64,000 nt of DNA from Ilex aquifolium (taxonomy: Eukaryota; Streptophyta; Magnoliopsida; Aquifoliales; Aquifoliaceae): positions 33,285,244-33,349,243 of the forward strand of contig OX637393.1 in NCBI GenBank assembly GCA_951799425.1, written 5' to 3'. Shown piece after piece: positions 1-64,000 of the stretch. How positions within the stretch are numbered: position 1 is the stretch's first letter; the number at the start of each line of letters is the position of its first letter. Under the pieces are notes generated by a model that had not been told where the DNA came from, made no database searches, and worked only from the letters and a program-made list of their open reading frames with translations. A program made the position numbers and the translations under genes.

Positions 1-945
1 TCACAAGGTGGTAGGAAGAAGGAATGGCCTTGATTGAGTTTTGGGATGGCCTCCCTAGGATGACGTTGTAGGTAGAAGGTGCGTCCACGATAAGGAATTA
101 CAAAGTAGTAATGGTTTGAGCTTCTCCTTGCCAATACCCCACTTCTCAAAGGCTCCTAAGAAGATGATATCAGTAGAGCTCCCGTTATCGATGAACAAAT
201 GATGCACAATCTTGTTTACGATAATTGCCTTCACAACCAGAGGGTCGTCATGGGGGATTTGGCACCCCTCGAGATCAAAGTATGAGAAAGTAATCTTGAA
301 GCTAAGGCCGGAAGCCTTTTGTACTGTTTGAACTTCAAGGAATTCTTCTGTCTAGACCTTCCTTACATGGGCCTTCCTAACCAAGCTGGATTCTCCACCG
401 CCTGTGAAGCCTCCAAATATTACTCTGATTTCACCTAGAGCCTACTGATGTTGTTGATGTCATGTTGGGGCTGTTCTTGTTCTCGTTCAGCTCGTTCTTC
501 ACATTCTCGAGCAACAAAGCACCTAAGCTGCCCCATTTGTATTATAAACTCGATTTCTTTCTTGAGCTGGATGCACTCGTCGATATCATGACCATGATCT
601 CGATGGAAGTTACAATACTTTGTGTGATTCCTCTTGTGAAGATCAGACATCATCTTGGATGGCCATTTGATGTACCTCTCGTTTTGAACCTGGTGTAACA
701 TTTGAGCTATTGAGGTGTTGAGTGGAGTGAATCGCTCAGGTGTGAACCAAGGTTGCAAATTAGGCTATAGGGGTCCCAAACAATCTCTTATGTCTCCCCT
801 CTTCTTGACGAATGGTCTCGTTCATGGCTTCTTCTAGAGATGGACTCCTTCTTTTATTTTTCTCAAAGTGTTGCTCAGGGGTGGTTGATGAGCCACACTT
901 TGAAAGGAAAGCCTCTTCCCCATTGATGTACTTCTCGGCCTTCGC
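1..945 (-). mobile_element. Tat-1 (outer Tat-type gypsy), protease and gag part
   Basis: Minus-strand remains of a Tat-lineage Ty3/gypsy polyprotein, closely matching the whole copy Tat-2 in this window. About 1-400 reads as the retropepsin region, with a short D-N-G-S-S-like active-site stretch near 190-220. About 435-760 carries the Tat zinc-knuckle block (CNFHRDHGHDIDEC pattern), followed by the glutamine- and glutamate-rich linker. About 760-945 carries the gag stretch with the KAEKYINGEEA motif. The sequence stops abruptly at 945, where another LTR element begins; the rest of the gag is found at 51386 onward. The element is broken, and its 3' portion lies left of the window. Family assignment is firm because of the match to Tat-2. 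Confidence 0.9.
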
Positions 946-2952
946 TGTCACGCCCAAATTTTACAAGAGGGTGAGTTAGATAAAATATAATTTTTTATCC
1001 AAAATGCTTGGTGATTTACAATTAGATTGAACACAAAATTCATTTGATTTTAATAAAACATATTTATTTTTCAAAAATTTGGTAGATTTTTGTTTGAAAA
1101 TCGGGTATTCCAAACATCGGCAAAAGCGACCTGCGGGAGCATTATATATAATAAACTAAATCCAACAAACAATCCACATCATATGAACCATAAACAACTA
1201 ACTAATATTCACATCATTCATTTATCACAACATAATCCACTATAAAGCCGGGGTGACCAATGGAGACCCACGAAGTCCTCCCAAACCCAATATTCCTACA
1301 TAAGTTCTGATGGGGGAAAATTTAATCTCAACTAAGGGAAAGGTCCTAGTTGGCCCTACCTTTAGAAATATAACCATTGACTGACCTGCTAGTAAGAAAG
1401 GAAAGCTGGAGGAGTAATGAGCTTAGATAATCAACTTTTCGTAACCTGGTGGAAACCAGAAGGATAGCAAAGCTAATCCCCAATTTTTAGGAACCTTATC
1501 TGCCAAAGACTCGTTCAAATGGTGGATTCATTTACATACAATGAGAAAGATAAGGCAGCCAAGGGATGAGGATAAGATCAAACCCTCGGCAAGTCTTATT
1601 CGGGTGATCAAACAAACTCCTAGCACAATTAGGACTCTGGATGGTTATCCCAACAAAGGATAAAGTCCATAGAAGCCAAGACTCCTCAATCGAAAAAAGA
1701 TCTGGTAAAAACAAATTACCAGGAGAGCCTAGAGTCCACTCTCTCTGGGACACCTATCAAAATACTATAAAAGGGGACCTTTGGGGTAAGACCCAAGAAA
1801 GCATACTAAGCCCAGTTCAATTGCTACACCTTAATTTTCCAAATACTAACTTGAGCGTCGAAGGCTCGACCCCCTAGCACCCCTCCGGTCTTCAACTTAC
1901 TTTTCAAGTACCATAATTGCTGGAAACCTCACCCAGAGCTCGGGAAAAGGTTTAGCCAAGCCCAAATCAACCTCAAACAGATTTCAGAACAGTTGAACAC
2001 ATTTTTTACTCCCAACAAGTTCCATTTACCAAAATTAACACTAACACCATAACTTTGTATTACAATACCCAAAAGAATAACCTCTCATAAGGTAATTAAG
2101 TTTACATCACAAGGTCCTCAAAATACCCTTCAAATAAAAGTTTATTTACAATCACATTTCTATACAATGTTCTAAGAGTAAATATAAAAAGGTTTCCAAA
2201 AGGAGTTCCTCCTAGCCCAAAGCTCCCACAAGTTTTCTTCAACTAAGTCCAAGATGCACGCTAGTGTCTGAAAATATTAATAGGGGATGAGCAACTACAA
2301 CCCAATAGGATAATCATTTTCTCAAGCATATACAAGATTTTAAATGCCACTAATTCATAATTATAATAATAGGTAATGAAATAATTCATCAATAAGTCTA
2401 GGTACATGATAAGTAGTAAGTATTTTTTAATGTACATGATGTACTATCATTTGAAATACATAAGTAAAACATCAAGGAATTTATCACATCAAAACCAAAT
2501 CTCAATGTTACACTATAAAACCTTTCTTCTTAAATCATAATGCAACACCACTTATTTTATAAAGTTCGAAGTGAGAAATCTTTATACAAGTTTATGAATA
2601 ATAAATCTGGTAAAGTCATCATTTCTTGTTTTGAACACAATTCATAAACTTATTCTTTCCAGGTTATTTTTCAAAAATATTAACTCAATGTACTTTCGCC
2701 CCAACCTCACCTCACCTCACCTCACCCCACTTAAGGGGTTTGTTGGAATATTGGCCTATTGATTTCTTGGCACCCAAAATTCATGTATGCTACCTGTACA
2801 GACAAATATCACCAAACCAATACCAATTCACGAATGAACCATCCCCAGAGAATCTTTTGGGTCTTGCGCCCTAGGGTCTCATTGCCCTTCTTGATTTTCA
2901 TGGGAGATGTGTAGAGCACAACTTGTGATGCCACACAGGCCATCACAGAAAA
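946..2952 (-). repeat. Left part of LTR element B (3' LTR and adjoining sequence)
   Basis: AT-rich, non-coding sequence whose first bases form the 3' terminus of a minus-oriented LTR. Around 2700-2735 there is a short CCTCA-type repeat (CCTCACCTCACCTCACCTCACC style). No open frame of interest is seen. A small minus-strand open stretch at 2809-2991 faintly recalls the end of a chromovirus integrase, but I do not claim it. The exact inner boundary of the LTR is unknown because I could not align it convincingly with the right-hand copy. Confidence 0.55.
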
Positions 2953-3767
2953 TGTCACGGGGGTCAAATTTTCACTTGATTTTTTTCTCATGATGGCACT
3001 AAGATCTAAAACTCAGTCTCAGCCAATGCACACAAACGCTTATAGAAACATACTATTGAACAGAATAGGGGCAAGAAGCAAACTCATAGCAGTGCCGCAA
3101 GATTACAGGCCAATTGGCCAAAACTTTTACCTCTCAGCAAGCCTAAAGGAAATCGACTAGGGGTTTGCTTACACAACGTGTACAAACTCTCTTCATTCAC
3201 TTCAGACCCTAGTATGCATATAAATAGCACATAATGGCAGTTAAAAAAGACGAACCACCTACGAAAATGTAGGCACCAATCAGATTCGCCTTCAAGGATT
3301 GTGGAGGCTTTTCCACTTTCCACAAATATGTTGAATGTTTGAGCATTTGTTGTTGATCATGGCTGATTCTACTGAACATGGTTGAGCAATTGCAACTGCT
3401 ATTTGACTCAACCAACAACTATCCAGAATTGCTAGCATGCTGTGTGCACATGCCAACAACTGCACAGAGCCGCCTCACCTAAGTTGCACATGCCGCTAAC
3501 TACTCATAATCGCCTCATATGATGTGCACCTGCCTTCTTTATGAGCCCACATCAGCTGACTTATCTTGTCTACATGCCAAGCCATGCCTAGCCCATGGCT
3601 TGGTTTTCCAAGCTTGCAATGCACCACAATTGAAACCCACTGGCTAGCCTTGCTTCCATATTTTCTTGTTCCCAATGTGCTCATACATGTGCTGCCCTCC
3701 CCAGTAATCCATGGGGCTTCCACCAACAATGGATTTTTCCCAACATGCCCGTGCATGTGCTGCCTCC
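2953..3767 (-). repeat. Left (3') LTR of element C
   Basis: Begins TGTCACGGGGGTCAAATTTTC and is similar over hundreds of bases to 46726-47349 and 49283-49473. Shared stretches include the one around GATTACAGGCCAATTGGCC (left about 3102) and the CCCATGGCTTGG stretch (left about 3591, right about 49300). Such matching at both ends of one gag-pol region identifies it as an LTR. The end at about 3767 (TCCCTCA) is approximate. No gene is seen inside; short open stretches here are by-products of the repeat. Confidence 0.7.
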
Positions 3768-4896
3768 CTCAGCACATGCATGGATTCTACACAACTTGCA
3801 TTTTTCCTTTTTGACATAGAGTTGGTGCTCTCTAAGCCATGAGGACACAACCCTTAGATGGTCTAAGTGATCCTCTAATGTCTCACTACATAACCACAAA
3901 CACAATGATGTAATCATAGAAAACATCATTCATTAGATTGTAGAAAGTAGCTGGGGCATTTGTGAGCACAAACAGAATTACAAGGAATTCAAATGATCCA
4001 TAATGCGTCACACAAGAAATTTTGGATTCATCTCACTGTGCAATCCTAACTTGCCAATACCCAGTCCTTAGGTCCAACTTCGTGTAGAAGGTTGCCTGAG
4101 AGCCTATCGAATAGATCAACATTGTTCGGAATAGGGTACTTGTTCTTGATCATCACTTTGTTCAAGGCCCAATAGTCAATGCACATCTGTAGCAAACCAT
4201 CTAACTTCTTTTGGAACAACACTGGGTCTCTTTATTGTGCCTTTGAGGGCTTCATGCTGCTAGAATCGAGCAACTCGTTCAATTGCCTCCTTAATTCTGC
4301 CAATTCCATGGACGACATCTAGTAGGGGGCATGGGCTAGAGGCTTTGCTCGAGGCTCCTACTCGATTTTGTGGTCAATAGCACGTCTAGGTAGGTTCTTA
4401 AGGAGTTCTAGAGGCATAACATCAGCAAATTCCTCCAAAATTTTTGCCACAGAATTGGGCATTTTAGCCTAAACGTCAAGTTTGATCTCCACCAAGGCCG
4501 TGAGGTATGTCATCTCACCCTTCTATAACCCAGATTTCACTTGCATAGCGGACAACATCTTCACCTTCTGCTTGCCATATCTCTTACTTTGATCTGCCAC
4601 CACTCCAAGTACAAAGCATGTTACCCTCTCATTTGATATTAGCATTCCATTCAGATGTGGCATCAACGCCACCTTTACCTTGGTAAATAACTCATTCCCA
4701 AGGATGACATCAAAGTCGTCCAAGGGTACAACCATCAAACTCATGCAACCTTCCCATAGACCCACCTTCAGGAATATCTCTATCGTGTCACACACTGGAA
4801 TTGCTTTAGAATTGATAACCTTGAGCTTGCAGGATTTCTCTGTCAACTGTAGGCCAAACATTCCTATTTTCCTATACGCAACGAAGTTATGGGTGG
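3768..4896 (-). pseudogene. Element C pol remains (retropepsin through reverse transcriptase)
   Basis: Read on the minus strand, 4523-4896 carries the retropepsin C-terminal part (MVVPLDDFDVILGNE is the family's flap-to-end motif). The stretch down to about 3790 carries reverse transcriptase with recognisable motifs, ending at the block HLRVVSSWLREHQLYVKKEK. The frame is not intact. The 5' part of the protease lies beyond the solo LTR, at 7187 onward. Family knowledge: in Ty3/gypsy elements this order is protease, RT, RNase H, integrase. Only protease and RT are recognised here. Confidence 0.75.
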
Positions 4897-7186
4897 TGTA
4901 AGACCCCGTACTATAATTAAATAAGAATAATATCATATTAATATTTATATTAGGATGAATAAAAGGATTTTAGAAACCTTGAACCATTGTTAAAATATTG
5001 ATCATGAAGTTTGAGTTTCGGACGAATTGACTTCCGCATCAAACTTAGTTTCGAAGGTGTGTAAACTTGAGAAGGGTGATTAGGTAAGTTTCTAAATGAT
5101 TTTAGGTCAAAATAATGCCTCCATTGAATCTGGAAGGTCAAGAAATCTTGGGAGAGGTAATATGAGGTGTATTAGAAGTTAGAAAGTATTTCGAAGTTAA
5201 AGCGCATTTTAGAAAGAATTCAAGTAGGAAGGAATTTGACACTACCTTAGTATTTTAGTCATAAATTTTTAATCTGAACTCGGATAGAGCTGATTTTTGG
5301 AAAATAAAAACTAAACTTCAAGGGCTACAAAAGTTTATTTCACGACGATTTCCTGAATCGACTTCTAAATAGGTGAAAACTGCTCCTGAAATTAAGACAG
5401 AAAGTTGTCACCGTCCGGACCCTCCAAGCACCGTCTGAACGGTACTCCTTATCCAAAAACTTTATTTTTCATCAAAAACAGTGACTTTGAACCGTCCGGA
5501 CGCCCAAGGAACGTTCGGACGCTACGCAAAAAATGGTCCCACTTAGTTTTAGGGTTTTTCTCCGTTTTTCGCCCTATAAATACCATAAGGACGTGCCTTT
5601 AGCCATGTTTCATCAGTTTTCAACCCTAGACAACCCTAGAGAGTGAGAGAGAAGGAGAAAACACAAGATTCAAAAGGGATTCTCACGTTGGAACGGATCA
5701 AACACGCTAGGTTTACACACAAACTACGGGATCAAGGTAAGGGATTCTTCTCAAGTTCTTTCATTGAGACTTAGGGTATTATATATGTATGTTTTCAATC
5801 TTCTTGATAGTTATATGGTAAATATTTATGATTTCTTGGTTTCTTTATCATTGAAACATAGTTTTGAACAAAATACATGTTTGGGTTCAAAGAGTATTTG
5901 TTCTTGAATTTCCCAAACCCTAGTTTTGCTAAATACATGTTTGATTGTGAAAAATACATGGATTCTTGATTTCTAAATTCCTATTCTTGATTAAATCATG
6001 TTTTCATCTAATACTTGATCTTGTTCCAAGAAATTATGATTTTTGGCAAAACCCTAGAATTTTGAATATCGAAATTGTGAAGGTTTTCTTGATATGATCT
6101 CTTGCATATTTTAATTCCTTTATTATTGTAGTATATTGAGAATTATGCAATTGTGATACTTGAATCATTAATGAAAATTGTGATTGGTTAAGATTGTGGT
6201 TGTTGAGAAATTTGTGGTTTCATCTCTTGTATGGTTTGTTGTGATGGATTTAAATTGCCTTCAAGAGCTGTCGTAGAGTGTTAGAGGTTAGTCTATCCCA
6301 ATGAGGGTGAGATGGTTGCCTAACACTTGTAGTTGATTGTTGTTTGTGAGAGCAACCACTATTGTTCACGTAAGTTCGAGGCTGAGGGATGGTATACCTT
6401 TCCTTGGAAGGATTCGTCAATGTCGTGGGAGACGGTATATGCCCTTCCTAAAGTAGTTTGTGATTTGGCCCTGCAGGGAATGATTGAGATTATGTGGTTG
6501 TGATGAGTGAACGAGGTAGAATCGTTGTGTAGATTCCTGAGAAGCAACTTACATACATGAGAATGGGGATGAACCAACATACATGAGAATATGGAATGAT
6601 GATACTGAATTATTTATTGAATGCTTTAATTTATTGCAAGTTTATTCCTGTCATTTATTTACTGTATTTCGTACACTTGAGATCATTACAACTGTCATGA
6701 TTTTACTCTTAAAAATTTATATATACTATTTTCCAAAAGAGACTTGCCTTCTTTTTATTGTTTTAAAACCTTGTTGGGATTTGAGAGGGATTTCCTACGG
6801 GTTTTTGCTCACTCCTACAACACATTACAGATTTTGGTAGCAAGGAGGATGTCAAGTTAGATGAGCAAGTTGATCTCAAGAATGGAGAGGGTCAGTATAA
6901 GGATCCTGAAGTGGAGGCTTAGAGATGCTTCGTCTTAGTCTAGATTATTTTATTTGAGAGATTTCTATGAAACAATGTTTTAGTTAGTTTTTATTATTCC
7001 GCTACTAGATATTATTTGGTTTTGAATTGTAAGTGGGAGAAGTTACAATATTTTATTGACTTTAGTATTTATTTTTTTTATCAGATGGATGAATGGTTTA
7101 TTATTTAATGGTTATTACTAGTTGCTCTCATGATTGGATGGTTTCTAGATAGTAATGCCTTCTAGGGTGGATTTTGGGACATTACA
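4897..7186 (+). repeat. Solo LTR (Tekay/Del-like), inserted in element C
   Basis: A 2290-base sequence from TGTAAGACCCCG to GGGACATTACA, flanked by GGTGG (4892-4896) and AGTGG (7187-7191), a 5-base target copy with one difference. It contains a TATA box (TATAAATA at 5575-5582) followed by a CT/AG-rich leader, the usual U3-R-U5 layout. It has no internal coding region or primer site, so it is a solo LTR left by recombination between two LTRs. It sits in the protease region of element C. Its ends resemble those of element B, so both likely belong to one broad LTR family. The clade name is inferred from the end sequence only. Confidence 0.8.
5575..5582 (+). promoter_or_regulatory. TATA box of the solo LTR
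   Basis: TATAAATA within GCCCTATAAATACC, followed about 60 bases later by a GAGAGTGAGAGAGAAGGAG leader. The position inside the LTR fits the U3/R border. Confidence 0.6.
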
Positions 7187-8327
7187 AGTGGCACCCGTGT
7201 CCACCATAGCTAGAACTTCGTTGCCATTCACCCAAGTCTGCACAAACATAAGTCCTTTGCGGAGTTGCTGAACCTTTCCCACAGTGATTGCGTTTAGTAA
7301 CTATAGAGTATTAACATGATTGGGGCATGCATCACCACTGTCATCCCCACTTTCAACAACGGGGCACTCAACTTCTCCCTCTTGAGGCAGTCTTTGATGT
7401 GATGGGGGCCACCATAAAGAAAGTAACTATAATCAAAGTTTTTCTTCTTCTGGCGATTGTCTGGATTTTTAGAGTCACCACTGTTCTTCTTTTTCTTCCA
7501 ATCTGCCTTCTTTGAGTCTTTGGAAGTGCCAGCCTTGTCTTTCTTGCTGCCACCATCTTTCTCTTGCTTTTTAGAAGGGCCTTGATTGCTTTCATCTTGA
7601 AGTCAACAAGGTTGTCTGCAGTAGTGATGTTAGTGGGAAAATCACCTACCCCCTGCCTACACAACTTAACTTGTGCCCAACCTTGCAAACCGAACATGAA
7701 ATTGAAGAGTTTTTCCTCTTCAAACATGTTCTTGATATCTAGCATCATGGAACTGAACTCCTTCACGTAGTCACGAACAGTGCCAGTGTGCTTCAATTTC
7801 TTGATAGAATCCCTAGCAAACCATGTCATGTTGCTAGGAAACAATTGATCCTTCAACTCCTTTTTCAGTGTATGTCTCAATTTTAGCTCATCTTGTAGAG
7901 GCAGCATCCTCATTTCGGATTCGCCACTAAAGCTTGGCATCGTCGAAAAGGTATATATTGGTTATAGTCACTTTCTCTCCAACAGGCACATAGGAAGTTT
8001 TGAAGTATTGTTCCATGTTCCATAGAAAGTTCTCTAGTTCCTTGACACTCTGGGTACCGCCGAAGGCCTTGGATTCAGGGACCTTGATCTTCGAAGACAT
8101 CTCGACCATAGTAGGTCGAGAATGCATGGCCCTATTCACCAAGTTCAGTTTGTCCTCAAGATCTTTTAGGTTGGTCTTGATAGCATCAGTGAGGAACAAA
8201 ATGTCCTCCATCATCGTCATAAGCTTAGCGTCGGCGTTGGCCACATAGCTGTTGAAGGCCATCCTCAAGTCGGCAATCTAAATAGTGTGTTGCTCCATCT
8301 GCACAGACACGCTGGTTGCAGCATGAC
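7187..8327 (-). pseudogene. Element C gag and start of protease
   Basis: Minus-strand gag remains. 8268-7927 holds the N-terminal part, with the recognisable stretch ending YLFDDAKL. 7940-7368 holds the gag core (DQLFPSNMTWFARDSIKKLKHTG region), typical of chromovirus gag, followed by a lysine- and arginine-rich tail. At 7187-7260 the protease start is visible just before the solo LTR. The very start of the gag lies at 46625-46698, on the far side of Athila-1. Bases 8323-8327 (ATGAC) are the left target copy of the Athila-1 insertion. The frame is broken. Confidence 0.8.
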
Positions 8328-8979
8328 TGATTAGCACAAAATATTGCATATTTCATGTGCCATTACATTCCTTTTTCACTTACTTTTGCGGATTAAATGA
8401 GCGAAATTGCACTACTTAAGCTATTAACGAAGATTCGTTGTGTTTGCAGAGAAAAGGGGCTAAATGATGATAGATAAGCCCTATCATGGTGTTCAAGACA
8501 ATTGGAGTTGAGAACGAGGCTTGAGGAGAGCTCATGAGGTGGAGGAACCAAGATTTTTGCAAAACCAGGAAGAACCTACTGGTATGACCTACCGATAGGT
8601 TGAGCCCACTGGAGTGAAACCTACCGGTAGGTTTCCATCGACCTACCGGTAGGTTTTACTGAAACAGCCCAGATTCTGCATGTCAAGCTCTGCCACTTTG
8701 ATGGTCCCGCCAGACATTCTCCTACCTGCCCCTGCCTCTCCCAACACCATGGACATCCCTCTTGCACCTCTTCTTGGACTTTTGGATGTTTGATCATTAA
8801 TGAGGAAAGAGGAGAGAAAATGTGCTGGGTGTGGAGACAAGACCTGCACCAAACCTGTCCAGCCCATCCCTCTTCAGCCCCTAGGCATGGTGATCACATT
8901 AGATAGCTAGTGCAGGACTCCAGGGACGTTTTTTGGCAAGGGGAGGAGACCATTGTATAGATATAGCATATAGATTGTA

Positions 8980-9017
<38 letters not shown>

Positions 9018-9961
9018 AAGGAAGAAGATGAATAGTGCTAGAGAGAGAAGTTAATATTCTGCATTTTCTTTCCATACATTGTCTTGTAATCTCTTGTAAG
9101 AATCTTCCAAGCTTTGCTCTGAATCTTTAATGCCATTTATTTCAAGTTGATTTTAAGTTTAATCTTCTATTCAAGCTTTCACTATTAATGCATTCATGTT
9201 CTTCATTTTCTTAGTTTTAAAATAGGTATTAAATGCATTCTCTTTTAGTTTACGTTTTCTTGCCTTAATTTAGCTAAAATCTTCATTTCTTTATCATGCC
9301 TTCTCATTACATTGTTGTCTTTACCTTAAGCATGAGTAGCTAAGTATTCAAGTTGGCTAATCCAAGGGAGACCTCCTCTTGGGTATGTCATTTCAACTCA
9401 TTTTCTTTCCTCCCCTCGGTGTACGATGGTTCGGTTTGACTGGGTTGAGTGTGGACATGGTTGTGAGTCTTTGATATTCTGTAGACTTGTCACAGTTTAT
9501 GCTTGGATCCTCACTTCCATCTTGTCCCGAGCTTCCCACGAATCAATCGTTCATCTATGCACCATTGGAGGAAGGTTTCGAGTTGACTTGGCATTCCCAT
9601 TGGAGTGAACCTTTTGGATTAGCCAACACTTGTTTCCCATTCCAAATTCATCACAACACAAATCACAAACCAATTCCAAACAACAAAAGATTTTACACTT
9701 TTCTTTCACCAAAATCACCTTCTACACGATTCACATCCTTCCCTGGGGAGACGACCTTGGAATACCTCCAAGTAAAACACGACACGCAAAAATCTTCTTG
9801 CGCTTGGGAAGCATTTTTGTTCACTCACACATTTTATTTTCCACCATTCCCTTGCCCTTTCTTTTGACATCATTCCAAGGGAGAGTGACACTCCCCCCTT
9901 TCACATATACATTGAGGGAAGATGTTAGGAGGTTAGGAACAACAAGGAAATACTTCAAGCA
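8328..9961 (+). repeat. Left (5') LTR of Athila-1
   Basis: 1634 bases from TGATTAGCACAAAATATTGC to GGAAATACTTCAAGCA; matches 44947-46619 along its length. In U3 it carries an array of CCTACCGGTAGG-like palindromes at 8575-8655. A (GA)n tract lies at about 8982-9015, just after the TATA-like stretch TATAGATATAG (about 8957-8967). The last 500 bases hold open stretches that appear in both LTRs and are not genes. Confidence 0.93.
8575..8655. promoter_or_regulatory. ACCGGT palindrome array, U3 of Athila-1 left LTR
   Basis: Four imperfect to perfect copies of the 12-base palindrome CCTACCGGTAGG within about 80 bases, separated by short spacers. The same array is at 45193-45319 in the other LTR and a related one is at 43190-43258. 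A regulatory role is inferred from position only. Confidence 0.5.
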
Positions 9962-9965
9962 TTTT

Positions 9966-9983
9966 TGGCGTCGTTGTCGGGGA
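9966..9983 (+). other. Primer binding site of Athila-1
   Basis: TGGCGTCGTTGTCGGGGA lies 4 bases after the left LTR. It is close to the Athila/Tat primer site TGGCGCCGTTGCCGGGGA seen intact in Athila-2 and Athila-3. That site is conventionally paired with tRNA-Asp in Athila-type elements. Confidence 0.85.
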
Positions 9984-10169
9984 AGGCAAGCGTTGAATCA
10001 AGAAGGTGATTTCCGGACAACGGAGGTAAGTCCCGTGATGGTCATCATGGGCTGAGGTACGTTGATCCTTGTATATACTTTTATTTGGCTGCATTTTTAA
10101 TTGTAGATAGTTTTGTTATATGTGGGGACAGGACGATCAAAACCTATTAGTTAGACAACCCTTGGGCCC
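9984..10169 (+). other. Leader of Athila-1, before the Tat-2 insertion
   Basis: Non-coding leader between the primer site and the Tat-2 insertion. Its last five bases GGCCC (10165-10169) are the left target copy for Tat-2; the right copy is at 23996-24000. Confidence 0.7.
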
Positions 10170-10480
10170 TGATGGTGTAAACCTCCGGATACGAGCTAAG
10201 GAACCAGATTAATTGGCGTGAACAGTTTGCATGGGGACTAATATGGCATCTGAGCTACAAGGCTCATGAAGTGGAGAATGAAAGCTCTAATTAGTCGTGT
10301 ATAATGTGTGAAATACGGTGGAAATATAGTGGTTCACCGGCCAGTGAGCTCGGCTAGTCCACTCTCTAATGGAGGCTCTTGCTCCTTCTTCTTTATTGAT
10401 GAATTGAAGGTGTTACAGTCGAATACTCAGGGAACTAGGGTTTCAAAAAATCTCTCTATTCTAATGGGGGATATCTCTTT

Positions 10481-10490
10481 CTTTTTATAG
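10481..10490 (-). promoter_or_regulatory. TATA box in Tat-2 3' LTR
   Basis: CTATAAAAAG on the minus strand, at the same offset in the 5' LTR (23596-23605). About 390 bases of U3 precede it in element orientation. Confidence 0.65.
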
Positions 10491-10749
10491 CCTCATATTT
10501 ACCTCTAATACGAGACTATCCTACATTGAAGGGATCGTGCCCTATCTTCATCCACAATTCCGGAGTTACCTAAATTCCTTATGGCTGGCTTTAAACGGAG
10601 AGATCTTTGCCTTCTTCTGTGGGATCCTCCTTAGTTTTAGGAGGAGATCATGGTTAAATACGGGTTTTCTGCCTCGGATTGGATTCTACCTCCTTAATAA
10701 GGGTATCCGAGTCGTCTTGTTGTTCCCTCAGCATTTCTCCTCTCGCGCC

Positions 10750-10852
10750 TTCGACTAGGAGCTCTTAGTGCTGACTGGATGAGCTCTGCTCATGGCTAGG
10801 GGAGCTCAGCTTATTTTGCCTGAGCTCCCGAGCTGAGCTCTCTTACTGAGCA
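10750..10852. promoter_or_regulatory. GAGCTC palindrome cluster in Tat-2 U3
   Basis: Five GAGCTC or near copies in about 100 bases, several arranged as longer inverted repeats such as GAGCTCCCGAGCTGAGCTC. The same cluster is in the other LTR (about 23865-23967). The same core builds the hairpin array at 16950-17675. Function is unknown. Confidence 0.45.
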
Positions 10853-10880
10853 CGTGCCAGTTTTATTCTGGGTATCATCA

Positions 10881-10900
10881 GTTGCCCCCCAGCCCTTGCC
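10881..10900 (-). other. Polypurine tract of Tat-2
   Basis: On the minus strand a GGGGGGCAAC stretch directly precedes the 3' LTR (plus strand GTTGCCCCCC after 10880). This is the expected priming site for second-strand synthesis. Confidence 0.75.
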
Positions 10901-11529
10901 TTGAGTTAGCTCAGGCAGGGGATGACTTGTACAAGACGAGTTAGACGTGCGTGTGGCTGGCACGTGGCTGGAGGATTTCTGACGGTTTTATAGCCATCAT
11001 GACTTTCCTCGATTCCCGCGCACGTCTCAGCCCATGTCTCCCAGGCTTTAAATGCTTAAAACGGCTATCTAAACTGCTTCTTCGCACTATTCATCTTCTT
11101 TACTGCCCTTCGTCTCCGCTCTCTCTGTGATCCCAGTCCTTCTTGCCTTGGTTTTTCTATTTTCTTGCCTGAAATCGAATTTCCGGACCTCGTTTCGAAG
11201 ACTTGCGACGCCTCCTTTTCCGATTTCGTTCCAAGCTCCTGTTTGCCACTATCCCTGGGTTAGGTACGTCCTTTGCCCTTATTTCTTCCTTTTTTGCTCT
11301 GGATCCCTCGAGTTCGAGGTGGTTATTGCATTTTTGGGCTTTTCGGTTCTTTTATTTTTGGAATCGTGACCATTGTCTAGCCCCACTTCACCACTTCGTG
11401 GATTGGGGTTCTGTAGTTCATATCCTTGCTGTTGGGAGCCACTGTGTTGATTCCCGGGTCATTAGAGAGTGCCTGACTAATCCCCCTTTGCTCTATCGCT
11501 CTTTCCATCTTCCTTTTTCTCTCCCTATC

Positions 11530-14159
11530 ATGTCTGCTTCTTCTGAAGCCATTCGCTCCTCTGTTTCACTTCTAGGATCTAGGTCAGCCGGGGAAGATAC
11601 GGATTTAGGGGAAGTTGGTGATGAGATTGATAATTTTCCGGGTGTAGAGGTTGTAGAGGCTGAGGTCTACGCCGAGGAGCCTCCCTCCACCTTATCTTCC
11701 CTGCCCCCCAGACCTGACAAAGGCAAAGCTAAGATAAGTGGAGTCGGGGTGGAGGAAAAAACCTCGTATCTAGGGCTTGCCTTTAGGCATGCCGAATCTG
11801 TGGGCTGCAGTAAAGAGGCCCCTAGGCTAATGAAGTCTTATAAAGTTCGGTATGGTTTTCCCCCTAGGGTCGAACCCTGGTGCCCAGATCGATCCGTTTG
11901 TTATGTAGAAAAAGTTCATAACAGAGTCTGCTTCTTTCTTGCTGCTTTTGACAATGGCCTTCGCTTTCCTTTGCATCCCTTCATCAAGGCTGTTCTGCAA
12001 CATTTTCATGTGTGCCCTTCCCAGATCTCCCCCAACTTCTATGGCGTCATGGTTGGTCTGTTAGTCCTGTTTAAGAAGCATAAACTTGGGATTCCTAGCA
12101 TTCCTTTGTTCTTAGAGCTCTTCAATGTAAAACCGACCTCCGGAGGCTTCTTGTATGCCTCCAAGCGTGCCAGCGTTAGGCAGCTCATCTCTGACATTCC
12201 GACCTCCCATAAACACTGGAAGGAACATTTCTTCTTTGTCGGGGGCACCAATTGGGAGTACAACCCTGCTGATAAGACAGACACACTCGGTATCCCTACG
12301 GCCTGGGCTGAACCAGATAATTTACGTGAGTCCTTACTTGAGTTCGAGCTCTGATCTGGAACCTGCCGGCCTCTTATCTTTTTCTTATTTGCATACTTTC
12401 TTCCTCTTAGGTGAACGCTACGAGCTCAGCCCTGAGGACAAAAAGTTGCTAGCAAAGTTGGAGAAGATCAAGCCAGAGAAGTACGCCGACTTGATTGAGT
12501 CAAGGAACCTGGTACAGCTAGGTCTGAGTCTTCCTGTGGCGACTTTAGCGATCCCCTTGTCTGTTTTAGGGGCTGACGAAGGTGATTTCAACGCCATTCT
12601 TTTTCCTTTCTTCATTATCTTTCCTTCCTTTCTCTTTTTCTTTACATTTTCCTACTTCTTCCAGATCTTCCAGGTCCTTCTACCATGAAGGTTATTCCAG
12701 AAGAGCTTCAGGCCAAAATTGCAGAGCTGATGGAGGGTGGCAGGTCTAGGAAACGCAAAGCTCGGGTAGGCTCTGGGAGCGGCCCAAACACTCGAGCTAA
12801 GATCCCCAGGCTGGAAGCATCTTCTCCCCCCTCTGCAGCTGAAGGACAGGTTCCAAGCAAGGCTCCGCCCTCCTCCTCTGGAACTCCACAAGCTGCAACC
12901 ACCTCTTCTTCCCCTCCAGTGGCCCCTTCTAAGTTGGCGTCTGCTCAGGAGAGGGATCAGGCTTCCCCTTCTTCTTCTGAGGTCAAGGAGGCTTTGGAAT
13001 TGGTTCCCGACCTTCAACCCGGGAAGTTCGAATACAGTGCTTCTGGGAAGGTGACTGAAAAAGAGAGAAAGTCTGAGGAGGAAGATGAGGACTCCTTTTT
13101 TGACAATATAGACCTTGCTGCTGGAGCTCTTTCCTCTATCTTTTCTGAATCTGATGTCCTGAAGGCCGCTTCCATGCCCCTGGAGGAATCCATCTCTTTG
13201 GCCCTTCAGGGAGCTGCTACTGTGAGTGTTAACCCCCTGTCTCTCTCTGCTTGTTTGTATTTCGTGGTCTGACATTATTTGCTGTACTTTCCTTATATTC
13301 TCAGGCTGCCCTTCATACGAAAGGTCTGCTGCACCGAGTTCGCTCTCAAGAGAGCTCTTTCCAGGTCTTAAAGAAATACAAGACCAAGGTTTCAGAATTG
13401 TCTCTTGAGAATGAAGACCTCAGAGCTCAGGTGGAGAGCCTTAAAGTGCAGATGGAGGGTCTCAACGAACAGATGGTGAAGCAAGCCTCCGATCTCAAAC
13501 ATACACTGACAGTCAAGGCCAGAGCTGAGGAAGGGGAAAAGAAGACTCGGGATGAGCTGAAGGCGGTTAAGGAAGACCTGCAGGCTAAGGTTGAGGCGTG
13601 GTCCAAGGCTAACCAGGAGGCCTTTGACGCTAAGAGGGAGCTCATCCAGGTTAATCAAGATTATCTTGCCCTCAGTGAGGCTAACGGCAAACTCTGTGAG
13701 GAGCTCGAGGAGCAGAAATATTTGGTTCAAGAGAGAGACAAAGAGTTTGCCGAGCTTAAGGATGAGGCCACCACTTCATGGGCTACTGGATGGCTTGCTT
13801 TTAGGCGTAAGGCTACCAAAGCATATCCAGACCTTGATTTCAATCTCCCTATCCCCACTGAGGAGGAAATGGAAGAATCTGGCACTGACAATGAAGGGGA
13901 TATCTCAGACTCCCCAGCTGCTACCTTAAGTCAAGACACACCCTCCCCTGGGACCTCAGAAGCTATTATCGCGCTCCCTGAGCCTTCAACAACGATTCCT
14001 GAGCTTTCTGCTGCAGCTCCTGCTGTTCCTGTTTCTGCATCCTTTTCAGCTGTCGTGGTGTCTGAAGCCCTTGTTCAAGGTGAGCCCTCAGCAACAGAAG
14101 CAAGGGACTCCTCTACTGAGCTGCGATATCCTTCAATCCCTCTTCTTCCAGAATCCTAG
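11530..14159 (+). CDS. Tat-2 antisense gene A (putative gypsy-type transposase domain, NLS, coiled coil)
   Basis: Runs opposite to gag-pol. Four coding blocks (about 11530-12330, 12410-12575, 12685-13230 and 13300-14159) are separated by T-rich gaps that look like plant introns; splicing is untested. The first block holds a domain with the GLRFPLHPFI...CPSQISPN pattern. I recognise this as the 'putative gypsy type transposon' family (Pfam Transposase_28 style), known from plant Tat-type antisense ORFs. The third block is Ser/Pro/Ala-rich with a basic SRKRKAR signal. The last block is a strong coiled coil of over 100 residues rich in Glu, Lys and Leu, then an acidic Ser/Pro tail. The ATG at 11530 is chosen because the upstream extension is low in complexity. 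No enzyme motif is seen; nuclear localisation is inferred. Confidence 0.65.
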
Positions 14160-15320
14160 GTCTTTTTAGTTGTAATTTCTCTGTAAAGAATTTTTCGTGA
14201 TGTAGTATTTGACTTCATTTATTGCTCTTTTGCTGGCTTAGTATATATATACATATCTTTCAATTTCAGCATATATGTATTTTTGGATTTTGATTCGACT
14301 TCGACTCGAACCGCAACGGTGCACTTATTTGCCTGGCTTTGCATGCACTCAACTTTGTATACTCCCCTTGCCCCCTTTTGCTTTGAGGGGTGCTGTGCAC
14401 TTCTTGAAGCAAAATTACTAGGTTTGAAGAGTACAGGGGACTTGGTGTTATGTTCGACTGCTTTTCCCGAGCCTTTTAAGCTCGGTAGTTGGTACCCTAG
14501 GGGTCCACTCCTTATTCTTCTTCGTCCTAAGCTGCTCAACTCTATATTCTGAACTGGCGTGCTCCTTCAGAGTTGCATAGCTCGTGCTTGTGAGCTTATA
14601 AATTCTTGCTGAGCTAAGACGGTTCTTTTTTCGAACTTGAGAGCTCTGAGCTCTTTGTCTTTTCTGTATGAACTGAAGAGCGCTTTCTGAGCTATTTGGC
14701 TATGTTGTCTGATCTTAAAGTTTATTTCTGAGCTTCGTGGTTCTTTTGTCTGAATTTACGGGTTCTGTCTGAGCTTCATGATTCTTTAAACGAACCCTTC
14801 TCTAGATCAGATAATAAATTTCATTGCTCCATTTCTCTAAGAGTAGAAGACCTTCTTCTACGTTTCACCTCTCTTTTCCCCACATCTTGCTTTGCGGAGT
14901 GCTTTAGGCCTTCCTTAAGCGAGGTTTTGAGCTTTCACACCTCAAAGATTTGGTATACAAGTGCTCTGTTTTTTACTGGGCTGAGCTCAAATATGGAGGG
15001 TATATTACTTGGTGGGGTCAGAATTTTCGTTGGTCGTTTTGAGTGCAAATAGGAGGGGTAGTATCTGGTTTCTTTTCCCGCGTTTTTCTCTCAACCGCTT
15101 CCCATAACCGCCACATCTTTCCCTTTTCCATAACCGCAACCACTTTCCATAACCGTAGCCACTTTCCATAACTGCTGCTACCTTTATTAATTAAGAAACT
15201 GAACAGGCCACTTGATTCCCTCTTTCTTGGCTCTTAGTTTCCTGAAAAGCTCCCAAGTGCATGACCTATTCTTGACTTTCTTCCTGATTTCTTGCATCTT
15301 TTTCCATACCAGCATTTTCG
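14160..15320. other. Spacer between the two antisense genes of Tat-2
   Basis: About 1.2 kb of T-rich, non-coding sequence. GAGCT and GAGCTT motifs recur every 20-60 bases in 14400-14990, a looser form of the element's GAGCTC theme. At 15095-15180 there is a short repeat of CCATAACCGC-like units (five or so). This spacer would serve as 3' end of gene A and promoter of gene B; I see no clear TATA box. Confidence 0.6.
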
Positions 15321-16409
15321 ATGGCTGCCTCCGCTTCTTCTTTGTTCCAGGAACGATCCTCCTTTGGAATCGAACGGGAGTGGCATTGTCGCTATCTGTC
15401 CCCTTCAATACTCGAATCTTCTGACTTGGCGGGCATCAAGAAACGGTTTTTCCCTGATCTTGACTTGCCTATGCGAGTCTCTTCCTCCGACGAGCCTTGT
15501 AACTACCTTCCCCGAGGGGAAGTCTGTTTCTTTGAAGGTGCTATGGACATGGGACTTCGCCTTCCCATTCATCCGGCCATTGGGCGAGTTTTTGCCTATT
15601 ATGGCCTGTGTCCTTCTCGCCTTTCTCCACGAGGATGGGGTGCTATGGTAAGCTTCTTCTTGTTCTGCCGCCTGCATGCTCTTGGCAGGTTCCCCTTTGT
15701 CTCTGAGTTTCTATACTTCTTTGAGATTGAGGAAGATAATGCCCCCTGCTTCAGTTTTTTCCGTTTGAGGGATTTCAATTTACGCCCTCTGGTTCTAGAT
15801 CTTCCCTCCAACCCTGAAGGGTGGTCTGAGCGTTTCTTCTTCGCTTCTGGAGAGGCTTGGAGGTCTCCTGAGGATCGCTGTCGTAAAGCCAGGATTCCTC
15901 GGTCCTGGAAGAGCTTCTCTCGTATTGGTAAGCTCGATCATGGCTCTTTTGAGTACTTTCCTTTTAAAAATATGCTCTGATTATGTCCTTGCTGTGTAGA
16001 TCCACCTGATCTGGATTTACCAGGGATGGTGAATATCAACGAGCTGTTGCTTGTGGAGTCTAAGACTTATTCCGAGCTGATGACGAGCGCAAACCTCTAT
16101 TTGCTTGGGGCTGAGGCTACTGAGTTTGAGTTTTCCACTATTCCTTACTCTTCCTGGACCTCTTTTTCTGATTCTGATGAGGATGGGGATTCTGACATGG
16201 ACGGAAACACCGTCACGAGTTCGAGGAAGCGTAAGAGGGACGATTCCCCTTCTCCTGACTCTCTGTCCACCATCTTCCTTACCTCTATTGGTCAGAAGCT
16301 CCTTAACTCGCTTCAAAAGGCTGAGCAGGAAAGGGATGAGCTGAAGAAAGAGAATGCTAGCCTGAAGGGAGAGGTTGCTGAGCTGAAATCTGAGCTTAAG
16401 AAAGACTAG
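15321..16409 (+). CDS. Tat-2 antisense gene B (second, related transposase-like domain, NLS, coiled coil)
   Basis: A second gene in the same direction as gene A. The first block (15321 to about 15928, starting MAASASSLFQERSS) holds the same domain type as gene A: compare GLRLPIHPAI...CPSRLSP with gene A's GLRFPLHPFI...CPSQISP, and the F-F-F-A/V-G motif near the end. A short T-rich, intron-like gap follows. The second block (about 16003-16409) has an acidic stretch, a basic SRKRKRDD signal and a C-terminal coiled coil (residues from AEQERDELKKE onward). It lacks gene A's long Ser/Pro regions and is much shorter. The shared layout points to a duplication within the element. Function is unknown; dimer formation through the coils is inferred. 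Confidence 0.6.
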
Positions 16410-16577
16410 GATCTTTGTTTCCTTGTATCGTTCTTTCTTTTCTTAAGCGATATCAGACTATGACTCTTCTTGTATTTTTCTGAATATTTGCACTCTCGGA
16501 TATTTCGAATGCCAGACTTTTCATTCATCTCGAATTCTGTTAGGTTATTTCAGCTTACGCAAAAAGTTCGAAACACG

Positions 16578-16705
16578 AACGTAGATGGAAAACAGAAGAT
16601 CATGTCTGCTCTAACCTTGGTCTTTCACTGACCCCCTAGGTCGAACCACGGAGATCGATGGAGAACAGAAGATCATGTCTGCTCCGACCTTACTTCTCAT
16701 CTGAC
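16578..16705. repeat. Two-copy direct repeat in Tat-2 3' region
   Basis: Two related copies of about 80 bases, recognisable by the shared core ACAGAAGATCATGTCTGCTC (about 16592 and 16664). Non-coding; belongs to the variable 3' region of the element. Confidence 0.6.
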
Positions 16706-16797
16706 CTCATAGGTGTTCTCTGTTGTTCTGGACCTTTCGAGGTCTTTGAGTGTGTAGGCAGTGCACAAGGGTATCCGGTCCTGGGGGGTGGACCATT

Positions 16798-16947
16798 GGT
16801 GTCTCCACGGAGCGTTCAGCCTTGAATTTGACTGTTGGTGTCTCCAAGAAGCATTCAGCCTTGAATTTGACTGTTGGTGTCTCCAAGAAGCGTTCAGCCT
16901 TGAATTTGGCTGTTGGTGTCTCCAAGAAGCGTTCAGCCTTGAATTTT
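16798..16947. repeat. 39-base tandem repeat in Tat-2
   Basis: About four copies of a 39-base unit with core GGTGTCTCCAAGAAGCGTTC followed by AGCCTTGAATTTG. Copies differ at one or two bases each. Tandem repeats in the region 3' of pol are a known trait of Tat/Ogre-type elements and have seeded satellites in some plants. Confidence 0.8.
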
Positions 16948-16949
16948 GT

Positions 16950-17675
16950 ACGAGCTGAAGAGCTCGTCTTTAATTTATAAACTTTGAAGCTTATCGTGTT
17001 TTTATGAGCTGAAGAGCTCATCTTTGATTTATAAGCTTTGAAGCTTATCGGGTTTCTATGAGCTGAAGAGCTCATCTTAAATTTATGGGCTGAAGAGCTC
17101 ATCGTTTGTTTATGAGCTGAAGAGCTCATCTTGCATTTATAAGCTTTGAAGCTTATCTTTTGTTTATGAGCTGAAGAGCTCATCTTGCATTTATAAGCTT
17201 TGAAGCTTATCGTTTGTTTATGAGCTGAAGAGCTCATCTTGCATTTATAAGCTTTGAAGCTTATCGTTTGTTTATGAGCTGAACAGCTCATCTTGCATTT
17301 ATAAGCTTTGAAGCTTATCGTTTGTTTATGAGCTGAAGAGCTCATCTTGCATTTATAAGCTTTGAAGCTTATCTTTTGTTTATGAGCTGAAGAGCTCATC
17401 TTGCATTTATAAGCTTTGAAGCTTATCGTTTGTTTATGAGCTGAAGAGCTCATCTTGCATTTATAAGCTTTGAAGCTTATCTTTTGTTTATGAGCTGAAG
17501 AGCTCATCTTGCATTTATAAGCTTTGAAGCTTATCGTTTGTTTATGAGCTGAAGAGCTCATCTTGCATTTATAAGCTTTGAAGCTTATCGTTTGTTTATG
17601 AGCTGAAAAGCTCATCTTGCATTTACAAGCTTTGAAGCTTATCGTTTGTTTATGAGCTGAAGAGCTCATCTTGCT
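16950..17675. repeat. 54-base double-hairpin tandem array in Tat-2
   Basis: About thirteen units, the regular ones spaced exactly 54 bases. Each holds two perfect inverted repeats: GAGCT-GAAG-AGCTC and ATAAGCTT-TG-AAGCTTAT. The first units (16950-17110) are irregular and shorter. The array lies just 3' of the pol stop in element orientation. A long minus-strand open frame through it (16707-17750) is a by-product of the repeat period being divisible by three. Confidence 0.9.
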
Positions 17676-17750
17676 ACTTTGGAGACCATTGGAGGGTGAA
17701 TAAAAGGCTTGCTCTTTCTTATTTAAAAGTAGTTCTATTACAAGTAACAC

Positions 17751-20700
17751 TTACTGAAAAAACTTCTTAAGGTGCTCGGCATTCCACGAGTGAGGTAGAA
17801 CCTTTCCTTCCTCTGTTTGCAACTCGTAATTCCCTGGTCTGATTATCCTTGACACGATATAGGGCCCCTCCCAATTGGGTCCCAATTTCCCATGCGTGGG
17901 ATCCTTTCTCGCAAGCATAAGCCTCCTAAGTACCAAATCTCCAACCTTGAAACTTCTGTGTCTTACCCTCCTGTCATAGTACCTTGCAGTTTTCCTTTGG
18001 TATGTACGGACACGGTGCAGAGCTCTGTCCCTCTTTTCATCCAAGAGATCGAGGTTTAGCAAGAGAGACTCATCATTGTGCTCAGAATCCGCAAACTCCA
18101 CCCTTGGTGATTGGAGCCCTATCTCCACTGGGGCCACTGCCTCGGTCCCAAAGGCCAAAGCAAAGGGGGTTTCCTGAGTCGCAGATCTGGCGGTGGTCCT
18201 GTAGGCCCACAACACCTCCGGAATGTACTCCACCCACTTGCCTTTCAGGTTTTCTAGCTTGGTCTTCAAAGCTGACTTTATGGTTCTTATTGTGACCTCT
18301 GCCTGCCCATTAGACTGGGGATGGGCAGGAGCTGAGAAATAGTTCTTGATTCCGAGCTCGGCACAAAAACTTTTGAACTTTGAATTATCAAACTGCTTTC
18401 CATTGTCAGACACGAATGCTCTGGGAACTCCAAACCTGCAAACTATCGACTTCCAAACGAAGTTTTGAACTTTTTGCTCTGTGATCGTTGCCAAAGGTTC
18501 AACCTCCGCCCATTTAGTAAAGTAATCCACTCCTATGATGGCAAACTTGCACTGCCCCACACCGGTGGGAAGGGGTCCCAGAATGTCCAACCCCCACTGC
18601 TGAAAAGGCCATGGGCTTACCACCGAGGTTAGGAGCTCGGGAGGACAGTGGGACATATTAGCATGCTCTTGGCAAGTTTTGCATTTTCTTACTAAGTCGG
18701 TGGCGCTTGTGAGTATGGTGGGCCAATAATATCCTTGCCTCAGTACTTTTCCTGCCAAGGCCCGAGCTCCTATGTGGTTGCCACATATCCCCTCATGTAC
18801 TTCTCTGAGTATGTAGTTAGCATCTTCGTCTCCTACGCACTTAAGGAGAGGCATTGAAAATCCATGCTTGTACAGTTTCCCTTGCATCAGGGAAAATCTG
18901 GCTGACCTGGCCCTTAGCTTGGATGCCTCCTTGGCATTATTTGGCAAAGTTCCATTCTGAAGGTACTCTACGATGGGATCCATCCAGCTCGGCTGAGCTT
19001 CAATTGATAGAATTTCCCCTTCTTCGATGCTTACCGAGGGCTTTGGAAGGTGCTCTACTGGAATTAGCCTATCCAAATCCTCCTGCGAGGCAGTTGCTAA
19101 CCTTGCCAGAGCATCTGCTCGTGAGTTCTCCACTCTAGGCACGTGTCTGACCTTAACCTGCACGAACTGTTTCATTAGTTCTCGTACCTTTTTGAGGTAC
19201 AGGACCATCTTCTCGCCTCTTGCCTCGTAACACTCTTCTATCTGCTTCACCACCAGTTGAGAATCACTGCAGATCTCCAGCTGCTCTGCTTCCATAGAAT
19301 AGGCAAGATTAAGCCCAGCGATGACGGCTTCATATTCTGCCTCATTATTTGAAGCTTTGAACCCAAATCTGAGGGCATATTCGACGTCTATTCCTTCTGG
19401 GGAGGTCAGGATCATTCCTGCACCGCTTCCCTGAGCATTGGCAGCTCCATCCACTGAAAGCTTCCATATGGGAAGGTCCGGTACTAAATCCGTGGTTTCC
19501 ATAGGCGCTGCTGCTGTGAATTCTGCAATAAAATCTGCCAAAATTTGCCCTTTGATGGCAGCTCTTGGCTTGTACCTGATATCAAACTCGCTGAGCTCTA
19601 CGGCCCATTTAACCAACCTCCCTGAGGATTCTGGCTTGTGTAGTACTTGCTTCATTGGCTGATCTGTTGGAACCTCAACAGTATGAGCCTGGAAATAAGG
19701 TCTAAGTCTCCTAGCTGTTGTAACCAGAGCTAGAACGAGTTTTTCCATCCTTGGATATCTCTCCTCTGCCCCCCTCAGAGCTCTGCTACAGTAGTAGACT
19801 GGTTGCTGAGCTCTGTCTCGCTCCCTAACTAGCGCTGCACTTGTTGAAAAATCTGAAACTGCTAGGTAGAGGGTGAGAATTTCCCCTTCTAGAGGGCTCA
19901 CCAGAACAGGGGGAGAGCTCATATATCTCTTTAGGTCTTCGAATGCTTCTTCACACTTGGCATCCCAGTGGAATGCCTTCTTCAAGATTTGAAAAAATGG
20001 CTGGCATTTATCGCTAGCCCTAGACACAAAACGGCTCAGTGCAGCTATCCTGCCTGTCAAACGTTGCACCTCTTTCGTGTTGGATGGTGATTGCATTTCC
20101 ATCATTGCTCTAACCTTTTCTGGATTGGCTTCAATCCCTCTGCTGTTAACTATAAAGCCCAGAAATTTTCCTGCCGAGACCCCAAATGCGCATTTCGCAG
20201 GGTTTAACTTCATTTTGTATTCCCTTAGAATTCGGAATGACTCAGCTAAGTGCTCGATGTGGAGCTCTGCTTTCAGTGACTTCACTAGCATGTCATCAAT
20301 GTAAACTTCCATGGATGCTCCTATTTGCTTCTGGAACATTTTATTTACTAACCGCTGGTAAGTGGCTCCAGCGTTCTTCAATCCGAAGGGCATGACCTGA
20401 TAACAATATGTTCCCTGTTCAGTCACAAAGGAGGTCTTCTCCTGATCGCTGGGATCCATCCTGATCTGGTTGTAGCCTGAGAAGGCGTCCATGAAGCTGA
20501 GGAGCTCGTGCCCTGCAGTGGCATCCACTATTAGGTCAATCCGAGGTAAAGGAAAACTGTCCTTGGGGCATGCTCGGTTGAGATCAGTGAAGTCGATGCA
20601 CAATCGCCACTTCCCATTGGTTTTCTTTACAAGAACTACATTTGCTAACCAAGTGGGGTAATGAACCTCCCTGATAGCCTTGGCATGGAGGAGTTTGCTG

Positions 20701-23222
20701 ACCTCCTCATTGATTGCCTTTTGCCTTTCAGAAGCAAAGCTCCTCCTCTTCTGTTTGATGGGTTTGCAAGTTGGGTTAACGCATAGCTTGTGGGTAATAA
20801 CCGATGGGTCAATCCCTTCCATGTCTTCTTGCTTCCAAGCGAACACTCCTATATTCTCTTTTAGGAATTGAATGAGGAGTCCTTTGAGCTCAGCGTTCAG
20901 TTTGGAACCCACATAAACGAGGTGTTCTGGCTTCTCATCAAGCTGAACTGGTTCCAGCTCTTCCGATGGCATTGGTCTTGTCTCCATTTCATCTCTCATG
21001 TCGAGCTCATCCAGTTGGATGTTCTCAACCTCCTTCCTTTTTATAGAAGCCATGTAGCATTCCCGTGCTACGCACTGGTCTCCTCGGACCACTCCGATTC
21101 CATTCTCTGTGGGGAACTTCACGACTAAATGATAGGCAGAAGGGATTGCCTTCATAGAATTTAAGGATGGCCTTCCAAGCAAGATGTTGTACGCAGATGG
21201 TGCATCGACTACTAGGAATTTGACAGTGGTAGTGGCTTGGCAAGGTGGGTCCCCCAGGGTGAGCACGAGCTGGATTGAACCCAGGGGGAGCACCCTTTCC
21301 CCGGAGAATCCTAGTAAGTGAGTGCTTACTGGTTCAAGCTTCTGCCTTCCTATGTCCATCTTGTCGAACGCAGGTGCGAAAATAATATCTGCCGAGCTCC
21401 CGTTATCAATTAGAACCCGATGAACGGTTCTATTTGCCACCACTGCTCGTACCACCAATGGATCATCATGGGGGTATTGGCACCCTTCTAAATCAGCATC
21501 TGAAAAAGTGATAGCTGTATCCAAACGTGGTGCTTTGGATACAGCATGCACTTCGAGAGCTTCTTCGGCTCTGATCCGTCGGAGGTGCGCCTTCCGAGCT
21601 GAGCTAGACTCTCCACCTCCGGCGAACCCTCCAGATATCACTCTGATTTCCCCTAGAGGCTGCTGGTGTGGTGCTGGTGCCTGCTGCCGGGGTGGCGGAG
21701 GCGGAAGAGCTCGGTTCTGGTCATCGTTGGCTATAAAACGACGCAGCTGACCTTGCTGGATCAAGAACTCGATTTCCTTCTTTAATTGAATGCAGTCATC
21801 AGTGTGGTGCCCATGATCCCGGTGATAATCACAGTACTTCGTGGGGTCTCTCTTTGCCGGGTCTGCCTTCATCCTAGGTGGCCATTTTAAAAATTTCTCG
21901 TTCTGGACCTCATACAGTACTTCTGACACAGCAGCGGTGAGTGGGGTAAACCGTTGAGGCCCATACCTGGGTTGTAGTTCAGGTTGCATGGGACCCAGCC
22001 GATCTCTGACATTTCCTCTCCTTTTTGGCGAGCGGTCTCTGTCTCTCCTTGGGGACCTCTCTCGTCCTTTTTCCTTCCTAGGGCTTCTGTCCCTTTTCTT
22101 TTCTTCTTTTTCCTTTTCCTTTCGTGAAGTCGTACCGACCACCTTAGAAAGGAGTGCCTCTTCACCGTTTATATATTTCTCTGCCTTGGCTAACACCTCA
22201 GCCATACTTGCCTGAGGGTTTTTTGATATGGAGAACATCAAATCCTTTGATTGCACTCCCAATCCTGCAATGAAAGCAGTTATGGCGAATTTTTCATCCG
22301 GGACGTCTACTTTCAATGTCTCCGAGTTAAATCTTTGGACATAAGTCCTCAGGTTTTCCTGGGGACCTTGCTTCACATTCAGCAGGTGGTAGCTCGGCTT
22401 TCTGTGTATCCGGGCTCCTATAAAGTGAGAGACAAAAGCAATGGAGAGTTCTTTAAAGGATGAGATCGAGGCTGGTGGGAGCCTATGAAACCAGTTTAAG
22501 GCGGAGCCTTTCAGCGTGATGGCAAAAGCTCTGCAGCGTACAGGATCCTGGTACCCATGTAACTCCATCTGGTTCTTGTAAGTGTTGAGATGATCCACGG
22601 GATCTTTCGATCCGTCAAAGACCTCCATTTGGGGCATCCTGAACTTTGATGGGAGAGGGAAGTGTAGCACCTCCGTGGTGAATGGGGATTCGGTTTGCTG
22701 AACCAAAACATCCATTGTAACCGGGGCCTTACTCTTTACGGCCTCTTTCATATGACTGAGCTCTTGCTGGAAATCTTTGAAGCGTTGTTCCCAGTGCTGC
22801 TCTCTCCTGTCTTGCGGATAAGGGAGAAAATCACCTCTCTCACCCCGGTCGTTCCGACTTTGCACTTCGTCGTTATGGCCATTACCAGGGGGTACGTAAG
22901 GGACGTATCCCCTGGCCTGGCTGCCTTCTCCCCCCTCGCTGACCTCTCTAAGGGGGTCCCAGTATCGAGGTTCCCTATGAGGGGGATTATTCTGGCCTTC
23001 TTGGGCCGGTGGTGCCTCCCGTGGGCGTTGTACGAGTTTTGACAGCTCTTCGTTTTCCTTTAGCAAGCGTTGGTTGACGAGACGAAGGGCCTCCAACTCG
23101 TTATTAATGGGGGAATTCGCCTCCTGGATGTTCCCGGGTTGTCTGCCGTGGGCAGTTTCCGGCTGATCTTGCATTCGGGGTAGGTTTGTTTGACTTCTGC
23201 TCATATTTCGAGTTATTACCAT
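17751..23222 (-). CDS. gag-pol: Tat-2 gag-pol polyprotein
   Basis: One open frame of 1823 codons, starting 42 bases inside the primer site. In approximate residue order: gag core 170-350; a CX2HX4HX4C knuckle (CDYHRDHGHHTDDC) near 460-475; retropepsin with active-site stretch VLIDNGSSADII near 595-610; reverse transcriptase about 850-1060 with the YIDDM catalytic motif near 975; RNase H about 1110-1220; a second, archaeal-type RNase H starting LSVDGAANAQGSGAG near 1255, the hallmark of the Tat lineage; integrase with its zinc region near 1470-1520, the DDE core about 1540-1650 and a C-terminal domain. All parts are present and in the usual order, so the frame looks whole. It would give the virus-like particle proteins and the enzymes for copying and insertion. 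The frame carries no stop between gag and pol. Confidence 0.96.
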   Translation of the reverse strand: MVITRNMSRSQTNLPRMQDQPETAHGRQPGNIQEANSPINNELEALRLVNQRLLKENEELSKLVQRPREAPPAQEGQNNPPHREPRYWDPLREVSEGGEGSQARGYVPYVPPGNGHNDEVQSRNDRGERGDFLPYPQDRREQHWEQRFKDFQQELSHMKEAVKSKAPVTMDVLVQQTESPFTTEVLHFPLPSKFRMPQMEVFDGSKDPVDHLNTYKNQMELHGYQDPVRCRAFAITLKGSALNWFHRLPPASISSFKELSIAFVSHFIGARIHRKPSYHLLNVKQGPQENLRTYVQRFNSETLKVDVPDEKFAITAFIAGLGVQSKDLMFSISKNPQASMAEVLAKAEKYINGEEALLSKVVGTTSRKEKEKEEKKRDRSPRKEKGRERSPRRDRDRSPKRRGNVRDRLGPMQPELQPRYGPQRFTPLTAAVSEVLYEVQNEKFLKWPPRMKADPAKRDPTKYCDYHRDHGHHTDDCIQLKKEIEFLIQQGQLRRFIANDDQNRALPPPPPRQQAPAPHQQPLGEIRVISGGFAGGGESSSARKAHLRRIRAEEALEVHAVSKAPRLDTAITFSDADLEGCQYPHDDPLVVRAVVANRTVHRVLIDNGSSADIIFAPAFDKMDIGRQKLEPVSTHLLGFSGERVLPLGSIQLVLTLGDPPCQATTTVKFLVVDAPSAYNILLGRPSLNSMKAIPSAYHLVVKFPTENGIGVVRGDQCVARECYMASIKRKEVENIQLDELDMRDEMETRPMPSEELEPVQLDEKPEHLVYVGSKLNAELKGLLIQFLKENIGVFAWKQEDMEGIDPSVITHKLCVNPTCKPIKQKRRSFASERQKAINEEVSKLLHAKAIREVHYPTWLANVVLVKKTNGKWRLCIDFTDLNRACPKDSFPLPRIDLIVDATAGHELLSFMDAFSGYNQIRMDPSDQEKTSFVTEQGTYCYQVMPFGLKNAGATYQRLVNKMFQKQIGASMEVYIDDMLVKSLKAELHIEHLAESFRILREYKMKLNPAKCAFGVSAGKFLGFIVNSRGIEANPEKVRAMMEMQSPSNTKEVQRLTGRIAALSRFVSRASDKCQPFFQILKKAFHWDAKCEEAFEDLKRYMSSPPVLVSPLEGEILTLYLAVSDFSTSAALVRERDRAQQPVYYCSRALRGAEERYPRMEKLVLALVTTARRLRPYFQAHTVEVPTDQPMKQVLHKPESSGRLVKWAVELSEFDIRYKPRAAIKGQILADFIAEFTAAAPMETTDLVPDLPIWKLSVDGAANAQGSGAGMILTSPEGIDVEYALRFGFKASNNEAEYEAVIAGLNLAYSMEAEQLEICSDSQLVVKQIEECYEARGEKMVLYLKKVRELMKQFVQVKVRHVPRVENSRADALARLATASQEDLDRLIPVEHLPKPSVSIEEGEILSIEAQPSWMDPIVEYLQNGTLPNNAKEASKLRARSARFSLMQGKLYKHGFSMPLLKCVGDEDANYILREVHEGICGNHIGARALAGKVLRQGYYWPTILTSATDLVRKCKTCQEHANMSHCPPELLTSVVSPWPFQQWGLDILGPLPTGVGQCKFAIIGVDYFTKWAEVEPLATITEQKVQNFVWKSIVCRFGVPRAFVSDNGKQFDNSKFKSFCAELGIKNYFSAPAHPQSNGQAEVTIRTIKSALKTKLENLKGKWVEYIPEVLWAYRTTARSATQETPFALAFGTEAVAPVEIGLQSPRVEFADSEHNDESLLLNLDLLDEKRDRALHRVRTYQRKTARYYDRRVRHRSFKVGDLVLRRLMLARKDPTHGKLGPNWEGPYIVSRIIRPGNYELQTEEGKVLPHSWNAEHLKKFFQ

Positions 23223-23263
23223 CAGTCACTGAGGAATCAGCTTACTTGTAACAGGAACAGTCG

Positions 23264-23281
23264 TTCCCACAGACGGCGCCA
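23264..23281 (-). other. Primer binding site of Tat-2
   Basis: TGGCGCCGTCTGTGGGAA on the minus strand, three bases inside the 5' LTR. This is the usual Tat-type primer site; I do not assign the tRNA. A decayed version is present in Tat-1 at about 52352-52369. Confidence 0.85.
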
Positions 23282-23284
23282 AAC

Positions 23285-23995
23285 TGATGGTGTAAACCTC
23301 CGGATACGAGCTAAGGAACCAGATTAATTGGCGTGAACAGTTTGCATGGGGACTAATATGGCATCTGAGCTACAAGGCTCATGAAGTGGAGAATGAAAGC
23401 TCTAATTAGTCGTGTATAATGTGTGAAATACGGTGGAAATATAGTGGTTCACCGGCCAGTGAGCTCGGCTAGTCCACTCTCTAATGGAGGCTCTTGCTCC
23501 TTCTTCTTTATTGATGAATTGAAGGTGTTACAGTCGAATACTCAGGGAACTAGGGTTTCAAAAAATCTCTCTCTTCTAATGGGGGATATCTCTTTCTTTT
23601 TATAGCCTCATATTTACCTCTAATACGGGACTATCCTACATTGAAGGGATCGTGCCCTATCTTCATCCACAATTCCGGAGTTACCTAAATTCCTTATGGC
23701 TGGCTTTAAACGGAGAGATCTTTGCCTTCTTCTGTGGGATCCTCCTTAGTTTTAGGAGGAGATCATGGTTAAATACGGGTTTTCTGCCTCGGATTGGATT
23801 CTACCTCCTTAATAAGGGTATCCGAGTCGTCTTGTTGTTCCCTCAGCATTTCTCCTCTCGCGCCTTCGACTAGGAGCTCTTAGTGCTGACTGGATGAGCT
23901 CTGCTCATGGCTAGGGGAGCTCAGCTTATTTTGCCTGAGCTCCCGAGCTGAGCTCTCTTACTGAGCACGTGCCAGTTTTATTCTGGGTATCATCA
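23285..23995 (-). repeat. Tat-2 5' LTR
   Basis: 711 bases, differing from 10170-10880 at two positions by eye. The minus-strand TATA box is at 23596-23605. Element transcription would start here toward lower coordinates. Followed by target copy GGCCC at 23996-24000. Confidence 0.97.
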
Positions 23996-24004
23996 GGCCC
24001 CAAT

Positions 24005-25474
24005 ATGAACATTGACCAAGACCCACCCGAGGATGCGGGTGAAAATTTTGAGAATCTAGGTGCAAATCCAAACATGCAAAGGGGTGAGGGAGTGCCAGAA
24101 CCTAGAATGCCTAATCCACGAGTGCAATTCCCTCCTCCTATGAATGAAGGGAACAATATCCAAGTTGACCCTCCGGCGAGGTCAATGAGGGAATTCCTTC
24201 AACCCACACAAAGCACCACACCTTCATGCATCCTCCTTCCAGTCCAAGCTCACCTCTTCCTAGTTAAGCCGGGGATGTTGCAACTACTTCCCACATTCCA
24301 CGGAATTGAGAAGGAGAACCCCTACTTGCATATTAAGGATTTCGAGGAGATAGTTGCAACCTTCCTCACCAATCATGGTATGGAAGATATAGCTAGGATG
24401 AAATTGTTCCCTTTTTCCCTGAGAGATAAGGCAAAAACTTGGCTTAATTCCTTGAGACCTCGATCCATAACATCTTGAAACCAAATGCTCTCTGAGTTTT
24501 TCAACAAATTTTTCCCGGTGCATAAAACCACCGCCTTAAAAAAACAAATACAAAACTTTTCAGAGAAGTCCAATGAGCAATTCTACCAATGTTGGGATCG
24601 GTACAATGAATTATTAAAATCCATTCCACACCATGGCTTTGAACCATGGTAGTTGGTGAGTTTCTTCTATGAGGGAATCACACTGGGCCATCGACAGTTC
24701 ATCGATATGATGTGTAATGGGGAATTTTTGAATAAAGACCCCGATGAGGCCTTAGATTACTTTGACACATTGGCATAGAATGCACAATCATGGGACATTA
24801 CGGATCCTACCGATGTACCAAGGTCTTCTCCTCAAGGAAGTAGCCAAACTCATGGGGGAGGGATTTATGACTTGAGAGACCGGGAAGACTTGCTTTCCAA
24901 AATTGCCAAATTGTCTAGGAAGGTTGAGAGTCTTGAAGTCAATAGGAGGCACGAGGTGTCAAATGTTTCAAAGATTGAGGAGGGATGCTCAATTTGCGAG
25001 AGTGTAGATCATTCCATATCGGAATGCCCTAACATTCCAGTACTTAAGGAAGTGTATCACGAGCAAGTCAATGCCTTTAACCAAACGAGGCAATCATTTT
25101 CTCCACATTCGAACACTTACAATCCGGGTTGGAGCAATCACCCGAACTTTAGCTGGAGAAATGAGAACCCCACTCGTCATGGTTCAAATGCATACACACC
25201 TTCCGTGCCCCCTACGCAAAATCAATATCAAGGCCAAGGCCAAGGGTCTAGCTCCCAATACCCCCGGTCCAATCCGCAAGGGCATTCATCAAACCCACCA
25301 CCACAGAATTTTTCATCAAGTCCACCTCCACAAAGCATTTCCCAAGGACCATCCAATCTTCCCACCTATCAACCTCCCCACAAGAGGAATTTGGAGGATA
25401 TGGTTCATGCTTTCATTCAAAGCCAAACTACCTTCAATCAAAATCAAACCGCTATAAACAATCAAATGCCATAG
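24005..25474 (+). pseudogene. Athila-1 gag
   Basis: Athila-type gag remains. The N-terminal part is marked by REFLQPTQSTTPSC and KPGMLQLLPTFHGIEKENPY, a family signature also seen in Athila-3 at 63860 onward. The later part (24872-25474) holds a CX2CX4HX4C-type knuckle (CSICESVDHSISEC) and a long Gln/Pro/Asn-rich tail with the SWRNENP block. The frame is broken. Tat-2 sits just upstream, between the primer site and gag. Confidence 0.85.
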
Positions 25475-26750
25475 CTTTTAATGACATTCGAGCCCAACTC
25501 ACAAAGTTGACAAACTCCATGGGGGCATCACAACAAGAGAAAGGGAAATTCCCCGTTCAACCCCAAGAGAACCCTAGAGGTCAACATGTTGTTGAGTCAC
25601 CGGAGCCCTTAAGAGAGAGTTGTGAGCAACTCAAGACGGTTACCACCCTTCGTAGTGGCAAACAAATTGACAAAACCTTGGTGCCAAAGGTCTCACCCAA
25701 GGTGACACCGAGGGAGGTGAGGTGAGTGATGAGGTGGTCGAGAAAGAAAACTTGAGTGATGGAACTGTGCATGTATCCCCTATTCCTGCTCCTTTTCCTA
25801 ATCGTTTGAAGCCACCTGTCAAGGTGGCTAATTATGTTAATATACTTGAAATGTTTAAGCAGGTAAAAATCAACATTTCACTCCTTGATGCCATAAAGCA
25901 AATTTCATCTTGTGCAAAGATCTTGAAGGACTTATGCACGGTGAAGAGGAGGCTCAATGTCCACAAGAAAGCATTTCTCACCGAGCAAGTGAGCTCGATT
26001 TTGAGGACAAACACTCCTCTGAAGTTTAAAGACCCCAGTTGTCCTACCATTGCCATAACCATCTGGAATTTTCAGGTTGAGCAAGCATTGCTCATTTGGG
26101 TGCTAGTGTGAACCTCCTTCCGTACTCGGTGTACCAACAACTTCAGCTCGAAGAATTGAAGCCTACTCCAATCACGCTTCAACTGGCGGATCGTAGTGTC
26201 CGAACACCAAGGGGAGTAGTTGAGGATGTTTTAGTGCAAGTCGATAAATTTTACTTTCCTGTTGATTTTATTGTGCTTGACACTCACCCAGTTGCAAATC
26301 TTAGCTCCCAAATCCCCGTAATACTTGGTAGACCTTTTCTTGTCACATCCAATGCTGTGATTAATTGCAGGAATGGTCTTATGAAGCTAGCATTTGGGAA
26401 CATGACTATGGATCTCAACGTGTTCAACTTGTCCAAGCAACAGGGGGATGATGAGGAGGTGCATGAAGTCAATAGAATTGACACCTTGGAGGAAGAACAC
26501 TTGGAACTTTTGGGCATGTTAAAGTTGAAAGAAGAGGAGAATGTTGATCTAGAGGAAGTCGATGAGCAAGAGGAATTAGAGAGTTTGAAAGGGGTAGAAA
26601 AGTGGATCCCTACATTTGAGAAGCTCCCACACCAAGACAATAAGATTTTCCCATCAAATGAGCAAAAGCCCAGTTTGGAATTGAAGCCATTACCTTCCCA
26701 TTTGAAGATGCATATCTTGGGGAAGATGAGACATTTTCGGTGGTAATGAG
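25475..26750 (+). pseudogene. Athila-1 protease region
   Basis: The region 25507-26750 carries the linker and retropepsin of Athila. A conserved block ends in LLPYSVYQQL after the active-site stretch (about 26096), and VDFIVLDTHPV and IPVILGRPFL are typical flap and core motifs. An acidic linker (EEEHLELLGMLKLKEEEN region) leads to RT. The frame is broken. Confidence 0.8.
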
Positions 26751-26799
26751 CTCAACGTTGGATGCAAAGCAAGAAGAATAGCTCTTAGAAGTGTTGAGG

Positions 26800-28335
26800 A
26801 GGCATAAAAGGGCGATTGGTTGGACAATTGCCAACATCAAAGGGATAAGCCCCCTCATTTGTACACACCGAATTTATCTTGAAGAGGATGCCAAACCGTC
26901 CTGACAACCACAAAGAATGTTGAATCCAATCATGAAGGAGGTGGTGAGGGACAAAGTGTTGAAACTACTTGACGTGGGCATCATTTTCCCGATTGCTGAT
27001 AGTAAGTGGGTTAGCCCCACGCAAGTAGTACCCAAGAATTCGGGAGTCACTATTGTGGAGAATGAAGAGAATGAGCTTATTCCAACAAGGGTGATCACGG
27101 GTTGGAGAGTTTGCATTGATTACCGGAAGCTCAACCTGTGCACAAGGAAAGACCACTTCCCAATGCCATTTCTCGATCAAGTATTGGAACGAGTAGCGGG
27201 GCATCTATTCTATTGCTTCTTAGATGGATACTCTGGCTACAATCAAATCGAAATTGCATTGGAAGACCAAGAGAAGACCACCTTCACTTGTCCCTACGGT
27301 ACATTTGCTTACCGTCGCATGCCTTTTGGGTTATGTAATGTCCCCGGGACCTTTCAACGTTGCATGATGGGAATTTTTAGTGATATGGTGGAGAAGATTG
27401 TTGAGATTTTTATGGATGACTTCTCAGTCTTCGAGGATTCTTTCAGTGGATGCTTGGAGAACTTGGAGAAAGTTCTTGAGAGATGCGAAGAGAAGAACTT
27501 AGTCTTGAATTGAGAGAAGTGTCACTTCATGGTGACATAAGGAATTGTTCTCGGGCACATCGTTTCGGCAAAAGGGATCGAAGTTGACAAATCAAAGGTG
27601 GAGGCCATCTCCAACCTCCCTACGTCGAGAGTCGTCAAGGATATCAGGTCGTTTATGGGCCATGCTGGATTTTATTGTCGTTTCATTAAAAATTTTAGTG
27701 CATTGGCCCGACATTTGACCAATTTATTGTCTAAGGATGTCTCATTCAAGTGGTCAGATGATCGTGAGGCATCTTTTACAAAACTCAAAAGCATGCTTGT
27801 CACACCTCCGATTATGCGGCCACCTAAATGGGATTTACCTTTTGAGCTTATGTGCGACGCGAGTGATTACGCAGTCGATGCAGTGCTCGGTCAAAGGGAG
27901 GAGAATAGACCTTATGTAATATACTATGCTAGCAAAACGCTCAATGAAGCCCAAATGAATTACACAACCACAGAAAAGGAGCTACTAGCGGTAGTATTTG
28001 CATTAGATAAATTCCGATCTTACATCATTAGTTCACCGATAGTAGTCTACACTGATCACTCTGCTTTGAAGTAGCTGTTGTCTAAGCAGGATGCCAAACC
28101 AAGACTTATCAGGTGGATCCTCCTACTCCAAGAATTCAATTTAACAATCAAAGACAAGAAAGGAGTGGAGAACGTGGTGGTGGACCATTTATCTCGACTA
28201 GTGGTGCAAGAGGCTGAGGAGAACATTCCTATCCCAGATTTCTTTCCTGATAAGCAATTGCTTTCAATTCATTCTATTTGTCCATGGTATGCTAACATCT
28301 ATAACTATCTTGCAACAGGACAAATACCACCGTAG
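26800..28335 (+). pseudogene. Athila-1 reverse transcriptase and RNase H
   Basis: RT signatures: RVITGWRVCIDYRKLN (about 27090-27135), RKDHFPMPFLDQVLERVAGH, GYSGYNQIEIALEDQEKTTF, MPFGLCN, and the catalytic FMDDFSVF (about 27408). The thumb/connection region with RSFMGHAGFYCRFIKNFS starts near 27636, and RNase H ([18 protein letters not shown] near 27840; YTDHSALK near 28050) follows up to about 28335. The match to Athila-2 RT is close. The frame is broken. Confidence 0.85.
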
Positions 28336-28362
28336 TGGAGCCTAGAGGATCGAAGGAGGTTC

Positions 28363-28560
28363 ATGGAGGATGTGAAGTCCTTTTACTTCGACAACCCGTA
28401 CATGTTCAAGTACTGCCCTAACCAAGTCATGCGGAGATGCGTACCGGAGAATGAACAGCGGGATGTCCTCGCATTCTGTCATTCAAAGGCATGCGGTGGC
28501 CACTTCTCTACGAAGAAAACGTCGGCAAAAATCCTATACTCAGGTTTTTACTGGTCCTCT
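28363..28560 (+). pseudogene. Athila-1 integrase, zinc-binding part
   Basis: Integrase N-terminal region with the His/Cys zinc pattern around CHSKACGGHFSTKKTSAKIL. It stops at the Athila-2 insertion; bases 28556-28560 (CCTCT) are the left target copy. The rest of integrase follows at 40053. Confidence 0.8.
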
Positions 28561-29884
28561 TGTTGTCCGAATTTGGTATTGACAATTTACGTGCAACTAT
28601 ACACGATCAACAAGTAATAAAGTGATAAGTAGAGTATCGTTCCCACGGAGAATTATTACTAATAAATTCCAAATACTAACTTTATATCAATCCAATTTTA
28701 TTCAAACAATTGGAATTAACTATGGAATGACTAAATTAAAACTAAATCTAATCTTAACAGTCAAGGGTTGAATTTACCGGATAAAAGAAGTTAATATTAC
28801 AACTTCCCCTAATGCTTCGTATAAATCTCTCCACTCTCTTTCCAGTTAATTGATCAAAATAAGTTGTTAACTGAGACTTCAAAATTATTTATCAAACCTC
28901 TTCCGATAGTAAGATAAACATATCTCTCCCAATTAAATTACTATATTCCTATGCAAAATAAGTTGGAATAGATTCATTAAGTTCAAACTCTTATAAAAGT
29001 TACACACGGCATATAGGTATATTTTATCCTATACACAAACCCAGCAATTCAATCCTAAGAAGAATTAACCAGACGCATGTTATCATATTCCGATCTATCC
29101 CTAGAATTCATCTCCCAATTTCATCTAGGGAATCAAATTAATTGGTGGCCACACAATCATATATTAAGCACAAAATATGATAAACAACTCATGTATGATC
29201 ACAAAGAACTAGAAACGAGAGTAGATCAATTTAACTAGACATTAGGTTCCGTTGCAATCTTAATAAAGATTTAGTTCATAATGTAATGGAAAAACATTCT
29301 TCTCAAATTAAACAACATCTCAGAAAATCAAGAAGTAAAAGTAAGAGAAAAGAATGAAAACTTAGTTGCAATCTTCAACTCCTCTCTAGCCTTCAAGTCC
29401 GATTTTCTTCACGTCGGTTCCTTCGATTCTTGCCTTCAATTTTCTATCAATCTTTGGTCTTTCTTTATGTTTTCCAGCCCCCAAAGTTAGTCTCTCCTCT
29501 TCCAACTCAAACCCTAGCATATATGTAGCATTAGGGTTCAATTTCGGGTCAAAACAAGTCATAATTCGCGTCCCAAAACCAACTCAAGCGCAGCTGCGCT
29601 GGAACAGCGCTGAATGGGCAGTAAGTGGGCGCAAGGGCGCTGGAACAGCGCTGGTCTCTTTTAAGCCTTCAGCTCCCTTGTTATTTAGCCTTCAAAAACC
29701 CAACTTTTAGGCTCCAAATTGACCTTGTTTCTTTCCAAATGATCTTGTTTTATTCCAAATGATGATTCCTATCAAATAACATCAAAACACACAAAACAAA
29801 TAACAAAGAACATAAAATAATTGAAAACTTGTAAATTCCTCAAGTCGAAAGTACTCAATTCGTAGGTATAAAACCCACTCATCA
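28561..29884 (-). repeat. Athila-2 3' LTR
   Basis: 1324 bases from TGTTGTCCGAATTTGG to CACTCATCA. Matches 38701-40047 with scattered differences. It carries an AGCGCTG-rich array at 29587-29654. No gene inside. Confidence 0.93.
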
Positions 29885-29900
29885 AATACCCCCAAACTTA
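29885..29900 (-). other. Polypurine tract of Athila-2
   Basis: On the minus strand AAGTTTGGGGGTATT directly precedes the 3' LTR. It is the same type as the AGTTGGGGGGTG tract of Athila-1. Confidence 0.75.
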
Positions 29901-30338
29901 AATGTTTGTTTGCCCTCAAGCAAAATACTAAGAACAAAAGCTATAAAAATTAATTCTAACAACCAACTACTCAACCAATGGATCAATATGAATCTGAATA
30001 ATGGCCCCAAAAAGTTACTACAAAAATTTAATTCACGGGAAACTTCAAAACAGTGCAAAGTCCAACAGCTCAACATACTCCTTAATTTTACCTCCGCTCA
30101 TGACCCTTTAAATACATGTGCATATTCTAACTGTTTAAACTAGCCATCACCCAGATAAATTTACGTAATCAAGCGCCCCATAAGAAATACTCAATATCAA
30201 CTCCATGAACTTACGTTTCACATCAACCTCTGCTAATTAAGACAAAACATATAACTAGAAGGTACAAAGATTTTTATTCTTTTCTCTTTTTTTTTTTTTC
30301 GTCTCTCTCTTTTTCTCTCTTCTTTTTCATTCATTTGG

Positions 30339-30483
30339 TGAGTGCATTTTATGCTCCATCTCACCTCCTATTGAGCGAGTGCGTTTTACGCTCCATCTCG
30401 CCTTCTCTTGATCGAGTGCGTTTTATGCTCAATCTCGTTCTCAACATGTGTTTATGAGTGAGTGCGTTTTACGCTCCATCTCT
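30339..30483. repeat. Short tandem repeat in Athila-2 3' UTR
   Basis: Four copies of a core like GAGTGCGTTTTACGCTCCAT, spaced about 35-50 bases. Each core holds an inverted-repeat element GAGTGCG...CGCTC. Copies vary at single bases. Confidence 0.75.
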
Positions 30484-30967
30484 ACTCACCACATGCCCTT
30501 TTCTTGTTTCTTGTCTTCCTATTTTTTTTTTCTTTCTAACTCATGAAGGATCAAATCAAAATAATTTTTTCAAAAACTCTTTTTTTTTTTTTATACTATC
30601 CCATCATAACCAATATTTCCCCCAAACTTATATGAATGTCTAAACTTGCTTTGAATGATGCTTAAATAAATTTTCTAGAGTTTCATTGATATCTCCCACA
30701 AGCACTTAGCCAAATAAATTCTCTAAATGATAACTAACCAAACAGATGGAAATGTGCTCATGCTTGAAAAAAATCATAACCAGTGTAAAACCAACTAATA
30801 TGTTAAACTACAAACTCAACATGTTCATGAATTTCCCTTGAATTAACAATTAATCCATTTCATCATTGGTCATGATCAAATTCACTCAACCCATTGCTCA
30901 AGTTGTACTAAAACATGCAATCTAAATGCAAATGCAAACAAGAAAAACACCCCCAAACTTAAACTAA

Positions 30968-30983
30968 ACATTGTCCTCAATGT
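30968..30983 (-). ncRNA. Conserved CATTG-AGGA-CAATG hairpin, Athila-2
   Basis: On the minus strand ACATTGAGGACAATGT forms a six-pair stem with loop AGGA and is followed by AAGTTTGGGGG. The same hairpin plus G-run occurs in Athila-1 (41280-41297) and the gag-only element (56375-56392), where the outer pair is G-C in place of A-T. This is a structural element of the retrotransposon RNA, not a separate gene. Confidence 0.5.
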
Positions 30984-31028
30984 ATAAAGTAGGAAAAATT
31001 TAAGACATAGGACTTCCCTGAGACTTTG

Positions 31029-32243
31029 CTAGTTCGCATCATCGTCAGCGTCCTCGTCGTCCGCTGAGTCGGGAGTGTATTCGGGAAACATAGGTGGACT
31101 AGGAAATTGTACTGGAGATGTGCCCGAATTGAAACCACAGTTGGTAAACATCTGGACTAGTGCGGAATTGAAGTCCGTTGAGTACTCCATGAATGAGTCC
31201 GAACGATGAGCAAGTTGATCATTTCGTCTAGACTTGCGTCGAGATTCCCTATGTAACTCTTGTGTCTCTCTGTGTAACTCATGTGTTTCTCGACGTAATC
31301 CATGCATCTCATCAACTAGACTCTCCATAGGTGACTGGGATGTAGCAGCGGCAAGTGGAGGAGGCCCCGATGGTTCACCCGAATCCTGAGGCATATCCAC
31401 CATAACATATCCGGCACCCCTATGATCAGAGAAACCTCCCTTCCACACCTTAAAACGGCTAATGATTTGATGATCAATTGGCACTTACGGTTGTTGAACT
31501 AATTCATCGGCACTCCATGTGACTTTGGCCTTCTTACAGAGTCCGCAAATTAATGATGGGTGAGGCAATCCGCTAGTTGAACCTCCCTTGATAGCCTTTG
31601 TGATTGAGTCTTGAATAACTTGACCCACATTAATGCTTTTTCCTGTAACTATGTAATAGAGCAAAATCGCCCTGTCACGGAGTAATTCAGTAAAGTGCAT
31701 GGTGGGCATTAGCTTAGCACATAGAAAGTAGTACCATGCCTTCCCAAACTTGCTCAGCTCACTATGTGAAAAGTGAACTTTCTCTGCCTCCTTTAATGTC
31801 CTCTTAGCACCCGGCTTACATAGACACTTGATCACCTCGTCCAAGTCGAGTTCTTCGGTTCTGTATGTCGTATACTCATCGTCGTCTGACATATCTACTA
31901 TATTGTAATAAGCATTGATGCTTGCCTTGTCAAACGAAACTGTTTTACCCCGGACTTGAACCGCAGGGTTGTCGACCTCCTTGGCATTGGCATAAAATTC
32001 TTTTACAATGGGGATTACAGCTGCCTCCGGCTGTGCTGTGAAATCTAATCACCCATGCTCCACAATCATGTCATGTACACACCCATCATACGTCTTATCT
32101 GGGCGAAGGCCGCGTTCGGGAATCAATACCTTTTTTGCCAACCATGTATGAAATCTCTCCGACGCCGCTTCGTTAACAAATCTCTTTTTGTCGTATGGCT
32201 TGGAAGATCTAGAGATTTATCCTCTTTGGCGTTTTGACGACAT
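31029..32243 (-). pseudogene. Athila-2 third ORF ('putative plant transposon protein' domain)
   Basis: Starts at MSSKRQRG on the minus strand (32243). The middle (31892-31485) holds the family block AWYYFLCAKLMPT...RAILLYYIVTGKSINVGQ...GGLPHPSLI-like, which I recognise as the plant transposon protein domain common in Athila third ORFs (Pfam Transposase_32 style). The last part (31484-31029) is a Glu/Arg/His-rich helix with the repeat ETHELHRETQELHRES, then an acidic Asp-rich tail. The role is unknown; this ORF occupies the position called env-like in Athila. The frame is broken. The upstream spacer carries a palindrome array and TATA-like box. Confidence 0.7.
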
Positions 32244-32742
32244 GATGAATATTTAAGTAAGAAGCTCCATAACACCAAAAACCAAGTAAAAAAAACTAGC
32301 TAACTAAGCTTTGTTGTCACTTTGGCAATTTAACAAACACCTTGTGTGCAATGCCCAACTTTGCACTACCACACCATCTCAAGAATGTAATATCTCCCAA
32401 ATAAATCACAAAACCATTCCCACAAGCATGTAACCAAATAATTTTAAACTTTACCCATAAAGAACGAGTGAACTTGATACCTTATGTTGCAAAGATTATG
32501 TTGCCCATGGAGAATGAAGAAATCATTGGTGCTAGTTGAGAGTTGGGGTGTAAAGAATTTGGGTGTATGTATTTTTTTTTAGATGTTTGACATTTTTTTG
32601 GGAGTGGTAGGAGTTGATTTGGATGGCTTGTTGTTCGTGTATGTAGAGCAGTTTTTTGTTGTTTATGATGCTGAAATTCTGAGTTTGGAGCAGTGTGGGG
32701 TGTTTAGAAGGTTGAAATTATGAGTTTGGGGGTATTTGGGGC

Positions 32743-32750
32743 GTTTATAA
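32743..32750 (-). promoter_or_regulatory. TATA-like box ahead of Athila-2 third ORF
   Basis: TTATAAAC on the minus strand within GCCTTATAAACGCC, about 40 bases downstream of the AGCGCTG array and about 500 bases before the third ORF. This would suit an internal promoter. No transcription data. Confidence 0.35.
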
Positions 32751-32790
32751 GGCTGAATTTAAGTGCTTGGAAGCTGTTTGGACAGCTGGG

Positions 32791-33030
32791 GCGCACCTGG
32801 GCGCTGGAACAGCGCTGGGACAGCGCTGTGTTTGCGCGCAGGGGCACTGGAACAGCGCTGGAAATGCGCTGGAACTGCAGTGTTTGCGTGCAGGGGCGCT
32901 GGGACAGCGCTGAAACAGCGCTGGTTGGGCAATTTCTGGCCGCAGGGGCACTTGAATAGCGCTAAAACAGCGCTGGTTGGGCAGTGGGCAAGCGCCTGGG
33001 CGCTGGGTAGGCGCTGGAACAACGCTGGCT
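32791..33030. promoter_or_regulatory. AGCGCTG palindrome array in the Athila-2 spacer
   Basis: About 240 bases, GC-rich against an AT-rich background, holding more than ten GCGCTGG and CAGCGCTG units, several as GGCGCTGGAACAGCGCTGG. The same motif array, shorter, lies in both LTRs (29587-29654 and 39728-39817). Open stretches through it on either strand are repeat by-products. Confidence 0.6.
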
Positions 33031-33201
33031 CCTTCTTTCCATCTACTTTATTTTCTTTAGCTTTTCTTACCTTGTTCAATCCGCGGTACCTACAAGCAAT
33101 GGACACACTAATTAAAAAGCACTAATAATCTAAAAACATTATTTCTAAAACAAAAAAAAACTCAATTAAAATAAAATGAAATAAAACTTAGAAACTAAAA
33201 T

Positions 33202-33217
33202 TTGGGTTGCCTCCCAA
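33202..33217 (-). other. Inverted repeat just 3' of Athila-2 integrase
   Basis: TTGGGAGGCAACCCAA on the minus strand, a five-pair stem, about 45 bases after the end of integrase. From general familiarity, similar TTGGGAGGCAACCCAA boxes follow pol in other plant Athila-type elements; a comparison is needed to be sure. Confidence 0.4.
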
Positions 33218-33260
33218 TTAGCGCTTGTTTTATAGTCATCAGTCTGACTACTCCCTGTCT

Positions 33261-34497
33261 TTATTCCGGATTGGCGAGAGTAATTGAAGTCTTTTGGTAA
33301 TCAATGTCGCCACCCCAATAGTGCTTCAGTCTTTGCCCGTTCACTTTAAAATTTCTCTTGGAGTGGGAATCTTCGACTTCAACTGCTCCATGCGGGAACA
33401 CTTTAGTAACAATAAATGGCCTTGACCACCTTGATTTGAGTTTACCCGGGAAGAGTTTTAACCGCGAATTGAAGAGGAGTACAGCTTGTCCAGGCTCAAA
33501 CTTTCGCTCAATGATTTTCTTATCATGCCACCTTTTTATCTTCTCTTTATAAAGCTTGGCGTTTTTGTATGCTTGGAGATGGAACTCATCCATCTCATTC
33601 AACTACAAGAGACGCTTCTCCCCCACTGCATGCAAGTCAAAGTTAAGTTTCCGAATAGCCCAATATGCACTATGCTCCAACTCCACCGGTAGATGACAAG
33701 CTTTTCCATACACGAGCCGATATGGAGACATTCCAATTGGCGTTTTATACGCTGTTCGGTAGGCCCACAAGGCATCATCTAGCTTCTTCGACCAGTCTTT
33801 TCGGTTTGGATTAACAATTTTCTCCAGAATCCGCTTCACTTCTCTATTCGAAACTTCAACTTGGCCACTGGTCTGGGGGTGATAAGCTGTGGCAATCTTA
33901 TGGGTGACTCCATATTTAGCAAGAAGGGCTGCAAAATATTTATTACAAAAATGCATACCTTCATCGCTAATGATTGCTCTCGGTGTACCAAACCTCGTGA
34001 AGATGTTTTTCCGGAGGAAATTTAACACCACCTTTGCATCATTGGTAGGCAAAGCAGCTGCTTCAACCCACTTCGAGACGCAACCCACCGCAACTAATAT
34101 GTAAAGGTTATTGTAAGATGATGGAAACGGGCCCATGAAGTCTATACCCCAGACATCAAAGATCTCAACCTCCAAAATACTGTTTAAGGGCATTTCATGT
34201 CGCTTTGAAATATTCCCAGTCCGTTGACATCTGTCACACTTTAATGCGAAAAAATGGGCATCCTTAAAGAGAGTTGGCCAATAAAAACCTGATTGAAGGA
34301 CTTTTGCTGATGTTCTCTCTCCCCCATAATGTCCTCCATAATCTGATGAGTGACAATGCTACAAGATTCCTTCGATCTCTTCCCTGGGTACACATCTTCT
34401 TAACATTTGATCCGCACATTGTTTGAATAGGAATGGCTCATCCCAGATGTAATGCTTCACCTCGTGCAAGAACTTCTTCCTTTGTTGGTTGCTCAAT
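33261..34497 (-). pseudogene. Athila-2 integrase
   Basis: The core region 34193-33603 shows [49 protein letters not shown] and [31 protein letters not shown], covering the catalytic acidic residues. The C-terminal part 33602-33261 shows FEPGQAVLLFNSRLKLFPGKLKSRW and FKVNGQRLKHYW, the usual Athila end. The N-terminal zinc region lies at about 34490-34200. It is closely related to Athila-1 integrase at 40053-41080. The frame is interrupted, but most motifs are preserved. Confidence 0.88.
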
Positions 34498-35058
34498 TCA
34501 GGAGGAAAACACATGACTCACTATATATTTCACATAATCTGCATACCATGGTGCTTCCCCTACAACACAAAAGAGTTGCTCATCCGGAAAGGATTCATTG
34601 ATCATTACTCCCCCACCCTTTTGTTGTACGGTATTGTCAAGTCTGGAGAGATGATCCGCCACTTGGTTCTCTGTTCCCTTTCTGTCCCGAATCTCTAGAT
34701 CAAACTCTTGAAGCAAAAGGACCCATCGAATCAAGCGTGGCTTGGCGTCCTTTTCCGAAATTAAATACTTAATGGCAGAATGATCTGTGAACACTATCAC
34801 CTTTGTACCAATGAGATAAGACCGGAATTTGTCGAAAGCAAAAACAACTGCTAATAATTCTTTCTCAGTGGTTGTGTAGTTTAGTTGTGCGTCCGATAAT
34901 GTCTTGCTAGCATAATAGATAGCATGAAACATCTTTTCTTGCCGTTGACCTAAAACTGCGCCAACTGCAAAGTCGCTAGCATCACACATCAGCTCAAATG
35001 GCAAATCCCAATTTGGTGCAACTATCATAGGGGCAGTTATGAGCTTATTTTTCAACAC
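34498..35058 (-). pseudogene. Athila-2 RNase H
   Basis: Begins in the RT connection and holds the RNase H signatures [46 protein letters not shown] and [24 protein letters not shown], then the linker [11 protein letters not shown]-like toward integrase. Only one RNase H is seen, in contrast to the two in the Tat elements, as expected for Athila. Confidence 0.88.
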
Positions 35059-35067
35059 CTCGAAGGC

Positions 35068-36030
35068 CTATAAGCAAGCCTTATCAAACTTAAAGGGCAC
35101 ATCTTTCTCTAAAAGGTTATACAGAGGCTTTGTGATTTTGGAAAAGTCCTTTATGAATCGCCTATAAAATCCCGCATGGCCCAAGAAACTCCGAATTCCC
35201 TTGACTGATGTTGGTGGTGGTAGTTTCTCAATAGTCTCTATTTTTGTCCTATCCACCTCTATGTCATTAGCAGAAACTTTGTGCCCCAAAATAATACCTT
35301 CTTGAACCATGAAGTGACACTTTTCCCAGTTTAACACCAAGTTTGTTTCCACACATCTTTTCAACACAAGGGTGAAGTTCTCTAAACATAGGTCAAAGCT
35401 ATCTCCAAATACCGAAAAATCATCCATAAATACCTCAAGAGTTTGCTCGACCATGTCGGAGAATATTGTCATCATGCATCGTTGAAACGTTGCAGGTGCG
35501 TTGCATAATCCAAAAGGCATCCTCCGGAATGCAAAGGTTCCATAGGGGTAGGTAAACGTAGTCGTCTCCTGATCCTCGGGTGCTATTGCGATCTGATTAT
35601 AGCCGGAATAACCATCCAATAGACAATAGAATACACGCTCAGCCAATTTATCAAGCATCTGATCAATGAATGGTAGAGGAAAGTGATCTTTTCGAGTTGC
35701 CTTATTGAGTTTGCGATAATCCATACATACTCTCCACCCAGTCACTGTTCGTGTTGGGATTAACTCGTTGTTCTCATTGGACACTACCGTCATGCCTCCT
35801 TTCTTCAGAACACATTGAACTGGACTAACCCATGAACTGTCTGAGATAGGATATACGATTCCGGCATCCAACCATTTGATGATTTCTTTCTTGACTACCT
35901 CCTTCATGATAGGATTTAAGCGACGTTGTTGCTCAACCACAGGCTTACCATCATCTTCAAGCAGAATTTTTTGCATACAAATTGAGGGACTAATGCCCTT
36001 AATATCTGCAATAGACCATCCTAAAGCCAT
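35068..36030 (-). pseudogene. Athila-2 reverse transcriptase
   Basis: A 320-codon open stretch. Motifs in order: RTVTGWRVCMDYRKLNKATR, HFPLPFIDQMLD, CLLDGYSGYNQIAIAPEDQE, FAFRRMPFGLCNAPATFQRC, the catalytic FMDDFSVFGDSF, and IRSFLGHAGFYRRFIKDFS at the end of the thumb. This is among the best-preserved Athila coding regions in the window. Confidence 0.9.
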
Positions 36031-36066
36031 TTTGTACTCACGAAGGACTCGCGGCAGCTTACTCTC

Positions 36067-37431
36067 CTAAAATTCATCAAGTGAAGCAGAAACAATAACA
36101 GGTAAAGTAAAAGAGTCACCCAAATACGCATACCGTAGATGATTTGGAAGAGGTTTAAGCTCCAATATAGGTGGTTCTTCCAAAGATGAGTTTGCACGAG
36201 TAGAGCTTCCTGAGTGATCCAAAGTCTCAAACTGTTGTCTAAACTTGACAACCCGTGGGGAAGCATTCAACCACTGTACATACTCTAGAGGAGCCGGGTA
36301 GTCCGAAGCAGTGGGACTAACCAGTGATGTCTCAAGGGGATCTGAAATACAGCTTCCTACGAATATCTCAGTTATTGCATCTTCCACCAAATGAACCCGA
36401 AAACATTCTTCTGCTTCCTTAGGAAATTTCATAGCTGAAAATACATTAAATGTCACCTCTTGATCTTGGACTCGCATAGTTAGCTCACCTTTTTGTACAT
36501 CGATAAGTGTTCTCCCCGTTGCTAAGAATGGTCGCCCAAGAATTATAGGTACTTCCCTATCTTCCTCACAATCCAAAACTATGAAATCAGCTGGAAAAAT
36601 GAACTTATCCACTTTAACTAGAACATCTTCAACTATGCCCCTTGGATAAGTGAGTGATCTGTCTGCTAATTGCAATGTAACATTGGTAGACTTTGCTTCA
36701 TTCAAACCCAATTGCTGATAGATTGAGAGCGGCATTAAATTAATACTAGCTCCCAAGTCACACAATGCTTTCCCGAAAAACTGGTTGCCTATTGTGCATG
36801 GAATTGTAAAGCTACCCGGATCTTTGAGCTTTGGGGGTAGCTTCTTTTGAAGGATAGCACTGCACTCCTCAGTGAGTGCCATTGTCTCAAAATCACCTAG
36901 TTTTCTCTTCCTTGACAAAATTTCCTTCATAAATTTCACATAGCTAGGCATCTGCTCCAATGCATCTGCGAAAGGGATATTAATTTGGAGCTTCTTGAAT
37001 ACTTCCAAAAATTTTGAGAACTGTTTATCTAACTTCTTTTTCTGCAAACGTTGTGGAAACGGTACAGGAGGCATCATAGGACTCTGCTTGCCTTCATCAG
37101 AATTTACCACTGGATCTTCTTCCTTCTGTTCATGTTCCACATTCTTGCTATCTCTATCTTCATCCTTATTATCATCTCCAAGTGATTGTTTTGGAGTTCC
37201 ACCAACAACTTCATATAGCTCTTTTCTGCTTCGTAATGTAATAGCCATGCAGTGCTCCTTTCCTTCTCTTTTAGGATTGATCTCCGTATCACTAGGTAAA
37301 GTGTCTTGAGGTCGGTTGTTAATGGCATTAGCAAGCTGACCCATTTGATTTTCCAGGTTTCGAATTGATACTTCCTGACTGTTCATCCTGGTCTCATTCT
37401 GTGCTATATACTTGGAAAGCAAATCCTCCAA
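36067..37431 (-). pseudogene. Athila-2 gag end and protease
   Basis: A 454-codon open stretch. It starts in the gag C-terminal linker (MEDLLSKYIAQNE; NLENQMGQLANAIN, a short coil), passes an acidic linker, and enters the protease with LCDLGASINLMPLSIYQQLGL, VEDVLVKVDKFIFPADFIVLD and VPIILGRPFLATGRTLIDV. These are the Athila retropepsin motifs. The RT follows closely. Confidence 0.85.
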
Positions 37432-38560
37432 ATTCGACTTCTTTTCCTGTTGTGGTGGAGCTTGATTTTGAAAGCCTGGTGGGTATGATTGTCTTGGAGC
37501 AGAGGTTTGGACTTGATTATTGTTCCAAGAAAAACCAGAATGATTCCTCTAACCAGGGTTATAATTGTTGGAATTGTTACTATATTGCTGCCTGTTGTGG
37601 TTACCAACGTATTGTACCGACTCTGGATTAATTGCACATTGATCACTCGGATGGTTCCCTGCACACAATTCACAAACAACTTCCACACTCTGAATAGGTT
37701 GCACTCCTAGAACATCAATCTTCTTTGACAACGTAGCAACATGTGCAGCCAATGCAGTAACTGCATCAACTTCATAAATCCCTGCTACCTTTGGCTGATT
37801 AATCCTTGTAGAAGGCCACTGATAATTGTTTGCAACCATCGTCTCTAATAACTCGTATGCTTCATCGAAAATTTTCCTCATTAATGCACCACCTGCAGCT
37901 GCATCGATACAAGTTCGGGTAGCACTAAACAACCCATTATAGAACGTTTGAACTTGCAACCAATTAGGAATACCATGGTGAGGGCATTTTCGGAGTAAGT
38001 CTTTGAATCACTCCCAAGCTTCATAAAGAGTCTCATAATCATGTTGTGCGAATGAAGTGATGTTGTTCCTCATCCTTGCAGTTTTAGCTGGTGGAAAGAA
38101 TTTAGCTAAGAATTTTTGAGCTAAATCTGACCAGGTAGTAATAGAATTCGGCGACAAAGAATGCAACCAACTCTTCGCCTTATCACGAAGTGAGAATGGG
38201 AAAAGTCAGAGTCTAATTGCATCTTCAGAAACCCCATTGTATCTGAATGTGTCGTATATCTCCAGAAAACTCATCAAATGATCGTTTGGGTCATCGGTAG
38301 GCAAACCCCCAAACTGTACTGAATTCTGAATCATTTGAATGGTACCCGGCTTGATCTCGAAATTGTTTGCTTGAATTGCGGGCCTTCGAATGCTCGATTG
38401 TAGTTCTGTCACAAGCGGCATAGCATAATCCCTTAACGATTTATGTTCCTCTTCAACCATAGTTTCTTGGTTGTTTTCTTCTTGACACTGTTTTCGCAAG
38501 TTTCAGAGCCTTCTTTCGATTTCGTCTTCGTACGGCAGTAGCTCCTAACCTGTAGATCGT
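37432..38560 (-). pseudogene. Athila-2 gag
   Basis: Minus-strand gag remains. The N-terminal part 38499-38206 contains IQNSVQFGGLPTDDPNDHLMSFLEIYDTF, a gag core signature. The part at 37959-37549 carries AGGALMRKIFDEAYELLETM and a knuckle-like CELCAGNHPSDQC. The frame is broken. Confidence 0.8.
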
Positions 38561-38676
38561 GTTTGTATACAAAATTCAAGAATGCTTGCAAAAACAATTA
38601 AAACAGAAAATTAAATATAAGTTTAAACTAAAATCAAATTGATTGAAATTAATATTGAAATAATTACTAGAATAAG

Positions 38677-38694
38677 TCCCCGGCAACGGCGCCA
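38677..38694 (-). other. Primer binding site of Athila-2
   Basis: TGGCGCCGTTGCCGGGGA on the minus strand, six bases from the 5' LTR. A textbook Athila-type site, conventionally tRNA-Asp. Confidence 0.9.
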
Positions 38695-38700
38695 AAAACT

Positions 38701-40047
38701 TGTTGTCCGAATTTGGTATTGACAATTTACGTGCAAGTATACACGATCAACAAGTAATAAAGTGATAAGTAGAGTATCGTTCCCACGGAGAATTATTACT
38801 AATAAATTCTAAATACTAACTTTATATCAATCCAATTTTATTCAAACAATTGGAATTAACTATGGAATGACTAAATTAAAACTAAATCTAATCTTAACAG
38901 TCAATGGTTGAATTTACCGGATAAAAGAAGTTAAGATTACAACTTCCCCTAATGCTTCGTATAAATCTCTCCACTTTCTTTCCAGTTAATTGATCAAAAT
39001 AAGTTGTTAACTGAGACTTCAAAATTATTTATCAAACCTCTTCCGATAGTAAGATAAACATATCTCTCCCAATTAAATTACTATATTCCTATGCAAAATA
39101 AGTTGGAATAGATTCATTAATTTCAAACTCTCATAAAAGTTACACATGGCATATAGGTATATTCCTATCATTTACACAAACCCAGCAATTCAATCCTAAG
39201 AAGAATTAACCAGACGCATGTTATCATATTTCAATCTATCCCTAGAATTCATCTCCCAATTTCATCTAGGGAATCAAATTAATTGGTGGCTACACAATCA
39301 TATATTAAGCACAAAATATGATAAACAACTCATGTATGATCACAAAGAACTAGAAACGAGAGTAGATCAATTTAACTAGACATTAGGTTCCGTTGCAATC
39401 TTAACAAATATTTAGTTCATAATGTAATTGAAAAACGTCATTCTCAAATTAAACAACATCTCAGAAAATCAAGAAGTAAAAGTAAGAGAAAAGAATGAAA
39501 ACTTAGTTGCAATCTTCAACTCCTTTCTAGCCTTCAAGTCCGATTTTCTTCGCGTCGGTTCCTTCAATTCTTGCCTTCAATTTTCTATCAATCTTTGGTC
39601 TTTCTTTATGTTTTCCAACCCCCAAAGTCAGTCTCTCCTCTTCCAACTCAAACCCTAGCATATATGTAGCATTAGGGTTCAATTTCGGGTCAAAACAAGT
39701 CATAATTTACGTCCCAAAACCAACTCAAGCGCAGCTGCACTGGAAAGGCGCTGGAACAGCGCTGAATGGGTAGTAAGTGGGCGCAGGGGCGCTGAAAAGG
39801 CGCAGGAACAGCGCTGGTATCTTTTAAGCCTTTAGCTCCCTTGTTGTTTAGCCTTCAAAAACCCAACTTTTAGGCTCCAAATTGACCTTGTTTCCTTCCA
39901 AATGATCTTGTTTGCTTCCAAATGATGATTCATATCAAATAACATCAAAACACACAAAACAAATAAAAAAAAACATAAAATAATTGAAAACTTGCAAATT
40001 TCTCAAGCCAAAAGTACTCAATTCGTAGGTATAAAACTCACTCATCA
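38701..40047 (-). repeat. Athila-2 5' LTR
   Basis: 1347 bases. U3 is at the high-coordinate side; an AGCGCTG array sits at 39728-39817, about 60 bases upstream of a weak TATA-like CATATATG on the minus strand (near 39657-39668). Followed by the target copy CCTCT. Confidence 0.93.
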
Positions 40048-40052
40048 CCTCT

Positions 40053-41080
40053 CTTATAAAGGATTGTTTTTCATTTTGTAAAGAATGTGATAGATGCCAA
40101 CGTCTGGGTAGTGTGACCCGAAGGAATATGATGCCCCTCTCCCCTGTATTTGTTATTGAAATATTTGATTGTTGGGGCATCGACTTCATGGGCCCCTTCC
40201 CTATGTCATTTGGCTACCTATACATTCTACTGGCAGTGGACTACGTGTCCAAGTGAATGGAGGTATCCCAACCAAGACCAATGACCACCGGGTCGTGGTC
40301 AAGTTTCTCAAGGAGAACATTTTTTCAAGGTTTGGGCTGCCTCGTGCAATGATAAGTGATGGTGGATCACATTTTCGCAATAGGTCATTTGCATCTTTAA
40401 TGCACAAATATGGTGTCACACATAAGGTATCCACCGCATACCACCCATAAACCAATGGCCAAGCCGAGTTAGCTAATAGGGAGATCAAGAACATCTTAGA
40501 GAAAACTGTTAACCCAAATAGGAAAGATTGGTCAGATAGACTGATTGATGCCCTATGGGCTTATCGCACTGCTTACAAAATTGTCATAGGCATGTCTCCT
40601 TATCGGCTTGTCTATGGAAAGGCTTGCCATTTGCCAGTCGAGATGGAACACAAGGCCTATTGGGTCATAAAGACTTTGAACTATAATTCGAGAATGGCTG
40701 GAGAACATAGGAAGCTACAGTTGAATGAATTGGAAGAGATTCGAAGAGATGCGTATGAGATCTCTAAAATTTCAAAAGAGCGGGCTAAGATCTTTCATGA
40801 AAAATCTATTGTACGTAAGTCATTCGAGCCCGGCCAAAAAGTACTTTTGTACAACTCTCGTCTCTCGATTTTCCAAGGCAAACTCCGATCCCGTTGGGAT
40901 GACCCCTATCTTGTCAAGGTGGCCTACCCCAATGGAGTTGTGGATATCACAAACCTCGAGAATGGCCAGACATTCAGGGTCAATGGCCAAAGACTTAAGC
41001 CATTTTTCGAGGGTTTTGAAGGACAAGAAGTGGAGGAGGACTTGACGGATCCGGTGTATCCAGAATTTGTGGAGGAGTAA
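40053..41080 (+). pseudogene. Athila-1 integrase, core and C-terminal part
   Basis: Continues the integrase that begins at 28363. Motifs: [26 protein letters not shown], then at 40592-41080 [49 protein letters not shown] and [15 protein letters not shown]. These correspond to the DDE core and the C-terminal domain. The frame is broken, but the C-terminal 162 codons are open. Confidence 0.85.
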
Positions 41081-43189
41081 CCAGTTTTTATGCTTTTTAG
41101 TGTACAGTCTTTTTTTTTACTTATGATATTTTCAGTTTCATGTTACTTACTTTACTTGGTCGTATAACATTGTTTTCTTAGTTTCAGATATTGGTACTGT
41201 TGTCAAAGCTTAAGTGCGAGGTGTTCTCTTACCCTAATCATCTTTTTACTATCCATCATTGCATATCATATCTTTTTGTTGCATTGAGGACAATGCATGA
41301 ATCAAGTTGGGGGGGGGGGGGGGGGGGGAGGTGCACCATTTGCATGTTACACCAATGTTTGTGGAAATTTTTGATGTTTGTGGAAATTTTTGGGGTGAAA
41401 ATTCACCTTTCACATATCATACAGATTTTTGTTTACATTAGTGCAAATTATATGGAAATTTTGAAACTTTTTGTGAAAAAATATCTGAATGTTGATATGT
41501 ATTCCCTTTATTTAGAGTGTTTGGGTTAGATGATATGTTGATCTTTGTTTTGAACCTTGAGCACATTATAGAAGTTAATCCTATGCGTGAGTATCACATA
41601 TGTATCTGTTTTTGAACTCAACTGTATGTGCTCATTGAATGCGTAATTTTAGCAATTTACGGATTGGATTCATATTTTAGGCTTGACATAAATAGTGGAG
41701 ATGAGTAAGGACCCATGAGAGCTTTAGTGCCAATCCTTTTTGGAGGGAACTTACATTTACTCAAAGAACAATTTTTCAATGTCAAATTTGTTCAATAATC
41801 TCATTATGTTTATCTTGGCTAGGTGCATTTGGGCAGTAGACTGATTTCGTCTTGATAATGTACAATGCTTTCCCATGCTTTAGAAATGATCTTAGGCCAT
41901 ATTTGATTTATTTTGAGTCTTAGCCTTGTTCTTGAGAAAATATTAACCCTAGTGCCATGATTGAGCCTCAATTAAAATTCGTTTCTATGTCATACATGTG
42001 ACCAAGCCAGTGAAAATGAAATAAATCTACCTCACCTTGGTTGTTCCTAAAGTTGAACATGAGTAATCGCAAAAGCGAAGGAAGTGTGGTTTGGAAATTC
42101 AAGCAAAGGGATAACTGATGTTGGAACTCAAAGAGTTCAATGGAAAAGAATGAAAATTCAAGAAAAGGAAGAGAAGGGGTGAGAATAAGAAAAGAACGAT
42201 CAAAAGGAAAGGAAAATGTTAAGGAAAAGAAAGAAAAGAAATAAAGAGTGTGGTGACGGTGTAAGAATGAAAATCCCATGAAAAGGGAGATGCTTTTGAA
42301 ATAAAAGTCTTTCACTTGGAACAACCCTCTTTGTTATCCTATACCTTTCGTTTCTTTTGCCTAAAATATCACCCCAAGGCCCCATTGCAGCCATTGAAGT
42401 CCTAAATGATCTAGAGAAGCATGGGAGATGCATAATTTTAAAGGAAATGATGAGTCAGTTTTGCTACCCCATGCCCTAGCATTCTTTTCATGAGATTATG
42501 CCAAAGTCGCTTCATTTTCATACATGAACTTCATTTTTGGATTACGTGTGAGCATACTTTGTTTTGTGCACAAGATTCTATCTCACATGTACACATGGAG
42601 TGCATGCCAGGATAACTATAGTGTATTTCATTATTAAGAGTGACCCTTGGTGAGTTTTGCATTGAAGCTGAACTTGGCTAGCCATTCGAATGTGAATTCT
42701 GTTGCGTAAATGCTCAAATTACTTGTCCAATTCACACACACGAGTTCGAAAATAAATAAGTAAGTGCATACTTTAGACTAGTATGTAAGGCTATGGTAAT
42801 GCTCATGTGTGCTTAGTTCGGCCATCTGAATAATGTATTAAATAGCTCCACGCTTGCAGAATAGGGGAATATTGCTCAAGTTTTTGATATTAGAATGAAT
42901 GGGGAATGCCCTTGTTAATTGCATGTGTGTTTTACATTGTGGGTGTTCATTTTGGTAGTTAAAAGTAGAAATCCATGCCTTGTTTATTCAATGCATCAAA
43001 GTTTTAAATCGTGTTGCAATTTCGGTAATAATTTGGGTATGATGGTTCAAATTGTGGTTTACAAGTGTAGTACATGTTTAGGGTGGAGTAGAGGTCATAA
43101 AGAGAGTGTTAGAATGTATGGGGTAGGTCCTGAATTGAAGAGGAGTATAGATGTGTTGCTCAGCAGGGGTATTTTGCAAACAAGGCAAA
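41081..43189 (+). other. Athila-1 long non-coding region 3' of integrase
   Basis: About 2.1 kb without a gene. It begins with a T-rich stretch, then a conserved hairpin and a run of 20 G (41309-41328). Bases 41330-42600 are strongly similar, on the opposite strand, to 55165-56360 in the gag-only element. A purine-rich stretch of AAAGAAAAG type lies at 42110-42260. The rest is featureless. Confidence 0.75.
41280..41297 (+). ncRNA. Conserved CATTG-AGGA-CAATG hairpin, Athila-1
   Basis: TGCATTGAGGACAATGCA, a seven-pair stem with loop AGGA, followed by AAGTT and a G-run. It is shared with Athila-2 and the gag-only element. An RNA structural signal in the element's transcript is the likeliest role. 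Confidence 0.5.
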
Positions 43190-43258
43190 ACCTACCGGTA
43201 GGTTTTGGCCGCTGGAGTGAAACCTACCGGTAGGTTTTCATCGACCTACCAGTAGGTC
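43190..43258. promoter_or_regulatory. ACCGGT palindrome array upstream of Athila-1 third ORF
   Basis: Three CCTACCGGTAGG-like palindromes in 70 bases. The stretch from CTGGAGTGAAACCTACCGG onward matches the U3 array of the element's own LTRs (8611-8655 and 45273-45319) nearly base for base, so it looks like a piece of U3 located inside the element. Confidence 0.55.
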
Positions 43259-43546
43259 TTGCCCAGAAAGCTAAAATTAGGGCTTTTAATCGATGTTTTT
43301 CGGTAAAACCCTTCACTTTCCTCCTTAATATCGAACCCTATATCATCCCTAACTCACTCAATCCTCCCCCAAACTTCCCAAATCACTCCTCTACTCCATT
43401 AAACTTTAAATCCCCAACCCTAGGCCTATTGAATTAGTGTTTTCATTGAAGATTTGAAGTTTGCCCTCTTTGGAACCCTAGGATTGCCGAAATTCTCTCA
43501 AGCCCTAATCTCCCTTCATCTTTCCAAAATTCTCCAAATCTTTCAA

Positions 43547-43824
43547 ATGGCTCGTCAAGTAATGGTTCTCCATGAGGCTATGGACCCATTTGAGGCTTTC
43601 ATTTTGACTCTTTTCTCGCTATTTACTATGGGGGCATTGTTGCTTTGTATGGCCCGAACCAAGCGAATCGGGACCGACTCTCCACAACCCGAGGGCTCGG
43701 GCACCCGCAAGAGGAGCGGGGAGGGGTCAAGTGGGGATTGCACTGAACAAAGGAAGAAGGCAAGAAACGAGGAAAGGAACCGGTTGATCCAAGAAAAGAA
43801 TGTCACATGCGAGCGGTTCCTCGA
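43547..43824 (+). pseudogene. Athila-1 third ORF, start only
   Basis: Beginning of an Athila third ORF. The block MARTKRIGTDSPQPEGSGTR starts at 43651, and an in-frame upstream ATG is at 43547 (MARQVM). A basic, Arg/Lys-rich stretch and EKNVTCERFLDD follow, a common start of this family. The ORF is cut short by the LTR fragment beginning at 43825. Confidence 0.6.
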
Positions 43825-44765
43825 TGATTAGCACAAAACATTGCATATTTTATGTGCCAATACATTCCTTTTTCACTTGCTTTTGGGGATTAAATGAGTG
43901 GAATTGTGCTACTTGAGCTATTAACGAAGATTTGTGGTGTTTGCAGATAAAAGGTGATAATTGGTGCTTCTTAAAGCCTTCTCAAATGGTTTGAGGTGAA
44001 TGAGGATGAAAGGATGGCTCGAAGATAGCTCAGGAGGCGAGGAAACCAAAGAATTAGCAAAAACAGGAGAAAACATACCGGTAGGCCATACCGGTATGTT
44101 TCAGCTACTGGAGTTCGACATACCGGTATGCCATATTGGTAGGCTATGCTGAAACAGCCCAGATTCTGCATATCAGGCTCTGTCATTTTGAGGGTCCCAC
44201 CAGACATTCTCCTACCTGCCCCTACCACTCCCAACACCATGGACATCCCTCTTGCACCTTCTCTTGGACTTTTGGGAGCCTTGGTGATCAATGAAGAGAG
44301 AGAAGAGGATAGATGATGGGTGTGCAAACAAGGTCTGCACCCACCCTGTCCAGCCCACTCTTTTGCAGCCCTATGGATGGAGATCACATCACCTAGCTAG
44401 GGCATCACTCCATGGACGTTTTTGGCAAGAAGAGATACATTATGGAAGATACATTGTAATATAGAGAGAGAGTCTAGGAAGAAGATGAATAGTGTTAGAG
44501 AGAGAAGTTGAGATTTTTGCATTTTCTTCCATGCATTGTCTTCTAATTTCATGTAAGAATCTTATAAGCTTCCTTGAATGCCTTTAATGTCATTTATTTC
44601 AAGTTGTTTTTAAGTTTAATCTTCCATTAAATCTTTCACCATTAATGCTTCTATGCTCTTCAATTTCTTAGCTGTAAATGGGTATTGAATGCATTCTCTT
44701 TTAGTTTATGTTTTCTTGCATTATCCTAGCTACAATCTTCAATTGCTTTAGAATGTCTTTCATTT
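43825..44765 (+). repeat. LTR fragment of a related Athila family
   Basis: Starts TGATTAGCACAAAACATTGC and stays similar to the Athila-1 LTRs up to about 44765 (through the CACATCACCTAGCTAG region and the GAGAGAGAG leader), then ends. It is a different subfamily: its palindromes read ATACCGGTAT (44073-44150) where Athila-1 has CCTACCGGTAGG. It lacks the last part of an LTR. Its TG start directly abuts the third ORF. Confidence 0.75.
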
Positions 44766-44946
44766 ACATTAATGAAATACCACAGTTTCTGTTCCATCTT
44801 GTCCAAGGTTATTTCGTTAATTACATTATGATTTTTGTATTTTGATTTTTTGGGTAAATTGTTTATTTAAATGGATTGTTGTATGTTATATTCTTGTTTT
44901 GAAAATAAACTTTGCTAGGGACTATCAAAGCTCAAGTTGGGGGGTG
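44766..44946 (+). other. Athila-1 3' end with polypurine tract
   Basis: AT-rich, non-coding; ends CTCAAGTTGGGGGGTG (44931-44946), the polypurine tract directly before the right LTR. Confidence 0.8.
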
Positions 44947-46619
44947 TGATTAACACAAAACATTGCATATTTCATGTGCCATTACATTCATTTTTCACTT
45001 GCTTTTGCGGATTAAATGAGTGAAATTGCACTACTTGAGCTATTAACGAAGATTCGTTGTGTTTGCAGAGAAAATGGGCTAAATGATGATAGATAATCCC
45101 TCTCATGGTGTTCAAGACAATTGGAGTCAAGAACGAGGCTTGAGGAGAGCTCAGGAGGTGGAGGAACCAAGATTTTTGCAAAACCAGGAAGAACCTACCG
45201 GTATGACCTACCAGTAGGTTTTGGCTATTGTCCTGCACCTACCGCCAGACCTACCGATAGGTTGAGCCCACTGGAGTGAAACCTACCGGTAGGTTTCCAT
45301 CGACCTACCGATAGGTTTTACTGAAACAACCCAGATTCTGCATGTCAAGCTCTGCCACTTTGAGGGTCCCACCAGACATTCTCCTACCTACCCCTGCCTC
45401 TCCCAACACCATGGACATCCCTCTTGCACCTCTTCTTGGACTTTTGGATGTTTGATCATTAATGAGGAAAGAGGAGAGAGAAGGTGATGGGTGTGGAGAC
45501 AAGACCTGCACCAACCCTGTCTAGCCCATCCCTCTTCAGCCCCTAGGCATGGTGATCACATTAGACAGCTAGTGCAGGACTCCAGGGACGTTTTTTTGGC
45601 AAGGGGAGGAGACCATTGTATAGATATAGCATATAGATTGTAATAGAGAGAAAGAGAGAGAGTAAAGGAAGAAGATGAATAATGCTAGAGAGAGAAGTTA
45701 ATATTCTACATTTTCTTTCCATACATTGTCTTGTAATCTCTTGTAAGAATCTTCCAAGCTTTGTTCTTAATCTTTAATGCCATTTATTTTAAGTTGCTTT
45801 TAAGTTTAATCTTCTATTCAAGCTTTCACCATTAATGCATTCATGTTCTTCATTTTCTTAGTTTTAAAATGAGTATTAAATGCATTCTCTTTTAGTTTAC
45901 GTTTTCTTGCCTTAATTTAGCTAAAAGCTTCATTTCTTTATCATGCCTTCTCATTACATTGTTGTCTTTACCTTAAGCATGAGTAGCTAAGTCTTCAAGT
46001 TGGCTAATCCAAGGGAGACCTCCTCTTGGGTATGCCATTTCAACTCATCTTCTTTCCTCCCTTCGGTGTACGATGGTTCGATTTGACTGGGTTGAGTGTG
46101 GACATGGTTGTGAGTCTTTGATATTTCGTAGACTTGTCACGGTTTATGCTTGGATCCTCACTTCCATCTTGTCCCGAGCTTCCCATGAATCAATCGTTCA
46201 TCTATGCACCATTGGAGGAAGGTTTCGAGTTAACTTGGCATTCCCATTGGAGTGAACCTTTTGGATTAGCCAACACTTGTTTCCCATTCCAAATTCATCA
46301 CAACACAAATCACAAACCAATTCCAAACAACAAAAGATTTTACACTTTTCTTTCACCAAAATCACCTTCTACACGATTCACATCCTTCCCTGATGAGACA
46401 ACCTTGGAATACCTCCAAGTAAAACACGACACGCAAAAGTCTTCTTGCGCTTGGGAAAAAATTTTGTTCACTCACACATTTTATTTTTCACCATTCCCTT
46501 GTCCTTTCTTTTGACATCATTCCAAGGGAGAGTGACATTCCCTCCTTTCACACATACATCATACATACATTGAGGGTAGATGTTAGGAGGTTAGGAACAA
46601 CAAGGAAATACTTCAAGCA
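44947..46619 (+). repeat. Right (3') LTR of Athila-1
   Basis: 1673 bases from TGATTAACACAAAACATTGC to ACTTCAAGCA. Differs from the left LTR by roughly 3 percent plus length differences in the palindrome array (45193-45319). Followed by target copy ATGAC (46620-46624). Confidence 0.93.
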
Positions 46620-46624
46620 ATGAC

Positions 46625-46725
46625 CATTAGGGGCGCCTAGAAAATCCTTTAGATAGGTCGCACATTCATATAATTCAGTAGCGTTTCCACCAGCCATGAT
46701 CGAAAACTATAGCTCTAATAACAAC
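46625..46725 (-). pseudogene. Element C: gag start and primer site region
   Basis: On the minus strand an ATG at 46698 opens the gag (MAGGNATELYECATYL). Just before it, at about 46700-46725, TTGTTATTAGAGCT resembles the initiator-Met primer site TGGTATCAGAGCT of chromoviruses, in a decayed form. The rest of this gag lies at 7187-8327. Confidence 0.6.
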
Positions 46726-47349
46726 TATCACAGGGGTAAAATTTTCACTCGAATTTTGCCTCGTGATGGCACTGAGATCAAAAACACACTATTGAACAGA
46801 ATAGAGGCAAGAAGCAAACTCACAACAGGCACACACAAGATTACAGGCCAATTGGCCAAACCTTTTTACCTCTCAACAAGCCTAAAGGAAATTGACTAGG
46901 GGTCTGCTTACAAAACGTGCCCAAACTCCCTTCGTTTGTTAGAGACCCCAGCATGCCTATAAATAGCACACAATGGCGGTTACAAAGCCCAACTGGCTAG
47001 GCAAATGTAGGCACCAATCAGATTTTCCCTCATGGATTTTGGAGTCCCTGCCATTCCCCACAAATATGTTGGATACTTCAGCATCTGTTGCTAATCATGG
47101 CAGATTGTACTGAACATGGCTGAGTAGTTGTAACTGTCGTTTGACTCAACCAACAACTGCTTAGAACTGTCTACATGTTGTGTGCACATGCAAGCAACTT
47201 CCCCTCATGTTGTGTATATGCCATCAACTGCACAGAACCGCCTCACTTGAGTTGTACATGTCACTAGCTGCTCATAACTGTCTCACATGATGTGCATCTG
47301 CCTTCTTTTTGAGCCCATAGCACCTAACTTGTCTTGCCTGTGTGCCAAG
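46726..47349 (-). repeat. Right (5') LTR of element C, first part
   Basis: Similar to 2953-3560 over its length (for example GATTACAGGCCAATTGGCCA and CACCAATCAGATT). Interrupted at 47350 by a solo LTR; continues at 49283. Confidence 0.75.
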
Positions 47350-49282
47350 TGATTGATTGAAAACGTTGTTGTATTCCCTAACCTTTTAACATCATCCCTC
47401 AATGTGTGTATGGCTTATAGGACTAAGGGAGTGTCACTCTCCCTCTGAATGATGCAAGAGATAGGGCAACAACGGATTGGTGGAAAATGGAATGAACAAA
47501 ATGTGAATTGAAATGCGGGTGTGTGAACAAAAGTGCTCCCCAATCACAAAGAGTCTTTTGTGTGTCGGTGTTTTACTTGGAAAAGTATTCCAAGGTCGTC
47601 TCCTCAGGGAAGGAAAGTTCGAGTGTGTGAAAGTGATTTTGGTGAACAAAAGGGAAAATGTAAAATCTTGTGTTTGTGTTTTGTGAGTGAAGTTTTTGAA
47701 AGAAAATGCAATGAAAACAAATGTTGGCTAATCCAAAGGGTCATTCCAATGGGAATACCAACTCAACTCAAAACCTTCCTCCAAGGGTTTATAGATGAAC
47801 GATTGATTCGTGGGAAGCTCGGGACAAATGGAAATGAAGATCTAAGCATAAACCGTGACAAGTCTACGGAATATCAAAGCCTCACAACCAAATGGAGGTG
47901 AGGATCCAAGCATACCCCGTGACAAATGCCTACGGGATATCAAAGACTCACCACCACGTCCACACTCAACCCAGTCAAACCGAACCATCGTACACCGGAG
48001 AGGAAAGAAAATAAGTTGAAATGGAGGGCCCAAGAGGAATTCTCCCTTGAATTAGCCAACTAAAAATCTAGCTAGTCATGCATAAAGGAAAGACAAGCAT
48101 AAAGTAAATGGACATAATGAAATGGAGCATGAAACTTGAACTAATACAAGAAAACTTAAACTAAGAAGACAAATATGAAAAACCCAATTTAAAAGCTTGA
48201 AATGAAGAGAACTTAAATAACAATGGTGAAATCTAGAATATTCAACTAAACTTGCAAAGCACTTGAAGTAAATGACATTAAAAGTAATTCATGAAGCTTA
48301 CAAGAGTATTCAAGAAGATTACAAGTGAAAAGATGGAAGAAAATGCAAAAACATAAATTTCTTACACTATGGCACTATTCATTGTCTTCTTCATGGGATT
48401 TTCTAAGCTTAGGTAGCCACCCAAATACAATGTGTAAATGCTGAATATAATGGAGAGTTAGCCTTCAATTTTCGTGCATGGTGGTCCCCCCCTAGCTGTG
48501 TGCAGGCCTCCCATCAATAGGAGGCTAAGTTGAAGCTTGGACAGGCTAGGAGAAGGTTAGCCTGCAACTCCCCTGGTAGCCCCCTTCAATCCCCTCTTCA
48601 TTGAATGTCAAGCCTCCCAAGTCTTTAACTATGGTGTAGGAGGCATGATTGTAGGGATAAAATGTCGGGCTAGGTGTGGGAGAACCAATGGTGGGACCCC
48701 CAAGCACATGGAGAAGTGTTTGCAGGTGTTCTGGGAGCGTACCGGTACTCTAAACCTTCTGGAGTTCGAAGTACCGGTACGCAGTACCGGAACGGTATAG
48801 TACCGGTACTGTGTACCGGTACTGTTTTCTGCTCCGGACCAGTCTTCGTAGAATTGGCATAAATTTTGATCTAACCGTCCGATTGAGCTGAAATTTTGAA
48901 ACAATACAGAAGACATCCAGATCTACAACTTTAATGCTTTGAAATTTTTCAGATTCGAAGTGGATCATGGTCAAAATGGAGGAAAACCGAGGCTCTTCAA
49001 CCCAGTGGTGTGGCTGCTGGCGCCTTTGTTACCAAACACCAATACCTCCTTGATTTCTTCACTTTTAAGCCTCCAAATCTTCATGTAATGTGTCCATGCC
49101 CTCACCACACATCCAACATAGTTGCAAGGTCCTAAAATACATGATTTAAGCTATAAAAACATGCAACATCGAGAATTCAACATTATTCATAAAATCGGCT
49201 AACTCTAAGTACTTAGATGCAAAAGTTGAGTTAAAATGCATGTAATGAGGCCTTGAAATATACAATATTTTTTTGCTCATCA
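47350..49282 (-). repeat. Solo LTR of an Athila-like family inside the element C LTR
   Basis: 1933 bases from TGATTGATTGAAAACG to GCTCATCA, flanked by CCAAG (47345-47349) and CCAAT (49283-49287), a 5-base target copy with one difference. It is related on the minus strand to the Athila-1 and gag-only-element LTRs: it shares the GTGTCACTCTCC block near its start and TGTAAAATCTTGTG-like and GGCTAATCCAAAGGGT blocks. It carries GTACCGGTAC palindromes at 48739-48825. No internal region. Confidence 0.8.
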
Positions 49283-49473
49283 CCAATCCATGCCTAACCC
49301 ATGGCTTGGTCTTCCAAGCTCGCAATCCACCACAATTGAAACCTACTGGCTAGCCTTGCTTGCATCTTGCTTGTGCTTAACATGCCCATGCATGTGTTGC
49401 CTTCCCCAGCCATGCATGGGGCTTCCACCAGTAATAGATTCTGCCCAACGTGCCCATGCATGTGTTGCCTCAG
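49283..49473 (-). repeat. Right LTR of element C, second part
   Basis: Continues the similarity to 3575-3767 (CCCATGGCTTGGTCTTCCAAGC onward). The end near 49473 is where the two copies diverge and element B sequence resumes; this limit is approximate. Confidence 0.6.
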
Positions 49474-51385
49474 ACTTTGGAATGCATTTCCCATATCCAT
49501 GGCATGCATTTGTTAGGGTCATGTCTTGCTTTTGTGTTCCAAGGCTTAGGGGCATAGGGGTCCCTGGGGAAGCCGACCTGACACCCTCTTCGTGGAGCAC
49601 CCCCTATAATAGCATTAGTGAGCAAAACCCTAGGGACAACAATAGACATACTTTTAGCCGAGGAGCCATAACGATGAGAGCCAGGGGCATAGTCATTACA
49701 TGTCACTTGACTTTTCTACCGAACCACTTTGATACCAAACCAAGCACGTGTCCAAGTCCTTTGGAAGCCAACTTTGCACTAAGGGTTTGCTTGGCCAAGA
49801 AAACCCCAATTGGGTTAAGGCATGGGGCAACTTTGGGCAAGGCACTCGCGTGCCATAGTCGTGCCAACCAGCTAAGGGGGTTACAAAAAATCACTAAAAT
49901 CACCAATCCCCCCTAGGACTAGTGGTAGCCTTGGCAACGCCTCTCAAGGACCCCAACCGTCTACTAATCATCTGCCTGTCGGTACTGAGAATACAAGTTT
50001 CAAACCATAATTTCGAAATCATCTTCCATTCCCAAAACCAACTACAACTTCAACTCTTTTTCTAAAATACGTAGTTTTCTAAAATCTCACATTTCTATTT
50101 CCAATATAACACATTTTCAAAATAACTCATACACACGCCTAAAATACAATTTGAACCCTTTTCTAGCAAAATTCCCAAATTAAGTTGTTGAGAAGTTATG
50201 TACATCAACACCACCCTTTCCATATTTTAGAATAACTATACAATACCCAAAATCATGATAAATGTAAATCATATCATAAGAATCAATACCTCTTTTCACA
50301 ATTCATATTGCAATACTCATAGTCACTTTGACATTTTATCAAACACATAGTAGACATAAAATCTCCAAATACACATTTACAAAGTAACATACCCATTCTT
50401 AAGAGACGAATCAAATACATTATATACAAGATAACATATATTCTAAAGAAACCAAAATCTTAAGTTCAATCAAAGGTCCATAACAAAAATCAAGCAAGGT
50501 TTTCAAACCCACAATACCCAAATTCATTTAATACATGTAGGTCTACAAATTCATTATAAACTCATCATTTAATTAAAAACCATAGCATGAAAACATGTAT
50601 TTAGCACATATTAAACAAATAGATATATAACAACATGAGATGCATCAATGTATATGCAAGAGAAAGGAGAACCCTACCTCAAAACTCAAGAACCAAGCTC
50701 CACCTTCAAATCTCCAAATGAATCCAAAAATTCCAAGCAATGTTCCAAGATTTTCAAGCAAAAGTCAAAATCTAATTATCTTCTCTTTCCCTTTATCTTG
50801 TCCTAGGGTTCTAAGAGTGATATTGGGTGAGAATTGTGAGAAATAATGGGTGAAATAGGCTGAAAATAAGGTTTTATACCTAGCAATTCCTGTATTTTAC
50901 TATTCACAAGGCTAAAAAATGCATTTTTCTCCGAAATTATAGTTTTGCCCCTAAACATCTTCAATTTGATCTCTATGAGTACCTTAAGATTTTTCGACGT
51001 TCTAGATCCATTTTTAATGTTATTTTAACCAAAAACATCTAATTTTATGAGTTTTATAAAATTCAAACCACATTACCAAAAATATCAAATTTATTATTTT
51101 ACCTTTTCAGATCTCAATACCAACTAAATGTCTATCCTAACATTTCTCGGTGCTCTGGATTCAATAGCAATGTTATTTTGACCTAAAAAATTAATAATAT
51201 TACTTAGTTACCCTTACCAACCTTAAACACCTCAAAAATTAAATTTAACACAAAAGTCAATACGCCCGAAACTCAAACTTGCACGACTATTTCTTTAACA
51301 ATGATTCGAAAGTTCTCTCATCATTTTAATCATTTTAAAAATGCTAACAAGTTAATATCATTTATATGAAATATGGGATCTAACA
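49474..51385 (-). repeat. Right part of LTR element B (gag start, primer site, 5' LTR)
   Basis: On the minus strand a chromovirus-like primer site TTTGGTATCAAAGTGGTT lies at about 49728-49745, and a possible gag start MAPRLK near 49660. Right of it is AT-rich LTR sequence with a TATA-like box (GGTATAAAACC on the minus strand near 50874-50884) and a leader. The terminal bases GGGATCTAACA end the block at 51385; read on the minus strand they resemble the start of the solo LTR at 4897. I could not align this LTR with 946-2952, so parts may have other origins. Confidence 0.5.
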
Positions 51386-52351
51386 TTTGCCAACACCTTA
51401 GCCATGATGGCATGAGGTTTTTTGGAAATAGGGAATAGGAGATCCTTAGATTAAAGACCTAGACCAGCCCTTAAGGCTATCAAGATAACCTTCTCATCTA
51501 GCCCCTCGACCCTAAGAAATTCCTGGTTGAACCTCTTTACGTAGCTCCTCAAGGACTCATAGGGCTCTTGCTTAATAGTCAGCAAGTGGAAAGTGGGTTT
51601 CATACGTCCTTGCCTTGATGAAGTGAGAAATAAACTACACCAAGAGCTCTTTGAAGGATGAAATTTATGCTAGAGCCAACCTGTTACAGGCAAGGGCAGA
51701 ACCCTTTAGCATGATGGAGAATGCTCAACAACGGATAGGGTCTTGGTACCCGTGGAGATCCATCTAATTTTTATAGGAATTGAGATGGTCCATGAGATCC
51801 ATGTTGCCATTGAATAAGTTGATCTGGGGCATTCTAAATTTAGGTGGAAAAGGAAAATACAAGACCTCTGATGTGAAGGGTGACTCAGTTTGCTGGACCA
51901 GAGCTTCCAAGGTAACTGAAACTTGATTTTCACAATCTCTGAAATGTTCTTCCCAAAATTGATCCATGGTGTTCTACTATAGGGGAGGCTTTTGATTTCC
52001 TCTCCTCTCTCCCGCAGCTCTGCTCTACACCTCATCTCTATTTTTCTAAAGAAGTTATGATGATCTTCCTCTATTATGCCATTCAGAGGATTTAGAGGAG
52101 GCTGGACTGGAGGATGGGGATTTGGTTGAGGATTTTGGGTTTGAATGAGGGCTATTAACTCCTCATTTTTCCCAAGAAGGTGGAGGAGTATTTGTTGGTA
52201 AGTTTATAGTTCATCCCTGGTAAGTGGGTTTGCATATGGAGGATTCATCGAAGGAGGAACTATCTATTGGTTTTCAGGAATTTGGCTCATGCTTCAAGTT
52301 AGGACCATCAAAAGCAAATAAGAAATACTTAAGGGAAATAATGAAAATCGA
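51386..52351 (-). pseudogene. Tat-1 gag, N-terminal part, and leader
   Basis: Minus-strand gag matching Tat-2: TESPFTSEVLYFPFPPKFRMPQ (about 51905-51830) corresponds to Tat-2's TESPFTTEVLHFPLPSKFRMPQ. The part nearest 51386 is the stretch that in Tat-2 directly precedes KAEKYINGEEA, which here lies at the other side of the 50-kb block. Upstream, 52090-52300 is a leucine- and glutamine-rich N-terminal region. Broken. Confidence 0.85.
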
Positions 52352-52369
52352 TTCCCACAGATGCCAACT
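52352..52369 (-). other. Primer binding site of Tat-1 (decayed)
   Basis: On the minus strand GTTGGCATCTGTGGGAAT, two bases inside the LTR, close to the Tat-2 site TGGCGCCGTCTGTGGGAA. Confidence 0.7.
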
Positions 52370-52371
52370 AA

Positions 52372-53148
52372 TGATGTTACAACTCAAAAGTGTGAGCCAG
52401 ATGCTTAAACTGAGAAGCTCAATGCTATGGAACAGTGATTGTGGTAGGAATGGTGAGTGAGTGAACAGTGAATAATAGGGCTTGTAAGCGCTATAGTATG
52501 CTATGTGTAGCGTAAGGTAGAGGAACGAGATAGAAAATAAAGAAGAACACAAGGAATAAAGTGGTTTACCAGTTGAAGAACTTGGGGAATCCACTCTAAT
52601 GGAGTCTCTTACTCCTTGGGGGATTTTCCATTACTTTGGGAAAAAGATAAAGGTTAAAATTGTTGAGATTATTGTCTCTCTTGTATGAGGGACAGCCTCT
52701 TGTATTTATACCCACACGTGGGGTGGTCCTCACACCATCATCACATGGTGCCCAAGTTTGTTAGGATTTTGTTAAGGGAATATTTGACCGTTAGAGGCTA
52801 TATTCCCTAGGTATGACATGGCTTTCTAGAAAATGCTGAGGTGGCATCATGACCTATCTCCGAGCTTGGATATGTATGATCTTCCATATCTATGAGAGGC
52901 CATACTGCTTGGGATGGCCTCTTGTTCTTTTGGACAGCTTGTGAATAAAATGAGCTCAATTTATACTCCTGACTTGAGGTGGAAATACTGAACTTCCTCA
53001 TGAGATGATATGGACGACCTGGTCACCCTTGGCTGAGGTTAGATGTGCAACTGGAGGTCAAGGGTTAGACCTTGTTATTGAACCTTGCCGCAAATGAGAC
53101 ATGGAGATATCCTTCAACTTATTTCTAGTATTATTTTTGGTATCATCA
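52372..53148 (-). repeat. Tat-1 5' LTR
   Basis: 777 bases from TGATGTTACAACTC to TTGGTATCATCA; both ends resemble the Tat-2 LTR ends (TGATGGTGTAAACC, GGGTATCATCA). A minus-strand TATA box TATAAATA lies at 52703-52710. The flank AACAC (53149-53153) should be the right target copy; its partner lies left of the window. Confidence 0.85.
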
Positions 53149-53348
53149 AACACATTTATTAGTCTTCTTCGCAATATATTGTTGAGAGGTTGTGTCGATC
53201 GTTACCTTCAAGAAAATCATCCTTTGTTGTTGTAAATCTAAAGAATTCATGGTGATGTTGATCTTGTGCAATTCATATTGGCGACATTTGTTGGATTCAC
53301 CGGTAATGACCATGGTGTGTTGATTTTTCTCTCCAAATTAGAACTATC

Positions 53349-53389
<41 letters not shown>

Positions 53390-53500
53390 CAGAATCAGAG
53401 ATAAAGGCACGAGATGTTGACACAAGCACTGACTGTAAAGAGAACAAAAGAGGAAAAAAATTAGTGAACTAATGTAGGGTAAAAGTAAGAGAGTGGATAG
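53149..53500. other. Unassigned sequence with a (CT)n microsatellite
   Basis: No recognised gene or element. A pure CT tract of about 32 bases is at 53353-53384. The rest is unremarkable. Confidence 0.6.
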
Positions 53501-53529
53501 CATGCTTGAAGGTTACTTGGTTCATAGAA

Positions 53530-54405
53530 GAAACAGATGGTAAGGATTTCTTTAGCTGATCCAGTTGGCCATCGGGATTGGCTATGGGATCATTGAGACT
53601 TGATGGCACAAGGGAGCCCCCACAAGTAGTCTCCTTGAGAATAGGGCTCGAACTTTGGGGAGATCTGGCTGAGGGATTTCCAGCCTAGGAGAGTTAGTTA
53701 GATCTTCAACTGGGGGCACTAAGTTTGGAATGACAAGGTCCTCGTGGGAAGGTACCTCAGAACTGATGACAGTTGCGATAGAAAATTCCTATCGATTGAC
53801 TTTTGGTTGGTCTTCGATAAGCAGATGAGGCATGAATTGGCTCACAGCATTGGCAGCTACTACGGTCGCCAACATTGTATCTTCTTGAGCCTCTAGGGTG
53901 GCATTGCCTTTTTGTCTTGAAGAGGGTGAGAGGGAATGTTTAGGACTGTGGTGCTCTAAGGAGGTAGTTGGTCTTTTGTTTCCTCTCTACAAGAAAAAGA
54001 TAAGAGTTTAGAAGGCATATTGAAAAGGGAAAGAAGAATGAAGGACTTGAGGGGTATGATTTGTACCTTAGCAATTACCTTGAACCTTTTGTCAGTTTGC
54101 CTGGTTGAAGGGATAAGTTTGCTAATAAGTATATCCCCACTATCTAAGGGCGAAAGGGTTGCTTCTTGCCATTTTCCTCAAGGAGTGTCAATTAGTATGA
54201 GCAGGGGAATTGTCTCTGTAAGAATTGTTTCTCTGTGGACATTTGAGGAAGGAAGAGTACTCATCCTTTTGTGAATGGAAGGAATTATCTCAATTCCTTT
54301 ATTAGCAACAATGTTGACTAAGGGCACCTCGATAACTGCTGGAGAGGGTTTCATCTTCTTTGAAGGATGAGTAATGTTGTCATGTGCATCTATGGCGGAT
54401 TGCAA
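53530..54405 (-). pseudogene. Possible C-terminal tail of a plant-mobile-domain-type gene
   Basis: Minus-strand reading gives Ser/Pro/Glu-rich protein-like text (for example KKMKPSPAVIEVPLVNIVANK near 54350-54290 and EDLVIPNLVPPVEDLTNSPR near 53740-53680) with one gap that could be an intron. Such tails follow plant mobile domains in plant proteins. It is not a continuous frame, and the adjacent domain remains at 54436 read in the opposite direction. I am unsure of this call. Confidence 0.3.
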
Positions 54406-54435
54406 TAGTTTCGAGAAATAGAATCACTTCCAGCT

Positions 54436-55159
54436 GTGAAAACCATTTCTGGCTCTTCCAAGTGTGGCTCTATGCGTACTTCCCTAAGGTCGGAACCCTT
54501 GAAACCTTGCCTAACCTTAAGTACAAACCTTGGAAGTTGGAACTATGCCCATCGATTTCTATCTGCCCTAGCCTTATACATCGAAAAGACCTTTATTTCC
54601 TATTTCAAAATCTTCTTCACCCTCAGCAAAGATAGGGAAGAATCTCTATATACCCCTTTCTCTAAACTTCTCTATTCTTCTTCCCTCCTTGAGCCATTCT
54701 TTGCCGATCCAGACACTGCCTCAGATGAAGTCAATAAATTACAGCGCCTCTTTTTGGGGCAGTGTCTTACTACCTTGATATCTTCCTATTCAAGGTTCCA
54801 TTTCTGCCTCTAAGTTCTCCAATTGTAGCTTTTAAACCTACAGTCTTGGCCAGCTTGCAAGGCAATTTGGTTTGACCCAAAGCATTCTTCTCCCCTACAT
54901 TCACCCTTTCATCAATGAACCTACAAGTGAGAGGATGAAAATAAAGTCCCATATTTTAGTCCAGCAAATTTCCCATGCTTATGAGGAATTAATAGGGTCT
55001 TTCAAGTTCTTCCATTTCATCTCCAATCCATCCCAATCCTCTTTCTTTCTAGAGTGGTGGCAAAATATCTCAGCCTTGCTCTTCGTTCATCCCGTGGAAG
55101 AATATATATCCAGGCTTTGTTTCGATAATAGGCAGACAAACGAGACTTCTGCCAATTGA
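54436..55159 (+). pseudogene. Plant-mobile-domain-like remains
   Basis: Plus-strand stretches FWLFQVWLYAYFPKVGTLE (about 54444-54500), LYIEKTFISYFKIFFTLSKDREESLYTPFS (about 54574-54663) and VNKLQRLFLGQCLTTLI resemble the plant mobile domain (Pfam PMD, aminotransferase-like), in which GxLWLLQLW is the usual core. The reading shifts frame between these stretches. PMD genes are commonly carried by plant transposons and by gypsy elements. The region ends at the gag-only element near 55165. It could be part of Tat-3's antisense gene region or a captured gene; neither is shown. Confidence 0.4.
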
Positions 55160-55164
55160 AAAAA

Positions 55165-56712
55165 GAAATTACCTGAAGTATGCACAAATCAAAGTATGCT
55201 CACATATAATCCAAAAATGAAGTTCATGCATAAAAATGAAACAACCTTGGCATAATCTCATGAAAGGAATGTTAGGGCATTAGATAACAAACCAACTTCT
55301 CTTTTTCTTTAAAAATATGCATCCCCCATGCTTTCTCTAGATCAATTAGGACTTTCACGGGTTGTAATGAGGCCTTGGGGTGATATTGAGGTAAGTGAAA
55401 CGAAGGATATAGGATAACAAAGAGGGTTGTTCCGAGTGCATGACATTTATTTCGAAAAGATCTCCCTTTTATGGGATTTCTAGGCTAACACCATCACCAC
55501 ACTCTTTGTTTCTTTTCTTTCTTTCCTTAACATTTTCCTTTTTTCTTTGATCGTTCTTTTTTTTTTTTCCCTTTCTCTCTCATTTTTCTTGGATTTCTCA
55601 TTCTTTTTCATTCAACTCTTTGAGTTTCAAATCATTCATCCCTTTTGTTTGAGTTTCCATACCATACTTCCTTTTCTTTTATGATCACTCATTTTCAGCT
55701 CTAGGAACAACCAAGGTGAGATAGATATTTATCATTTTCATTGGCTTGGTCAAATGTATGGCATAGAAACAAATTTCAATTAAGGCTCAATCATGGCACT
55801 AGGGATAAATTTTTCACAAGAAAAAGGCAAAGGCTCAAAGCATTTCAAAGATGGCCTAAAATCATTTCTAGATAGGCATGAGAGAGCATTGTACATATCA
55901 AGACAAAGTCAATTAACTACCCAAATGCACCTAACCAAAACAAGCATAATGAGATTATTGAACAAATTTGGAATTTGAAAAATTGTTCCTTGAGTAAATG
56001 TAAGTTCCCTCCAAACAAGGATTGACATTAAAGCTTACATGGGTTCTTACTCATCTCCACTATTCATGTCAAGCACTAAATGTGAACTCAATCCATAAAT
56101 TGCCAAAATTACAAGTTCATGGTGCACTTATGGTTGAGTTCAAAAACAAACAAGTGTGTGATACTCTTAGCAATAGGATAAACTTCTATAATGTGCTCAT
56201 GTATTCAAAGTTCAAAATGAAGATCAAGTAATCACAAATCACATAACCATTAGGATAGGGGGATATAGTTCAATATTGGAACCAAAATTTTTCAAAATTT
56301 TCACATTTTCCATTATTCTATACAAAAAGTGGTGAAAAATGTAAATGGTGCACCTCACCCCCCAACTTGAACCATGCATTGTCCTCAATGCACAAGGAAT
56401 CATGCAATGAGAAAAATGAAAGTAACATGGGAAATGAGATACTCCCTTTTTTTTCATATATATACGTACATTAATGAAAAAAAATAAAAAATAAAACACA
56501 AAAAAGCTTGTTTACACCCCCCAACTTAGACTAGAACATGATACCCAATAAGATTTGCTACAATGATGCTCAAAGTGAAATGAGTCCAAACTAGGAAGAG
56601 GTAAACAACCTCCATGCTAAAATCTACAGTACAAAATTTATGAAAATAAAACTATAACAATAAAAGAAATCTAACTACTATGTACATGGAAACAAAACAA
56701 AAAGGGCTCATG
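55165..56712 (-). other. Non-coding 3' region of the gag-only element
   Basis: Closely similar on the minus strand to Athila-1 41330-42600, including GGAGGGAACTTACATTTACTC and GAGCACATTATAGAAGTT blocks. It contains the conserved hairpin at 56375-56392 and two C-rich, polypurine-like tracts (minus-strand AGTTGGGGGG) at about 56356-56367 and 56516-56526. No gene. Confidence 0.75.
56375..56392 (-). ncRNA. Conserved CATTG-AGGA-CAATG hairpin, gag-only element
   Basis: On the minus strand TGCATTGAGGACAATGCA, identical to the Athila-1 copy, followed 10 bases later by AAGTTGGGGGG. Confidence 0.5.
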
Positions 56713-57690
56713 TCAATCCGGCTTCAATTCGGATATGAGCTTGCGCCCATTGATTTTTTTCATTTTAAAATTTTTTTGTTGTATAAATGCCCTTCCTACC
56801 CAATCTATCCAAACATAGTAAGGATAATGATTCAAAATTCTCAACCAAACACAAGTGTAGGCAAGTTCATGCAATCCCAACAATGGAGTGTAAAATTTCT
56901 CTTTATAAGTTTCTACACTTAACTCCATTGCAATGCCCTCCCCAAGTTGAGAAATGTGAATATCAACACCACTCTTAGATGGAAAAATGATCTTGGACTC
57001 ATTATCCTCATGTGAGATAATATATTCATTAAATTTTTCACAATCTAGAGTGGTGGGAGATTCAACATCAATATGCATTCCATTGGGATGATCATTCTCA
57101 ATACATTGACTATGCTCAAGATGTTGTTCTTCATGCATAGCAATTATGGCATTAGTCAATGTATTAAGTTGTTGGGTTATTTGGGCAATGAATTCCATTT
57201 GGTATTGCATAAAATCGCACAAAATATTTTCCAATTCTTCTTCGGTTGAGTCCACGTATGTTGGATAGTGGCAAAATTCATTTGGTAGTGTGAGATTGGA
57301 TGAAAAATTATAAGGTTCATTCTTCCAACCATAACTCGGATAACTCGATGTAACATAATGGTTGGGGTAAAAATTTTCGGAGGCCAAAATTGAATTTGAA
57401 CATTCGCATGCAAAATTTTGAACCGAATAATTTATTGGGCACTCACTCGTGATGTGTCCATACTCACCACAAATCTCGCAAACGTTTTCAAAATAAGGGG
57501 CATTTATTGGGCACTCACTAGTGATGTATCCATACTCACCACAAATCTCGAAAATGTTTTCAAAATAAGGGGCATTTATTGGGCACTCACTAGTGATGTG
57601 CTCATACTCATCACAAATCTCACACACATTTTCATAATATGGGGCATTTGATACATTTTCATAAAAATAATAAGACATTACATAAAACAC
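56713..57690 (-). CDS. Gag-like ORF with three tandem zinc-knuckle units
   Basis: 325 codons, open. Residues about 20-90 hold three tandem 24-residue units of the form CEICGEYGHITSECPI, i.e. CX2CX4HX4C-type knuckles, each preceded by NAPYxEN. Next comes SYPSYGWKNEPYNF, comparable to Athila gag tails, then a predicted helix EEELENILCDFMQYQMEFIAQ and an acidic stretch. The C-terminal 70 residues include LLGLHELAYTCVWLRILNHYP and a basic end KKINGRKLISELKPD. No protease, RT or integrase motifs. It would act as nucleocapsid-like RNA-binding protein if made; only remains of a longer gag may be present. As part of an LTR element it is treated as a fossil. Confidence 0.65.
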   Translation of the reverse strand: MFYVMSYYFYENVSNAPYYENVCEICDEYEHITSECPINAPYFENIFEICGEYGYITSECPINAPYFENVCEICGEYGHITSECPINYSVQNFACECSNSILASENFYPNHYVTSSYPSYGWKNEPYNFSSNLTLPNEFCHYPTYVDSTEEELENILCDFMQYQMEFIAQITQQLNTLTNAIIAMHEEQHLEHSQCIENDHPNGMHIDVESPTTLDCEKFNEYIISHEDNESKIIFPSKSGVDIHISQLGEGIAMELSVETYKEKFYTPLLGLHELAYTCVWLRILNHYPYYVWIDWVGRAFIQQKNFKMKKINGRKLISELKPD

Positions 57691-57799
57691 AAGCTATTTA
57701 CAAACTATTTACAAAAGAAACGACATACCTTGGCCCGTGATGAAAATCACGAGACTTACCTATGCCGTCCAAAATCACCTTGAACTCGACGCTTAACCT

Positions 57800-57817
57800 T
57801 CCCCGGCAACGGCGCCA
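57800..57817 (-). other. Primer binding site of the gag-only element
   Basis: TGGCGCCGTTGCCGGGGA on the minus strand, four bases inside the LTR; identical to those of Athila-2 and Athila-3. Confidence 0.88.
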
Positions 57818-57821
57818 AAAA

Positions 57822-59587
57822 TGCTTGACAAAATACCTTGTTGTTTCCTAACCTCTAAAAACCATCCCTTAGCATGTGTAGTGTATGGACAAAGGGATTG
57901 TCACTCTCCCTTGGGATGATATGGGAGATAGGGCAACGGAATGGTGGTAATGAAAATGGAATGAAATGTACAAAATGTGTGTGTGGTGAACAAAAGTGCT
58001 CCCTAAGCGCAAGGAGTCTTTTGTTTGTCATGTTTTACTTGGAAGAGTATTCCAAGGTCGTCTCCTTAGGGAAGGAAAGGTCAAGTTGTGTGAAAGTGAT
58101 TTTGGAGAACAAAAGGGAAAAATGTAAAATCTTTTATTTGAGTTTTGTGAGTGAAGTTTTTGAATGAAAATGCAATGAAAATAAGTGTTGGCTAATCCAA
58201 AGGGTTCACTCCAATGAGAATCCCAACTCAACTCGAAACCTTCCTCCAATGGTGCTTAGATGAACGATTGATTCGTGGGAAGCTAGGGACGAGATGGAGG
58301 TGAGGATTCAAGCATACACCGTGACAATGCCTACGGTGTATCAAGAATTCACAACCAAATGGAGGTGAGGATCCAAGCATAACCCGTGACCAGGCCTACG
58401 GGATATCAAAGACTCACAACCACGTCCACTCTCAACCCAGTCAAACCGAACCACCGTACACCGAGTGGAGGAAAAAAAAAGAGTTGAAACGGAATCCTCA
58501 CGGGGAGGTCTCCCTTGGATTAACCAACTTAAAATCTAGCTACTCATACTTGAAGGAAGGCATACAATATGTAAAGAGACATGTAGAAGAAATAAAGCAT
58601 GAAACTTAAATGAATGCAATAAAACTTAAACTAAGAAGAAAAATATTCAATACCCATTTTAAAACTAAGAAATGAAGAAAGCTTGACACAACAATGGTGA
58701 AATGAAGAACATGTAATTAAACTTGCAATATTCTTGAAATAAAAGAGATTACAATGCAGGAAATAAAGATTACAAGAGGTCTACAACTTACTACAATGAA
58801 ATGGGAGAAGAAAATGCAAAAATATAAATTTTATCTCTCTAGCACTATTCATCATCTTCTTTATTGAGCTAAGACTACTCCTAAGCTTAGGTAGCCACCC
58901 CCCTTTGATCTTGTGTGAATGCTGAATATATGGAGCAGGAAGACTTGCATTTTCGTCCATGGAGGGTCCCCTAGCCTGAGAGAGCAGACCTCCCATCAAT
59001 GGGGTGCAGGAGGAATGGGCTGGACAGAGGGGTTGCAGAGCTTGTCTGCACACCCAGCTCCTCTTCTCTTCTCTCTCCTCATTGATCACCTAGGCTCCAA
59101 ACTTTCAATCAAGGGTGTAAAAGGGGTGAATAATGTTGTGGGTGTGTCAGGGAAGCATGGGAGGTCTGTTGGTGGGACCCTCAAAGCAGCAGACATGAGT
59201 TGCAGAGCATTTGGGCAGATCAGGCAAAGCCTACCGGTACGCGTACCGGTATGTCGAACTCCAGTTGCTTTAGCATACTGGTACGTATACCGGTACACTG
59301 AACTCCAGTAGCCTTAGCGTACTGGTACGCGTACCGGTACGGTTTGGCTGACTTCTTGATTTTCTGATTTCCTCATCTCCTGAGCTATCCCCAAGCTACC
59401 TTTTCATCCTCATTTGTCTCAAATGGTTTGGGAAGGCTTTAAGAAGCCTAATTTAGCACCTTTTAATTGCAAACACCAAATATCATCGTTAAGAACTGAA
59501 TTAACCCAACTCCCATCATTTAATCTCCAAAAGCAATTAAAATAAGATGATTAGCACATAAAAATATACAAAGTTTTGTGCTAATCA
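57822..59587 (-). repeat. 5' LTR of the gag-only element
   Basis: 1766 bases from TGCTTGACAAAATACC to TTTTGTGCTAATCA. Related to the LTRs of Athila-1 and the solo LTR at 47350-49282. U3 (high-coordinate side) carries GTACCGGTAC/ACGCGT palindromes at 59229-59342. Confidence 0.85.
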
Positions 59588-61740
59588 GTACCCCGAGAAT
59601 GTATCCATAAAAGAGAGCAACTTGTAACCAACTGTGGCATCTACCAGGATGTCGATTCTTGGAAGTGGAAATCAATCCTTTGGGTAGGGCTTTGTTTAGA
59701 TTAGTGAAATCTACACAAAGCTGCCATTTTTCACTTTTCTTTTTCACCAATACCACGTTGGCTAGCCATAATGGATATTGGATTTCTCTAACATTTTTGG
59801 CATCCAAAAACATTGTAACCTCTTCTTTTATTGTTGGATTGCATTCTAGGGTGAAGCTTTGTTGCTTTTGCTGAATTGGCTTAAAATTTGGATTAACATT
59901 CAGCTGTGAACAATTGTTGTGGGGTCAATCCTCTCATATCGGATTGACTTCAAGCGAAGAAGTCCCTATTAGAGTTGAGAAACTCTATCAACGAAGCCCT
60001 CAGGCTTTCTTCAAGCATTTTTTTTTATGAAGGTGACCTTCTTAGAAGAGTTTTCGATCTGGATGGGTTTTAAGTATTCTACAAGCTATAGGCGTTCTGG
60101 GTCCTGTCTATGATCTGGGGAACATACTTGGAGGGTTTCCTGTTGTTTTTCCCTCATGGAGGACATGTAACACTCTCGGGCTATAATCTGCCCTCATGGT
60201 ATTGAGGCTTGGGCGACCCAAGATGACATTGTACGCCGAAAGATAGTCCAGTACCAATAAATTTTTCATGATTGTAGTCTGTCGTGGGGCCTGCCCTTAA
60301 AGATGGATCCAATGGGATGAGCCTTCTCCCTTGAGAATTCGATGACTGGCGCAACTACTGGGGTTAGTCTTTCTCTGCCAATGTTCAGCTTGTCAAAGGC
60401 TAGAGCAAATATTATAAATGTCGAGCTCCCACTGTCTACAAGAACCCTTTTTATGGCGTAATTGGCGATCATCAAGGTAACCACCTATGGATCGTCGTGC
60501 GGGTACTGAAAACAATTCAAATCTCCTTTAGAGAAAATCATCGGAGGGTCCGTTTGGAACTTCTTCCCTAGATTTACCGAGTTCACATCTATCTTGGACT
60601 TTATTCTCTGAGCATGAGCTCGCCTAGCAGAACTACTATCTCCTCCCCTACTAGTTGCTGGTGTAGGACTTCCTCTTGGTGGGGTTGAGTGTCGTTCCTC
60701 TCTTGTCTCCGGCGCTATATATACCTCCCAAGGTTTCCTTGTGGAATTAGATCTTTTATTTGGTCCCTTAGGACCTAGCAAACTTTCATGTTGTGGACGT
60801 GGTCCCTATGGAAGCGACAGTACTAGTCCCTGGACCTCTTATGGATGCGTATTCATCTTCCTTGACCATTGGAGGATCCTTTCATCCTATATCTAGAAGA
60901 GGACCTACTCTACAGAGGTGTTTAAGGGAGTGTACTTCTGATCTAGGTCATTGGGAATACGAGGACCTAGTCGATCTCTTTCACTGACCTTCTCAATACG
61001 GTTCTTCTTGGGACTCCTAGCTCTTTCCTTCTTACTTGATGGGTCCTTCCTCCTTTTTTCATCTCGTCGTTCATCTCATCTATCCTCCTAGCTCCTCTGA
61101 GCTAGGAGAGTATCTTCAACATTCATGTAGCGCTGGACTCTTGCCAAGAGCTCTACTATGGATGTGGGCAGTTCTTTGGAGAGAGCGAAGAGGAATTGGG
61201 AAGATTTCAATCCTCCCATAAAAGTGGTTAGGTTAACCTTGTCATCTACATTATCAATTTGTAGAGACTCCTTAGTGAAGCGATTGACATATTCCCGAAG
61301 CGCCTCTCCCCTGGACTGCTTTACATTTAGGAGGTAGGTCGGGGGTCGTCTATGGGCCTATCCTCCGATGAAGTGCGAGATGAAAGAGATGCTCAACTCA
61401 CCAAATTTATCAATTGAGCTTGTCTTCAACTTATTAAACTAGTGTCTTGCCGTTCCTTTAAGTGTGGTGGGAAAAGGTTGGCACATGATTTGGTTTGGGA
61501 TATTGTGGAGCATCATTAGAGATTTGTAAGTTTCTAGATGATCTAATGGGTCATTTGTTCTATCAAACATATCAATGACCAACATCTTGAACCTCTCTGG
61601 TATAGGGTAATTCAGAACTTCCTGTGTGAATGGTGACTCGGTATACTGGACTAGGGCCTCGATGACTGTGGGGGCCTGGGCTTTTATTGTGTTTATGGCG
61701 TTCCCTAACTTTTCATTCATTTCACAGAAGTTTCGCTCCC
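59588..61740 (-). mobile_element. Tat-3 fragment (RT, protease, gag)
   Basis: Minus-strand Tat-type remains in the same order as Tat-2. RT lies at about 59813-59588 (YPLWLANVVLVKKKSEKWQLCVDFTNLN), protease near 60484-60266 (VDSGSSTFIIFALAFDKLNIGRERL), the knuckle near 60825-60780 (CRFHRDHVHNMKVC type) and gag at 61720-61439 (YTESPFTQEVLNYPIPERFKM). It is cut on the left by the gag-only element and on the right by Athila-3. Broken at many points (roughly ten). Confidence 0.85.
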
Positions 61741-62006
61741 TGATTAACCCTAATTAATGCAAAATGTAATTAAATTAAAAGGTCAATTATGTAATTAAAT
61801 AAAGTTAAACTAGTCAAAATAAATCTAATTAGGGTTAATGTGTGAATTAAGGATAATGCATTGAATGTTGTTCTTTTCAGGTTTTTATGCGTCAAAACGA
61901 CGGGAGCCAATTATCAAAGCATGGAGAGCAACTTATCAAAGCATAGGGTGTAAATTATTAAAGCTCAAAACAAAGGGAGATCAAAGTGTAAATCAAGATT
62001 TTCTTG

Positions 62007-62228
62007 ATATTTGTAATTAAATATCTTTTAGGATAAATATCTTTTAGGATATTTGTAATTAAATATCTTTTAGGATAAATATCTTTTAGGATATTTGTAA
62101 TTAAATATCTTTTAGGATAAATATCTTTTAGGATATTTGTAATTAAATATCTTTTAGGATAAATATCTTTTAGGATATTTGTAATTAAATATATTTTAGG
62201 ATAAATATCTTTTAGGATATTTGTAATT
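62007..62228. repeat. 42-base tandem array in Athila-3 U3
   Basis: About five copies of a 42-base AT-rich unit built from ATATCTTTTAGGATA and GATATTTGTAATTAAATATC; the latter is an inverted repeat with a seven-pair stem. The array ends nine bases before the TATA box. Confidence 0.88.
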
Positions 62229-62236
62229 TGGATGCC

Positions 62237-62244
62237 TATAAATA
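62237..62244 (+). promoter_or_regulatory. TATA box of Athila-3
   Basis: TATAAATA in GCCTATAAATACCCCCC, with transcription expected around 30 bases downstream. Convincing spacing and context. Confidence 0.75.
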
Positions 62245-62392
62245 CCCCCCTTGGGGGCTTGTAATGGGCATCCTTCTCTTGTTTCATTTTTCTTGTAAAG
62301 AACATTTCTTCCTAGTGGAAAACACTCCAAAGGTCTTGAATCTTTTTCTTGAATCATCTTTCAAGTATTATTGCTTTATTTACTTTCTTGAG

Positions 62393-62657
62393 TTATTGTT
62401 TTCTTTTTATTAGATCTTGGTTGTGAATTAAACACCAAGAAGTTATTGTTTTCTTTTATGTTTTAGATCTTGGTTGTGAATTAAACACCAAGAAGTTATT
62501 GTTTTCTTTTATGTTTTTATTATATCTTGGTTGTGGATTAAACACCAAGAAGTTGTTGTTTTCTTTTTATTAGATCTTGGTTGTGAATTAAACACCAAGA
62601 AGTTATTGTTTTCTTTTATGTTTTTATTATATCTTGGTTGTGGATTAAACACCAAGT
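62393..62657. repeat. 50-57-base tandem repeat in Athila-3 R/U5
   Basis: Five copies of a unit with GTTATTGTTTTCTTTTA and AGATCTTGGTTGTGAATTAA followed by ACACCAAGAA. Two length classes alternate. It lies in the transcribed leader. Confidence 0.85.
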
Positions 62658-63575
62658 ATTTATTGCTTTCTTTTAATTTAAGTATTGTTTTCTTTTACTT
62701 CCATTGTTGGAGCTTCCTTCTTCCCCTTAGAGGAGTGAAACTCTTCCACTTTTCTAGAGCTTTACCAAAGCCGTGAAGGGTGGAACGTGATTCACTCATT
62801 CTTTGTCGAAGATCGGCTCTTTGTTTAGCTATTTTACTTTAAAGCATTTCACTTCTAGTGCTTGAGCATTTTACTTTGTAACACCTTTTGGGGATGAGTA
62901 TCATTCATCATTCTAGCTTTACCATAGCTATGAAGGGTGAGTAGTCCTCATTCACTCTTTGGGAAGGGATGATAGATATGTAAAAGATTAATCCGGACAT
63001 TATGTTTGTGTATCACCTTTATGCTTAAATGTTCTATACTCCACTTGATTTTTGGGTGATTGAATGCACCTAGCAAAGTAAAGGTACTTTGTATAATCAA
63101 CGGATCTTTCTATGATAAATGGATGACTCCTACATGGAAAGATCCATTGATTCAAGGCAAGTACCCTAACTAACTCTTCATGACAAACTTTCAATATCCA
63201 CCATTATTGCACTTCATTCCTATCTTCCGATTAATTTGCCGTTGACACGGGAGTTAATTGAGTTATAAAGCATAAACATAATGCACCGGATAATCAACTA
63301 CATATTCTGATTCCCGAACCAAAGAGTGTTTGTTACATTTAATCATCTTATATTTTGTCTAGCAAAATACCCATTGGAAAGAATCTTACATTCTATCCAA
63401 AACTTCCCACAACTTCAAAATCATAATATTTCCAATTACAAGTCTTTCTCACTATTTACTTCAAAGAACACCAACCATAGTTCCCTGAGGATTCGACTCT
63501 GGACTCAAACCAGATTATTACTACAACTTGACCGCCTGCACTTGGGTGTACACATTTCGGATCAAGTCAAGTTTT

Positions 63576-63593
63576 TGGCGCCGTTGCCGGGGA
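63576..63593 (+). other. Primer binding site of Athila-3
   Basis: TGGCGCCGTTGCCGGGGA, six bases after the LTR. Confidence 0.92.
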
Positions 63594-63699
63594 ACCATAA
63601 AAGGTGCTCTTTTTAGAAAAAGGTGAAAAAAAAAAAAAAAAAAAACCTCTCTTTTTGTGTATATTTTTGCCTTATTGTGAATAATTTTTTTTTTTTTTT

Positions 63700-64000
63700 A
63701 TGACTGACACCAATCGCCTCTATCCAAATTTGCCTGCTGAATCTTCTGGGTCTGTAAATCAACTTGAACCACCTTCACCCAAATCAGAAGCCGACTCTTG
63801 TAACTTCAATATGGCAAATATTGATAGGCAGGGTGAAGATCATGTGAGAGAGGGGGAAGTACCCAACATTCGAACATTGCGAGATTACTTACATCCCACA
63901 AGGAATAGTGTCCCCTCTTGTTTTATTTTTCCTGAAAATGCTCCCCTCTTTACTGTAAAGCCGGGGACAGTGCAGTTATTGCCCGTGTTTCATGGATTGG
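63700..64000 (+). CDS. Athila-3 gag, N-terminal part (runs off window)
   Basis: Opens with MTDTNRLYPNLPAE at 63700 after a long T-run and stays open to the window end. It carries TLRDYLHPTRNSVPSC and FTVKPGTVQLLPVFHG, the signature of Athila gag N-termini, parallel to REFLQPTQSTTPSC and KPGMLQLLPTFHGI in Athila-1. Confidence 0.85.
   Translation, partial: MTDTNRLYPNLPAESSGSVNQLEPPSPKSEADSCNFNMANIDRQGEDHVREGEVPNIRTLRDYLHPTRNSVPSCFIFPENAPLFTVKPGTVQLLPVFHGL

Follow-up and report, generated by a model that had tools for sequence, protein, structure and literature searches.

How plant retroelements express an envelope-like third gene is debated. In Sireviruses, which are Ty1/copia elements, family-specific palindromes (the repeated motifs, or RM boxes) are described as clustering before the TATA of the LTR and recurring in front of ENV, and an internal ENV promoter was proposed in the same account (Bousios et al. 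2010, PMC2829016), which reports RM absent from classic (non-Sirevirus) Ty1/copia elements. The paired layout is thus not new to plant retroelements. In Arabidopsis, an ENV ORF promoter is named for Athila6A and its transcription starts are said to be characterised (PMC4977677); like the arrangement proposed here, it places a promoter inside an Athila element, before the ENV-like ORF, but the part of that paper dealing with it mentions neither palindromic arrays nor a module shared with the LTR.

The window (the whole stretch of Ilex aquifolium DNA analysed, 64,000 nucleotides) contains the elements Athila-1, Athila-2 and Tat-2 (Table 1). An initial annotation had described in each a six-base palindrome clustered in U3 and repeated after pol, and had taken the three elements to be unrelated. 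Its coordinates for the palindrome arrays are correct in all three. Unlike Sireviruses, the Athila elements are Ty3/gypsy by pol domain order: protease, RT, RNase H and integrase follow each other on the minus strand of Athila-2, and the pol pieces of Athila-1 match these domains in order (gypsy order: RT, RNase H, integrase). The RT stretches of Athila-1 and Athila-2 are 67% identical, so that these two elements are related. Tandem enhancer repeats in the U3 of Tnt1-type elements, short repeated cis-elements that differ between subfamilies, resemble the U3 arrays; we know of no internal counterpart to them.

Table 1. Elements, arrays and open frames in the window
Feature	Position	Strand	Remarks
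Athila-1 5′ LTR	8328–9961	+	partner 44947–46619; ATGAC flanks of 5 bp at either end, read by eye
Athila-1 3′ LTR	44947–46619	+	
Athila-1 U3 array, 5′ LTR	8573–8657	+	AAACCTACCGGTAGGTTT-type palindromes; 43 bp shorter than 3′ LTR array
Athila-1 U3 array, 3′ LTR	45192–45319	+	
Athila-1 internal array	43186–43260	+	homologous to own U3 array
Open frame after Athila-1 internal array, probable ORF3 start	43547–43828	+	ends at LTR-b
Athila-2 3′ LTR	28559–29884	-	
Athila-2 5′ LTR	38699–40047	-	
Athila-2 U3 array, 3′ LTR	29587–29654	-	11-bp CAGCGC units
Athila-2 U3 array, 5′ LTR	39728–39817	-	
Athila-2 internal array	32791–33030	-	homologous to own U3 array
Athila-2 ORF3 piece, PF20167 (Transposase_32)	31485–32048	-	sense, after pol
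Tat-2 3′ LTR GAGCTC cluster	10759–10840	-	identical cluster 23874–23955 in 5′ LTR; no internal pair
Tat-2 post-pol 54-bp tandem array, 7-4-7 inverted repeats	16952–17674	-	unrelated to Tat-2 LTR cluster
ACCGGT array, CATACCGGTATG type, in LTR-b (43825–44770)	44072–44132	+	
ACCGGT array, GTACCGGTAC type, in LTR-c (about 47315–49282)	48736–48825	-	
ACCGGT array, mixed GTACCGGTAC and hybrids, in LTR-d (57824–59587)	59228–59343	-	

In both Athila elements, the internal array precedes ORF3 (in Athila-1, a probable ORF3 start), and its likeness to the U3 array of the same element extends beyond the hexamer, over 71 bp at 88.7% identity in Athila-1 and over 88 bp at 75% in Athila-2; comparisons of U3 and internal arrays between families, used as control, stay at shuffle level. 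The six-base palindrome does not hold as the unit. In Athila-1, the ACCGGT core lies within perfect palindromes that reach 22 bp in length, and the five perfect palindromes of at least 18 bp in the window all lie around ACCGGT in arrays (shuffle mean 0.35; five reached in 0 of 300 shuffles). Athila-2 arrays consist mostly of direct 11-bp CAGCGC repeats, not palindromes. Following the internal array, TTATAAA starts about 42 bp downstream in Athila-2; in Athila-1, no TATA[AT][AT] occurs after the internal array or in the LTR. The open frame after the Athila-1 array, cut off at LTR-b, has no Pfam match.

Exact copies of the named hexamers are few: ACCGGT occurs twice in each Athila-1 LTR and twice in the internal array, AGCGCT twice in each Athila-2 LTR and seven times internally. 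Compared with shuffled sequence, these hexamers are enriched in the four Athila LTRs (counts reached by 0, 1, 1 and 0 of 200 shuffles), but the clustering of any palindromic hexamer within 150 bp is unremarkable there (equalled by 178, 188, 260 and 266 of 300 shuffles). For the Athila-2 internal array and the Tat-2 LTR cluster, 0 of 300 shuffles equal the clustering in each case. Hexamer counts alone, weak evidence for the Athila LTRs, were set aside.

The pairing claimed for Tat-2 is rejected, since its internal 27/54-bp tandem repeat is not homologous to the LTR cluster (a score equalled by 57 of 500 shuffles). GAGCTC is present six times per LTR (five clustered) and 13 times in the internal arrays, and it is dense elsewhere in the element too, with 15 copies in gag-pol (shuffle mean 2.2) and 11 after pol outside the arrays (mean 3.5). 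With its long post-pol region, two antisense PF04195 ORFs on the plus strand between pol and the 3′ LTR (11173–12354 and 15288–15980) and tandem arrays of 54 and 39 bp, Tat-2 resembles Retand/Tat elements (PMC11963269, PMC7004042) and is an ordinary case of them; no array pairing with the LTR was found for Tat-2. The pattern of the initial annotation is partly confirmed, and for the other two elements it is wider than described.

The survey of related families extends the pairing to two other ORF3 families in this genome, F377 and F406, each with its own palindrome at U3 and at the internal site. Both have a PF20167 ORF3 in the genome listing and are known here from their ORF3 and array regions; in F377, a polypurine tract and an LTR-like start lie downstream. 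The F377 internal array is followed after 12 bp by TATAAATA and, 102 bp further, by the ATG of ORF3, and TATAAATA also stands 64 bp after the U3 array; the layout is identical in five near-identical copies. In F406, 36 bp at the internal site repeat U3 exactly but in inverse orientation, in two of two elements (shuffle maximum 18). Such an inverted internal module, like the direct 11-bp units of Athila-2, departs from the Sirevirus pattern. A repeated palindromic box upstream of TATA in the LTR is present in F377 and F406, and the U3 arrays of Athila-2-type (A2-type) relatives stand before TATA in 13 of 14; further array copies ahead of an ENV-like ORF3 are found in the window Athila elements, the Athila-1-type relatives, F377 and F406. 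CCGG cores are common to the Athila-1, F377 and F406 motifs and resemble Sirevirus boxes, whose CGG-CCG cores, as described in PMC2829016, are like the F377 and F406 motifs.

The listings of the genome contained 40 Athila-1-type and 150 PF20167 places, of which 20 and about 25, respectively, were followed. Exact ACCGGT lies upstream in 27 of 29 cut-out Athila-1 ORF3-leader copies (the window's own excluded). The 20 copies followed downstream, which omit L032 and L046 (both without upstream array) as well as L034, L037 and L052–L056, have the array there also in 18 cases: 15 of the 18 share a stretch of 89–135 bp at 76–88% between the two sites, and two carry a downstream array of another flank type. 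Closer likeness of own array pairs within this type is weak and was not retained (an own pair is closer than other pairs are on average in only 13 of 18 cases and ranks first in three). Among A2-type relatives, the distance from the last GCGC of U3 to TATA is 92–94 bp in 11 of 14 and 82–99 bp in 13 of 14, and GCGCCTAGGCGC is internal-only in three of 15 elements. For one PF20167 copy (C4:6061275), L091, L094 and L095 contain no array, and L095 has neither a polypurine tract nor the start of an LTR; not being established as an LTR element, this copy was omitted, and it would count as a miss should it prove to be one.

The observed base consists of the arrays with their positions and homology, the match of internal array to own U3 in five types, the F406 inversion, and TATA and ATG after some arrays. 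Judging from sequence, the array is probably an orientation-independent activator-binding module that serves both the promoter in the LTR and an internal one for ORF3 in Athila-type elements, Tat-2 excluded. A dimeric activator that reads dyads would bind this portable array; the U3 copy, upstream of the LTR start region, would drive the genomic RNA, and the copy after pol, ahead of ORF3, a separate ORF3 mRNA. Since each family has its own motif at both places, both promoters would respond to one factor, and replacement of the two copies would go hand in hand over time. The modular promoter parts of the initial annotation survive as family-specific arrays paired between U3 and the region before ORF3, in surroundings that look promoter-like in some cases. 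In Athila, as in Sireviruses, paired and family-matched arrays point to one cis-module for two promoters; activation and silencing would then hit both transcripts together. The host genome holds natural variants with direct or inverted arrays, with or without TATA.

The arrays might instead act as RNA, as hairpins at the 3′ end of the genomic RNA and after pol, serving packaging, stability or small RNAs for host silencing, which we consider unlikely. RNA structure was also raised in the initial annotation. Predicted folding is strong in all six arrays of the Athila-1 group (z from -5.2 to -8.9), and Sirevirus palindromes in maize are described as small-RNA hotspots (PMC10760457, PMC5311732). 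In Athila-2, however, folding is weak (z of -1.5, -1.6 and -2.7), and the fixed distance from U3 array to TATA and the inverted copy of F406 suit a DNA site at least equally well.

Mutation might also suffice, with unequal exchange spreading the units, template switching perfecting the palindromes, and U3 and the internal site exchanging copies of the array by recombination. The two LTRs of an element do differ in array length: the comparison shows a gap of 43 bp next to GACCTACC repeats for Athila-1 and two gaps of 11 bp for Athila-2. In yeast, quasi-palindromes are described as sites of template switching (PMC5677150, PMC3820800). We think this improbable as the whole explanation: the arrays occupy the same two places in five types, in each of which the internal array matches its own U3 best (25–48 vs. 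7–17), and the A2-type spacing to TATA is constant. Expression of ORF3 by splicing of the LTR transcript, with the internal array merely marking an intron or leader, fits the env splice acceptors that PMC2829016 cites as predicted in Athila and BAGY2, and the scarcity of TATA within 150 bp after A2-type internal arrays (one of 14), but has little probability given the placement of TATAAATA and ATG in F377 and the ENV ORF promoter named for Athila6A (PMC4977677).

A shared activator-binding module could go further and form a private cis-code of each Athila family, the motif being swapped jointly at LTR and ORF3 promoters and read by a co-changing factor, either element-encoded or drawn from successive members of one host factor family; the chances of this are small. 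An element-encoded regulator, for which the PF20167 piece of Athila-2 was the candidate, found no support from homologues (20 proteins), an alignment (18 plus the window piece), a structural model (mean pLDDT 72 for the best, 46–54 for the other four) or PDB searches by sequence (best E 0.43) and by fold of the model (best E 0.95, no convincing match). Scans of IMG/VR for Athila RT and ORF3 gave no confirmed relatives. The CCGG cores, in their resemblance to Sirevirus boxes, give a hint that two superfamilies of retroelements have captured the same host factor family more than once.

Three more LTRs of the window (LTR-b, LTR-c and LTR-d), absent from the initial annotation, have ACCGGT arrays with other flanks. 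Flank position 2 varies at the ACCGGT sites but stays complementary (C-G in five, G-C in five and A-T in two of 17; 21 of 5000 shuffles), which speaks for the binding module. Against it, the pair-count measures least affected by relatedness are not above shuffles (423 of 500 shuffles for pairs changed on both sides, 155 of 500 for pair types), and five of the 17 decamers lack the symmetry. In the LTR-c array, the spacer CTGGAGT is inverted relative to the other arrays.

Nested plant LTR elements lie in the window (see the table). Their Pfam domains stand in gypsy order (protease, RT, RNase H, integrase); ORF3 of Athila-2 contains PF20167, and Tat-2 has two antisense PF04195 ORFs. The names Athila and Tat are assigned from the domain order, PF20167 and the antisense PF04195 features. 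The PF04195 copies of Tat-2 (11917–12306 and 15513–15908, +) lie in separate antisense ORFs and are 34% identical. LTR-b starts within the probable ORF3 of Athila-1, and its right part is missing. One repeat occurs in two copies, at 3046–3766 without LTR-c and at 46782–49471 with LTR-c between its parts, which suggests that LTR-c is a solo LTR. Adjoining LTR-d, a 72-bp tandem repeat (57430–57649, 3.1 copies) lies within an open frame that also matches a zinc knuckle.

Retroelements and further LTRs of the window
Feature	Position	Strand	Remarks
Athila-1	8328–46619	+	own LTRs ~95% identical; encloses Tat-2 and Athila-2
Tat-2	10169–23996	-	inside Athila-1; LTR identity 99.7%
Athila-2	28559–40047	-	inside Athila-1; LTR identity 95.1%
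LTR-b	43825–44770		related to Athila-1 LTR
LTR-c	about 47315–49282		related to Athila-1 LTR
LTR-d	57824–59587		related to Athila-1 LTR

In Athila-1 and Athila-2, the array of short motifs in U3 recurs after pol, ahead of ORF3 (the internal array). The internal array of Athila-1 (43190–43260) matches U3 at 8587–8657 (88.7%, BLAST E 2e-20) and that of Athila-2 (32941–33028) matches U3 at 39730–39817 (75%, E 1e-10), both matches stopping at about the array edges. Cross-controls between Athila-1 and Athila-2 show no likeness above shuffles (203 and 283 of 500). Among five types compared, two of them closely related (Athila-2 and its CCTAGG relatives), the best-scoring partner of every internal array is its own U3 (25–48 vs. 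7–17). The initial annotation had proposed paired palindromic hexamers in three elements (ACCGGT, AGCGCT and GAGCTC). The hexamer positions are correct; their clustering in the Athila LTRs, with two per LTR, is thin, and some palindromic hexamer clusters equally in shuffles. Tat-2 drops out as a paired case: the likeness between its U3 and internal array is within shuffles (score reached in 57 of 500) and does not stand out in the comparison of types (10).

The post-pol tandem array of Tat-2 (16952–17674, −) has 27 units of 27 bp with 7-4-7 inverted repeats, the stems being perfect in 24. Two forms alternate, ATGAGCT/AGCTCAT and ATAAGCT/AGCTTAT; a third occurs at the edge. In a comparison of 12 of the 27 units, two pairs are changed on both sides (also reached by 106/500 shuffles), and the covariation score is reached by 4/500. 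Passages of two earlier papers already describe post-pol arrays of this sort in Tat elements (PMC11963269, PMC7004042).

Palindrome length is the exceptional feature of Athila-1. The 64 kb hold five perfect palindromes of 18–22 bp, all around ACCGGT (shuffle mean 0.35; at least five in 0/300); taken together, palindromes of at least 12 bp show no excess in the window (24; shuffle mean 16.6, maximum 29). Because the ACCGGT sites of the arrays are related by descent, shuffles overstate independence in the following counts: of 17 array sites with an exact core, 12 have complementary bases at the second position outward from it (C-G 5, G-C 5, A-T 2; reached by 21/5000 shuffles), the other five being hybrids, and covariation over 22 aligned units scores 0.209 vs. 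0.110 in shuffles (0/500 reach it), with no excess of pairs changed on both sides (3; 423/500) or of further pair types (9; 155/500). Among 208 distinct ACCGGT sites from the window and from loci cut out of the host genome, a sample biased to CTACCGGTAG, 193 have T..A at position 1, and 145 of these are complementary at position 2 (shuffle maximum 125). Nine octamers in six arrays are one letter off TACCGGTA; eight carry C-to-T or G-to-A within CCGG, as the decay of methylated cytosine would be expected to give. In the LTR-c array, the spacer CTGGAGT is inverted with respect to the arrays of Athila-1, LTR-b and LTR-d (alignment score with the LTR-d array 36 inverted, 28 direct).

In the 800 Mb of host genome searched, AAACCTACCGGTAGGTTT occurs 10124 times with at most two mismatches, vs. 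60 for the backwards-read pattern. The Athila-1 ORF3 leader gives 40 scored matches of 309 candidates, of which 30 were extracted, the window's own copy among them. An exact ACCGGT is present within ~160 bp upstream of the leader in 27 of the 29 non-window copies (absent there in L032 and L046). Twenty of the 27 were traced downstream, and 18 have a downstream ACCGGT array (16 of CTACCGGTA type, 2 of GTACCGGTAC type), with none in the downstream stretch of L061 and L075. Upstream and downstream arrays share 89–135 bp at 76–88% in 15 of these 18, the U3 copy starting 230–304 bp into the LTR (14 copies with a recognised LTR start); control segments of these loci, taken from farther upstream, reach scores of only 10–17. 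Own pairs are only slightly closer within the type (above the mean of others in 13/18, ranked first in 3/18).

PF20167 gives 150 scored places of 6661 candidates in the host genome and none in 14 control genomes. The pairing is present in most Athila-1-type copies and in two further ORF3 families, F377 and F406. Of 15 Athila-2-like (A2-type) elements (14 read at both sites and the window's own), 6 carry GCGCCTAGGCGC at both sites, 6 at neither, 3 at the internal site alone and 0 in U3 alone, a 10-bp form in L107 being scored as absent (one-sided Fisher 0.017, for copies that are not independent). The Athila-2 array consists of direct 11-bp CAGCGC units, palindromic in some only, and two 11-bp gaps set its LTRs apart in this stretch. 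In A2-type U3, TATA follows the last GCGC at 92–94 bp in 11/14 and at 82–99 bp in 13/14 (one of these in an AT run); after the internal array it occurs in only 1/14.

In F377, named for its 377-aa frame, eight TCCGGA cores precede ORF3, seven within CGTCCGGACG, with TATAAATA 12 bp past the last core and the ATG 102 bp past the TATA start; in U3, TATAAATA follows four cores at 64 bp. Five more copies, whose identity over the compared 421 bp is 99.5% or higher, agree, one with three U3 cores instead of four. In F377 arrays (L090, L093), CTGGA-type letters precede several palindromes; in the Athila-1 group, CTGGAGT adjoins palindromes of another sequence. The F406 module has two units, and its internal and U3 copies share 36 identical bp, inverted, in both elements with the two sites compared; the internal palindrome is present in 4/4 elements. 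In the two measured, TATATA starts 7 bp past the internal module, and in U3 TATAAATA is farther downstream.

Judged from sequence, the arrays would fit a DNA-bound dimer, reading the dyad motif, better than an RNA signal, the less probable reading, because the motif varies from family to family but keeps most of its symmetry in the Athila-1 group, because the A2-type U3 motif keeps a constant distance before TATA, and because the motif recurs ahead of ORF3, inverted in one family. Folding as RNA gives z-scores of −5.2 to −8.9 for six Athila-1-group arrays and of −1.5, −1.6 and −2.7 for Athila-2 arrays; in Tat-2, the LTR cluster has −3.5 and a piece of the internal array −6.8. The PF20167 piece of Athila-2 has no DNA-binding likeness by fold (model of moderate confidence). 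The paired arrays resemble a layout that passages of PMC2829016 describe for Sireviruses, with palindromic boxes that precede TATA in the LTR and occur again ahead of ENV, where an internal promoter is proposed. Maize Sirevirus palindromes draw small RNAs, according to parts of PMC10760457 and PMC5311732, and a passage of PMC4977677 mentions a promoter and transcription starts of the ENV ORF in Arabidopsis Athila6A. We found no description of paired palindromic arrays in Athila in the literature searched, most subscription papers being outside its scope. The Athila arrays are a variation on a layout already known in plant retroelements.

On the strand opposite the Athila-2 gag, an Rfam snoR71 match is found at 37970–38076 (+; 58.6 bits vs. 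a cut-off of 40). The gag stretch reads EAWE*FKDLLRKCPHHG there, and this match, perhaps the whole family, may be a retroelement gag stretch and not a snoRNA.
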